A stretch of 52,338 nucleotides of DNA from Strigomonas culicis (Eukaryota > Euglenozoa > Kinetoplastea > Trypanosomatida > Trypanosomatidae), in assembly GCA_000482145.1 (NCBI GenBank), contig AUXH01000057.1, positions 1 through 52,338 of the forward strand, written 5' to 3'. Of the stretch, positions 1 through 52,338 are shown piece after piece (the first letter of the stretch is position 1; each line of letters begins with the position of its first letter). Position numbers and translations under genes: made by a program. The notes below the pieces were generated by a model, which ran no database searches, was not told where the DNA came from, and saw only the letters and a program-made list of their open reading frames with translations.

Positions 1-1157
1 CGTCAACAAGAGAAGGAAAGGAACTTTCAATACTGTGCATAGGATTCATAATAATTCAATTTATACTTTGCCAGTATAAACTAAAAATATTTAAAAAAAC
101 ATTATCTTTTACTTGAAAACAAATACGAAAAAAAAAAAACAGAAACAAAAACGAAGTTACTTCATATGAAAATGAAAAAGGGAAGATACTAACACAGTTC
201 GAGAAACGATGTTTCTGAATTTATTATTTATCATTCTCAAACGTTATTTTTTATTATTACTATAATTACATACAAATAACTGAAATGCTTTTTTTTATTA
301 TAGGCAAAAAAAAAAGATTACAGTATAACATAACAGAAAGAAATACCTACAGGACCTAAGCATGGTTTTAATCGTTCCGTAGGAAAAGTGAAAAAAAATG
401 TAGCACACCGTGTTTCCATCGTTCTCAAAATCATCAAAACGCAAATAAGAAAGAAAAACAAAAACAATACTCCATGGAGACAGAAGACGAAAAAACAAAT
501 ATGCTTTTTATTTCTCTTTAGACCTTCTCATTTCCATCGTCTTCATTGTTTCAATTGTTGTTTTGATAGTTGTCTTGCAATAACGATAAAAGTCAGAGAA
601 GAAAACCCGTTTTTATAAAAAGAGAATTTAGAAACACTAAAATATTTAAAAAACAGCGGGGAGAGGAAAATGGGAAAAAAAAAGAATTGAACACTAGTAA
701 AATAGAAAAAAGAAGATATAACACACGCAAAAAAAAAAAGGATTACTTTTTACATGTATCTAGTATTTGACCTTGTGTTACACTCCTTGTTAAAAAAAAA
801 AAAGAAGACAGAAAGAAAAAAAAAAGAAACGTCTCTGATCTCATTGATGAAAGAGAAATCAATACGGAATACAGAACAGAAGAGAATAATAATAAAAAAA
901 AAACATCTTCCATTGCGCTTTTATAACACAATATTTAATAAAAAGATGTGGGGAAAACTAAGGAAAGGAGATATAAGAAGGTGAGTGTATACTCACAACA
1001 ATGCTACTATACCTTTTTCCTTCGTTCTTTTTTTTTTTTGATATAAAACTGTATTACGTGGATTACTACAGAAACGTTTCTTACTAAGCAAAAAAAAAAA
1101 GCACACACAAACATATATATGTATATATATGACCACTATTTTTGTTTTGTGCGTGTG
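1..1157. other. Spacer downstream of member 1
   Basis: AT-rich 3' flank of member 1 with many A8-A11 runs on the plus strand (T-runs on the coding strand). Positions 757-790 weakly resemble stretches near 6221-6270 and 12365-12410, downstream of members 4 and 7. A short TA-rich patch lies at 1112-1131. No gene seen. Confidence 0.6.
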
Positions 1158-2072
1158 TTAGTAAGACTTTCTATTGTGAAAGGCGTGCACAAACTCGGTA
1201 CTCTCCGTGAAGCAGACAAGCGAATGGCGCCGAGAGGACGGCTTCATGTACGAAGGACTGTCGCTGCGGCGCTGTGGGAGCGGCTTGTAGTAGTACTCCG
1301 GCTTTGCCTGTCCCTTCTTGTACTTACTGCCAGTGGCCACTGTGCGGGCCCCTTGTGGGAGCAAAGGGAGACTGCTGCTGGCAGGCGTCAGAAGCACCGT
1401 GCCTGTCATGCTCTGCTGCTCGTAGGCGGGCATATCGAGATAGTAAAAGTCGCTATCCGCCGTGCCGACGCTCCTCTCACACGCTTCGTTCTGCCTCAGA
1501 GAAAAGAACTCGGCGTCCTCCGTCGCCGGCTGCGTCGCCGTGACGGAAGCCAGCTCCACCGGCTGCCGGTCCCCTGACGTCGCTCCGGTCGCCCACTGCG
1601 CGGCCTGCGTTAGGATCTCATCGCTGAAGAAGGAGACCGGCGACGGCGCCGACCGCCGAGGAGCGCCCTCCCATGGCGAGAGAATGACGTTGACGCTCGC
1701 GTCATCCGGCGGCCGCGGCGGCGGTGCCGGCCCCTCCGCGAGCTGCGGCAGCGTCGCGGCGCCGCTGCTGGTGCTGCGGTCGTTCGTGAGGCCGCTCTCG
1801 CGCATCTGGATGGCGGAGCTGCACCGGTGGTAGAAGAGCCGACCGGTCAGGACCCGCTCGTCGTCCTCGCGCGCGGCGGCCTCGAAGAAGCTGCAGCTCG
1901 CCTGAAAGGACGGCAGCGACCTGCACTCGACAAGGAAGCGGCCCGTGGCGCCGTGCGGCGCGGTTGGCGGAGCGGCCGCCTGCGACGCTAACTCGGAGGC
2001 CGAGTCATCACCGTCGCGGCGACAGAAGCGGGGGAGCGACGGCACGACGGGTGGGGTCGGTGTGCAGTACAT
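1158..2072 (-). CDS. Array member 1, box F protein (304 aa)
   Basis: Unrecognised family protein, complete. The head is about ten residues longer than in typical members, but L-P-R-F-C-R-R followed by G-D-D-S (residues 13-24) matches box A. Box B is at 48-64 (V-E-C-R-S-L-P-S-F, then S-F-F-E). A segment N-V-I-L-S-P near 128-133 and D-F-Y-Y-L-D-M near 208-214 match member 6. The C terminus has Y-Y-Y-K-P-L, then a full box F1 (268-279) and box F2 (281-297), with S-L-V-C-F at 284-288. R-R-H-S (281-284) fits a PKA-type kinase site directly beside the V-x-F core. The start is the only ATG ahead of box A. PP1 docking is inferred from the motif only. Confidence 0.82.
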   Translation of the reverse strand: MYCTPTPPVVPSLPRFCRRDGDDSASELASQAAAPPTAPHGATGRFLVECRSLPSFQASCSFFEAAAREDDERVLTGRLFYHRCSSAIQMRESGLTNDRSTSSGAATLPQLAEGPAPPPRPPDDASVNVILSPWEGAPRRSAPSPVSFFSDEILTQAAQWATGATSGDRQPVELASVTATQPATEDAEFFSLRQNEACERSVGTADSDFYYLDMPAYEQQSMTGTVLLTPASSSLPLLPQGARTVATGSKYKKGQAKPEYYYKPLPQRRSDSPSYMKPSSRRHSLVCFTESTEFVHAFHNRKSY

Positions 2073-3066
2073 GGTGAGTAGATCAATTAGATATAGGTAT
2101 ATAGATATAGAGAGAGCTATATGTATATAAGCATAATACTATGGGTAGATTGAGGACGTGTGGAGGAGAGCAGAGATTACCAGAGTTATAAAAGGATAGA
2201 ATATTTAGTGAGGATCTTGTCTTCAACGCAGAGGTCGTTACTTGACTGCTTCCGTTAGTGCAGAGAGGAGAGAGCTCGTTTACATAACACTTGGAATAGT
2301 AAAAGACAAACGTAAATAATGCTCTTACATTCATACTATTTTCTTTTCTAACACAACAGAGACAACAAACAGAGTAAAAGAAGTGAAAAATCAAATAACA
2401 AGAAGTAACTTATTAGAGTACGTCTGCAATGTCGGTAAACCGGACGAACGACGGAACCGCAGAGTGTAACAGTGAGTATTATTGAACATCTTATTGAAAG
2501 AAAAGAGGTAAGAAAGAACCTAAAGACAATAAAAAAGGAATAACGAAAGTGCCCTTTTATCAAACATAAAGCGAAAATAAAAAAAGGTAAATAAAATAAA
2601 AAAAGAATCAAACAAAAAACTGTAAATGATACATTTGGAAACAACGTACATTCCGGTTTTTTTTTTTTTGCAAACGATGCGCTTCAACAGCATCTCAGCA
2701 ATTACTCTCGAGTGTATATTATTATTACTAGATCATACTCTTCAGTTATGCTCATAAAATGCAACTAAAAAAAAAGGGTGGTTGAAATACTCACCACAGT
2801 AAAACATGATAAAAACGCTGTATTTGAAACCTTACTGAAAAAAAAATGGGAAACGGTATCCTCTCATCATTTCCGAAGGAAAAAAAAAAGAAACGAAAAA
2901 AAAAACACAATACGATGATACAAACACAAGAAATGATACTATACGTGATTATAGAACAAACTTTCGAAAGAGACAAACGGACATATAAGTGAACAAAAAA
3001 AAAAGATGCATATATTATTAACACGATGCGTGAAGAAAACAAGCAAAAAAAAAAGGGAATCTAATT
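2073..3066. other. Spacer between members 1 and 2
   Basis: AT-rich, no gene. Positions 2425-2455 (with CTGCAATGTCGGTAAA) resemble 5885-5915 in the spacer between members 3 and 4, so the two spacers share ancestry. A T-run at 2658-2668 is unusual in lying on the plus strand. Confidence 0.6.
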
Positions 3067-3869
3067 TCATGTGTTCAGTATGATCTTCTGTTCCCTTGTT
3101 ACAGTTACGAAGTCGGTAATGGCCGTGAAGCTCACGGCTGCGGAGGGAAGGAGAGAGAAGGGCTCTGTTTGCGTTTCTTCTGCATTGCGGATCATGAATG
3201 GGGTAGCCTCGTCGCCCTGCTAGAGTGAAAGGGGTATGTGCCTCACAGCTGATCCGCCGCTACCACCCTGAACTCACTCGCATTGGGTAATGCTGCCGCG
3301 CAAAGCGCTGCAACACCGTTCGCCTCCACGGTGCAGTGGACCCCGTGCACCTCCGTGATGCTGTCCGCTCCCCTCTCGTCCTGCGTGTGCGCCCGCGTCG
3401 GCGAGCCGCCGTGTTGCATCCCAGCGCAAAAATATTCGCTCGTAAAGCAGGAGAACGGACCCACAGCTGACGGTCGCCGCGCGCCGGTGGAGGGGGGGCC
3501 CGCGAGATTGACCGCGCGAGCAGCGGCGAGCCGGTCGTACGGCGTCCCCTCCTCCGCCGCGGTCTGCTCCATCCGCGGCCGCACGTCCGCCGTGGACACG
3601 GCAGCGCCCCACGTGCCGCTGCCGCTCTGCTCCAGGGGCGCGACAGAGGGGAGGGAGGGGCTGCGGCCTGCGGCGGGATGCATCGCACAGCCTTCACTTT
3701 GGACGTCCAATGCACCGCACTGTGCAGAAACGGTGGAGAGCGCCTGGGTAGATGGACCGAACAGACCACTGCGGCTGCTGGGCGTCTGTCGGTCGGCCGC
3801 CGCCGGCGGCAGCGCGCACTGGTCCGAGTCATTCGCGCTCCGGTGTAACAGGTACAGTGATTTTGGCAT
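3067..3869 (-). pseudogene. Array member 2, C-terminally frameshifted copy
   Basis: The open part (3243-3869, 208 aa from the ATG at 3869) begins MPKSLYLLHR and is closest to members 4 and 7 in the head and to member 4 throughout (S-L-P-S-V-A-P-L-E, G-A-A-V-S-T, A-E-E-G-T-P, V-A-A-D-Q-L). Translation stops right after A-D-Q-L. The missing C terminus is still present downstream in another frame: at about 3067-3200 one reads N-A-E-E-T-Q-T-E-P-F-S-L-L, then V-S-F-T-A-I-T-D-F-V, matching member 4 (V-E-E-T-Q-I-A-P-F-S-L-L and V-C-F-T-A-S-T-E-F-V). So at least one indel and a stop separate the body from box F2. It is either a pseudogene or a box-less short protein. Confidence 0.75.
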
Positions 3870-4703
3870 GTTGCGATGTGTGTGGTGGTCCACCGTATGG
3901 AGAGGCGTTAGAGAGATGTATATACACAAGAAAAGAGACAAATACTGTCTTTTAGGTGGAGAGAAGAGCGTCAGGGGAAAGAACAAAACCAAAATGAAAG
4001 CATCTCGTGATGATGAAAGATTTCAGGTGTGCAACTATTATTAGTGTCAAGGAAAGATTTGCAAACGAATATATCAACGAAAAAAGAGAGAATTCCCTAC
4101 TATTCATATTCTCCTTGTCAAGGCACTGAAAAAGAACAACACCAGCAAAAAGAGTGAAAAGAATAAAGGGCAACAAACCCCTATTTACGTAACACGGTGT
4201 TATTAGCTTTAAAAAAAAAAAACAGAATCACAATAGATTGTGTTGTTAAATATTATCATATATCTTTTGAGAGAAAAGGAAACACTATAGAAAGAAATAA
4301 ATGAAAACGAATAGTCTACATAATTGTTTTTTACGCCTCTACACCTCTTCTCATTTATTTCCCCTTAATGACTCCATTAAGAAAAAGATTAGAAGTGAAA
4401 GAGAAAACTGTTTAGAATTACATGAAGCAAAGAAAAAGACACTCACTGTAAACAAAAAGCACAAAAAGCATTACTGACGGGGATTACAGATACTAACAAA
4501 AAAAAAAAGAAGAAAACACACGACAATAAGTAGAACATTCCCAAAAAGATGAAAGAAGAAACGTTTACCGTATTTGTACCCTGTTCCTCTCCAAAAGCAG
4601 TGGTTGTTTCTCGTGCGAATAACGCAATAATCCGCATATGCGTTTAAACTGTTAAAAAATATTAAAAAAAAGACAACAGAGACAATAATAAGAAACAAAT
4701 AGG
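3870..4703. other. Spacer between members 2 and 3
   Basis: AT-rich. The part just upstream of member 2 (3870-3960) aligns with the leader of member 7 (13848-13905), showing that the 5' flank was copied with the gene. No gene seen. Confidence 0.6.
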
Positions 4704-5555
4704 TTATACATGTATGTATTTAAGAGTGATCACGAGTCCCCCACGACGTTTTTGTCCGCCACCTGCGAGGGCCGCTGTGCAGACGGCTGCATGTAAGACG
4801 GACTGTCGCCGCGGCGCGTGGGGTAGGGCGGTGGTGCTCCCTTGGCTCTGGATTCGCAGCGCGCTGTTCTCCCTCGTCGCACCAGCACCTCGTTGCGGAG
4901 CAGAGGGGCGACTGAGCTGCGCCACCTCCATCTGATCCGCAGCCGTCATTCTAACCTCGCTGACGTTTTGAAAGTATGCTGCGCAGAGCGGTGCACCACT
5001 GGTGTTCTCCGTATTGCAGTGCGCATCTTGGCCCTCCCGCATGAAGTGCGTTGACAGGCTCGTCGTTGGGTCCTCATGTATCTCCGGCACCGCCAGTGGA
5101 TTCGATTTGCGTGCGGTTTTGTGAGCACCCACGTCGGAGTCATTCAACAGTGGAGAGACGACGGACAGCCTGCGCATGTTGTCGGCAGGGCGCAGACTCT
5201 GAATACCTTCTACGAGCTCCGTCGGCCCTTTCTGCGGCACAACCGTCGGGGCCGCGATGTGCACGTCCCTCATAGACACGCTCTGCCTGCTGCCGCTAAG
5301 GTCGCTGTCGCTTCCTGTAAGCATCATCACGCATGGTTCCGACATGCTGCAGTAAAGGGAGCGTCCCGCCGCGTGCTCTCCGGTGATGCACTCGTAATAG
5401 TTGAGCATGTCCGTGAAGGACAAGGGAGAGGTGTACTCGAGGAGAGAGCTCCCCGTGGCGCTGGGCAGTGCGGTCATCTGAGGGACTTTCAGAGACGGCG
5501 CCACACTCTCCGAGTCATCATTGTACCACATAGAGAGGTGAGACATGGTGGACAT
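4704..5555 (-). CDS. Array member 3, C terminus out of frame (283 aa)
   Basis: The start is MSTMSHLSMW with N-D-D-S at 12-15 standing for box A; a second ATG three codons in is also possible. Residues 38-55 (L-L-E-Y-T-S-P-L-S-F, then L-N-Y-Y-E) are a diverged box B, closest to member 24. V-R-M-T-A-A-D-Q-M near 201-209 links it to members 2 and 4. Near residue 240 the frame departs from the family: the next frame reads P-P-P-Y-P-T-R-R-G-D-S-P-S-Y-M-Q-P-S, an excellent box F1, and stops at 4730, while the annotated frame reads unrelated sequence to 4704. The V-x-F core of box F2 is destroyed in both frames. It is a decayed or box-less member. Confidence 0.65.
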   Translation of the reverse strand: MSTMSHLSMWYNDDSESVAPSLKVPQMTALPSATGSSLLEYTSPLSFTDMLNYYECITGEHAAGRSLYCSMSEPCVMMLTGSDSDLSGSRQSVSMRDVHIAAPTVVPQKGPTELVEGIQSLRPADNMRRLSVVSPLLNDSDVGAHKTARKSNPLAVPEIHEDPTTSLSTHFMREGQDAHCNTENTSGAPLCAAYFQNVSEVRMTAADQMEVAQLSRPSAPQRGAGATRENSALRIQSQGSTTALPHAPRRQSVLHAAVCTAALAGGGQKRRGGLVITLKYIHV

Positions 5556-6537
5556 GGGGAGAGGTGGTAGTGATAGAGCTTCTATGCGAGTGGATGAAGT
5601 AGGTGCAGATCTATAAGGTATAGAAACAGCTATATATTTAAAAGCGCAATAGTATACGTAGATGGGTGAAAGGAGACAGAATAAGAGTGCAGCAGAGTGA
5701 CGAAACCATTGAATATTTAGCGAAGAACTGTGTGTTCAACGAATAGATCATTACTGCATAGCTTACATAAATGCAAAAAAAAGAAGATGATGCTTTAATA
5801 TTCAGACCTTTTTTTTTTAAACAAAACAAAAAAGAGAGAAAACAAAAAGAGCAAAGGTTGTGGAAACTATAAAAATGATACTCCTATTGTTACATGTCCG
5901 CAATGGCAGTAAATCAGATGGCATGTGCATCTGCAGATGAGATTTCAGAGTATTGTCCAATTTATTATTAATGGAAAGAAAGAATCACACGCAAACAAAA
6001 AAAAAAACGAATTACTCAACAGAGTGATGTGAAATGGTAGAAAAAAAAAGAATGATGTAGTGGAATCAAATGTAGGAAAATGAATTATTAGCAAAAGGGT
6101 AAAAAAAAAACATCCAAAAAGCAAGGTACATACATGATAAAATGAAAACAAAAGAGAGAAATTAAATTAGTTAAAAATAAAAACAAATGTAGTGTTAAAA
6201 AAAAAAGTACTAGATTCCATATATATAGTTTGACCTTGCGTTGCGTAGTTGCAGGACAAAAAAAAACGGCAAGAGTACAAAACATCACTGACGGAATTGA
6301 CGTAAAACACGAAAAAGAAAGCATTAAATATCATTGATCGTTGTGTAACGGCATTCTGGAGAATAATTATAGACAAAATGCGGCGTAGTAAAGGGTGAAA
6401 AACAAAGCCCACACTCCCAAAATAATGATACATTAGACCTGTTTTCTTTTTCTTTTGTTTGTTTAGTGCTATTCTTCACTCAGCTGAATCAGGAAATACA
6501 ACTTCTTCACAGGAACTCATAGGTACGCATGCGGGAG
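5556..6537. other. Spacer between members 3 and 4
   Basis: AT-rich with many A8-A10 runs. Positions 5885-5915 resemble 2425-2455. Positions 6221-6270 (TTTGACCTTGCGTTGC, then GGCAAGAG) resemble 12365-12420 downstream of member 7. No gene seen. Confidence 0.6.
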
Positions 6538-7374
6538 TCAGGAGGCCCTGGAACTGTGCGCGCCAGACACGAATTCGGTACTAGCCGTGAAGCAAACCAC
6601 TGATGCGCCACGGGGAAGCAGCGGCCGGTGAACGCTGCTTTCGGCGCAGCACTGCGGAAGTAAGAGAGAAAAGGGCGCTATTTGTGTTTCCTCCACATAG
6701 TGGGCACTGTCAGGGGGCCGGCGGACGTCAGCAACTCCCAACTGATCTGCAGCGGCCACGCCGTCGTCGCCGATGTTGGGTAGCTGCGTCGCGCCGGGCG
6801 CGGCACCACCGCGCTCCTCCATATTGCAGTGCGCCCCCTGCGCCGCCGTCATGGGGTGCGCGGACGTGGCTCCCGCCGCCCCCTCCTGAGTATCTATTGG
6901 CTTTCGCACGGTCGCTCGTTGTGCCGCGTAGCAAAACCACTCGCTGCTGAGGCCCGTGAAGGGACGGGACGCAGACCGTCGCCGCACAGTGCCCGCTGCA
7001 GGCAGCAGCCGATTGGCCTCCTGAATGTCCGCTAGCCGTCTGTGAGGGGTACCCTCCGCCACCCCCACTGTCTGCTGCGGGAGCTGCGCATATCCCGTGG
7101 ACACAGCAGCACCGCACGCGCCGCTCCCGCTCCGCTCGACGGGCGCGATAGAGGGGAAGGAGAGGCGGTGGCTCGCGGCGGCCTCCGCCGCATCGCCCAC
7201 CTTCTCCCAGTCCACCACACCGTAGCGGTGATACACGGCCAACAGCGTGCGGACGGATGGACAGAGATCCTGTGCGTCATGGCGGTTTTTCCATCCGTCG
7301 TCCGCCACCGGCGGCAGCCTCCACCCACCAGTGTCATCCGTGCGGTGGCGTGGGGGGTGTAGCGGTCGAGGCAT
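6538..7374 (-). CDS. Array member 4, box F protein (278 aa)
   Basis: Complete member with an MPRPLHPPRH head and T-D-D-T-G-G-W at 12-18, matching T-D-D-S-G-G-W in member 7. The ATG at 7374 is chosen because this head is shared with members 2 and 7; upstream in-frame codons translate the pyrimidine-rich leader into Phe/Ser/Leu and are not conserved. The middle (S-F-P-S-I-A-P-V-E near 72-80, G-A-A-V-S-T near 88-93, A-A-A-D-Q-L near 207-212) is the intact version of member 2. F1 is weak, but F2 is good: S-V-V-C-F-T-A-S-T-E-F-V at 258-269. Conserved boxes C-E are not evident. Confidence 0.8.
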   Translation of the reverse strand: MPRPLHPPRHRTDDTGGWRLPPVADDGWKNRHDAQDLCPSVRTLLAVYHRYGVVDWEKVGDAAEAAASHRLSFPSIAPVERSGSGACGAAVSTGYAQLPQQTVGVAEGTPHRRLADIQEANRLLPAAGTVRRRSASRPFTGLSSEWFCYAAQRATVRKPIDTQEGAAGATSAHPMTAAQGAHCNMEERGGAAPGATQLPNIGDDGVAAADQLGVADVRRPPDSAHYVEETQIAPFSLLLPQCCAESSVHRPLLPRGASVVCFTASTEFVSGAHSSRAS

Positions 7375-8607
7375 AGTGACAGGACGAGAGGCAGCGCGCG
7401 GGATGGAAGCGTTCCTGTTGAGATGGGTGTACAGAAGGAGAAAAAAAAGGAAAAAAAAGGAAAAACTGTCGGTGAGGTCGAGGGAGGAGAGAGAATGGCA
7501 GCCTTCATTACTTGTGCAGGGAAAGAGGTACAAATATATACGTCAGGGGAAATATCGAAAGAAAAAGAAAGGTATGCACTTACACTTATATCTTCCTTGT
7601 AAAAAATACCGAGGAACAAAAATACGAAAAAAACGATGAAGCGAAAACAAAAACAAAATACGAAAATGCAAAAAGTAGTGTTGTTCAGCCCTTTTAAACC
7701 CCTTTCCGCACGCAAACGAGAGAAATGGTCCAATAAATAATAATGAGTCGCATGAAGTAAATTGAAGAGAGAAAAAAGAAACAAAACCAAGATATATTAC
7801 TAACAACAATAAAAACTACCGAGGATCGTTCATTTAAGAACATTTTTACTTTTTTTTTTCTTTACCTCTGCAATACCCAATGTTACAGCTAATTCGATAG
7901 TGACATCAGTTACAAAAGAAGTGAGAGCAAACTTACCAGTGAAAAAAGAACTCTACAAAAAGTAAGTATGAACAACAGAATACCTATTATCTCCTCATGT
8001 ATGCATTAGTAGGAATGAGGACATGAGAAAAAAAAATGAAAATAGAGCATCGAAAGAAAACAAAAAGAAACGCGCACAACGAAGCAAAGCAAGACTGCAA
8101 AGATTTTCTAAAGGTACAAAGAAAATATGATATATTTTTCACAAGTATTGAATTCTACATCCGCGAAGCAGATGCCTCGAAAAAGGTTGCCTTATTATAC
8201 TTACTATTATTTTTTAGTGAATCTCTTCATGTACGTTAGAATGAATTAAAGATTACAATAATAAATAATGATTGCGGGCGTAATGTGAAAAATACAAATC
8301 AAAAAAAAAGTAAAACAAATATGAGAAAAGGAAAGCCTTGGTCAAAAAAAAAAGAAGGATAAAAAAGTAAAAAATGTATCAAGAAAAAAAAAAGCAAAAT
8401 ACTTTTCTACTATACCTATATACCTATTTCGCCAGGTTTTATATAAACCAGAGCAAGCAATAACATCAAGAGCAACAAATCTCTCCAGCATTATTGAAAA
8501 GAGCGAAATAAGTACATAGTATACAACAAGTCCAAAAAAAAAAAACATGTAAAGAGCATCCTACTTTCGTATCACTATATATATTTCTGCCAGAGCCCAT
8601 GTGTGAA
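7375..8607. other. Spacer between members 4 and 5
   Basis: AT-rich, about 1.2 kb. On the coding strand a strong T/C tract (complement of 7440-7470) precedes member 4 and is a candidate trans-splicing signal. No gene seen. Confidence 0.6.
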
Positions 8608-9444
8608 TCAGGAAAGCCTCGAATTGTGAAAGCCAGGCACAAACTCCGTACTGGCTGTGAAGCAAACCGCTGATCGGCCGCGCGCACGCAGCCGGGGGTG
8701 GGTGGGGCACTCGGCGCGGCGCTGCGGCAGTGAGAGAGCGGAGGGCCGTGTTAGGATGCTCTCCGTTGTGTGTGGCACATCTCCGCCACGGGCGTGCCTC
8801 TCTGTGCTGTCATGGCTGTGGCGGCGGGCCTCCGCCGCTTGCACCGGACACAGCGTGAACGCTTCCAATTCCTCCGTCACAGTCTGCGCCGAAGCAAGAG
8901 GGACCACCGCCGCGTGCCCCCCCGCCGCCTCGCCGCCCGCTGTGGTTACGCTTGAGGGTGTCCCCTGCACCGCGTCGTAGAAACCATCGTCGCTGTCGCT
9001 GGACCCCTGCGACCAGCCAGACAGCCGGCGCGCGCCGTCCGGGGGCCGGAAGGCGACGTAGGCATCCAGGAGCTCGGCGAGGCGCTGCGGTGGCGCGGGC
9101 GGCCCGTCCACCGACGGCAGCGAGAGCGACATGTCCCTATCACACAAGGCTTTGCTACTGCTGACGTCGCTGAGGCTCGTGAGGCCACCCTCCGACAGCG
9201 CGCGGCCGGCAGGCGAAGGGTAGAAGAGGCTGCCGAAGGAAGGCAGCAGCGGCGCGCTCAGCCGTCCGCCGGACAGCAGCTCGTCCACGGCGCACCGCTC
9301 GTGGGAGGGGGGCGGTTGCGGTGAGGTCGGACACGAAAGGCTAGGGCACTTTTTGGGGCTCTGCGCGCCTTCTTTTGCCGCATGTCGCGCGCACATACCG
9401 GCGTCCGCCGTCGCGCGCCGAGGGCGGTAGACAAACGTTGACAT
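8608..9444 (-). CDS. Array member 5, box F protein (278 aa)
   Basis: Complete. The head MSTFVYRPRR is not a standard box A; the ATG at 9444 is the first downstream of the pyrimidine-rich leader. L-L-P-S-F-G-S-L-F-Y (66-75) is a reduced box B. Y-V-A-F-R-P-P-D-G-A-R-R-L (129-141) is shared with member 9 (V-V-F-R-P-P-D-R-A-R-R-L) and, weakly, member 7. S-S-D-S-D-D-G-F-Y (148-156) is an acidic Ser cluster like box C. R-R-H-S-H-D-S lies at 207-213. F1 is poorly kept, but F2 reads R-S-A-V-C-F-T-A-S-T-E-F-V with the V-x-F at 260-262. Confidence 0.8.
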   Translation of the reverse strand: MSTFVYRPRRATADAGMCARHAAKEGAQSPKKCPSLSCPTSPQPPPSHERCAVDELLSGGRLSAPLLPSFGSLFYPSPAGRALSEGGLTSLSDVSSSKALCDRDMSLSLPSVDGPPAPPQRLAELLDAYVAFRPPDGARRLSGWSQGSSDSDDGFYDAVQGTPSSVTTAGGEAAGGHAAVVPLASAQTVTEELEAFTLCPVQAAEARRHSHDSTERHARGGDVPHTTESILTRPSALSLPQRRAECPTHPRLRARGRSAVCFTASTEFVPGFHNSRLS

Positions 9445-9650
9445 GGGCAATGGGGATATCAACTGTACACAAATATAGATGAGAGAGAAACCCTGTCCAT
9501 GAGGAGCAGTGAGGAGAGATGTAGGAGAAAGGGGGGGTTCTATCAAGAAAAGGAAACACTCCACTTGTAGTGTAGATCATTAGTCTCGCATAAGCTCTTT
9601 TCTTCCCTTGTCTGGCTTCCTGAAACACGTAAAGAGGAGAATATATCACG

Positions 9651-9666
9651 TATATATATATATATA
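9651..9666. repeat. TA dinucleotide tract
   Basis: Eight TA units, about 200 bp upstream of the member 5 start. Confidence 0.9.
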
Positions 9667-10503
9667 ACAAAAATACTATATCATTATGTCGGTTAGTCAA
9701 AACAAAACATCTAAAAAATGAGACTCTTTAAAAAATTAAACAGAAGGGTATACCATTTGCGGAAGGGGAACATTACAAAAACGTTTTGCGTAAGAAGGAT
9801 CACTGCAAAGAAAGAAGAGAAATAAAAACTGATAAAAAAAAAGAAAACTAAGTAAAACTACAAAACAAAACAACAACGGAGAAGATTCAGTCCTTGCAGA
9901 ATCTTCTTTTAAGTATGTACAATGATGTTCATTTCTCCTATTGAGTGCACCTGTTGGAAGAACAGTTAATTACGGAGAGGAATAGGACTTTTAGCAAAGA
10001 AGGTGAAACCGAATATGGTACAACAAATTGCTCACGGTGGTTGAAAAAAAAATCAAAAGCACCATCCACGAATCATTACAATACGAAAAAGAAAGAAAAT
10101 ATTTGGTTTAAACCCGAAAACAAAAACGGATATTAAAAGGCAGCAAATCAAGGTAAACTCATACTCCTCCATAACGTGTAGTCCATATTCGAAATCTACT
10201 GTTATCGAAGAAAATGCTTCTTCTTCGCATCATACCAATACTATCTGTAGGGTGATGTTAGTTAATTGTATTTTAAGAGTATCAATAAAAACAGATTTAT
10301 AACTGATGAGACGGAAAGAGTGATACAAAAGAAACATCAGTTACATTTTGAGTCAAGAGTCTAAAGCGATACCATCAAAGCTAAAAAAAAGAGAATATTA
10401 TCTCTGATGGTACGAAAAGACAGATAATTCATGCGGCCTACAGCAGAGAAAAGAAAAAACAAAAAGAACTAGTAAATGGCATTGCACTCTGGAACCACTA
10501 TAG

Positions 10504-10532
<29 letters not shown>
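10504..10532. repeat. TA dinucleotide tract (29 bp)
   Basis: Uninterrupted TA run ending about 35 bp beyond the stop of member 6, so it should lie within its 3' UTR. Confidence 0.95.
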
Positions 10533-10535
<3 letters not shown>

Positions 10536-10566
10536 GCACGTGCCACAGGGTCTCTCTGAACGCTAT

Positions 10567-11460
10567 CTAATGCTTTCTGTGAAAACCAGGCACGAAATCG
10601 GTGCCCTCCGTAAAACGGACGGCGGATTGCCGGCGGGAGGACAGCCGCGTCAAGCCCGTGCCGCCCGCTGCTTCCTGCAACGGTGGATCCGAGGAGGGGA
10701 GAGGATGGCTCTCTGCTGTATTCTGTGCGATGGCAATCGGCGCGGCCGGGCCATCCTCGGAGACCGTGGGGAGGCTCACCTCAACAGGCACTGAGAAGTC
10801 CATACTTCTTAGGCTGTTTTCCCTGACACTCGGCATATCTGTAAAGGAATAATACAAACATCTACTACCATAGTTACTACAGCTGGCATTCCTGCCATCC
10901 ATCTGACTCAGAGAGAGCAGCTCCACGCTATGCGCCGCCGTCTGCTTCTCAGCGTCCGTCCCATCGGTGCCCACCGCCACCTGCAAGGCTCTTTGGAGTG
11001 CCGCCTCGCGGAAGAAGTCATTGCTAACAAACGACAGCGAAGAAGCGACAGACTGGCACGGTGCGGCGTCGAGGGGACTCACGATGACACTGACATCCAC
11101 CACATTGGAGAGCCGCTTCTGCGACACTGGGGGGTCCTCCGCCGGCTGCTCACTGAGCTGCAGATTGTTCATGGAGAGCGCGTTCACACTACCGGGACTC
11201 GTCTGGCAGCTCTCCAGCTTCGACACCGCTGCGCTGCAGTGCGGTGCCGTGTGGCGGCGCATGAGCGGCGCTGCATCGCCTTCGTGCGTCGCGGTCTCGA
11301 AGAAGGTGCGGTTTGCCTTGACGGACGGCAGCGCGGTGCTCTCGACATAAAAGCGACCCGTGGTGCCCTCAGGCGCTGACTTCTGGGAGGCCATGAGGGA
11401 AGCTACATCACCTTCTCTGTTCTCACTATCCTGGTGAGGGAGGAGAGAGACTGTCGTCAT
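10567..11460 (-). CDS. Array member 6, box F protein (297 aa)
   Basis: Complete, starting MTTVSLLPHQ. Box A is diverged (D-S-E-N-R-E-G-D-V-A-S-L at 11-22). Box B is clear: Y-V-E-S-T-A-L-P-S-V, then T-F-F-E, at 38-55. Q-K-R-L-S-N-V at 114-120 and V-S-V-I-V-S-P at 123-129 match member 1. Y-Y-S-F-T-D-M at 203-209 corresponds to box E's F-Y-Y-T-D. F1 is lost, but F2 is strong: S-S-R-R-Q-S-A-V-R-F-T-E-G-T-D-F-V (274-290). R-R-Q-S is a PKA-type site two residues before the Val of V-R-F. The start is supported by a short leader with a candidate splice acceptor at 11475-11476. Confidence 0.82.
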   Translation of the reverse strand: MTTVSLLPHQDSENREGDVASLMASQKSAPEGTTGRFYVESTALPSVKANRTFFETATHEGDAAPLMRRHTAPHCSAAVSKLESCQTSPGSVNALSMNNLQLSEQPAEDPPVSQKRLSNVVDVSVIVSPLDAAPCQSVASSLSFVSNDFFREAALQRALQVAVGTDGTDAEKQTAAHSVELLSLSQMDGRNASCSNYGSRCLYYSFTDMPSVRENSLRSMDFSVPVEVSLPTVSEDGPAAPIAIAQNTAESHPLPSSDPPLQEAAGGTGLTRLSSRRQSAVRFTEGTDFVPGFHRKH

Positions 11461-11474
11461 GGAAAAAGGTGATA

Positions 11475-11511
11475 CTAGTGTACAAAGAAAACGAAATAAA
11501 AAGATGTAAGT
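11475..11511 (-). promoter_or_regulatory. Candidate polypyrimidine tract and trans-splice acceptor, member 6
   Basis: On the coding strand a T-rich tract (complement of 11481-11511) is followed by TACACTAG, whose AG lies at 11476-11475, leaving a leader of about 14 nt before the ATG. This is predicted from sequence only. Confidence 0.45.
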
Positions 11512-11520
11512 GTATATACG

Positions 11521-11544
11521 TATATATATATATATATATATATA
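11521..11544. repeat. TA dinucleotide tract (24 bp)
   Basis: Twelve TA units, 60 bp upstream of the member 6 start and just beyond its candidate polypyrimidine tract. Confidence 0.95.
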
Positions 11545-12485
11545 GACTAGAAAGGTATACTCTTGAGATCGTTGAGTGGCACGAGGCAGTAGAAAACCAT
11601 AAAATAGGAGCGTGCATTATTCAACGAAGATACTAAGGACATAGCGATGATCTTTGTTTCCGCCATGTATGCCGTAATGAGACTACGTACGGCAGTGCAA
11701 ACAGAGTTGCGGGGTATTTGTAGGACAACAAAACAAGAACAGAATGATTTTTTGTACATTAACAACGTGAGAGGGGAAATGATGTATGTCTTTTGCTCGT
11801 ATACATCAGTCACATCAACTTAGCATGAAACTGCAAACAAAAGGGGGAGGGAAATAAAGAAAGGGTGAGAAACAAAAAATAAAATCAAACACAAAAAGGA
11901 AAGTACAGCTTGTCAAAGTATTCTCTCAACATACTAATAAACATGAAAGTAAAAACTGCAAATTGTACACTTGGTAATTATGAATGCTTAGTGCATTCAA
12001 CATATGATGACCCTTGCATTGAAAACAGAGGTGCATACAGCTCTTATCCACAGACAAAAATTGGAACTGAATGAGGGACACATACCGCTCAAAGAACGGA
12101 TAAAAAAAAAATGTATAATAAGACTGGAGGTACTAGAAACAAATAAACAGAACGAAGCAAAAGACTACAAAGAAGTTCATACGGGAATAAAGTAAAACTG
12201 CATTCCTGAAAAAACAAGTAATCTCTTCTTCTCGAAATAATTGTGTCTTTGATGTAGCATTACCAGTATTATCCGTACATAGGTGTGAGTTCTTTTATAA
12301 AAAGAAACAAGGAATAATAATTGATGAAACGGTCGATTTTTACAAAACAAAATGCGCATTCTGTATATATACGGTTTGCCCTGCATTGCATCTACGTAGT
12401 CAAAATGGCAAGAGCAAAGGTTTACATATTAAAAAAAAAAGACATCTCGGGTGGCATTTATTCCTGATCTTGCGTAGGCGCGGTG

Positions 12486-13847
12486 TCAGAAAGACCTTCT
12501 ATTATTCACCGACACGAACTCGGTGTCCTCCGTGAAACGTACCAAGGTGCGCCGTCGGTACGGCAGGCGGTTGCGGGTGAGGCCGTCCCCCGGCTCCTCC
12601 GGTTGCGCCCTCGCAGGTGACTCCGCAGCGCTATTCGCCGAGAGTGTGGAGAGACCGGCGTCGCTCGGCGAGGCCAACCCGTCTGCAACCGTCGTGCTCG
12701 TCTCGTTGTCACTGATCGGGTACGCATAGTAACAATACAGACGGTTGCTACCGTAGCTGCTACAGCTGGTATTCCCGTCCTTCGTCTCCTGTAGAGAGAC
12801 CTGTTCCACCTCCCCCGCCATGGGCGGCTTCGCACCGGCCGCGGCACCGGTGTCCGCCGCCGTCGGTGCGGACGACCACGGCGCCGCCACCGGCGTGGGG
12901 GACACCGCAGCGACCTCCACCGGCTGCGGGACACGGTGGGGCGGCCCGGGCTCCGCCTCCTGACACGGTGCATCCGTTTCCGTCGCAGTCGACAACGTCG
13001 TCCGCTGCGCCGCGTTGCTGCCACCCCCAGTGCTATCGTGGGAGGTGCGAGACTTGGTGGGCACCCTCTGTTCCTCCACAGCGGTGAGAGGGACCGGTTG
13101 GACTTCCACCGGCTGGGAGAGACGCTTCTGCAGCACCGACTTCGTTGGCCGGTCCGACACTTCCGTGACCGCCGTCGTCAGTGGTGTATTGCGCCGTGCT
13201 TTGCTGCTGGAGCCTTCTCCGCTGACTTTGGATGTGCGAGACTTGGTGGGCCCTTCCTGTTCTTCCACAGCCGTGAGCACAACAGCGTGGCGCTCCACCG
13301 GCTGGGCGAGACCCTTCTGCAGCAGCTCCTCTCCATTCGAATGAGCCGAGACATCCGTGTCCACCACATGCGGTGGTGTCGTCCGCTGCGGTGCGTTGCA
13401 GAAGCTCTCGCTGCTGTCGGCGGCACCTCCCGCCTTCGCGGCCACCCGCTGCAAGCCCTCTGGGGAGCTGAAGGCAACGTAGCCATTCAGGACCTCGGAG
13501 AGAGCCCTCGGCGGCCTCGCCTGTGCACACCGCGGACGCTCACCCTGCGGCGTGGGCCTCGCGGACCCCCCGTTGCTCCCGCCGCTGCTCCGGCCGCCCT
13601 CGCTCCGTGTGAGGGACGGGGCGCACGGGTAGGACACACGGCGGCTCGCGGAGGGCGGCGCTGCTGCGCTCATACGGTGGTGGCCCAACGCGTGGAAGCG
13701 GTCATGGAAGGTCGGCAGCGCGCCGCCCGAAGGGAAAAAAAGATCACTGCGGCTGCTGCGCGTCTGGCGGTCCCCCGCCGCTGGCGGCAGTGCCCACCCG
13801 CCCGAGTCATCCGTGTTCCGGCGCGCGCTGTACAACGGCTGTCGCAT
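12486..13847 (-). CDS. Array member 7, longest member with internal repeats (453 aa)
   Basis: Complete and by far the longest copy. The start at 13847 gives MRQPLYSARR with T-D-D-S-G-G-W, matching members 2 and 4; longer in-frame starts only translate the leader. A-L-P-T-F-H-D-R-F (43-51) is box B-like and Y-V-A-F-S-S-P-E-G (123-131) matches the F-R-P-P-D segment of members 5 and 9. Residues about 152-325 hold roughly two and a half tandem repeats of 63-64 aa, each with R-x-T near its start, then L-Q-K-x-L-x-Q-P-V-E, T-A-V-E-E-Q and P-T-K-S-R-T-S. L-Y-C-Y-Y-A-Y at 370-376 is a weak box E. F2 is strong: R-R-R-T-L-V-R-F-T-E-D-T-E-F-V, with V-R-F at 436-438. Confidence 0.82.
   Translation of the reverse strand: MRQPLYSARRNTDDSGGWALPPAAGDRQTRSSRSDLFFPSGGALPTFHDRFHALGHHRMSAAAPPSASRRVSYPCAPSLTRSEGGRSSGGSNGGSARPTPQGERPRCAQARPPRALSEVLNGYVAFSSPEGLQRVAAKAGGAADSSESFCNAPQRTTPPHVVDTDVSAHSNGEELLQKGLAQPVERHAVVLTAVEEQEGPTKSRTSKVSGEGSSSKARRNTPLTTAVTEVSDRPTKSVLQKRLSQPVEVQPVPLTAVEEQRVPTKSRTSHDSTGGGSNAAQRTTLSTATETDAPCQEAEPGPPHRVPQPVEVAAVSPTPVAAPWSSAPTAADTGAAAGAKPPMAGEVEQVSLQETKDGNTSCSSYGSNRLYCYYAYPISDNETSTTVADGLASPSDAGLSTLSANSAAESPARAQPEEPGDGLTRNRLPYRRRTLVRFTEDTEFVSVNNRRSF
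12872..13394 (-). repeat. In-frame tandem repeats inside member 7 (63-64 aa units)
   Basis: The arginine of the R-x-T motif recurs at residues 155, 219 and 282 of member 7, a period of 64 and 63 aa. Each unit continues through Q-P-V-E and P-T-K-S-R-T-S; the third is partial and more diverged. The length is a multiple of three, so the frame is kept. Confidence 0.75.
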
Positions 13848-15096
13848 GGCGAGATGTGCGGGGTTGTCTACAGTATGAAGGGTAGTTACACAGAAGAAAG
13901 GAGCCAAATAATACTGATGTAGTGCAGAGAGAAGAGAGAAAGTGAAACATCCATGTACGCATGACACTTCATAGCTCATAACGGTGAGAAATGAGTCCAG
14001 AAGAAGGACCGTCTTCATGTTCACGCCCAGTCCATTGTTACTCCGCTAATGACAGAGAAAGGGGAATTATGCATATCGTATGCGAGGACCAACAATTATT
14101 AGGAACTTATTTAACATCCACAATTATATTTGCCAAAAAAAAAAGGAACATTTAAAGCAAGAGAGAGGAAACACTATAAATACACACATATATACACACC
14201 TTATTCCTGAATGTCTGTGGTGACAGTTACAGAATAAGAACGAAACTGCGAAAATTACTTTGTCCATTATCTGTCTTATTATTGAAAAGAACAAAAAGAA
14301 CAAAGGTAAACGAAAAAAAAAAGAATATGCAACAAAATAAAAGTAGATGAAGTTATTAAATGAATTATGAAACAATGAGATACAGTAGTTTATTTCATAA
14401 AAAAAACAACTCTACTTTTGAAACAGAGTAAACTCACGTTGTTTGAGTAAAGTGCTTTCATCTCCGCTAGCGCCTTTTCTCGAGTATACATTTTAATTAC
14501 TATTATTGGTACCATCTTTGTAAATTGAAATACAAAACAAAAACGTGAACTACATATACAAATGAAACATAATAAAAACGACTGTGTAAAAGAAGTGACT
14601 GTAAAGGGGAAACAATAGTAAACAAATATATGAATTATGCTTTCACTGTTCTACGGGTAAGAAAGAAGTAACGTACAGCACCACTACAGATGAACATCAA
14701 GAGATGCAGAAAAGCCAAAACAGAATTATAGATGTCTTTAACGGCTTCTCTTTAACGTCATTCCATGTGGTTCCATTACTCTCCTTTGATTACGCTTTTG
14801 TTGAAACAACAACAAACAATAGAAACTGAAACTTGTTATTAATTACGACAAAAAAAAAGAGAAAACAAAATGGAATCAATATAAACAACAAGAAAAAACA
14901 AAAGTACTGAAGGCACTGGAAACAAGAGAAAGAAAGGAACAAAAAGAGTGTTATCCATAGAAGGTTCATACATATATCTATACTTTCGAATGCGCCTCTG
15001 CATATGTCAGCCAGGTTGTGCACTGGGAAGGCTGTCTACACATGCCGTGGGCTCTCTGGGGACTATAAACCAGTGGCATTGAGCGCACGGTCGCCG
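13848..15096. other. Spacer between members 7 and 8
   Basis: AT-rich. Its start aligns with the member 2 leader. Much of 14150-14830 aligns with the spacer between members 11 and 12 (21880-22560), for example at 14730-14820 versus 22465-22550. No gene seen. Confidence 0.6.
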
Positions 15097-15882
15097 CTAC
15101 GAGGCATCCTGGTTGTTCTTCTCCGGAACCGCCTTCCAGGCGTAGTCCGCCTCGTCATCCCTTGCCGTACAGGCACTGTCTGTGGGTGTCTCCGCCATCA
15201 GGTGAGGCATCGTGGGAAGGCTGACATCGGCCTCTTTGAGCGGGTCGGCATGCATCACGCTATAGACGTTGGAGTTGGCCACAGCTGTGTCGCACGCATA
15301 CGTGCTGCTGCTAGCATAGCGGCTGTGGCTGACATCGACTTGTTCGACACGGCTCATCGAGTACGCCTCCGCGTCCGCCGGCACGCTCTGAGGCACCACC
15401 GCAGCTCTGTCTTGCGTCGTCTCTGAGACCATCCACTGGCTCATGGTGCAGCGAAACCTACTACTCTCAACCGAGCGGCTGGCTGCGCCGCTCGGTGGCC
15501 GCGCGCGCTCGGCGGTGTAGGGCACCGCCAGCACCGGCCGCGCCAGCCGCCGCTGCGTGACGGTCGCCACCTCCGTCGGCTCGTCCCCGACGTGCACGTC
15601 ACGCAGAGACAGCGCGCTGCTGCTCCGAACGCTGGCCTGCCGCGCGAGGGGCGTGGCGGACGGCGGGGAGGTTCTCGCGACGGCCGGCAGCGGCGCCTCG
15701 TCCGCCGCGCCGCCGCCGTCGCCCAAGTCCCACAGGTCCTCGTAGGAGAAGAGTGAGGTAGACCCTAAGGCGACGCTGCCCACCGAGGCCTGCGGCGCGG
15801 CCCGCCGCGAGGCCGAGAGGCCCGGCGCGCCGTACGCCCAGTCGTCACTGCCGTCCAGAGAGAGGCAGTACGCGGAGTACAT
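15097..15882 (-). CDS. Array member 8, no C-terminal box (261 aa)
   Basis: Open frame starting MYSAYCLSLDGSDDW at 15882; G-S-D-D (11-14) stands for the acidic part of box A. R-R-L-A-R-P-V-L-A-V-P (111-121) resembles the Q-R-R-L-S-E-P-V segment of member 12, and A-D-V-S-L-P-T-M-P-H-L-M-A (218-230) matches E-V-S-L-A-T-M-P-H-V-M-A there. The protein ends N-N-Q-D-A-S at a TAG; in frame beyond it one reads R-R-P-C-A-Q-C, a poor trace of box F2. It is thus either truncated or a genuine box-less form. The homologous flanking spacer supports a common duplication with member 12. Confidence 0.7.
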   Translation of the reverse strand: MYSAYCLSLDGSDDWAYGAPGLSASRRAAPQASVGSVALGSTSLFSYEDLWDLGDGGGAADEAPLPAVARTSPPSATPLARQASVRSSSALSLRDVHVGDEPTEVATVTQRRLARPVLAVPYTAERARPPSGAASRSVESSRFRCTMSQWMVSETTQDRAAVVPQSVPADAEAYSMSRVEQVDVSHSRYASSSTYACDTAVANSNVYSVMHADPLKEADVSLPTMPHLMAETPTDSACTARDDEADYAWKAVPEKNNQDAS

Positions 15883-16932
15883 GGTGGGACGTGGGGGCCG
15901 TGCGTGGAAGTGCAGATATAGGGTTGGATGAAACACTAATGCTGTCAAAAAGAGAGAGAGAGTAATAAAAGAGAGGGGAGAGGGAAGAAAAAGAAACTTC
16001 AAGAGGATTAGAACGAACGCGTATTACAGCAACAGTACTTGTCCTTACAGAGATGGTTTAAGTGTTTTTGTTTATCGTTTGAAGTCACAAGCAAATAAAA
16101 AACAGTTTATTTTATAACTTTTTTTTGTCCGACGATACCTTAAAAACAGAAAAAGGAATACAAAGGAAAACTAATGCAAAAGCATCCTCCTAATGTACGT
16201 CGGAGGTGTCGCATAAATAATAATAAAAACTGCAAAGACTCTTGTTGACGTTTATCAAACTACTTACAAAAAGAAAAAGAAACAAACAGATAAAAAACAA
16301 AGTAAATCAGAAACAATCACACATAAACAAAAAAAAATGAATTAAAAAAGTGGATTATTTTCATAAACAAAAACTGCATATTATACACTTACAAACAATG
16401 CAAAAGTATATAGTTCGAGATATTTGTTTGTATATTGATTGATTATTTCTCTCAAAAAAAAAAAAAACACTTATATTATTATTATCTACTAAGGAAATTG
16501 ATTATTATTTTATAATGAAGTACAAAAACAAATAAGCAAAAGTGAATACAAGTACTAAAAAACACACACATTGAAATAAATATGGTGCCAAACAAATGTG
16601 TTCCAAGGAGTTACGCATGCACACCTTTAATACGTATCACATATATATATATATATATATTCCTTATATACACTCCTCGGTTCTGTGGTGTACAAGCCAG
16701 AACAAGGTGACACCAGCAATTGACAGAAGGTTCTCTGATGGTACTGAAGGAGCATGAATCTAAAAGAGTAGAAAAAAAAAGAAGCAATTGGTTGCATTGT
16801 ACTCTCACATGACCATGCATATATACCTACACATGGTCGACAATGTCCGTGTGCGTTGCAGTAGGATCTTCTACGAAAAAACAAACTGGGCACGCACGTG
16901 GCACACTCGGTGCGGCTCACCCGTGGTGCGCG
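15883..16932. other. Spacer between members 8 and 9
   Basis: AT-rich, with a TA tract at 16641-16660 and a purine-rich plus strand at 15945-15995 (C/T tract on the coding strand) upstream of member 8. Decayed box F2 sequence of member 9 lies at about 16890-16932. No other gene seen. Confidence 0.6.
16641..16660. repeat. TA dinucleotide tract (20 bp)
   Basis: Ten AT units in the 3' flank of member 9. Confidence 0.95.
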
Positions 16933-17757
16933 TCAGACAGAGGGCTGCATGAAGGCGCGGAGGTCGAGCCGGCGATGTGGCATGGTCTTAGCGAAGAGAT
17001 CCTCTGTGCTCTCCTCTGCGCTGGCCACGCTGTCACCGGGTGTATCTGCGACATCAGGGGAAACCGTGAGCTGACAGCCGTCGTCGGCTAACTCCAATCC
17101 ACCCGCCACCGCCACGGTCTGCGACTTACCCTTGGGCAGCGGACTCGTGTACACGCACGTCGCCAGACTCGCCTCCCGGGTGCGGTCCGCATCGTCCCGC
17201 CCCGCCGGCTCTGCCTCGCGGCACCCGACCCCCGCCGCGACCGCCGCCTGCGGGGGTGCGGCGATGGGTGGGATGGGCCGCCGCCACTGCAGCTCGCCGC
17301 CGTGGGAGAGCCGCGCGCGGAGCTGCAGCCGGCGGGCGCGGTCCGGCGGTCGGAAGACCACGTTTACCTCGCGCGCCGCGGCGCCCCGCTGCGGCGAGGC
17401 CGCACTCACCGCGGCGGCGCGCCGCTGCAGCTGCCGCACGTCCAGCATCGACGCGGCGGCGGCGCCCCCCGCGCTGCGGTCGAGCGGCGGCAGGAACGGG
17501 CACGAGGCGCTGCAGGCGGGAGGCGGGTGCGCCCCGTCGCTGAGGCGCCGGAACGTCAGGGCGCTGAGCCGTCCGTGGAAGGATGGCAGCGCGCTGTCCG
17601 AGGGGCCCAAGAGACTCGTGCGGTGCGTGCCCATCCTTTGCTTGTCTGAGAGCGGCGATGGCGTCCACCTGCCGCTCTCTTCGCTGAGGCGACGAGGGTG
17701 GCGGAGGATGGCCGGCACAGCTAAAGGGGGAGTCGGAGAATAGAATGCAGAGTCCAT
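16933..17757 (-). CDS. Array member 9, truncated by TGA inside the C-terminal box (274 aa)
   Basis: Start MDSAFYSPTP. L-R-H-P-R-R-L-S-E-E-S-G (18-29) is a diverged head, and A-L-P-S-F-H-G-R-L (57-65) a box B core. V-N-V-V-F-R-P-P-D-R-A-R-R-L (131-144) matches member 5. The end reads P-H-R-R-L-D-L-R-A-F-M-Q-P-S-V, a recognisable box F1, then TGA. In frame beyond the stop come R-A-P-R-V-S-R-T-E-C-A, a decayed box F2 in which the Phe of V-x-F is Arg. The stop falls on the codon that is the first Arg of R-R in intact copies, as in member 22. Probably a truncated copy, otherwise open. Confidence 0.7.
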   Translation of the reverse strand: MDSAFYSPTPPLAVPAILRHPRRLSEESGRWTPSPLSDKQRMGTHRTSLLGPSDSALPSFHGRLSALTFRRLSDGAHPPPACSASCPFLPPLDRSAGGAAAASMLDVRQLQRRAAAVSAASPQRGAAAREVNVVFRPPDRARRLQLRARLSHGGELQWRRPIPPIAAPPQAAVAAGVGCREAEPAGRDDADRTREASLATCVYTSPLPKGKSQTVAVAGGLELADDGCQLTVSPDVADTPGDSVASAEESTEDLFAKTMPHRRLDLRAFMQPSV

Positions 17758-18924
17758 CTCTATGCTACCGTTGAGAGAATGTAGAAGGGGGAGAAAAGGA
17801 AAGGGAAAGGGGATATCACGAGAATGAGGGAACAGTCAAAGTGTAGCATAGTTCTTCATGCGTACGCGTATTCACGTTTACGACACCGTTTGTTCAGGAA
17901 AGAAAGATTAAGGGAATAGAGTTCGTTTGCGATCAAAAAAAATTAAGGAAAGATATGCGAAATAATTAAAGTGTTTATTGTGGTAAACAAACAAAGGTAA
18001 AAGGAAAAAAAAACAATTAATATAAGCACTTACTTGTGCGGTAGAAAGGAAAAAAAAAAGAACCACATTGAGTCCCATTTACAGTATTGTACTCTATATT
18101 GTGGCACATATAAAATATAATTATAAAGATGCAATACAGAAAAAAAATACAGATAGAAAAAAAATGCGGTTTCTTTTTGAATCTTCTTGTACCTCGCTCT
18201 TCGGACGTATAGCCATGACCGTGTTGATTACGGAAGGAAATTTAACTATGTTTGAAATGAATAAAAAAGAACTCAACGTGTGTAGAAAATACAGAGTAAA
18301 ACAAAAAAAAGCAAATACCGTAAAAGACAAAAATAAAGCAACAAAATGAATCATATAAAATTGAACTAAACCAAAAAAGAACAAATCAAGATGGAACCAC
18401 AGTCTCACACGTAAACAGAAAGAAAACAACACAGTAATGCACATTGCATGACCAGTGTATATACATTAATGCATTTCGTATTTCATTTATTATAAGTACT
18501 CTAGAAGAACAAGAAGACTGCGAATGAAAAGAATCAACAACACCAAAGAAACTATATTGGTGAAAACAAAAAAGTGCATACATGTAACAGGAAGAGAACA
18601 AAAAAACACTCTTTTTTTTTTTTAGTGTCCTTAAACAACAATGAAAGGAGAAAACAAAAGTGAAACAAAATACCCGCAGAGCAGGGAAGAACACAATAAC
18701 ACCAATACATGCATATATCGAAATACATACATAGATTGTCTTTTTATCTCACGTTATATGTTCTCTGAAAAAAGAAAAACCAAAGATACAGAGATCTAAG
18801 TGCATACCTTTGTTGTTTGCTTGGGTACTTGTTTAACTGTAGATTTGAATAGCCTGAAAAGGGCTATATATCCTAAGTGCATATAATTGTAAAAAAAAAA
18901 AAACATGTACTGCATGTGCGAGTG
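17758..18924. other. Spacer between members 9 and 10
   Basis: AT-rich, no gene seen. The coding strand just upstream of member 9 (complement of 17785-17815) is C/T-rich. Confidence 0.6.
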
Positions 18925-19704
18925 TCAGGACCGTCTGCTGGCCTTCACTCCATGAATGAACTCCGTCTTCGCCGCAAAGCCCACCCGCGGGTGCCGCCGG
19001 GCGGAGGGCCGCATGTAAGAGGGCGTGTCGGTGCGGCGTTCCGGGTAGGGCTTGTAGTAGTACTCTTTCTGCGTCGTGCTCGCATGGTACTGCGCTCCTG
19101 TCTTCGCGTCGGGCGGCACCGGATGTCGGTTTGCGTCCGCCGCGCCGCTGAGATCCGAATAGATCGTAGAATCACCGTGCGCCTTGGCCCCCGTGGCGGC
19201 CGCACCGGCCCCACGCAGCTGCACCACCGTATTGAGATGAGGTGCAGCGGTCGCGGCCTCCGTGACCTCACCGTCGTGGGCACCGGCACCCGTGGCGGCC
19301 ACCCCATCGGGAAAGAAGAGGGTACGAGGTGTGCCGGCACCCGCCGAGAGCCGCTGCTGCGCGGACGGCGCCTCCGGGGCGCTGCAGCGCTCCCAAAACT
19401 GAAACATATCCCTCGTGGAGCCGCCGTAGCAGTGCAGGCTGTCGGTCCTGCCCTCGCCGGCGGCGGGGGCCATGGCGGGGCGCGGCGGCGGCGGCGCGGG
19501 GCTCTTCCCGTCAGACGCCGCGACCGCCGCCGGTGCAACGTACAGTGCGTGGAAGACCTCGTCGATGTAGGGCAGCGACCGCTGCGGCAGAAGCGGCTGC
19601 GCGCTGGCGCTGGGCGGCGCGGGGCCGTCCTCCAGCGCATACAGGGGCGCCCATGTGCCGGAGTCCACGCTGCTGCAGGACAGCTCGTGGAACGGCATTA
19701 CCAT
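18925..19704 (-). CDS. Array member 10, box F protein (259 aa)
   Basis: Complete. The start at 19704 gives MVMPFHELSC; the Met at codon 3 is also possible. S-S-V-D-S-G-T-W (11-18) resembles the heads of members 4 and 7. L-P-Y-I-D-E-V-F-H-A-L (44-54) occupies the box B position. A longer in-frame start (19842) would add a hydrophobic stretch that looks like a signal peptide, but it coincides with the pyrimidine-rich leader and is not conserved. The C terminus is textbook: E-Y-Y-Y-K-P-Y-P-E-R-R-T-D-T-P-S-Y-M (box F1) and A-R-R-H-P-R-V-G-F-A-A-K-T-E-F-I-H (235-251). R-V-G-F at 240-243 fits the PP1 RVxF consensus exactly. Confidence 0.82.
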   Translation of the reverse strand: MVMPFHELSCSSVDSGTWAPLYALEDGPAPPSASAQPLLPQRSLPYIDEVFHALYVAPAAVAASDGKSPAPPPPRPAMAPAAGEGRTDSLHCYGGSTRDMFQFWERCSAPEAPSAQQRLSAGAGTPRTLFFPDGVAATGAGAHDGEVTEAATAAPHLNTVVQLRGAGAAATGAKAHGDSTIYSDLSGAADANRHPVPPDAKTGAQYHASTTQKEYYYKPYPERRTDTPSYMRPSARRHPRVGFAAKTEFIHGVKASRRS

Positions 19705-20823
19705 CACAAGGGGGCGCGTCCTCGTGAAGAAGTTGGAGCGGAGATACTTGTACGCGGTGTATGCTCTGGCGGAGAAAGAGAACGTGAGGAAGGAGGGGAA
19801 GAGGAAAAGCATCGTAAGAGACAGTGCGTGAGCGCAGGTCATGGTGAGGAAATCCAGATGGTGTGACGGAATGTCTCTGCTTGTTAATACAGTTCCTTAA
19901 CGAAAAAAAAAAGAAATACAAATAAAAAAAAAGAATAAAAAACGTTATTTTATGCTAATATCAAATGAGTCTTGTTAGCCCTGTTCTTTTGATGTAGTTA
20001 TATGCTTACATAAGGAGAGCATAGAATAAGATGCTGTTCTTATTGAAGTTAAAGGTAGACCGGGACTGGTATCCCACAGCTGCTAACACCACGGTTGGAT
20101 ATAACGAGAGTTTCCATAAAAAGAGTGCTTAAAAACAACCATACCTTTGGTTGTTGTTTACAGAAAAAAAGGTAAAACCAGTGAAAAAAAAAAAGAAATG
20201 AACTCGATTTTGTTGTGATGTTCTTCTACGTGATAATGCATCATAAAGGTGTCTGATTTCTGCTTTACGCGTCAAAGGGGGAAAATCGTCTATGAAACGA
20301 AAACGGGTGTGAAAACGAATACAGCCGGAGCACCAGAATGCACACCGCAAAAAGTGAAAACCAAACGGTGACATCTAATGAATGACAAGGCGAACAACTG
20401 AAACAAAGAGTTCAAATAAAAAAGTCAGTATTACTTTTTATACAGTATTGACTTTTCCTGCACCGTCGATAAAAGCAAGCAAAATGTGAATTAAAAAAAA
20501 ATGTTTCTAACGAAGTGAATCAATAACTAATAAAGAAGAAAAAAAAAGAGCCTATGAAAACGCATGTCCCATCATATTATACTAAAAAAAACAATCTAAA
20601 AAAAAAGAGGTAGAAATTTATAAAAAAAAATAAAACAAAGAGGGTAAAAGGTGTATTGCAGAGAAATACCCTGGACTGCAAGAAAAAAAAAATGATGGTT
20701 CTATTATTTAGGTCTCGTTATAACCCTTAAAGAGGGAAAATAAACATTCCGTAAAATGACAACCACGATTTGTCTCCTTTTCTTTCATTCATTTCTATGC
20801 GAAGTGATAAGTACATCCATGAA
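19705..20823. other. Spacer between members 10 and 11
   Basis: AT-rich. It holds a copy of the conserved spacer element at 20055-20095. No gene seen. Confidence 0.6.
20055..20095 (-). repeat. Conserved spacer element, copy in 10/11 spacer
   Basis: Core GGTATCCCACAGCTGC at 20068-20083, preceded by CGGGACT. It resembles the cores at 30160-30174, 32064-32079 and 34000-34017. Confidence 0.5.
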
Positions 20824-21651
20824 TCACATCGGTGTCCCCTTAGAACCCCGCACGAACTCCGTACCCGCCGTAAAGCCCACGAGCGGCAGACGTCTGGTGG
20901 ACGGCCGCACCTGGGCGGGCGTGCTTCCGTGACAGTGCGAGTGGGACCGCATCCGGTGTGGCGCAGACGCATTCGGCGTGCTGGCGCGCACCTGCCTCTC
21001 CACCTCGTCGCCCAAGTGCGGAGAGGCGCTGGCGGTCTCGCCGGCGAGTAACAGGTCTGTGTAGTAAAAGAAGGTGTGGCTGTCCTCGTCGCAGGTCGCA
21101 CTGGCGTCGACGTCCGTCCACTGCAGTGGCGGCGCCTGCCGCAGCCGCACAGGAGAGGTGCTAGCGCTGGCGTCCCTCTCGTTCTTTGGCGCATCCGCCT
21201 GGGCGTCGCCGTCACAAAACAGAGGGTTGATTCTCCTCAAGAGCGGGGGTAGGACCAGCCTCTGCTTATTCTCCTTTGACAGCTGGTGGGAACGCACAAC
21301 CTCCGTCTCGGAGAGTTGCGCACGCACCGTGGCGGTGTCGCTGTTGCTGCTGCCGTCGCTGGAGAGCCCGCCGTCCCCCGCTGCAAGGCGCGGCGTATAC
21401 AGTGGGCACCTGCAGCCGCACGGGGGGGTGATCGCCTGGTCCCGCTCGTCCCTTAGCTGGAAGAACTTGCATGTATCCTCGAAGAGCGGCAAAGAGACGG
21501 ACTCCACGCGGAAGGGGCCCGGCGCGTCGAGCTGCGCTGTCTTCTTTCCGCTCGCGAGAGACGGCATGCTATGTCCCGAGGCGTCGCTGCCGCGCCGCGA
21601 GCGACACGAGAAGGTAGCCAAGGTGAGCGGCTCCTGCGTTCTAAAGGACAT
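20824..21651 (-). CDS. Array member 11, box F protein (275 aa)
   Basis: Complete. The ATG at 21651 lies ahead of S-C-R-S-R-R-G-S-D-A-S (15-25, box A). Box B: R-V-E-S-V-S-L-P-L-F, then C-K-F-F (48-64). Box C is very clear: G-D-G-G-L-S-S-D-G-S-S-N-S-D (92-105). F-C-D-G-D-A-Q-A-D (145-153) is box D without N-N-Y. S-P-V-R-L-R-Q-A-P-P-L (166-176) and T-F-F-Y-Y-T-D-L-L-L-A (193-203) form box E. F1 is weak, while F2 is T-R-R-L-P-L-V-G-F-T-A-G-T-E-F-V (252-267). A polypyrimidine tract and AG at 21708-21709 support a leader of about 56 nt. Confidence 0.85.
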   Translation of the reverse strand: MSFRTQEPLTLATFSCRSRRGSDASGHSMPSLASGKKTAQLDAPGPFRVESVSLPLFEDTCKFFQLRDERDQAITPPCGCRCPLYTPRLAAGDGGLSSDGSSNSDTATVRAQLSETEVVRSHQLSKENKQRLVLPPLLRRINPLFCDGDAQADAPKNERDASASTSPVRLRQAPPLQWTDVDASATCDEDSHTFFYYTDLLLAGETASASPHLGDEVERQVRASTPNASAPHRMRSHSHCHGSTPAQVRPSTRRLPLVGFTAGTEFVRGSKGTPM

Positions 21652-22970
21652 GGGAAGTAGGATATAGGTACAGATGTATAGAAAGAAATGAACGAGACAA
21701 ATACTGTCTGTGACGTACAGAGAGGAGAGGTAGAGGAGTAAGAACAAAAAAATAGAGACCACCGTTATCCGAAAACAAAAAGAGTTTAGCACCTAACAAA
21801 ATCTTCACGTACACGTCTTTGTTGATGTGAGAACTCTTTCATAATTACACTGCATTCATTACAACACTGCCAAAAAAAAAAAACATATATATTATTACCT
21901 CTTATTCTTGTGTATCCGTCCTGTAAGTTAGAGAATAAGAAGGCAACTGAAACAGGTGACTTTGACCACTACCTGAAGGATTTTTAAAAAGAACACAAAC
22001 ACCAATAAAAAAAAAACATGCAACAACACAACACCAAGTTTAATGTGTCAAATCTTTTTCACACGAAAAAAATGGATAATTTGATACAAAAAAAAGATTT
22101 TTTTTTCTTACTCGGAAAGAAAACACATTCAGGTCATTCAGGAGAGCAGTACGTCTACATTTCCCCGCACTGTCTCCTGAATACACATTACACACACTAT
22201 TATTATCATTATTATTATTATTATTGCTACTATCTCTTCATACGCTGAAAGTGGGCTCTTAAATATACAAAAAAGAGGTGCAGTAGTTATGTGAAAGAAA
22301 AGTAACAAGGCAGCTGTACAAGAGATGTGACTGAAAAGTGAAAACGATAGTAAAAACAAAACCCGCTTTCACTATTCTATTTATAACCAAGAAGTAATCA
22401 CGAAGTAAAAAAGAAAAAAGAAACAGGGATGAAGAAAAGCAAACACATGACAGATGTCCTTAATAGCTTCTCTTTGACATCTCATCAGGTGTCTTCGTTT
22501 GTTTCCTCGGTTACGCTCTTGCTGAAACTACAGTTAACATAAAAAGGGAAACCCGTTTATTGTGAAAAAGAAAAGCAAACATAAAGATAATCAAGCTAAT
22601 CAACAAGAAAATAAAAAAAGTATTACTGAGAGGAGTGGAGAGTTAGAAAGGGAAAACAAAAACGTGGCATCGAACGTGTGATGACGTACGTTTTCATGCA
22701 AAGAGCGAACCGACAGAAGAACAAATACAACAACAACAAAAAAAAAATGCACTCCACATTGTACATCCGCTGATTGGCTTCGTGTTGCTCAACTGTGGAA
22801 CAAAAAGACAAGTGGAAGTGTAAGGACCGCCTCCGAAGGGATTCAAAGAGGGGAAATCTAGTCCAGCATCTGTGTGAGCGGTCGTCGGGCCTCACGATGC
22901 CACCAGTGCAACAGCCAGCCGTCCTCTCCCCGGGACCCACGAGACGCTTCCCTGGAGCAGATCGCCGCCA
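21652..22970. other. Spacer between members 11 and 12
   Basis: AT-rich. It aligns over several hundred bases with the 7/8 spacer. It holds a candidate splice acceptor for member 11 and an ATT-repeat patch around 22198-22226. Positions 22860-22970 retain decayed C-terminal sequence of member 12. Confidence 0.6.
21708..21745 (-). promoter_or_regulatory. Candidate polypyrimidine tract and trans-splice acceptor, member 11
   Basis: On the coding strand CTCCTCTACCTCTCCTCTCT runs toward ACGTCACAG, with the AG at 21709-21708. Predicted from sequence. Confidence 0.45.
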
Positions 22971-23786
22971 CTAGGGGGCGCCGCTGCCCTGGTCCTGCGG
23001 CGGCGGCTTCAAGACCTCCTCCCTCTCCTCCACCACGGGAGCACCGCCACCGTCCGGAGGCGGGTCCGCCATGACGTGTGGCATCGTGGCGAGGCTGACC
23101 TCCGCGGCGTCCTGCAGCTCCGGCTGCGTCTCCGCACACGCGCTCCACGTGGGCAGCCTCCCGCGGCTGACGTGTGTGTGGGTGCACTGCTCGCTGCTGA
23201 GGCTGGCATCCACCTCCGGCGCCGGGGTCAGCTGGAAGGCTTGAAAGTTCTCCGCGACGACCAGCGACGAGGGAACGACGAAGGCCGCCTCCGGCGGCTC
23301 CACCACAGTCAGCGTTTCCATCGACTGCACCATGTCTTGGCAAAACTTGTAGTTCCCGAAGAAGGCGCGCGTCCGCCGGCGGCGCCGCCGCGCACCCTCC
23401 CCCCGGGGCGTGACCGGCAGGGTCTGCACCGGCTCCGACAAACGTCGCTGCGCCATGGGGCTCAGCTCGATGGAGTGGTCGGGGAGGGGGAGGCTCTCCG
23501 ACGACGGCGCGCTACAAATGCGGCCGCGGCCGCCCAGGCCATGCGCCGGGAACGGCGCACTGCTCGGGAGCGACTTGGAGCGGCTGACGGACAGCAGGGT
23601 CTCGCCCGGCGCCGCTCGTGCCTCGAAGAACTTAAACCGATCTCGGAACGACGGCAGCGTTTCGCTCTCCACACGGTAGTGCGCGGAGGGGGGGCGGGGC
23701 ACCGCGCGCCCAGCCGTCGGGCGGGGGGACGCGTTGCGCCCCGAGTCATCCCTGCTGCCGCACGGAGGGTCGGGTGGCATTGGCAT
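22971..23786 (-). CDS. Array member 12, truncated before the C-terminal box (271 aa)
   Basis: Start MPMPPDPPCG at 23786, with the Met at codon 3 as an alternative. C-G-S-R-D-D-S-G (9-16) is box A. Box B is the best in the array: Y-R-V-E-S-E-T-L-P-S-F-R-D-R-F-K-F-F-E (37-55). Q-R-R-L-S-E-P-V (113-120) is followed by a run of six Arg at 133-138. E-V-S-L-A-T-M-P-H-V-M-A (229-240) pairs it with member 8. A TAG ends the frame after G-S-G-A-P. In frame beyond it one reads G-K-R-L-V-G-P-G-E-R-T, a corrupted box F2 with Pro for the key Phe. So this copy lost the box by a stop plus substitutions. Confidence 0.72.
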   Translation of the reverse strand: MPMPPDPPCGSRDDSGRNASPRPTAGRAVPRPPSAHYRVESETLPSFRDRFKFFEARAAPGETLLSVSRSKSLPSSAPFPAHGLGGRGRICSAPSSESLPLPDHSIELSPMAQRRLSEPVQTLPVTPRGEGARRRRRRTRAFFGNYKFCQDMVQSMETLTVVEPPEAAFVVPSSLVVAENFQAFQLTPAPEVDASLSSEQCTHTHVSRGRLPTWSACAETQPELQDAAEVSLATMPHVMADPPPDGGGAPVVEEREEVLKPPPQDQGSGAP

Positions 23787-23816
23787 CACAAGAAGAGGGT
23801 CCGTCTATTCGATATA

Positions 23817-23857
<41 letters not shown>

Positions 23858-24736
23858 AGGTAGCGGTGGCTTGTGTGTTCTGCTAGCTCAGAGCGTGTGA
23901 GAGAGGGGTTGAGAATAAATAGAGACATGTAGATCGTACGAGGCAGCTTTCATGTGATGTATCCCGTCAGTGTTGTCTGCGGTGCTCAACACGTTCATAT
24001 ACTCAACGAAAGAGAGATTCATATATACATATACAGTTCATTATAACGTACGAAAAAAGAGTTTTTCTTTTCGTTTTATTCAGCAATGTACGATTTAAAA
24101 CAAAACGAAAAAAATGTACGTTAAATACAATAACAGGATATTGACGTATTTGAATAATACCGGCCATAAGTAGTCTGTCGCAAACAGAAACCATGGCGGT
24201 TTTTTTTATTCTTTTGGAGACTGGATATGAAAAAAAAAGAGAAAAAAATAAAACAAAAGAACGAGTATCCAGAAATCAAACATTCTATAACCTTATTCTT
24301 CCTCTGAAAAGAGAGGGATAAAAAATAATGTAGGAAAGGGTGTTTGGGGAAAAGAAATGTTAGAAAACAAGGTCATTTGTATTGTTTCTTTTGTATTCCT
24401 GTACGTTTAAAAAAAAGAACATCCACAAAAGAAGGTTGACAAAGATAAGTGTATATGATACACAACTGCAAGTAAAAAAAAAGAGTTTATCTTGTATTCC
24501 TAAACAGACAAAGAAAGAAGGAATCTAGAAAGCAAGGTGTAAAAAGAACTAAAAAAATATATATTTTATGCGTGAGAGAGAGTAAAAAGGCGTCAGTCCA
24601 AAAATACTTCTCTGTGGTTTCCACCGTTTGTTCCCTGTCTAGAAAGCAGTCAAAAGACAGTGTGCCAATGAAGATTCCTACATCTTTAGGCGCTGGGCCT
24701 TTTCTTCATACACGCCTACATATAGTGGCGTGTGCA
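23787..24736. other. Spacer between members 12 and 13
   Basis: AT-rich, with a TA tract at 23827-23848. Positions 24630-24775, next to the member 13 stop, resemble the 3' flanks of members 15, 17 and 18 (AGAAAGCAGTCAAAAGACAG and a following CTTCATACACGCCTA). No gene seen. Confidence 0.6.
23827..23848. repeat. TA dinucleotide tract (22 bp)
   Basis: Eleven AT units, about 40 bp upstream of the member 12 start, so probably in its 5' UTR. Confidence 0.95.
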
Positions 24737-25507
24737 TCAGTGTGTCTTCGCGGATTTGAAGGCAGGCACAAACTCCGTACTGTCCGTGAAGCCAACCTGA
24801 GGGTGACGTCGGTGGGAGGGCTGCATGTGGGTGGGACTCTCCGCGCCCTGCGGCGGGCAGAGCACGGTCGCGTGCGTGGTCAGCAGATTGGGCGTGGCGG
24901 CGCGTGGGTGGCCCGGCGCGATACCCCTCTCCGCGGCAAGCAGCAGATTCGTGTAGAAAAAGTACGTATTGATGTCCTCCTCTGTACGACTGTTGGCATC
25001 CGCGGAATGCAGCTCCCTCGCACTGCTCCGCCGCACTGCGGGCAGCCGCACCGGCGAGCCAGGGGCCCCGCCGTCCTCCGCCGCGTCCTGCCGCCCGCCA
25101 CCGTGGGCGTCGCCCTCGCAGAGGTAATTGTTTCGGAGCGCTGTCGGCAGTGCCGGCACCGGCTGTCTCTCCGCCTCTCCCAAGGAGGGGAGCCGGTTGA
25201 CCTCCGCGAGCTCGGACGGACGCTTCTGCGCCGTTGTGAGGTGCGGCAGGAGCTTCTCACAGGCACGGAACACCATCCGTATCGCGGACGGCTCCTCGCT
25301 GTGGCCGGAGGCGACCGGCGTCGAGGGTCTCGCCGCTCGCGACTCGAAGAACTGGAACCGATCGTGGAACGGCGGCAGTGGCGTGCCCTCGACGAGGTAG
25401 TCCCCCGCAGTGCGGTGCGGCGCCTCGTTCGTGTCGGACGCCACCGACGGCGCACCGCCTCCCGTGTCCACCCTGTCGCGGCGGGAAAACCGCAGCAGCG
25501 CCAGCAT
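24737..25507 (-). CDS. Array member 13, box F protein (256 aa)
   Basis: Complete and typical of the regular 13-18 block. Box A: MLALLRFSRRDRVDTGG. Box B: Y-L-V-E-G-T-P-L-P-P-F-H-D-R-F-Q-F-F-E (37-55). Box C is absent. Box D: L-P-T-A-L-R-N-N-Y-L-C-E-G-D-A-H (120-135). Box E: S-P-V-R-L-P-A-V at 151-158, A-R-E-L, and T-Y-F-F-Y-T-N-L-L-L-A (181-191). F1 survives as S-P-T-H-M-Q-P-S. F2: R-R-H-P-Q-V-G-F-T-D-S-T-E-F-V (233-247), with V-G-F at 238-240. The start at 25507 is fixed by box A and by a strong splice signal 75 nt upstream. Confidence 0.87.
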   Translation of the reverse strand: MLALLRFSRRDRVDTGGGAPSVASDTNEAPHRTAGDYLVEGTPLPPFHDRFQFFESRAARPSTPVASGHSEEPSAIRMVFRACEKLLPHLTTAQKRPSELAEVNRLPSLGEAERQPVPALPTALRNNYLCEGDAHGGGRQDAAEDGGAPGSPVRLPAVRRSSARELHSADANSRTEEDINTYFFYTNLLLAAERGIAPGHPRAATPNLLTTHATVLCPPQGAESPTHMQPSHRRHPQVGFTDSTEFVPAFKSAKTH

Positions 25508-26980
25508 GATCAGATGTGAGGTCGGTATGGGGTGTAAAGAAGGTGGGTTATGTATCCATGTACATGGAATGGGGTTGAGGTTCTGCAAGTGTAGATGAAG
25601 GGGTGAGGAGGAGAAGAACACACATGATGGGGAGCTCTGTACACAATGATGTACTGTATTCGCTAAGTCGAATCGCACTCAGTTGTTAGTAGTACATGAA
25701 ACGTTTCAGAAATTGAGTCGGAAGTGAAAAAAAGAAAAACAAAGGAACTGCTTAAGAAACAAAAATTATATACGTAGAGTGAAATCAGGCATATTGATGA
25801 TTATTCTCTTGTATTAAACCCGTGAACAACGGTGATATAGAGAGAATTAAAAAAAAGTTTTTTTTCTTTTTTTTTTAAATTACATGTGATCTTTCAAAAG
25901 GATTAATCTCCTATTTTTAATTAAAAAAAAAACTGAAAGAAATCAATATATACATATTTATATTGGAATTACCCCAAAGAGGAAACAAAACACAAAGAAA
26001 AACAACAACGGAAGCGTTCGGGACGTGAAACAAAAAGTGGGGTAGGAAAGAAAAGCGTATGGAGAGAGAAGGGTAAAAAACAAAAATGGAACGAATAATA
26101 GAAGTGGATAATAGTACTTATACGGTACTGAATAATTGTATTGTATTACAGAACACAAAAGTGTACAGCATAAAAAACAATTATAAAAAAGAAACCGAAG
26201 AGGTGTGGGTAAAGAAGCAAAAAAAAAAAAGAAACAATAATAAAATAGTATGCATGTTTTTTTTTTCCTGTGTAAGGCTGCAATAAACTACAAAAAACGT
26301 TTTCTTGTGTGCGTGTGTATACGAGTGTGTACTACTTCGCATATTATCATTCTTTTTTGTACTCATTCTGTTAAACAGTGTTAAACTATTTTTGTAAGTA
26401 CACATATATGAAGCAAAAACAATCGATATAAAAAATGCCTAAAAAGGACAACAAAACAAGTACATACTCAAAAGAAAAGAAAGGAAATTATGAAAGATCG
26501 AAAAAAAAAACATCCAAGTAAACAAAAATATATTTATATGGATAAAGGAGCGAGAAAAAAAAAGAAAATATAATAAATAATACTACGTATGCTGCATTTA
26601 TAATTAATGCGTAATCGCAAAAGCATACCCAAAGGAAATCCAACAACGAAGAAATAACGTTCATGCTATATTGGATAAACAAACACAACTACAGATTCAT
26701 CAACAAATCTGAGAAAAAAAAGGACTTATATATAAATAAACAAAACTATAAAAAACAAAGATGTATAAAAGTGTAAGAAAGCAAAATAAAACAGAGCACG
26801 TAATAAATATAAAAAAAAATGAATGCATTTTTTTTTTTTGAATGTAAAGCATCCTTTCAAAATATACGTTTGAATCGCTCCGCGTTCATTTACTATTTGT
26901 GCGAAACGTAATTAATTCTGTACAAGAAAAACTCCTTGGCGTACATTCTTCGTGGACACATATGCATATATGCGCGGTGA
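25508..26980. other. Spacer between members 13 and 14 (1.5 kb)
   Basis: AT-rich and one of the longest spacers. Apart from the member 13 splice signal I see only homopolymer-rich sequence, including mixed T- and A-runs at 25855-25930. Confidence 0.6.
25583..25620 (-). promoter_or_regulatory. Candidate polypyrimidine tract and trans-splice acceptor, member 13
   Basis: The coding strand reads TTCTTCTCCTCCTCACCCC, then TTCATCTACACTTGCAG, with the AG at 25584-25583. It is the clearest acceptor in the window. Confidence 0.55.
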
Positions 26981-27834
26981 TCAGAAACTCCGCCTCATCT
27001 TGAAGCCGTGCACAAACTCTGTATTCTCCGCGAAGCGCACCAGCGGGACGCGCCGCGGCGACGGCTTCATGTACGAGGGGCTGTCGCTGCGGCGGGTCGG
27101 GTACGGCCTGTAGTAGTACTCCGCCGAGGTTCGCTTCTCCGCCGCATGGGGAACGGTGCCCACGCTGGGCGTGGGAGCGTGGAGACCAGTCGTGAACACC
27201 ACATCGGCACTAACGAGCTCGAGGTCCGTATAGTAAAGAAAGGAGTCCCTGTCCTCGTCACTGTTGCCCGTCGCACTGACGTCCTTCAGCTCTTTCGCAC
27301 CGAGCTGCGGCACGGCGGGCAGCCGCACTGGCGCATCCGCTGCGGCAGTGTTCTTCCTGTTGTCTTGGCCACTCGGATGGGTGTCAAAGTCGCAGAGATA
27401 ATTATTCCTGAGATGCGAGGGGAGGGTAGGCAGCTGCCTTCCCTCACCCACAGACGGGAGAACCGGGTGGAGGTCCGCGAGTTCGCAGAGCTGCGTCACT
27501 GGCGCCGTCTTCTCTGGGACCGTGTTCTGCTGGTCGCTGCTGCTGCCATGTGTCAGACCGAAGTCACTGATGCTGTCGTCGCTGGAGAGGCTGCTCTCGA
27601 GAGGTACGGCGCACGGTTGAGACTTGGCTTGACACGGGGGAGGGACGCCGCGTCCTTGTTTGAGGTGGGTGGGAAAGAACGGATCGCGTCACTGAAGGGT
27701 AGCACAGTGCTGAGTTCCGCAACGGCCAGTTCATTCTTGTTATCCTGCGTAGGCTTGCGAGTGGTTGCACAGATGGTATCCACACCACCCGATTCATCCC
27801 TACCACAGCCAGAAAAGGGTAGCAGCGACAACAT
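26981..27834 (-). pseudogene. Array member 14, single frameshift in box C
   Basis: The head MLSLLPFSGCGRDESGG starts at 27834 and stays open to 27553. Near residue 79 (about nt 27597) the family reading moves to another frame: there L-S-S-D-D-S-I-S-D-F-G-L (box C) continues without a stop through L-R-N-N-Y-L-C-D (box D), A-P-V-R-L-P-A-V-P-Q-L-G-A-K-E-L and F-L-Y-Y-T-D-L (box E), to a perfect C terminus with Y-Y-Y-R-P-Y-P-T-R-R-S-D-S-P-S-Y-M and L-V-R-F-A-E-N-T-E-F-V-H, ending at 26981. One net indel therefore separates two otherwise intact halves. No long homopolymer lies at the site. It may be a young pseudogene or an assembly error. Confidence 0.78.
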
Positions 27835-29003
27835 GATCAGAAGATGGTATTGGTATTTAGTTGAATGTTTGTGTCTTTATATATAAAAAAAGGGTAGTTT
27901 TTTTTTGGTGGAGAGAGAGAGAAAAACAAAAAGAGTGGACAAGCAAGGATATAGATAATAACGACTCTCTAAGAGGGGGAGAGAGTGGTGATACGTTATA
28001 CATTGCGTCACGCTCGTGATACGCATCTCTACGTACACAAGGCAAAGAGACAACATATCATATTAACTTAATGGAAAAAAAAAACATGTGCACTTTGTAT
28101 ACTATTTATGAAATTATTGATTTACGAAATAGAATTATACCAGGAAAAAAATGATTAGAAAACAATAACATAATACTTGTAGTTGTGTACCTTACCGGCT
28201 GGAAAGAAGTGCGCCCAGCTACCCCGGCATCAATCGACTATGCTAGTTAGAAAAAGACTCAAAAAAAAGAAACGCAAAAACAAACGAACGTGTTGCAGTA
28301 CACTCAAAAAAAAAAAAGTATACTTACTCTAAATCAAAATTATATTCTTTTTTTTCTTTCTGAATAAATAAATAAAAAGTAAATAGAATAAAAAAGGGAT
28401 AATTAGTGGTTTCCTATTCAATAACATCCAGTGTTAAGATTATTTCCTTGTCCTTGATGACTTGTTTAAAGAATTAAATATATATAAAATCCTTCAGAAT
28501 AAACGAATATATACAAGTAAATCAGAACTGCTTCAAAGAGACAGTAATGTAGACATGAGTCTAAGAAAATACATACAGAGTGGAAAAAGAGAATACTGTG
28601 TATCGATACAACAGCTTGGTATATTAAAAAAAAAAAGAGGGAATAATAAATTATAGGATTCAAGTTGTACTGACATGTACTTTGCATCCAATAAAGAGAC
28701 ACACAAAAAAAAAAGAAAAAAACTATATCTGGTATGGAACGAGTAAAAAAAAAAGAACTGAGTCGAAAAAGAAATGATTGAAGTCTACGCAACACTAAAA
28801 AAAAAAAACAAGAGGAATTAAAACGTTTGAGCAAACGAGTAATGCATCCTTTTTGGTGAGTATAAAATCTATTGTTGAAAAACAATCCTGCACAGTTCTG
28901 TATTCTTCGTGTTCTCTGGAAAACAATCAAAACACAGAGTGTCAATGGAGCTTTTTACTCTGTCATGCATTCTTTTCCATATCCCTATAAAGTAGTGCGT
29001 ACG
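27835..29003. other. Spacer between members 14 and 15
   Basis: AT-rich. It holds a conserved spacer element at 28170-28240. Positions 28900-29003 form the conserved 3' flank shared with members 13 and 16-18. No gene seen. Confidence 0.6.
28170..28240 (-). repeat. Conserved spacer element, copy in 14/15 spacer
   Basis: TAATACTTGTAGTTGTGTAC, then ACCGGCTGG, then GCGCCCAGCT and ATCAATCGACT. It aligns with copies at 30145, 32030 and 33965, though its core is more diverged. Confidence 0.5.
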
Positions 29004-29788
29004 TCAGTACCTCTTTGAAGCTCTCATAGCATGTACAAACTCCGTACCCTCCGTGAAGACCACGAGACGCTGGCGCTTGGTGGATGACACCTTGGACACG
29101 GGTGGGTCGGAGTGACGACGTGGCTCGAGTACGTTCACGGGTTTGACCCACGTATTGGGTGCGCTGGCGCAACGGTCGGCGGCACCGCTGCGACGCTTCG
29201 CGGCCAGCAATACATCCGTATAGTAAAAGAACGCCTCACTGTCGCTGCCGTCATTATCCGTCACATTGAGCGGCGGCAGCGCGGCCACCGCGTGTGTGGG
29301 ACAGCAGCAGCGGTGATCTCCGCCTCATCCTGTCGGCCACCGTCGGCGTCACCCTCGCAGGTGTAATTATTCGTGAAGACTGGCGGTAGTGACGGTACCT
29401 TACTGCCCGTGTCTCGCGGGAAGGGGGCTGAATGAACCTCTGCGGGGTACTTCAGGGCTGTCAAAGGCGCTGGGACTCTGCTCCTGCGCTCGTAGAAGCG
29501 GGTGCTCATCAGACAGAGGTCACTCATGCTGCCGTCGCTGGAGAGGCCGTTCTCGCACATGGTGGGCGGGAGCGACTGGACGCCACAGGGTGCCGCAGGC
29601 GCCCTGGCCTCCCTGGGGTCAGCCTCAAAGTGCTTCAGCCGCTCCTTCAAGGACGGGAGAGCACTGTCCGCGGCAAGCAGGCACTCGGTGGTGCGGTGCG
29701 GCGCTGCTTTCTGAGCGGCTGCCGAGGTCGTCACATCCCTATCCGGGTTATCCTTGCCACAGCGAGAAAAGCGTGGCAACGATAGCAT
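29004..29788 (-). pseudogene. Array member 15, single frameshift before box E
   Basis: The N-terminal frame from 29788 has MLSLPRFSRCGKDN (box A), L-P-S-L-K-E-R-L-K-H-F-E (box B), E-N-G-L-S-S-D-G-S-M-S-D plus R-F-Y-E (box C) and F-T-N-N-Y-T-C-E-G-D-A-D (box D), then leaves the family frame near 29290. The next frame supplies A-A-L-P-P-L-N-V-T, A-F-F-Y-Y-T-D-V-L-L-A-A (box E) and K-R-Q-R-L-V-V-F-T-E-G-T-E-F-V-H (box F2), ending at 29004. One net indel near a CA/GC-rich stretch accounts for this. Both halves look well preserved, so decay is recent or the shift is a sequencing artefact. Confidence 0.78.
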
Positions 29789-30922
29789 GACCAGAAGTAG
29801 TATCGGTGTACAGTATAGAGATTGTGTCTTTATACAAGCAATGTGCTTAGGTGCTATTAGTAGAGGAAAGGGGAGTAAGCAAAAAAAAAAAAGAAATATA
29901 TTGTCATATTTTGAAGAGAAAGGGATCGCGTTGGAATGGTGCTTACTGCCCGATTCCCGCTCGTGCTAAGCGGATGTATGTACACAAATCAACAAGAAAT
30001 AGAAGTAGATATGTCGGCGGCTTACGGAATAAAAGGGTTTGCTTTCATTCTATTTATGCCATGTATAGTTTATAAAGAACAAAAAACTATTTTCCGAAAA
30101 ATTGAAAAAGAAAAAACAATTATATGGTATTTGTTGTTGTGTATAGTACAGGCGGGAGTGGTAGACCCAGCTGCCACCACAGGAATCGCTTACTTTTCTG
30201 ATAGTTAGTATGTAATGGGGGGAGAAAAAAAAAAGTGAGCGTTCAAAAAAAAAAAAGAATCTATAACAACAATCCTAATAAACTTTATTCGTTTTATTTA
30301 TTTCTTTCTTTTCTGATAGAATAAAAATTGCGAGAAGGAGAGCGAGGGAAAATTATTTGGTTCCTTATCAACAAAACCACTTCTTCCGCCCTCCTTTTCC
30401 GTTAATTTTGTTTTTCACAATTAACAACATTATAAACAATCACTTGAAAAAAAAATGAAATATATATTTAAGTAAATTAAAACCGCCTCAAAGAGACAGA
30501 AACATATACATGCGCTTAACGAAAGAAAAGTGAAAACAGTGGAAAAAACGTGTGGGAGAATGTGCTACGTATCGATACGACTATGTCAAAAAAAAAGTAC
30601 ATAATAGAAATCATGTCGCTTTGACACGAATTGGATAATCACAGAAAAAAAAAGTGAAGAATGAAAAATACGTAAAATATTGAATTCTTGAAAAAAAAAA
30701 ATGAATGACAAAAAGAAAGAGAAACATACTAATTAAAATTGAACACTTGCACAAAAAAAAAAAAAAACAGTACTTACGCTGTGGGGGGAGGGGTAAAAAG
30801 AAAAGCACATATTATGATGAGGATAAACTGGAAGGTTGGACATAGTCACACATAGAGAGAGATATTGTACTCTTAACCGATATATGAATTCCTTCATACA
30901 TGCCTATTCAGTAGTGTGTACG
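29789..30922. other. Spacer between members 15 and 16
   Basis: AT-rich. It holds the conserved spacer element at 30135-30195. Positions 30890-30922 belong to the conserved 3' flank. No gene seen. Confidence 0.6.
30135..30195 (-). repeat. Conserved spacer element, copy in 15/16 spacer
   Basis: Core GGTAGACCCAGCTGC at 30160-30174, preceded by TTGTTGTGTATAGTAC and GGCGGGAGT, followed by GGAATCGCTTAC. Confidence 0.65.
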
Positions 30923-31732
30923 TCAGTACGTCTTTGATACTCTAAAGCCATGTACGAACTCCGTGCCCTCCGTGAAGCCCACCAGACGCTGTCGATGGAC
31001 AGACGGTGGCGCGTACGACGGTTTGTCCGAGTGGCGTCGCGGGTAGGGCACCTTCAGGTGTGTGGTGAGCACGTTGGGTGTGCTGGCGTGACGGTCGGCG
31101 GCACCTCTGCGATTCTTCTCAGCAAGCAGCAACTCTGTGTAGTAAAAGTACGTGTCGCTGTCACTGTCCTCCTTATCCGTCTCGGCGACGCCCTGTAGCT
31201 CCTTCGCATTCAGCTGCGACACCGCGGGCAGCCGCACCGGCGAGAGCAGAGCACGGCGGCCTTTGACCTCCCCGTGTCCACTGCTGTGGGCGTCACCATG
31301 GCAGAGATAATTATTCGTCAGGATGGAGGGTAGTTCCAGTATCATACTTCCTTCTACGGTGGGACAGGGGGCAGGATTGACCTCAGCTCGTTCCGCAGGG
31401 TGTGTCAGTGGTGTTATGGTGCGGGGGAGTACGTTCCGGTGTTCGTAGAAGCGACTGCTCACGACACAGAGTTCACTATTGCTGCCGGCACTGGACAGGC
31501 TATTTTTCCACGTCCCGGCGAGAGGAGTGTAAACAGCCGACCTTACCTGACGTGGGGAGGTCGGTGACTTGCCGTCTTTGGTACCCAACTCGACAGGCAC
31601 TAACCGCTCGTTGAAGGACGGCAGAGAGACACACTCCACGAGACAACGTGCTGAAGCGCGGGGCGGCGAAGCCGTCCCACCCGTATCCGAGTCATCACGG
31701 CCACCACGAGAAAAACGTGGCAGCGATAGCAT
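30923..31732 (-). CDS. Array member 16, archetypal box A-F protein (269 aa)
   Basis: Complete, with all boxes. A: MLSLPRFSRGGRDDSD. B: C-L-V-E-C-V-S-L-P-S-F-N-E-R-L (30-44), but F-F-E is lost. C: N-S-L-S-S-A-G-S-N-S-E and S-S-R-F-Y-E (77-97). D: L-P-S-I-L-T-N-N-Y-L-C-H-G-D-A-H (134-149). E: S-P-V-R-L-P-A-V-S-Q-L-N-A-K-E-L (164-179), an acidic D-K-E-D-S-D-S-D, then T-Y-F-Y-Y-T-E-L-L-L-A. F1: P-R-R-H-S-D-K-P-S-Y (231-240). F2: H-R-Q-R-L-V-G-F-T-E-G-T-E-F-V-H, V-G-F at 251-253. The start at 31732 is fixed by box A. It makes a good reference for the family. Confidence 0.88.
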   Translation of the reverse strand: MLSLPRFSRGGRDDSDTGGTASPPRASARCLVECVSLPSFNERLVPVELGTKDGKSPTSPRQVRSAVYTPLAGTWKNSLSSAGSNSELCVVSSRFYEHRNVLPRTITPLTHPAERAEVNPAPCPTVEGSMILELPSILTNNYLCHGDAHSSGHGEVKGRRALLSPVRLPAVSQLNAKELQGVAETDKEDSDSDTYFYYTELLLAEKNRRGAADRHASTPNVLTTHLKVPYPRRHSDKPSYAPPSVHRQRLVGFTEGTEFVHGFRVSKTY

Positions 31733-32835
31733 TATGAAAAAGTAGGATCGATGTGGAGAATAGTAGAGTTTTATATACACATAAAAAGAGTTAAGCCTCT
31801 GTCGATGAAGTGAGAACCAGGGAAGACATTAAAAAAGATGTTCTATGCTTACCGCAGCGCGTCACCCTCATTCTCAGCATGTCTATGTACAGAGAACAGA
31901 AGACAGCGTGTGTGTCTTGCTAGTTAAACCGAACGAAACCCTTCTCATTGCAGCGTATTTATCCAATAAGTCATTTATGTCAAAGACAAAAATATTTTCA
32001 CGAAAAACAAAATGAAAAATAATAACGTGGTATCCGTACTTGTGTACAATATTTGCCGGGATTGGTAGAACTCAGCTGCAACTACAACAATCGCTTACAC
32101 TTGGATAACTGCATTCAAAGAAAGGAAAGAAAAAAAAGATGAATTTCTATCGAAAGAACAAAGAAAATGTAACAAAAAGAGTGGAAAAAACCATTGTTTT
32201 TTCTTTTCGGTTTCGTTCATATTGTCTTGCTGCAAAACTCAATATCGGTGAAAAGAGAAAAATACTATTTGTTTCTTGTTTAGAAAACGCATTGCTTCGC
32301 CTCATTCTTCGTTTTCACGCTTAACAATATTATAACTAACTATTTCAGAAAAAATAACAAAATATGAATATTACTGTAGAAGAAAAAATGTCTCATAGAG
32401 AGTTTTTTAGAAAAAAATGTTTAGAAGAAAAAAGAAAAAAAAGAGAAAAAGTGTAGAAGAATACAATGTGTCTGCATAAGGACACTTGAAAAAGAAAAAG
32501 TCCACTATAGAATTACATAGTTTTGACATGTATTGCGATTGCGATAAAAGGAATGCAAAAAAAAAAAATGTATACCATATCAAAAGAGTACACACAAAAA
32601 AGAGAAACATCAACGCTTATTAAGTACCTAACACTTCCACAATCAAAAGCGGAACTCATAAGATGTTGGGAAAAGGGAAAAGAAAACGAAAAAGGAAAAA
32701 CATATATACCTTATTATGAGTACATACCTGAATGCAGGAGGCATTTTGCAAGTGTAGTACCTTCGCTCGTGTGGTCTGGAAAGCAGTCAAAACACGGAGT
32801 ACAACTCAAACATTATTACTCCTTCATGTATTCTT
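31733..32835. other. Spacer between members 16 and 17
   Basis: AT-rich. Positions 32030-32835 align along their length with 33965-34806 of the next spacer (element core, GAAAATGTAAC..., TTCATATTGTCTTGCTG, GCTTCGCCTCATTCTT, TGGTCTGGAAAGCA). It is part of the tandemly duplicated unit. No gene seen. Confidence 0.7.
32028..32100 (-). repeat. Conserved spacer element, copy in 16/17 spacer
   Basis: Core GGTAGAACTCAGCTGC at 32064-32079, preceded by TACTTGTGTACAATA and GCCGGGATT, followed by CAATCGCTTAC. Confidence 0.7.
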
Positions 32836-33633
32836 TCATACACATCTATTAACTAGTGTGTGTATCTCGGTGGTTCTTTGATACCTTCCAGGCTTACAGG
32901 CGTGTATGAACACCGTGCCCTCCGTGAAGGTCACCTCAGGCTGGCGTCGGGAGCATGGCAGAGTGCAGAAGGGTTTGACAGAGCGGCGGCGTGGGCTGGT
33001 CACCTCCACCGGTCTGGTCCACGCATGGGGCGCGCTGGCGTGACGGGCGGCGGCGGCCCTGCTACGCTTCGCGGCCAGTAATACGTCCGTATAGTAAAAG
33101 TACGTACGGCTGCCACTGCCGCCAGTACCTTTTCCATGCAGATCCTGTAGCTGCTTCGCATGGAGTGCTGGCACCGCAGGCAGCCGTATGGGGGACAGAA
33201 GAGTGCGGCGTCTGTTCGCCTCCTCCTGTCGACCGTTGTTATCTTCATCACCGCAGAGATAGTTATTCGTGAGCATGGAGGATCGTGCAGCGATCGCCCG
33301 TCCGTGGTCCGGAGGGGTGGGCACACGACGGACCTCCTTCAGTTCCGCCGGGTGCGCCAGGGGTGTGACTGTACTGGGCCCTAGGCTTTCCTGCTCGTAG
33401 AAGGGCGCACTCATCAGACAGACGTCACTTTTGCTGTTGACGTCGTCACAAGAGAGGCCATTGTCCCACGTCGCGGAGGACGAGTCGCACGGCAGGGCCC
33501 TAGCACCGCATGGAGGCGTCCGCGCCCTCTCCTCCGGGTAGAACTGGAAGTGATTCAACGGTTCACTGAGCGTCGGCACACAAGATGCCAAGTCATCACT
33601 GTCGCGGTGAGAAAAGATGGACATTGAGAACAT
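32836..33633 (-). CDS. Array member 17, box F protein with reduced box B (265 aa)
   Basis: Complete. MFSMSIFSHRDSDDLAS is box A. Compared with its sister member 18 it lacks about 26 residues between C-V-P-T-L-S and L-N-H-F-Q-F, deleting most of box B. C: D-N-G-L-S-C-D-D-V-N-S-K-S-D, then P-F-Y-E (57-80). D: S-S-M-L-T-N-N-Y-L-C-G-D-E-D (118-131). E: S-P-I-R-L-P-A-V-P-A-L-H-A-K-Q-L (147-162) and T-Y-F-Y-Y-T-D-V-L-L-A-A. F1: P-R-R-R-S-V-K-P-F-C. F2: R-R-Q-P-E-V-T-F-T-E-G-T-V-F-I-H (229-244). After box F2 it carries about 20 extra residues to N-R-C-V, longer than any sister, suggesting loss of the ancestral stop. Confidence 0.84.
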   Translation of the reverse strand: MFSMSIFSHRDSDDLASCVPTLSEPLNHFQFYPEERARTPPCGARALPCDSSSATWDNGLSCDDVNSKSDVCLMSAPFYEQESLGPSTVTPLAHPAELKEVRRVPTPPDHGRAIAARSSMLTNNYLCGDEDNNGRQEEANRRRTLLSPIRLPAVPALHAKQLQDLHGKGTGGSGSRTYFYYTDVLLAAKRSRAAAARHASAPHAWTRPVEVTSPRRRSVKPFCTLPCSRRQPEVTFTEGTVFIHACKPGRYQRTTEIHTLVNRCV

Positions 33634-34806
33634 GGGCGAAGGGAGTGTTGGTATAGAGAAGAGTGGAGTTTTATATGCGCATAAAAAAAAAACTCTATTG
33701 GTAGAGAGAAAACAAGGGAAGACGAGAAAGAGATAGTCCAGTGTGGCACAAAGTGAGGGGTCGGGGTTCTTTTGTGGTGATGCGTACCTACCCGAGACAC
33801 TCTCGTCCTAAGCATCTCTACGTTTTGAAGGCAGAAGACAGCAAATGTTTCTTTGTAATATAAGATAACGGAAATGCTTACTACATTTATTATTACTCCA
33901 ATTATCTATTTGTATCAAAAAAAAAAAAAACGATTCCTGCAAAAAGAGAATAAAGAATAATAAGGTGGTATTTGTACTTGTGTACAGTACTCGCCGGGAT
34001 GGGTAGAACCCAGCTGCTTACATTTTTATGACTACAATCAAAGAAGGAAAAGAAACAATGAATGTCCATCGAAAAGACAAAGAAAGTGTAACAACCATAG
34101 TGGAAAAAACAACTGTTTTTTCCTTTTTAGTGTTGTTCATATTGTCTTGCTGTAAAACTCAAAATCAGTAAGAAAGGAAAAATACAATTTGCTTCTTTTT
34201 TGGAAAACACAGTGCTTCGCCTCATTCTTTGTTTTCACGCTTAAAAAACTTGTAACTAATTACTTCAAAATAAGAAAAACAATAAAATATGTATATCATT
34301 GCAGAAGAAGAAATGCCTCATAGAGAACATTATAAGCAAAAACGTGTAGCAAAAAAAGAAAAGGAGACAAAAGGTGTAGAAGAATACAATGTGTGTGGAT
34401 ACGTTCACTTCTAGAAAACAAAAAACACAAAAGAGTGAATCATAGAATTCACATCATTTTACATGTACTGCGATTGCAATAAAAGGAATGCAAAAAAAAA
34501 AAAAACGATGACAGAAAAAGAAAGAATACCAAATCAAAAGGGTACACGGAAAAAAAGAACAACATCAGCGCTTATTAGGTATCCAACACTTGCACAATGA
34601 ATAACGGAACGCATAAGCTGTTCAGGAAAGGACAAAAATGGAAAAAGCAAAACATATATACTTTATAATGAGTACATACCTGAATGCAAGAGGCATTTTT
34701 GCCGTGTAGTAACTTCACTCGTGTGGTCTGGAAAGCACTCAGAACATGGAGTACAAGGCCTAAATGATTACTCCTTTGCGTATTTTCCTTCATGCACGTC
34801 TATTAA
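33634..34806. other. Spacer between members 17 and 18
   Basis: AT-rich second copy of the duplicated spacer, with its conserved element at 33960-34025 and 3' flank at 34650-34806. No gene seen. Confidence 0.7.
33960..34025 (-). repeat. Conserved spacer element with hairpin, copy in 17/18 spacer
   Basis: Core TGGGTAGAACCCAGCTGC at 34000-34017. TGGGT (34000-34004) and ACCCA (34008-34012) can pair around AGA. GTACTTGTGTACAGTAC, a partial palindrome, lies just before it. Confidence 0.7.
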
Positions 34807-35652
34807 CTAGTGTGCATTTCGGTGGTCCTTTGATGCTTTACAGGCGTGTATGAACTCTGTATCTTCTGTGAAGCTCACCTGACGCCGGCGCTGGGGGGAC
34901 AGCAGTGGGCAGAAGGGTTTGTCAGAGTGGCGTCGAGGGCTGAGAACCTTTACGGGTCTCGTCCACGCATGGGGCGCGCTGGCATGACGGGCGGTAGCGG
35001 CCCTGCTGCGCTTTGCGGCCAGCAATACATCCGTATAGTAAAAGAACGCCTCACTGCCACTGCTCTCCTCATCCGTCGCAGCGACGTCCTGTGGCTCCTT
35101 TGCATTGAGCAGTGGCACCGCAGGCAGCTCGACCGGCGAGAGCAGAGCACGGCGGCCCTCGGCCTCCCCGTGTGCACTGCTGTGGGCGTTACCATCACAG
35201 AGATGATTGTTCGTCAGAATGGAGGATCGTGCGGAGATCGACCAACCGTCGCCTGGAGGGGTGACCATCGAATTGACCTCCGCCAGCGTCAGAACGGGCT
35301 TCAGTAGCGTTATGCTGCCCGGCCGCTTGCTCTCCTGTTCGTTGAAGAGCGCACTCATCACACAGACACCACTGCTGCTGTTGTCGCCGTCACAAGAGAG
35401 GCCACTGTCCCACGTCGCGGAGGGCGAGTCGCACGGCAGGGCCTTAGCACTACATGGAGGGGTCCGTGCCCCCTCCTCCGGGCAGAACTGGAAGCCTTTC
35501 AGCCTCTCCCTCAGCGACGGCAGTGAGGCGCACACCGCGGGCGCGCTGCCCTTGGCGTGGCGCACCGCAGTCTTCTGAGACGACGTCAGTGACGGCACTA
35601 CAGACGCCGAGTCATCACTGCCGCGTTGGGAAAAGTGGGGCAGTGAGAACAT
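34807..35652 (-). CDS. Array member 18, box A-F protein with canonical RQVSF (281 aa)
   Basis: Complete. A: MFSLPHFSQRGSDDSAS. B: V-C-A-S-L-P-S-L-R-E-R-L-K-G-F (40-54). C: D-S-G-L-S-C-D-G-D-N-S-S-S-G (82-95). D: S-S-I-L-T-N-N-H-L-C-D-G-N-A-H (143-157). E: S-P-V-E-L-P-A-V-P-L-L-N-A-K-E (172-186) and A-F-F-Y-Y-T-D-V-L-L-A-A (202-213). F1: P-R-R-H-S-D-K-P-F-C. F2: Q-R-R-R-Q-V-S-F-T-E-D-T-E-F-I-H (254-269). R-Q-V-S-F is a perfect RVxF match, and five residues separate V-S-F from the hydrophobic pair F-I, as in known RVxF/phi-phi modules. The start at 35652 is fixed by box A. Confidence 0.88.
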   Translation of the reverse strand: MFSLPHFSQRGSDDSASVVPSLTSSQKTAVRHAKGSAPAVCASLPSLRERLKGFQFCPEEGARTPPCSAKALPCDSPSATWDSGLSCDGDNSSSGVCVMSALFNEQESKRPGSITLLKPVLTLAEVNSMVTPPGDGWSISARSSILTNNHLCDGNAHSSAHGEAEGRRALLSPVELPAVPLLNAKEPQDVAATDEESSGSEAFFYYTDVLLAAKRSRAATARHASAPHAWTRPVKVLSPRRHSDKPFCPLLSPQRRRQVSFTEDTEFIHACKASKDHRNAH

Positions 35653-35718
35653 GGGCAAAGGTGTCCTTGTACGATGGAGCGAATAGATGTATGCACGTAG
35701 AACGGTTTTTAGATGGCT

Positions 35719-35765
35719 CTTTGTGGAGACAAAATGAATTGGGGAAAAAAAGAAGTGAAAGAGTA
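35719..35765 (-). promoter_or_regulatory. Candidate polypyrimidine tract and trans-splice acceptor, member 18
   Basis: Coding strand CTCTTTCACTTCTTTTTTTC, then TTTTGTCTCCACAAAG, with the AG at 35720-35719, giving a leader of about 66 nt. Confidence 0.5.
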
Positions 35766-35974
35766 TATTTGGTGCAGAGCGGTACACAGCCGTGTCGACG
35801 TCATGCTTGGTGTACAAAGGCACGAGGTAGGAAAATACTACATAGATACATACATATATATCATAATAATTTAGAAAGAGATAGTCCTTACATTGTAAAA
35901 TCATGAAAGTCACCTTTTATTAGAGAAACTAATAATACCTAGAAAACAGTGGAATGATAGAAAACTACATACTT

Positions 35975-36050
35975 TTTGCACTTGCGAAAAGTACAGGCTG
36001 AGAGTGCGTGGAGAACGGGGCCACTACAGCCCTGAAGAATTTTTGGTCTT
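35975..36050 (-). repeat. Spacer repeat, copy 1 (18/19 spacer)
   Basis: Shares ACTTGCGAAAAG, GCTGAGAGTG and a following AATTTTTG/ATTTTTGAG-type stretch with 37468-37537 in the next spacer. Confidence 0.55.
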
Positions 36051-36559
36051 TTTTCTGAAAGGCAAAAAAAAGGAACGATTCTGAAAAAGACGAAACAATA
36101 ATAAAGTGTCTTCTTTGTTGCTATTTGCACTCAAAACTAAAAACTAGTGAACATCAAAGAAAAAAAAACTGCTTTTCATTGTTCAAAGGAATGGTCTCTT
36201 TTAGTTTCTCTTTTTTCTGCGGTCAAGCTTATGTTAACAAAAAGGGGAAAAAAACAAACACACACAAGGATTCGCCAAAGAGTAAAAAAAAAAGTGAAGT
36301 GGGAAAAAGAACGAATTAGGGGAAAAGGGGGGTAAAAGAAGCAAGAAAAGAGAACTTTGAACAACAACATAATCATAAGAGAAACAGTAGTTACAAACTG
36401 TAAGGAAACGCGAGAAGAAGAAAAAACAACAAACAACAACAAAAAAGAAGAAATACTATACACTGTGATGAGTGTATGTTTGCGTATTTATCGTATTTGT
36501 AGAGTGCGGATGCCCCTTCATGTAGAGTGGGGCTGTGCTCTGAAACGCTTTCCTATCAT

Positions 36560-37184
36560 AACGTCCTGTGCGAACGTAAGGCTCGCGTGGGGCCCACAAG
36601 GTGCTGGAGCCGTGCCGATGGTTATCTGTACGGGTGACTGCCACTTCGGCGTATCCGCTAGAGCTTACCGCACTACTGCTTTTGTGTGTGAGGGTGATGA
36701 CGGATGGTGCTTCTGCTGGGCGTGCTGACGTCGCGGCAACAGGGCCTGGCCTCGTCATGACACGGTGACACCCTCCCGCTCCTCTGCTGAGCAAAGGCAA
36801 CAGAGCCTGCCGCGTCCTCCAGCTCCTGCCGCTGCTGTGGCGTCGTGGGCCTTTGGGGCATCGTCTCGTGTCCGCAGCACGGCGGCCTCAGCGTGGGCGG
36901 GTCACTCTTGTTGCTACTGCCGCTGGAGAGGCCATTGCCACACGTCCTGTGGAGTGTTGAGTGGGGTTCGTGTGGAGACTGCATGGAGAGGTCCCCGCCG
37001 CGTCCTCCCACACTCTCCCCTGGAAGTGTTTGAACCGCTGTGTGCACGGCGGCAGCGAGACGGACGTCACAGGATGGCTCCCGGTGGAGCTGTGCGGCGC
37101 TGCACTCCGGAATGTTGAGAGAGCCGCAACGCCACATGCTAGGTCCGTAGTGCCGCAGCAAGAAAAGGGTTGCAGTGACAGCAT
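36560..37184 (-). pseudogene. Array member 19, decayed sister of member 20
   Basis: The head MLSLQPFSCCGTTDLACGVA at 37184 matches member 20 (F-S-C-C-S-S-G-D-V-A-C-G-V-A), as does F-K-H-F-Q-G-R-V-W-E-D-A (box B region). After about residue 65 the homology moves to another frame: C-G-N-G-L-S-S-G-S-S-N-K-S-D (box C), then P-Q-R-P-T and I-R-H-H-P-H-T-Q-K, which match member 20 after an internal deletion of roughly 75 residues. That frame hits TAG; remnants related to box F2 remain to about 36560 but V-x-F is gone. So at least one frameshift, a deletion and a nonsense change: a pseudogene. Confidence 0.75.
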
Positions 37185-38060
37185 GGCTGGAAGTGGCGTT
37201 TGTTCACATATATAGAGAAGACCTGAAAAAAACGGAAGTTCTCAACTGTAAAGAACAGAAAAGACTGTGATTCTGTTTATCGAGGGAACGAGAGTGGTGT
37301 GATGAAGTGATCACAGTGTAAATGTAGTGTGCATTTATACATTTTAAACAGTGACGAAAAAAGAGAGTTCTTATACTCTTCATTTATGTACTTAACCACT
37401 CGGAAAAAAAGAAAAATAGTATCTGGGGAACAAGGAAATAATAATAATAACAAAGGAACACGGTTTTCCTACTTGCGAAAAGCACTCGCTGAGAGTGGTC
37501 GCAGTAAGCTGCTACTAAAGCACTGGGGTATTTTTGAGAGTTTTATAGAAAAACAAAAAGAAGTAAACGAATGTACTAAAAAAAAATGCATATGATAATA
37601 ATTTGAATGAACATTCGTTATGCATGCTAAAAAATCGAAACCTATTGAGAAAAGAGAACAATAAAAATGCTTTTCTGTGTGTCTGAACAGAAAAAAAAAA
37701 CGCTTCTTTTATTTGTCTTTCCTGCTGATAATGCGTATATAAAAAGAAACAGGAACTCTTTACAGAAGACCAAATCAATGATCTAACAAAAACAAAATGG
37801 AGTACAAAAGCAATGCTTCTCGAAAAGAAGGGGTGAAAAGTAATGTAAAAAGGAGAATACTCAACATTAATATAATGAAAAAAAAGTGGTAAAAAACAAC
37901 AGAGAAATCATGATAAATTAAAAAAATACAACATATTGTAGTGAAAAGAAACTCATTTATTCGATAAGCATTTTTTAATAGATTCATCTTTGCTCTCATT
38001 GTCTGCAACGTAGAACACAAACGTTGTGCGCATCGGCTCCTCCTCAGCCTATGCCCTTTG
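37185..38060. other. Spacer between members 19 and 20
   Basis: AT-rich, carrying the second copy of the spacer repeat (37468-37537). No gene seen. Confidence 0.6.
37468..37537 (-). repeat. Spacer repeat, copy 2 (19/20 spacer)
   Basis: ACTTGCGAAAAGCACTCGCT, then GAGAGTGG and GGGGTATTTTTGAG. It pairs with 35975-36050. Confidence 0.55.
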
Positions 38061-38921
38061 TCATGCATATATTATACGGTGCTGTCTCGGTAACGGTCTG
38101 TTCATTCCTTCACCGCTCTGCACGAGCTCCACAGTCTCCGCGAAACCTACAAGGCGTTCGCGCCGTGCCGATGACAATTTGTCTGGGTGGCTGTCACCGC
38201 GGACAGCGGCCTTCTGTGTGCGACAAAGGTGATGTGGATGCCTCTTGGTCGTGCCCCTGTTGGGCGTAAAGGTGTGACGCTCGCCCGTGTCACTATCTCT
38301 GCCAGGCGTGCCGCACGGGTCCGTGTGGGAAAGGTACGTACGGCTGCCTCTGCTGTTGCGGCCCAGGGCAGTGGCACCCGGTCGCTCCTCCGCCAGGCAC
38401 TGGGGCCCCTCGGGCCGTCTCGCGAGTGGGTTGGGGCCGGCCGTGCCCTCCCGCTGGTCGCGGTGTGCGGGATGGGCATCTGCCGGCGCCGGCGGGACCT
38501 CTCCGGCGCCGCCGTCCGGCAGCGCGAGCGTCTTCTGCCGAGAAGGGACAGGGCGTGCTGGCGCCGCCTCCTCCAGCCCCTGCTGTGGCACTGTGGGCCT
38601 CTGCTGCGGTCCGCCGCGCGGCGGGCTCGTGGCAGACGGGTCACTGGTGCCGCTGCTGCTGGAGAGGCCATTCTCACACGTTCCGTGAGATGGGACGTTT
38701 GGGTGGGTCTGGTGCTGCCGCTGTCGGCCAGCCGGCGCGTCCTCCCACACTCTCCCCTCAAAGTGTTTGAACCGCTCCGTGCAAGGCGGCAGCGAACCAC
38801 ACTCCACCGGGCAGCTTCTGGTGGCGCCGTGCGCCGCTGCCTTTTTGGAAACGGCGAGAGCCGCCACGCCACACGCCACGTCCCCACTGCTACAGCAAGA
38901 AAAGCGCTGCCGTGATGACAT
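38061..38921 (-). CDS. Array member 20, Pro/Arg-rich box F protein (286 aa)
   Basis: Complete. The head MSSRQRFSCCSSGDVACGVA replaces R-R-x-x-D-D-S by a Cys-containing version shared only with member 19. B: P-V-E-C-G-S-L-P-P-C-T-E-R-F-K-H-F-E (38-55). C: C-E-N-G-L-S-S-S-S-G-T-S-D (82-94). Boxes D and E are barely visible (S-R-T-Y-L-S-H-T-D at 193-201 stands for box E). F1 is lost. F2: S-S-A-R-R-E-R-L-V-G-F-A-E-T-V-E-L-V (250-267), with Leu in place of the usual Phe at the second hydrophobic position. R-L-V-G-F at 256-260. The stop lies about 20 codons past the box. Confidence 0.8.
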   Translation of the reverse strand: MSSRQRFSCCSSGDVACGVAALAVSKKAAAHGATRSCPVECGSLPPCTERFKHFEGRVWEDAPAGRQRQHQTHPNVPSHGTCENGLSSSSGTSDPSATSPPRGGPQQRPTVPQQGLEEAAPARPVPSRQKTLALPDGGAGEVPPAPADAHPAHRDQREGTAGPNPLARRPEGPQCLAEERPGATALGRNSRGSRTYLSHTDPCGTPGRDSDTGERHTFTPNRGTTKRHPHHLCRTQKAAVRGDSHPDKLSSARRERLVGFAETVELVQSGEGMNRPLPRQHRIIYA

Positions 38922-39887
38922 GGAGCGAGATGGGTGCCGCTGCGTTGAACGTTACAGACTCGATGTATATGTATATACAAAAAAAAAAACTAACAATTCT
39001 GTTTATTGAAAGAAAGAGGGTAGAGTGATGAGGCAATACATGAATAGGGTTGATACTCGATGATCATGGAGACATAATGAGGGTGATGCGTATCGCCTAG
39101 AGAACGAGAAAGAGATCAGTAGCAAACAAATCCGCAAAAGAAAAATGAGCAAGGTGTATACATATAAGGGTATATTTCAGAAGAAGGTATGTGTTTCTTT
39201 TTAATTTAATTGAACAAAGAACTATTTTAAAGAACAGAAAAATAAGGAAGCTAATTGATTTAAAAAAAAAAAACAATAGAAAAACAAAAGCTTTTTTTTT
39301 TGTACAGAACGTACGGGTAGTCACCCATAGATGCCCAAACGGTAACAGAACGGGATTTTTTTGATTTTATTATTAAATGAAAAAACAAAAAAAAAGAAGT
39401 ATAATAATAGTCTTCAAAAACAAATTATATATAATAAATGAAAATAGTTTCATTTATACATATATAACGATAAAAACTGAGGAAGCAACGACTAAAGAAT
39501 ACTTTTTACCCTCTACATCGGCTGTTTTTAAGCAATACTATGATCATTTTTAAACCATTTACTTTGAAACTAATACGTATTGAACGAAGGGACAGAAACA
39601 AAGAAGTACACAAAAGAAATGTAAGAAACAATCCAAAAAAAAAATCATTCGACCATAGTAGAACAAACAAGGAAGCTAAAAAGGGATGAAAAAAAAACAA
39701 AAAGCTAAAAACGGAAAAAAGCATCGCATACATACCGTTAGTAAACGCATGTCCATTCAACAAAATCCTGTATAAATTAGTCTTCACTCTCATTTTATAG
39801 AACGAATTCAATTCAACACAATTAACACACGCTTCGCCTGTGTTTAATATATCTGTCATCTACATTCCTAAATCGCATTTCCATGTG
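38922..39887. other. Spacer between members 20 and 21
   Basis: AT-rich. Positions 39315-39355 (GGGTAGTCACCC and CAAACGGTAACAGAACGG) faintly resemble the conserved spacer element. No gene seen. Confidence 0.55.
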
Positions 39888-40712
39888 TTAGCGCTTCTCC
39901 GGCGTCTTACATCCGTGTACAAATTCCGCCGCCGCCCCCAAGCTTGCGAGGGGGCGACGTGGCGCGGGCAGCCGCTTGTACGACGCACTGTCACCGCGGC
40001 GCTCCAGCTGTGCCGTGGCCTTGTGTGCACCACCCGCGCTGGGTGTGCGGACGCGCTGGCCCGCAGCACTTACACCAGATCCACACGCGGTGGCCACACC
40101 CGTAGCAGAGGGGCCTGTCGGGCCCTCCTCCCCCTCCGTCTGGTCGGCGCCCACGCTCTTGACGGACGGCCTGTTCACCTGCAGTGCCTCTAGCGGATGC
40201 GTGGGCGGGGCGGCGGCGGTGGGGCCCTTCCCTCTGTCCGCTCCCGCCGCATGGGCATGCGTCCGCAGCGGTGAGGCTAACCGCGCGTCGCCGTCTCCAC
40301 TCGCGCGACGGACCAGGCGCGGGGAAAGCGCAGGCAGCTTCTCTGCGCCAGAGGACGGGCAGGGGGGGCGGTGCGCCGAGGCCCCGTCCGGGGAGGGCCG
40401 CAGCGGCGTCCGCTTCTTCGGCTGGTAGAAGCGGGCGCTCGTCGCGGTGGGGTCGTACGTGCTGCTGCTGCCGTCGCTCGAGAGGCCGCCGTCGCCCGTC
40501 GCGAGGGGCGTGGCCGGGCACGGCGGCAGCGGCGCCTCGTCACCCCGCGCGCACACGTCGGAGTAGTGGTAGCGGTCCTGGAAGGACGGCAGCGCCACGC
40601 ACGCGACGCAGACCTGCACCGGCGCGCCGCGCGACGCGGTGCGCCTACCGGACGGCACGCCGCACTCCGAGTCATCGTTCTCGCGGCGGCAGAGCCGAGC
40701 GAACGCGGACAT
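39888..40712 (-). CDS. Array member 21, C-terminal box lacking V-x-F (274 aa)
   Basis: Complete frame from the ATG at 40712. A: MSAFARLCRRENDDSECG. B: V-A-L-P-S-F-Q-D-R-Y-H-Y-S (38-51). C: G-D-G-G-L-S-S-D-G-S-S-S-T-Y-D, then S-A-R-F-Y (73-96). R-R-A-S-G-D-G-D-A (135-143) is a remnant of box D. E is replaced by a Pro/Ala-rich stretch. F1: L-E-R-R-G-D-S-A-S-Y (236-245). F2 reads P-R-R-P-L-A-S-L-G-A-A-A-E-F-V-H-G (251-267): the Val and Phe of V-x-F are Ala and Leu, yet E-F-V-H-G is kept. If the box docks a partner, this copy should be impaired. Confidence 0.8.
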   Translation of the reverse strand: MSAFARLCRRENDDSECGVPSGRRTASRGAPVQVCVACVALPSFQDRYHYSDVCARGDEAPLPPCPATPLATGDGGLSSDGSSSTYDPTATSARFYQPKKRTPLRPSPDGASAHRPPCPSSGAEKLPALSPRLVRRASGDGDARLASPLRTHAHAAGADRGKGPTAAAPPTHPLEALQVNRPSVKSVGADQTEGEEGPTGPSATGVATACGSGVSAAGQRVRTPSAGGAHKATAQLERRGDSASYKRLPAPRRPLASLGAAAEFVHGCKTPEKR

Positions 40713-40902
40713 GGCGGGAGGCAGAGGGCACAGATGTCTAAAGGTAGAGGTGGTTCGATGATCTTTAAACAGCAGGAGGGGGAGGAGGGGAGAAATCATA
40801 CGTACAGAATATATTCATAGTGGAGAGAAGGAGTGACACTGTTGTGAGTTACATGCTCTATAGTGATTAAAGTAGCGCTATTGGGTACGTTAGAAAAGCA
40901 AC

Positions 40903-40920
40903 ATATATATATATATATAT
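40903..40920. repeat. TA dinucleotide tract (18 bp)
   Basis: Nine AT units, 190 bp upstream of the member 21 start. Confidence 0.95.
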
Positions 40921-41013
40921 AGTTCAGTTCTATATACAGAACAGTACGAATAAGAACAAAAAAGAATACGCATAAAACCAATAATTCAAAAACAAAAAGA
41001 CACACCTTTAAAC

Positions 41014-41027
41014 GATTCTAAACATGC
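41014..41027. repeat. Target-site duplication, copy 1
   Basis: GATTCTAAACATGC, identical to 41239-41252. Confidence 0.75.
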
Positions 41028-41169
41028 GCGGGATGGTGTCACACGTAACCACGTGTAACGAGATGGTTGGTCACGCTTAGTCATTGGCCCAGGCTCCCTA
41101 GCCACGTCTAAACCATCCTCCTGTTTGCCGGTAGCTCCACTCTGCAACCGCAACCGCACTCGGGGTTGC

Positions 41170-41239
41170 AGGCGCTTAGCTTCCCCCATACGGGATACTG
41201 AACCGTAGCACCACGATAAGGTGGCCGGCTTAGCTACGG
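41170..41239 (-). ncRNA. Pr77-like segment, candidate HDV-like ribozyme
   Basis: On the minus strand CCGTAGC (complement of 41233-41239) can pair with GCTACGG (complement of 41203-41209) as a 7-bp P1. Within it CCAC and GTGG (41221-41224 with 41211-41214) form a P3-like stem. Then comes a CCC/GGG hairpin (41185-41194) and GGAAGCTAAGC. This order fits the HDV-like fold reported for the L1Tc 5' end, with cleavage just before P1, exactly where the element starts. I did not resolve P2, so activity is inferred. Confidence 0.5.
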
Positions 41240-41252
41240 ATTCTAAACATGC
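41239..41252. repeat. Target-site duplication, copy 2
   Basis: Identical 14-mer. Its first base may instead be the element's 5' C, giving a 13-bp duplication. Confidence 0.75.
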
Positions 41253-41290
41253 CAATCGGGTGCAGTCATACGCAGCTGCCACAACAAGAA
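41253..41290 (-). repeat. Conserved spacer element, copy in 21/22 spacer
   Basis: AATCGGGTGCAG, then CATACGCAGCTGCC. The part 5' of this on the plus strand has been displaced by the retroposon insertion. Confidence 0.45.
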
Positions 41291-42017
41291 TATAATGTTT
41301 AGCACCCTTATAGGAAAAAAAAACAGAAAAAAAATGATTTGCATTCTCAAGAACAGGAAAACAGTTCGAATAGTAAAAAAAACACAATCAGTTTCGTAGT
41401 TCTCGGTTCCTCCAAAGAAAGTACACTTCTTCTTTATTATTGATTTTCCCTCTCTGCTTCACCCGATATATTAACGTTTTATTTGAGTACATACATACGC
41501 ACAGATACCACAAGACTTGTCCCATGCGGTAAAAAAAAAAAGAAAAAAGCACTAATTGAGGGAAAAAAGAGGAAATGAAAATTATTCTGATATCACTGTG
41601 AAAAAAAAGTTATGCAGTAGGGAAAAAAAAATTGTAGAAAAACAAAGAGGAAAGGGAAGAAAAAGAAAAAACGAGCCTCATCATAATGAAGCTATAAAGA
41701 GTCACTCAAGTGGCGACATATTAGGTTTAAAGAGGGTCAACTACACCTAGTATTGAACGAGTGGAAATGCGAAAAAAAGAAAAGAACAAAACAAAAGAGA
41801 GTGAAATCAAAATGTATCTTACACTAGCAATTATGAACATGTGTTGAAATGTATAGGTAAACAAGGAAGAAAAAAGAAAAAAAATTAAAAAAAAAGAAAT
41901 TAAATGTTTTTCATGAGCGCAAACTCGCTTCTTTAATACATGTTTGTGTACTGACCCCACCTCCTCAGTAGCCTAAAACGTAATTAAACGTTTCAGCAGT
42001 AGAAACTGCTCTGTCAC

Positions 42018-42947
42018 CTAGATTTCCCGGTAACATAAGATAACACCGAAGAAGTCATTCTGTTTCTCCCTCCTCGACGCCGTAAAAGCCGGCAAGAACT
42101 CGGTGCACTGCGTGAATCCCACAAGCGGTGGGCGTCAAGAGGACCGCCTCGAGGAGGGGGCGTCTGTGCTGCGCGGCAGTTAGAGCTGATACTTGTGCGT
42201 AGTACCCATGTTGGGCGTTGCGGGAACAAGGCTCGTATCGGCCTCGACTGTGCGGTCCACAGCGCCGCTACCGTTGTGAACGGTGAACAGCCGGCTGATG
42301 TACTGGAAGTACGCACGACTCCTTTCGCCCCTTAGACCCCAGGCGTCGGCATCCGCCACCTCCTTCGCGCTGAGCGGCGGTGCCTGCGGCTGCTGTGGGG
42401 GCGGAGGGGCCGCGGCAGCGACCACCATTTCGTCCGGTCGAGCGTCCTGAGCATCCGTCCGCGGTGGCAAAACGGGCTGGGCGTCAGCACTACAAAAACA
42501 CTCGTCATCAGTATTTGTGAGAAGTAAGGGTAGTGGCAGCCTCTGCCATCCGCCGCCCTGGGAGATAGGGGTCGCCACCACCACCTCTCTGAGCGGCATA
42601 ACGGGCGCCGCTCTCTTCGAGAGGAGCCGATCGTGGTCGTAGAAGTGCATACCCCTCATGGACGCGTCGCTGCTGCTGCCGTCGCTGGAGAGGCCACACT
42701 CGCCCGTCACGAGGGACACGGCGGAGGTAGAGACCTTGAGTGGGCACGGGGAGGCCGGTGTCGCATCGTCTGTTGGGCTGCACTCGGGGTAGCTCAACCG
42801 CTCCTTAAACAGTGGGGGCGAGCTGCACTCGACGAGAGAACGACCGGTGGGGCTGTGCGTTGCGGACCGTCTCGCGGAAGTGAGTGACAGCAGCTCGCAC
42901 TCGGAGGCGTCGCTGTTGCGGCGGGAGGGTGGAGCAAAGGCGGACAT
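42018..42947 (-). pseudogene. Array member 22, box F2 behind two nonsense codons
   Basis: Open from MSAFAPPSRRNSDASE (42947) to a TAA at 42180 (255 aa). B: L-V-E-C-S-S-P-P-L-F-K-E-R-L (38-51). C: G-E-C-G-L-S-S-D-G-S-S-S-D, then H-F-Y (82-103). D is degenerate (L-T-N-T-D-D-E-C-F-C). E: L-S-A-K-E-V and A-Y-F-Q-Y-I. Reading through in frame, L-P-R-S-T-D-A-P-S-S-R-R-S-S, then TGA (42135-42137), then R-P-P-L-V-G-F-T-Q-C-T-E-F-L-P-A-F matches member 23 almost residue for residue. Compared with member 23, TAA replaces Tyr and TGA replaces Arg. The open frame next ends at 42018. The box was lost by point mutation only, so recently. Confidence 0.82.
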
Positions 42948-43917
42948 GGCAGCAGGTGGTACCCGTGAACAGTAGCGGGCGGGGGTGTCTTAATGTAGAG
43001 CTGTTTCAAAGGTCTTTCGAGAGCAGGAGTGAGAGCAGAGATGTATCAATACGCACACGACATATCTATGGATGAAAGAAGGGTGGCATCGTTGCGAGCT
43101 AGGTGCTCTACAGTGGTTGTAGTACCGATCTTGTGCAAGTGCGAAGAGCAAGATACATATATAATCGGCTTCATAACAACATACAAAGAAAAAATAATTA
43201 AAAAAAACATGTAACAATTGAATAACAAAACAAAAACAATTGTTTTTCACTTTTGACAAGTACCGATGGGGAGCAATAACACACAGCTGCCAATACGGTA
43301 ACAGAGTGTTTAGTACTGTTTGTAACAGAGGGGAAACAAAAAAAAAGAACTGTTCTATTTCAAAACTAATAAAAAAAGACAGCAAGAAATGTAAAACAAT
43401 TACATTGTACTTCGTTTTTTTTTCTGTTTATGCATGTACAGTTCTTTTTCTTTCCTTTCTTGAGTTTACCTTTTAGATTAACAGATGCTAAACGATTTAA
43501 TGAAATATATATGTATACTTATGTATAATGGAAGGCAGGTCATATGAGATTAAACTACAAACACGCGCAAAAGGGAAAAGAACTAGTGAAAAAAAAATGA
43601 AAGCATTACTCAGGAATAATGCAGGAATCACGAAAGAAAAAAAACACGGGTAAAAAAAGGGGAAAAGAGTTAAATAAAAATCCTACACTTTGCAAATGAG
43701 ATTAAAGAAGGGCAACAATACATAGTATTGAACGAAAGTGGAAAGGGGAAAAAAGGATTCTAAAGCAACGGTATTATATACTTTTGGTGAGCGTAAGCTC
43801 GACTGTTCAATAGCTCCCACTGTCACAAAAGGAATCAAATGTTTCAGCAGTAAATAGTCTCCCCACTACCAACGATTCCCATTGGTACTAGTTTCTATGG
43901 AAGAAGTGTCTCCATTT
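42948..43917. other. Spacer between members 22 and 23
   Basis: AT-rich, with a conserved spacer element at 43255-43310. No gene seen. Confidence 0.6.
43255..43310 (-). repeat. Conserved spacer element, copy in 22/23 spacer
   Basis: GACAAGTACCGATGGGGAGC, then ACACAGCTGCCAATACGGT. A weaker match to the 30160/32064/34000 cores. Confidence 0.45.
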
Positions 43918-44796
43918 CTACCTCCTATATGCCTTAAAGGCCGGCAAGAACTCGGTGCTCTGTGTGAAGCCCACAAGCGGTGGACGTCGAGATGCGGACC
44001 GCCTCGAGGAGGGCATGTCTGTACTGCGCGGCCGATAGAACTGCCTTGTATGTGTATTGCCCGAGTTGCGCGGCACGGGAAGACCGTTGGTGACCGCCAC
44101 GTCTATACGATCCACTGCGGCACCGCCGTCGGGACCGCTGAGCAACAGATGGGTGTAGTAAAGGAAAGAATGGCTCCTGTCGTCTCTTTCATTCACATCC
44201 GCATACTGCAGCTCCTTCGCCTTGAGCTGCGGCACCTTCGGCAGTCGCCCCGGCGCGGTGGTGGTGGTGGCGTTTTCCCTTTTTTCCTTCTGAGTGACAC
44301 GGGCGTCCGTCCGCGGTGGCGCGACCGTTTGCGTGTCTTCATCACAAAACGAAACATGGATGTCTGCAATGCGCGGCTGTAGGGACGGCCTCTGCCCACT
44401 GCTTGCATGAGGGTCTGTGGTCAGCGTCGGCACTTCCGCGGGCCCTGTCGCGGCCGTCACCTCCATCGAGGGGAGTCGATCGTGTTCGTAGAGGCTCGTG
44501 CTCCTCATGGACGGGGAGCTGCTGCTGCCGTCGCCGGAGAGGCCACACTCGCCCGTCACGAGGGACACGGCGGAGGTAGAGGCCTTGAGTGCGGACGGGG
44601 AGGCCGGTGTCGCATCGTCTGCGGGGCTGGACTCGAAGAATCGGAACCGCTCCTTGAAGGGTGGGAGCGAGCTGCACTCTACCAGATAGCGTCCCGTGGC
44701 GGGGGGCGCCGGTTCCTTGGTGGAAGTCGTGAGTGAGGGCAGACCACAATCTGAGTCTTCACTGCCGCGGCGGGAAAAATGCAGCAGCGATAACAT
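43918..44796 (-). CDS. Array member 23, archetypal box A-F protein (292 aa)
   Basis: Complete. A: MLSLLHFSRRGSEDSDCG. B: Y-L-V-E-C-S-S-L-P-P-F-K-E-R-F-R-F-F-E (37-55). C: T-G-E-C-G-L-S-G-D-G-S-S-S-S (81-94). F-C-D-E-D-T (150-155) replaces box D. E: G-R-L-P-K-V-P-Q-L-K-A-K-E-L-Q (183-197) and S-F-L-Y-Y-T-H-L-L-L-S (210-220). F1: Q-F-Y-R-P-R-S-T-D-M-P-S-S (252-264). F2: S-R-R-P-P-L-V-G-F-T-Q-S-T-E-F-L (269-284). It shares a 46-bp identical stretch with member 22 (44535-44580 versus 42687-42732) around box C. The start at 44796 is fixed by box A. Confidence 0.88.
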   Translation of the reverse strand: MLSLLHFSRRGSEDSDCGLPSLTTSTKEPAPPATGRYLVECSSLPPFKERFRFFESSPADDATPASPSALKASTSAVSLVTGECGLSGDGSSSSPSMRSTSLYEHDRLPSMEVTAATGPAEVPTLTTDPHASSGQRPSLQPRIADIHVSFCDEDTQTVAPPRTDARVTQKEKRENATTTTAPGRLPKVPQLKAKELQYADVNERDDRSHSFLYYTHLLLSGPDGGAAVDRIDVAVTNGLPVPRNSGNTHTRQFYRPRSTDMPSSRRSASRRPPLVGFTQSTEFLPAFKAYRR

Positions 44797-45856
44797 TACC
44801 AGAGCTGGTGGCAATATACAGTGTAGGGAGGCGAGGGATATCTGCACGTATATGTAAGATGGTGAGGGTCAGTAGTTAGAAATGAAGCAGGGGTGGAGAG
44901 ACACACACTTCTAGCATAAAGGGAGAAAAGACCGCACGAGCGGAGATGAAATTTGCTGCATAGAGCGACACTCCTGATGTTGGAAAGGTGAGAAGTAAGT
45001 TATCCTTATTAAAAAAAAAACCAAATCAACCATAGTGACACGCTATTCATGTGGATATATAATCATACCGGAGATCCATCGCGAAGAAGAATACATACGA
45101 TAATGGAACACTTGTAGAAGTTCGTGAAGCAAACAAAAAAAAAAAAACGATGATCGATAATGAAAATAATTATTTATGTATAATAAAAATGAAAATTGGC
45201 TAATATATGAATTCAAAAAGGGTGCAAAAATTAACAAAGCTAAAAAAACTGCTTATATACTTATTTTTGCATAAAATATCTGTTTAAATATATTAAAAGT
45301 ACTTTTTTTCTCCTTTCTTGTCTTCCATGTCCTGCTGAAACGGAGTTATAAGTATAACAATTTCATCGCATTAACTCGTAGATGACCGAGGTACTGTCAT
45401 GAAGAGACAATACCACACACATACACACCTACATCGTAGTAATGAGATCATCAAAAGAAAATATGGTAAAACAAAAATACATGAATGAGTATGAACGAGT
45501 GAGAAAGTTAGGTGGAACCAGGATAAGCAATACCATTTACATTCGTTAATTATTCTTCCCTCTGCCATACGGCCAATAAAAAAGCGATAGCGAAAAGTAC
45601 GAGGGCAGATCTTATACGGTGTTGGGCAAGTGGGATTCAGTAGCAAGTGAAAAAAAAAAGAGTGAAGAAAAACAAAACAAATATAAGAGAAAAAGAAATT
45701 ATGGTGAATATGTAAGAAAAAATAAAACAGGAGTAAAAATAGAAGAAGGCATGCTATACTTGTAGTGAATATAAACAACCTAGAGACAACACTCTTCGCA
45801 CCTTGTCGCACTGCCTGAAAAGTACACAGCGCACTACAGAAAAATTTGCTTTTCCT
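44797..45856. other. Spacer between members 23 and 24
   Basis: AT-rich, no gene seen. The usual conserved spacer element is not recognisable. Confidence 0.55.
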
Positions 45857-46499
45857 TTAGTGATAATCATCGTACATACGCATGTATATCTGTGTTGCAC
45901 AACAGTCGTGAATGAACTCACTCCTCGCCCCGGTGAGACCAACCAGTGGTTGCTCACGTGCGCGAAGCCGCCTGCGTGAGGGACCTTCCGCGCGGCGGGG
46001 GGCGTGCCGCTCCCCTCTGTACTGTCCTGCTCGCCCTCACAGAGCATCCCCATCGGGGAAGAAGTTGTTGATGAGCCGTGGCGGACGGTGCGGCACCTTC
46101 TTCTCGTTCCTTGCAAGGGAAGGCACCGGCGCCGAAGTGGTCACCTCCGCGAGCCGCCTCTGTGGCGTCGCGTCCTCCAGCCGCACGCTCTGCTGCTCGT
46201 AGAAGCAGGCGCTCATCAGACAGAGGTCGCTCATGCTGCTGTCGCTGGAGAGGCCGTTCTCGAGAGACGGGGCGCACGGGTGGGACTTAGCCTGGCAGAG
46301 AGGGAACGTCACCGCGTCCTCCCCTGTCGTGGAATGATAGAAGCTGAACAGGTCCGTGAAAGGACAAGAGAGAGGTGCACTCAAGGAGAGAGCTCCCTGT
46401 GGCGTGATGCAGTGCTGCTGTCGCAGAGGTCGGGACAGAGGCCACACCAGCGCCCGAGTCATCACTGCCGTGTGGATGAACACTGGGCAGCGTCAGCAT
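45857..46499 (-). pseudogene. Array member 24, multiply frameshifted relic
   Basis: Three frames must be combined. From the ATG at 46499: MLTLPSVHPHGSDDSGAGVA (box A) and S-L-L-E-C-T-S-L-L-S-F (box B, like member 3). From about 46365 in a second frame: F-T-D-L-F-S-F-Y, L-E-N-G-L-S-S-D-S-S-M-S-D plus C-F-Y-E (box C, close to member 15) and L-I-N-N-F-F-P-D-G-D-A (box D). Box E is missing. In a third frame near 45900-45950: R-E-Q-P-L-V-G-L-T-G-A-R-S-E-F-I-H (box F2 with Leu for Phe), ending at 45857. At only about 640 bp it has both frameshifts and an internal deletion: a pseudogene. Confidence 0.78.
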
Positions 46500-47687
46500 G
46501 GCCGGGAGAGATATCCGTGTATTGTAAAGGTGTTGAGATGTGGCTGGTAGAGAGGAGGGAGGGGGTGCAGAAGGGAGCCAATGGATAAAGAATGTATATA
46601 ATGAGAGGGGGAGAGCGGCTATGTAAGCGTTATGTTTATGAATTGGAGTGACTGTGATGAACGTTGCAGGATCTGTTCCAAGGCAAACAGTATTCACAAC
46701 CATATCTCAACTGCCAATTGACAGGAAGGGGTTTTAATAGTTTTTTTTTTCAGTTATGCATTGAACGGTTAAAGGAGAATAAATTGGAAGCTAATTACAT
46801 CAAAAGAAAAACTATATGATGCATACTTCTGTGCCCTATAAACGGCACATTGTTGTACGCAGCTGGCGACATTGCTGTAGGTCGTTTGGAGGATTTTCAT
46901 TAAAGGTAAGATGAAAAGGAAAAGAAACACCCATTTACAAAACGGAAAGAAAACACTACAATTATATGTATGTATAAAAAAAAACGATAACACCTTGAGT
47001 ACAAAGAGAAAAAAAAAGAAGAGTGAGTGTATTTTTGTTTTTGCTTCAAAATGCACTGTCTTCAATTATTACTCTGTTTCTTCCGTGTGTTACATTCAGT
47101 ATTTATCTTTTTTTGTTGTTGTTGGTGTTGTTGGTAAACAGAAATCCCATCCACCGGATTTCTGTGAAAGACAAAACAGAAACAATACAGAGGTAATCGG
47201 GTAATGAAACAAAAAGCGTCAAGATCTGAAAAAAAAAGGAAGGAAAAGGTGATATACATAGCTAAAGTAAATGAAACGAACAATTGTAGAAAATAAATCT
47301 AAAGAAGTGTTTTTTTTTGCTGTTGCTGCTGAGGCAGCTAGTCTTTATTGGTTAGGTAAAAAAAAAAGAGAATGAAATGATGTCCAACCACACACAAATA
47401 TGGAGTAAAGAAAAAAACGGAAATCGAAAACATCCTGAAAAAAAAGGTAGATATGTATAGGTATACATATATATTGGAAACAAAAGGGAAAAAGAAAAAA
47501 GCGAATCTTTACATTGGGAAGAGTGTACACAAGCACGTTCCAAGTATCTTGCTTAGTTGTGTCTATACTATCATTGTTCATGTGTACTCCATCTACTATG
47601 TAAAAGATCTGCATCTTCTTCCCGTGAATTCTCTCTGGTGAACTATCGATGCACCCCTTAAGTCGTGCCTGTGCTACGACGTCCATA
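46500..47687. other. Spacer between members 24 and 25
   Basis: AT-rich, no gene seen. A T-run (47312-47319) and GCTGTTGCTGCTG lie on the plus strand just left of 47340, an exception to the usual strand bias. Positions 46850-46890 (GTACGCAGCTGGCGAC) faintly resemble the conserved spacer element. Confidence 0.55.
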
Positions 47688-48617
47688 TTACCTAAAGGCG
47701 TGAACGAACTCCGTACTCGCCGTGAAGGCCACCAGCGCACGACGCCGAGCGGAAGGTCGCATGTAGGAGGGCGTGCCCGTGCGGGGCTGCGGTAAGGGCC
47801 TGTAGTAGTACTCCACTTGCGGTTTATTGCTAGGTGTGCTGCTGACATCGGCTGCCACAGGGCGCGCTTTCGTATCCGCCGCGTCGATATGGTCTGCAGC
47901 AGCACTGTCATTCTCACAGATCAGAGTCAGGCTCCTGTTGTAAACATATGCTTGACTATCTTCCTTACTGTGAGCATCTCCATCCTTTCGTTGCTTCACC
48001 TTGACGCGAGGCACCTTGGGCAGCTTCACGAGCGCGCTGGCAGCGCCGGTGCTGTCCCCCTTGTCGTCCCCATCACCGAGGAAGAGCGTCGGGCTACTGA
48101 GTGGTGGGGGCAATTTGGGACTGCTGAGGAATGGAAACAGCTTCGGACTGCTCATGTGTGAGAAGAGGTTTGGGGTGGTAAGTGGTGAGGGTGACGGCGG
48201 CACATGCCGGTGGCTGCTCTCGGTTGGAGAAGGAAGTGGAGGCACATGCACTAGCTCCACCAACCCATTCACTAAAGGCGTCGCACCGAGCCGTACGCTC
48301 TCCCCTTCGTAGAAGTGGCTGCACACCTGCCAGAAGTCACTGCCGCTGTGGTCGTTGGGCAGCTCGTACGGATCGGTGGGGTGGCGTGGCGTCGGCAGGG
48401 AGGACGAGGCACCGCAGGGGGAGCTAGACGCGTCGCCTCTGTTGGCGCGCGCCTCAAAGGAGTGGAAGCTCTCTCTCAGCGGCGGCAGCGCCATGCTCTC
48501 GACGCGATAGCCGCCCATGGGGCTGGGCGGTGACAACTGTTTGGCGGCGGCGAGGGGGGCCACGCCACATCCCGAGTCATCCTTGTCACGAGCGCAAAGC
48601 CAGGGTAGTGCGGACAT
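47688..48617 (-). CDS. Array member 25, box F protein with S-S-P-x-L repeats (309 aa)
   Basis: Complete. A: MSALPWLCARDKDDSGCGVA. B: Y-R-V-E-S-M-A-L-P-P-L-R-E-S-F-H-S-F-E (37-55). C: N-D-H-S-G-S-D, then H-F-Y-E (88-104). In place of box D a Pro/Ser-rich stretch has three near-repeats of S-S-P-[KT]-L (156-179), followed by L-G-D-G-D-D-K-G-D-S-T-G (180-191), identical to member 26. E: L-V-K-L-P-K-V-P-R-V-K-V-K-Q (196-209). F1: Y-Y-Y-R-P-L-P-Q-P-R-T-G-T-P-S-Y-M. F2: A-R-R-R-A-L-V-A-F-T-A-S-T-E-F-V-H (290-306). The start is backed by a T-run and CTAG acceptor near 48646. Confidence 0.86.
   Translation of the reverse strand: MSALPWLCARDKDDSGCGVAPLAAAKQLSPPSPMGGYRVESMALPPLRESFHSFEARANRGDASSSPCGASSSLPTPRHPTDPYELPNDHSGSDFWQVCSHFYEGESVRLGATPLVNGLVELVHVPPLPSPTESSHRHVPPSPSPLTTPNLFSHMSSPKLFPFLSSPKLPPPLSSPTLFLGDGDDKGDSTGAASALVKLPKVPRVKVKQRKDGDAHSKEDSQAYVYNRSLTLICENDSAAADHIDAADTKARPVAADVSSTPSNKPQVEYYYRPLPQPRTGTPSYMRPSARRRALVAFTASTEFVHAFR
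48018..48084 (-). repeat. 67-bp identical segment, copy in member 25
   Basis: Identical base for base to 50048-50114 in member 26, although the sequence on either side diverges sharply. It encodes the L-G-D-G-D-D-K-G-D-S-T-G to V-K-L-P region. Confidence 0.95.
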
Positions 48618-49699
48618 GATGAGAGGAAATGTCGATGTACAATTTCTAGAACATATATATTAAAAAAAAAGTTTTTAGGACCTGATGGTAGAGCGATAGT
48701 GGGTGGACAAATGAAGGATAAAAGGAACGTATGCATAGAGGCAGAGAGAGCAGAGACAGTCCTTCTCACTTGGAGATACAACAAGAGGTGAAAGATACAG
48801 AAACGTTGATGCATAATTATAAAGGAGACGTTTTGTTTCTCTTCTCCTTTGTATTTAATCATTAACAAGGAGGAAAAATATTTTAGGAATACTATTGTAA
48901 AAAAAGGTGTGATTTACATATATTATCGCATTATTCGACAGTAGTCGCACGTAGATGCTAGCACTGCAATTGGACATTTGTGGGTTACCGTCAGCAAAGG
49001 AAAAAAAAGGCTCTCTGTTTTTAGAGAAGCTTATAAACAATGTGATAAATACAAGAACCAAAAAAAAATACTTTGTAATCGTTTTTGTTTAATTTATTTG
49101 CTTTTGATTCACTCTTCTGTTTCTTCAGCTCATGCTTTCATAGACATATATCACCTTTATTAATAAACTGAAATGTCAGCAGGAGTACCTCTGCATACCT
49201 GAAAAAGAGAAAATGAAATTAGTGGGGAAAAAAAATGGAGGAAACAAGTGATGAAAAAACAGGTTAAAGCTAGAACTAAACTAGATGTATATATAGAGAA
49301 AAAAAAAGGGCTATTATTTCGCACTTGCTGCTTAGGCAGTTAAGCCTAATTATCAGATCAATAAGATCAGACCAAAAGATCAGAGAGGAGAATAATTTAT
49401 AAAGAAATCAGTTAACGTGATTGTGTATTCTTTATGAATACAGGAGTATAAATACATAAATATGTATGGAAAATGATAATGGAGAAGGTCACAAATGAAA
49501 CCAGAAAAAAAATGAACCATCTATACTCTGTCTGGAACGCACACACGCCCACAATAAAGAACGTAGTACAATGGTGTCTCTACTCATATTGCGCAGTAGT
49601 ACACCATGTACTAAATACCAGATGTGCATTTTTCTTCATGTATATTCTCGCTGTGGTCACCAAGGGATGCGATGCGCTTATGCGGTCGTATGCCTGCTG
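48618..49699. other. Spacer between members 25 and 26
   Basis: AT-rich. A candidate acceptor for member 25 is CTAG at 48646-48649, preceded on the coding strand by a T9 run (complement of 48662-48670). No gene seen. Confidence 0.55.
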
Positions 49700-50578
49700 C
49701 TACCTCCTTCCCACCTTACAGGTGGGCACGAACTCTGTACTCGCCGTGAAGCCGACCAGCGTGTGCCGTCCAGACAACGGCCGCCTGTGAGAGGGACTGA
49801 CGGTGTGGAGCTGCGGGCACGGCGTGTGGAACGGAGGCTCGCGCTGCCTACTCCTCTGATTACCTGCGATGCTGCCGTCGGCCGCCATCGTGTAGCGGTT
49901 TGTGTCCGCCGCCTCGCCGTGGTCGACAGCAGGCGTACCATTCCCACAGCTGAGCAACAGGTTCGTGTAGTAAAAGCACGATTGACTGTCATCCGTGATG
50001 TGCGCCTTCATCTCATTTATTTGCTTCACGGTCATTTGCGGCACCTGGGGCAGCTTCACGAGCGCGCTGGCAGCGCCGGTGCTGTCCCCCTTGTCGTCCC
50101 CATCACCGAGGAAGTGTTTCGGACTGTTGAGGGGTGCGAAGAGACTAGGGCTGTTGAGCGGCGAGAGTAGCGGGGGCGCAAACCTGTTGCTGTGGGTGGG
50201 GGAGGGGAGCGGAAAGACACTCGCCCCTTCCGCGTGCGCATTTCGTAAAGGCAGCGCATCGGCTGGTGCGCTCGTGTAGGCGTACGTGTGCCTGCGCGGC
50301 ATGAATAGGTCGCTGTTCTGTATGAGGTCGCTTCTGAGGCTGCGCGTGCACCTCGAGAGGGGAATCGCGCATGGGTCTGATGGGATACCATGGGTGGGGC
50401 CTGCCGCCTCGTGGTCCCTGCGGTTCCACTCAAAGAACATCAAATCCTCCTTGACCGGTGGTAGTGAGACGCCCTCCATCATGTAGGGCCCAGTGGTGTC
50501 GTGTGAGATCGTGGGAGAGGCTACGTCGCCTTTCCGTTCATCCGTGCCGTGACTTGAAATCCAGGGCAGGGATAACAT
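49700..50578 (-). CDS. Array member 26, box F protein (292 aa)
   Basis: Complete. A: MLSLPWISSHGTDERKGDVA, with the acidic half weakened. B: M-M-E-G-V-S-L-P-P-V-K-E-D-L-M-F-F-E (33-50). Box C is not visible. S-P-L-N-S-P-S-L-F-A-P-L-N-S-P-K (139-154) is an S-P-x-L-type repeat like member 25, then the shared L-G-D-G-D-D-K-G-D-S-T-G (157-168). E: L-V-K-L-P-Q-V-P-Q-M-T-V-K-Q-I (173-187) and S-C-F-Y-Y-T-N-L-L-L-S (200-210). F1 is lost. F2: S-G-R-H-T-L-V-G-F-T-A-S-T-E-F-V (269-284). The start at 50578 is fixed by box A. Confidence 0.86.
   Translation of the reverse strand: MLSLPWISSHGTDERKGDVASPTISHDTTGPYMMEGVSLPPVKEDLMFFEWNRRDHEAAGPTHGIPSDPCAIPLSRCTRSLRSDLIQNSDLFMPRRHTYAYTSAPADALPLRNAHAEGASVFPLPSPTHSNRFAPPLLSPLNSPSLFAPLNSPKHFLGDGDDKGDSTGAASALVKLPQVPQMTVKQINEMKAHITDDSQSCFYYTNLLLSCGNGTPAVDHGEAADTNRYTMAADGSIAGNQRSRQREPPFHTPCPQLHTVSPSHRRPLSGRHTLVGFTASTEFVPTCKVGRR
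50048..50114 (-). repeat. 67-bp identical segment, copy in member 26
   Basis: Partner of 48018-48084. Confidence 0.95.
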
Positions 50579-52184
50579 GAGCGGGGGTGGAGAGAGAGTG
50601 GTGTCTTGTCTTGAACGCACACACACAAAACAGAAAAAAAAATGTGTATAGATTCTGTTGGTACAGGGAAGGGGAGTGGGACGTTGATGGAAGCATAAAG
50701 GAAGCATGCAAAGAGGTACAGGAGAGAAAGACGCACTTCTCTTCTCACGTCCTCACATAACAAAAGGTAAACACACACATATATACTAAAACATATAAAG
50801 ATATATACTTTGTGAGTAAAGATGATTCTACGTTTCACGTTCCTCTTGTTTTTAAAATTACCGCTTACCATTCATAAAGAAAACGAAAGAATAACGAACA
50901 CAATTGTATGGAAAAAAAAAATGATACTCTTGTATTTGTAGGGTATTCACCGGGTTTAGTCTGATGCACGCACGATGGCATAGTTGCCCAACTTGAGAGT
51001 TTGCATTGAGGAAAAAATAGAAAAAAGGGGAAAACAAACACGCAGTGTATTATTATAGAAAACCTCATTAGCAATGATAGAAAAAAAAACACCAAGAAAA
51101 AAGAGAAAAGATGTCTATTGCCTACTATTTACTTCTTCATTAGGTTGTGTTATGGTGTTTGTTAGATTCGTGTTCTCATAATCTTACATACCTCTCGTTG
51201 ATAAATACAAACATGAAATGGTGCACGTTTGTGGCAGAAATGAACAGGAAAAAAAAAAGAGGTAGTCAAGCGAAGAAAGGAGAAGAAATAATATAAAAGG
51301 GAAAAAATAATACTGGAGAACCGATATCCGAAGTCAGAAAAAAAAATAGTATTAAAACACTACGGAACATGTTCTTATTTATAACGTCCCATGTCTTTAC
51401 TGCACAATCAATCGTATAACGACAGAGAAATATAAACAAAATTGGTTTATATATAGTATATGGTATTTAACTAATTACCAAAAAAAAAGACGGAAAAGAA
51501 TCCGATGGTGTATCAAACCACTTTGTTTGATGATACACATATGGGGGAAAGGGAAGAAAAAAAAAGAGAAGAGGGATTATTGCAAAGAAAATGGGAAAAA
51601 AAAACACAAAATAAGAATTAAGGAGAGAACAATACATTTCATTCCGCGTGAGTGTTTACATGATTGATACATCACAAGCGATGGAATACATTAAACTACC
51701 CAATTGTTATTTTACTATTTTTCCGTATTAAGTTCACCATAAAATATTTTGCTATACAGTACCTCATGCGATGTGCGAGAAAGAGGTCCTCTATCTCCTC
51801 AAAATCCAAGGATCCCTGTCCTGGCAGGGTGCAGGGGTGGGCGGGACGGATTTTCGAAAGAAAAGAAAGAATACTCTTTAAAGTACAGAAGAGGAGGACC
51901 AAGCGAATGAAACCAAATCCATCATGATATACACTTCACGTTCGAGAACTAATCGTTCTCTTCTCCATTACACTCCTTGCCTACTCCGTAATTCCATTTT
52001 CTCCGCGAGCTACAAAAAAAAAAAAATAGTGTACCACACGAAAGATCTCCAATTAAATATATGTTAGAACAAGTTTTTTTTTTGCTTTCATCGTATCAAG
52101 TGTAATTTGTACTTGAAAGAAAAACTAGGATTGAGTGCTGCCATATATCTATTTTCATACAAGCATTATAGAGTTGCGTTTCTC
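50579..52184. other. Spacer between members 26 and 27 (1.6 kb)
   Basis: AT-rich, longest spacer. An isolated GC-rich patch at 51770-51860, unlike the rest, is discussed as a finding. Purine-rich plus strand at 51540-51605. No confident gene. Confidence 0.6.
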
Positions 52185-52338
52185 TTAGTGCAGTGGTTTG
52201 GCCTTACTGAAATGTATAAACTCCGTACTGGCGGTGAAGCCTACGAGTGCGTGGCTTCGGCCCGACATGTGCATGGGAGAGGGGCTGCTGTCGCTACGCT
52301 TTGAGTAGAGCTTGTGATAGTTCACTTGTGGTATTTTG
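52185..52338 (-). CDS. Array member 27, C-terminal end only
   Basis: The 5' part lies beyond the right edge. The visible 50 codons read K-I-P-Q-V-N-Y-H-K-L-Y-S-K-R-S-D-S-S-P-S (the Y-Y-K-P and F1 region, with R-S-D-S), then S-G-R-S-H-A-L-V-G-F-T-A-S-T-E-F-I-H-F and a stop at 52185-52187. Box F2 is intact. It shows that the array continues past the window. Confidence 0.82.
   Translation of the reverse strand, partial: KIPQVNYHKLYSKRSDSSPSPMHMSGRSHALVGFTASTEFIHFSKAKPLH

Follow-up and report, generated by a model that had tools for sequence, protein, structure and literature searches.

The window analysed here, a complete contig of 52,338 nucleotides from the unicellular, insect-dwelling parasite Strigomonas culicis (C57), carries 27 minus-strand units of a single family, which together with 8 further units on the overlapping contig C288 form a tandem array of 35 units. 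The reading that we favour, and hold tentatively, is that the array encodes probably unfolded, non-surface proteins whose shared function resides in a C-terminal box (C box), a candidate docking motif for the phosphatase PP1. The array belongs to a same-strand gene cluster of about 111 kb (contigs C246-C434-C57-C288) that also comprises a long relative (P0124) and a second tandem family (family B) with RVxF tails, and a PP1 with an intact groove is encoded in the same genome.

Results

Extent and layout of the array

The family profile was built from 26 of the array's own units, so that leave-one-out searches are the fair test of recognition. These recovered all 26 (21 on C57 and 5 on C288) at 34.8 to 258 bits, whereas in 200 shuffles no member scored above 13.0 bits. 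At E values up to 1, the profile search of C57 and C288 yielded 52 stretches on the minus strand, 4 weak stretches on the plus strand (best 0.24) and 6 in reversed segments of both contigs used as a control (best 0.011). Counts given for the array (family A) take the 26 units with a single open frame; the other nine of the 35, which are left out, are broken, either by decay or by assembly error. Among the 27 consecutive units of C57, 21 are single ORFs, five are broken across frames (units 2, 14, 15, 19 and 24) and one is partial. The features of the window are listed below, with units placed by the family profile.

1..354, no strand: overlap with the right end of contig C434 (16175-16516), 96.6% identity, 12 gaps
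1158..2072, minus: unit 1, 304 aa, C box VCFTESTEFV
3085..3869, minus: unit 2, broken across two frames
4704..5555, minus: unit 3, single ORF without terminal C box
6538..7374, minus: unit 4, C box VCFTASTEFV
8608..9444, minus: unit 5, C box VCFTASTEFV
10567..11460, minus: unit 6, C box VRFTEGTDFV
12486..13847, minus: unit 7, ~453 aa, with an enlarged middle and two profile matches that overlap, C box VRFTEDTEFV
15097..15882, minus: unit 8, single ORF without C box
16933..17757, minus: unit 9, single ORF without C box
18925..19704, minus: unit 10, strict RVxF (PRVGF) in its C box
20824..21651, minus: unit 11, C box VGFTAGTEFV
22971..23786, minus: unit 12, single ORF without C box
24737..25507, minus: unit 13, C box VGFTDSTEFV
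26984..27834, minus: unit 14, broken across frames; C box VRFAENTEFV at 27011-27040
29007..29788, minus: unit 15, broken across frames; C box VVFTEGTEFV at 29034-29063
30923..31732, minus: unit 16, strict RVxF (RLVGF) in its C box
32836..33633, minus: unit 17, without most of the N box, C box VTFTEGTVFI
34807..35652, minus: unit 18, strict RVxF (RQVSF) in its C box
36718..37184, minus: unit 19, broken
38061..38921, minus: unit 20, strict RVxF (RLVGF) in its C box, 26 residues before the C-terminus
39888..40712, minus: unit 21, degenerate C box (ASLGAAAEFV)
42069..42947, minus: unit 22, ORF (42180-42947) ends before the C box
43918..44796, minus: unit 23, 292 aa, reference member, C box VGFTQSTEFL
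45896..46499, minus: unit 24, broken, with pieces of the profile spread over three ORFs
47688..48617, minus: unit 25, C box VAFTASTEFV
49700..50578, minus: unit 26, C box VGFTASTEFV
51832..52338, no strand: overlap with C288 1-507, 99.8% identity, where units 27 to 35 follow
52185..52338, minus: unit 27, 3' end only, truncated by the end of C57; complete on C288 354-1151

In unit 3, the profile's C-terminal portion finds a match in a different frame as well (4760-4867). P0124 follows downstream on C434, a contig in which no array unit was detected. An own-genome search with two members located the family on C57 and C288 only.

An earlier note on this window had described a very large tandem family filling it, with at least 27 paralogues, no interrupting gene, and short boxes in fixed order between diverged linkers. 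The 27 consecutive units and the leave-one-out recoveries bear this description out, and no gene other than those of the array family was recognised on C57, with the qualification that five units are broken and one is partial. The array is not bounded by the window, as it continues for about 15 kb into C288. Median pairwise identity among members is about 29%, and the best conserved columns are gathered in a few boxes, the strongest being C-terminal; the note had seen the boxes and had missed the C-terminal, PP1-docking-like one as the most constrained element.

A non-coding repeat was set aside in view of the leave-one-out protein profiles, the frame-specific GC content (GC3 0.76 versus GC1 0.64 and GC2 0.57) and the constraint in the C box. 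No tRNA was found in the array, nor any Rfam match at gathering score.

Protein properties and database searches

The array proteins are mostly 255-310 residues long, and both composition and folding predict disorder. Mean pLDDT was 52.6 for one modelled array member and 45.2 for one of family B; the former is predicted to be disordered except at residues ~271-290, which are the C box, where the high pLDDT may merely reflect conservation. Start codons were taken as those aligning across the family rather than as the first Met. From these starts no 19-residue window exceeded a hydropathy of 1.6 in any of the 26 array members or the 11 family B proteins. N-myristoylated tandem proteins (HASP-like) are a class with a Met-Gly start, which occurs in 0/26 and 0/11 proteins, respectively. 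In seven of the 26 members, a further Met lies in frame 29 to 85 codons upstream of the aligned start. These extensions have a GC content of 0.39-0.56 versus a CDS mean of 0.65, and several are hydrophobic, one reaching 1.61; we tentatively read them as T-rich 5' leader. Pyrimidine tracts hardly differed between upstream and downstream sides (0.90 versus 0.88) and were uninformative. Spliced-leader patterns gave no match, an absence that we tentatively attribute to unassembled repeats.

No match was found in Pfam for 10 array members (E up to 1), in NCBIfam for 2 array members, one family B member and P0124, or in the PDB and among non-self database entries for the array family. The candidate assignment of array or locus genes to a known family was rejected, the weak Pfam matches all being below cut-off (PF25652, PF06222 and PF03092 for flank genes, PF17714 for one family B member). 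Among annotated proteins of Angomonas, Leishmania, Leptomonas, Novymonas, Phytomonas and Trypanosoma, no family match appeared outside the window's own proteins. The earlier note's view of an unfamiliar family thus holds in these databases, and its expectation of predicted, mostly disordered proteins agrees with the composition and folding results. Its statement that signal peptides and membrane features are lacking, and that this is not the usual surface-antigen array, is likewise supported from the aligned starts and by the want of any Pfam surface family, the limit being the seven members with an upstream Met. Its suggested restriction to one genus or clade is consistent with the six annotated genera but is weakened by missing annotation, since only three window proteins were themselves returned from that protein database.

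The C box and its likeness to RVxF-PhiPhi motifs

The C box, with the consensus RRxxLVxFTxxTEF(V), contains the best-kept columns of the family, and its V, F, T and F each occur in 91% of the members that have a residue there. It is also the most constrained part of the proteins, with pN/pS of 0.51 versus 0.91 in the unboxed rest, a rough ratio because synonymous differences are near saturation. We compared it with the RVxF consensus and with the PhiPhi spacing, a hydrophobic residue or pair 5 to 8 residues beyond VxF, given in the available part of PMC10731240. The pattern VxF-x5-hydrophobic lies within the last 60 residues of 20/26 array members, versus 0/39 control ORFs and 0.018 occurrences per shuffled protein; the controls are a small set from loci L024-L049 and L064, picked non-randomly by automatic filtering on length and GC3. 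All 20 members with the pattern have 1 to 3 K/R among the six residues before V, the basic pair usually standing 4 to 5 residues before it. Like the PP1 regulator LtPNUTS of Leishmania tarentolae (HV..F118), 7 of these 20 have a Phe at the third residue after PhiPhi.

Six of the 26 members are without a C box, and the strict motif [KR]X0-1[VIL]X[FW] is found at the C box in only four (units 10, 16, 18 and 20); over the last 60 residues it is not rare in controls (6/39). A loose L-type match occurs outside the C box in four array members, and the V/I form of the strict motif was found nowhere but in the tail motif in proteins of family A or B. PDB searches with tail queries returned no PP1 regulator.

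Neighbouring genes and the PP1 of the same genome

Downstream of the array lies P0124, a relative of 1150 residues that shares both end boxes. Its N box reads RVSF-x5-FF, which none of 20,000 shuffles equalled, and its tail, KSAVRFVKNRVLL, fits the array C box (p ~0.005); the family-B-tail matrix scores the same tail at p 0.09.

Family B, a second tandem family of about 14 units, follows downstream of the array. A strict RVxF stands within the last 30 residues of 9/11 family B proteins versus 2/39 control ORFs (Fisher 1.1e-6), and V and F are invariant in 8 aligned tails; a hydrophobic residue five after VxF is present in 5/11, several tails ending too soon for it. The two proteins without the strict tail are at C246 13140 (VSF after a stop) and 15296. 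These counts take 11 proteins, leaving out broken or fragmentary units near C246 2089-3061, 4296-5255 and 6189, which end in RIVSF, RVSF and RIVSF tails. Nine of the units came from an own-genome search with one family B member. We assigned the five at the left end on the motifs that they share, and for one of these on an alignment as well (25% identity). The same search matched 23 residues on C208 (E 0.046). Whole-length homology of families A and B was sought and not found (hhalign probability 0.4%), and as they cannot be aligned we report them as separate. Only 10/26 array tails score above the 99% level of shuffles with the family-B-tail matrix. Neither P0124, nor family B with its RVxF ends, nor the nine broken units of the 35 had been seen in the earlier note. 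A membrane-like protein is also encoded near the array (C288 18308-19501).

In the PP1 encoded by the same genome (L024), 9 of the 10 groove positions checked are identical, V264 being I. The tenth position is L289, which we take to belong to the groove. The other nine are those named in the available part of PMC10731240. Three further PP1-like proteins (L025, L029 and L031) are encoded in the genome.

Discussion

We propose that the array would have arisen by repeated local duplication and that its shared function most likely lies in the C box, acting as a docking motif of the RVxF-PhiPhi type. In this model, the V and F would sit in the RVxF pocket of PP1, the hydrophobic pair five residues on would sit in the PhiPhi pocket, and the upstream RR would meet the acidic patch. 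Each protein might tether PP1 by its tail while its fast-changing body brings different partners; alternatively, within the same proposal, the body may do little beyond occupying PP1. PP1 binding by the C box, expression of the genes and what they would regulate are inferred. Judging from its sequence, we take the ~111-kb locus to encode candidate PP1-binding proteins, a set specific to its lineage. A bolder version, possible but doubtful in our judgement, takes in about fifty units (about forty with open frames) of at least two non-aligning tandem families, most ending in a PP1-docking plug; with plugs kept and bodies drifting, the locus would be a fast-evolving generator of PP1 holoenzymes or titrators.

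The C box might instead be a docking or localisation motif for some other partner, cytoskeletal or flagellar for example, its likeness to RVxF-PhiPhi being coincidental or partial. We consider this rather unlikely, although 22/26 members miss the strict RVxF there, RVxF-PhiPhi does not require the well-conserved T and E of FTxxTEF, and the PDB searches with tails were without result. What weighs against it is that family B, which shares the locus but does not align with the array, has canonical RVxF tails in 9 of its 11 proteins and that P0124 carries its RVSF-x5-FF in the N box, so that separate lines converge on the motif. Less probable still is a decaying birth-and-death relic, amplified by unequal crossing-over and under weak selection, with most copies idle. 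The nine broken units, the rough pN/pS of 0.91 in the unboxed rest and the closest resemblance between neighbouring units would suit a relic. So would the codon-position test, in which 3 of 8 pairs were usable, third positions were clearly faster in two of these and the bias was weak; only 7/34 indels in the three pairs are multiples of three, a pattern that does not favour a tightly constrained protein. On the other side stand the 26 open frames recognised by leave-one-out profiles, the frame-specific GC3, the constraint in the C box and dN/dS values of 0.41 to 0.65 among the five most similar pairs.

Trypanosomatid surface families are often tandem and fast-evolving, as this array is, and a species-specific array of surface or secreted antigens could also draw on the hydrophobic upstream leaders and the nearby membrane-like protein. 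It is nevertheless very improbable, since the leaders are GC-poor and confined to 7/26 members, neither family has a segment above 1.6 from the aligned starts, and no Pfam surface family was matched by the 10 members searched. Equally remote is a role of host proteins acting on the bacterial endosymbiont of Strigomonas, for instance in coordinating its division. That idea is favoured by nothing but the organism itself, S. culicis bearing an endosymbiont according to the accessible part of PMC3616161; symbiont-bearing Angomonas deanei is in the database and gave no family match, and targeting evidence of any kind was not found.

Returning to PP1 docking as the preferred reading, a close parallel is LtPNUTS, a disordered 29-kDa protein with no recognisable domain besides its RVxF-PhiPhi-F motif, according to the available text of PMC10731240. 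Like the array proteins, whose disorder is predicted, it is small and disordered, has no other domain and carries a basic run before VxF/W. Unlike them, it has a central motif (RVCW) with 14 residues from RVxF to PhiPhi, whereas the array motif is terminal, has a spacing of 5 and is repeated in many tandem paralogues. Family B tails (RRERRVSFTGE, WREKKVSFSEE) have the same core as docking proteins of the KNL1/RVSF type. In the accessible part of PMC6715587, the RVSF core of KNL1 is switched off by Aurora B phosphorylation and, unlike that of family B, lies near the N-terminus together with SILK. As for other multigene families of S. culicis, the available part of the survey in PMC3616161 counts 14 amastin genes and also presents gp63 and cysteine peptidases as multigene, and names no family like the array. 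Those are named families, amastins and gp63 being surface proteins, whereas array members match no Pfam family (10 tested).

According to the accessible part of PMC10731240, the specificity of PP1 comes from regulators that share little beyond short motifs. If our reading is true, the locus would be a natural experiment in the evolution of phosphatase regulators, in which two non-aligning families keep a terminal PP1-docking-like motif while the bodies of the larger one drift, and tens of genes without a match to any named family would gain a function open to direct test.

Results

S. culicis is an insect trypanosomatid bearing an endosymbiont; its assembly comprises 17.7 Mb in 670 contigs, one of which (C57) the window spans entirely. 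In keeping with this source, one of its phosphatases is identical over 268 residues to a partial S. culicis protein phosphatase, and a GAPDH tail finds four glycosomal enzymes of trypanosomatid type as its best PDB matches. Minus-strand ORFs, mostly of 255-310 aa, recur in it about every 1.95 kb, and a profile built from the 26 single-ORF members (family A) marks 27 units, the last truncated at the contig end, bearing out the earlier note's claim of at least 27 tandem paralogues. The array is not bounded by the window: positions 51832-52338 correspond to 1-507 of contig C288 (99.8% identity), on which it continues up to unit 35. Among the 35 units, 26 hold one ORF and nine are broken, by decay or assembly error. 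Window 1-354 matches contig C434 at 96.6% identity with 12 gaps, in homopolymer-rich sequence; homopolymer indels of this kind could explain some broken units too. C434 overlaps contig C246 (414 bases, 100%), and C288 runs into contig C301 at its far end (93%). By arithmetic from the contig overlaps, the locus, counted from the first base of C246 up to C288 17612, covers about 111 kb. Searches of the genome with two members as queries, whose counts are lower bounds, confined family A matches to the window and C288. Since spliced-leader exon patterns gave zero exact matches anywhere in the assembly, and contig ends interrupt both the GAPDH and the ribosomal L3 genes that were located, identical tandem copies appear to have been left unassembled in this genome.

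Features of the locus and boxes of family A
Window 12486-13847, minus strand: unit 7, middle enlarged by a repeated QPVE..LTAVEEQ-like stretch; two overlapping profile matches
C288 14493-15323, minus strand: unit 35
C434 12519-15971 (L058 2519-5971), minus strand: P0124, 1150 aa, disorder-like, next gene downstream of the array, bearing the family's two end boxes
C434 9925-11274, same strand: C-terminal end GLHAHFTVSTDFR fits the C box (0/5000 shuffles as good)
C434 7630-8988, same strand: RRQVSF near end
C288 16218-17612, same strand: RRRRNSVQF near end
C434 738-2036 and 3469-4461 (L057), and C246 (L063, L065, L066): family B members
N-terminal boxes, family A: SRRxxDDS stretch, then N box (YLVECxSLPSFKERFxFFE type)
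Later boxes, family A: GLSSDGS, LPxVP, YYT stretch, C box RRxxLVxFTxxTEF(V)

The array is one family: leave-one-out profiles score all 26 members at 34.8-258 bits and shuffles at 13 or less, and the plus strand and reversed sequences give weak matches only. It is most likely coding, with average GC1, GC2 and GC3 of 0.64, 0.57 and 0.76 and dN/dS of 0.41-0.65 in the five closest pairs. The three nucleotide alignments that could be used speak against tight constraint: only 7 of their 34 indels have a length divisible by three, and the third codon position evolves clearly faster in two of the three pairs. Members are less alike the further apart they stand in the array (Spearman -0.33, a value reached by 0 of 2000 permutations), the pattern expected of local duplication.

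The family's unfamiliarity, claimed from the sequence, held for the members searched. Pfam gave zero matches for ten members up to E=1, NCBIfam zero for two, and the PDB one at chance level (E 1.7). Among 5.8 billion proteins, including those of Angomonas, Novymonas, Leishmania, Leptomonas, Phytomonas and Trypanosoma, a single member retrieved two matches and a 22-member profile three, all the window's own proteins; this null is weaker than it appears, because the profile search scored 7996 candidates and most window members themselves were not returned from that database. Titles and abstract openings of the open-licence papers listed on tandem or disordered families with RVxF (a docking motif of protein phosphatase 1, PP1), on trypanosome RVxF and PP1, and on Strigomonas gene families and PP1 describe nothing like this locus, and gene families named in the available part of the genome paper on S. 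culicis include amastins, gp63 and cysteine peptidases (PMC3616161).

The disorder check proposed earlier points to predicted disorder: disorder- and order-promoting residues make up 0.58 and 0.25 of family A (0.44 and 0.44 in PP1), and an AlphaFold model of one member with a 22-member alignment has a mean pLDDT of 52.6, exceeding 80 only in blocks 271-280 and 281-290, which are the C box. The absence of membrane or signal features stands for the start codons shared in alignment across the family, from which 0/26 members exceed a hydropathy of 1.6 over 19 residues and 0/26 begin Met-Gly; it is limited by an in-frame Met 29-85 codons upstream in 7/26, in GC-poorer sequence, the most hydrophobic leader reaching 1.61. 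The top-conserved core columns all belong to the C box, namely its V, F, T and F (each 91% of members with a residue there). Computed over every pair of members, pN/pS comes to 0.51 for the C box, 0.71-1.14 for the other boxes and 0.91 elsewhere, rough values with synonymous differences near saturation. The tail is the most clearly constrained part of family A.

The PP1-docking RVxF is given as [KR]-X0-1-[VIL]-X-[FW], preceded by basic residues and often followed, 5-8 residues on, by a hydrophobic pair, PhiPhi (PMC10731240, accessible text). VxF-x5-hydrophobic occurs in the last 60 residues of 20/26 family A members vs 0/39 control ORFs (chosen by an automatic length and GC3 filter, not at random) and 0.018 times per shuffled protein, and all 20 carry one to three K/R among the six residues before V. 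The basic pair of the C box usually lies 4-5 residues ahead of V. Strict RVxF in its L form is found outside the C box in 4/26 members; the V/I form before the last 30 residues is found in 0/26 family A and 0/11 family B proteins.

Family B, farther downstream than P0124, is a second tandem family of about 14 units, spaced about 2.2 kb and reaching the left contig end. Strict RVxF (RRVSF, KKVSF, KSVSF, RRVFF and RIVSF among others) lies in the last 30 residues of 9/11 of its proteins vs 2/39 controls (Fisher 1.1e-6; 0.028 per shuffled protein), and in the last 60 of 9/11 vs 6/39. V and F are invariant in eight aligned proteins, and a hydrophobic residue at x5 spacing is present in 5/11 only. 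One modelled member is predicted disordered (mean pLDDT 45.2). Whole-length alignment of families A and B fails (hhalign probability 0.4%). The member at C434 738-2036 has internal copies of a stretch starting LPSPP(V/L)(Q/R)R, and on another contig C208 28126-28194 matches the beginning of a family B member over 23 residues (E 0.046).

P0124 resembles the array at both ends. Its N-terminus KRFLLETKPRVSFKDRCTFFESK, which contains RVSF-x5-FF, matches the N box with a score of 19.4 (best of 20,000 shuffles, 11.7), and the C box is fitted by the tail RKSAVRFVKNRVLL at p about 0.005, though the family B matrix gives that tail only 0.09. P0124 may be the founder or an elongated sister. Other flanking genes checked (C434 5785; C288 18308, 20386 and 21821) are without the VxF tail. 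The gene at C288 18308-19501 (L022 8308-9501), right of the array, has hydrophobic N- and C-termini, as in surface or GPI-anchored proteins, and zero Pfam matches.

Discussion

A partner is encoded in the same genome: four PP1-like catalytic subunits (L024, L025, L029 and L031, the last two so called by inspection only) stand among ten phosphatase loci in 23 Metallophos matches. Along 297 residues L024 can be aligned to human PP1-gamma, and it retains 9/10 groove residues checked, V264 being replaced by I. One position compared, L289, we take to belong to the groove. The other nine come from the accessible text of PMC10731240.

Against PP1 binding by the tails, most family A C boxes miss the strict consensus, which only 4/26 fit (units 10, 16, 18 and 20), and PDB searches with tail queries were blank. 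It is the same-strand neighbourhood that swings the case for docking. We regard the family A tails as candidate PP1-binding segments on predicted-disordered bodies at roughly even odds, and give better odds to the same reading of family B.

KNL1 has an RVSF core switched via Aurora B phosphorylation (PMC6715587, in the part available), and it is tempting to speculate that the S within family B RVSF cores could permit a similar switch. If the family A tails bind PP1, the array would supply S. culicis with many PP1 targeting or titrating subunits.
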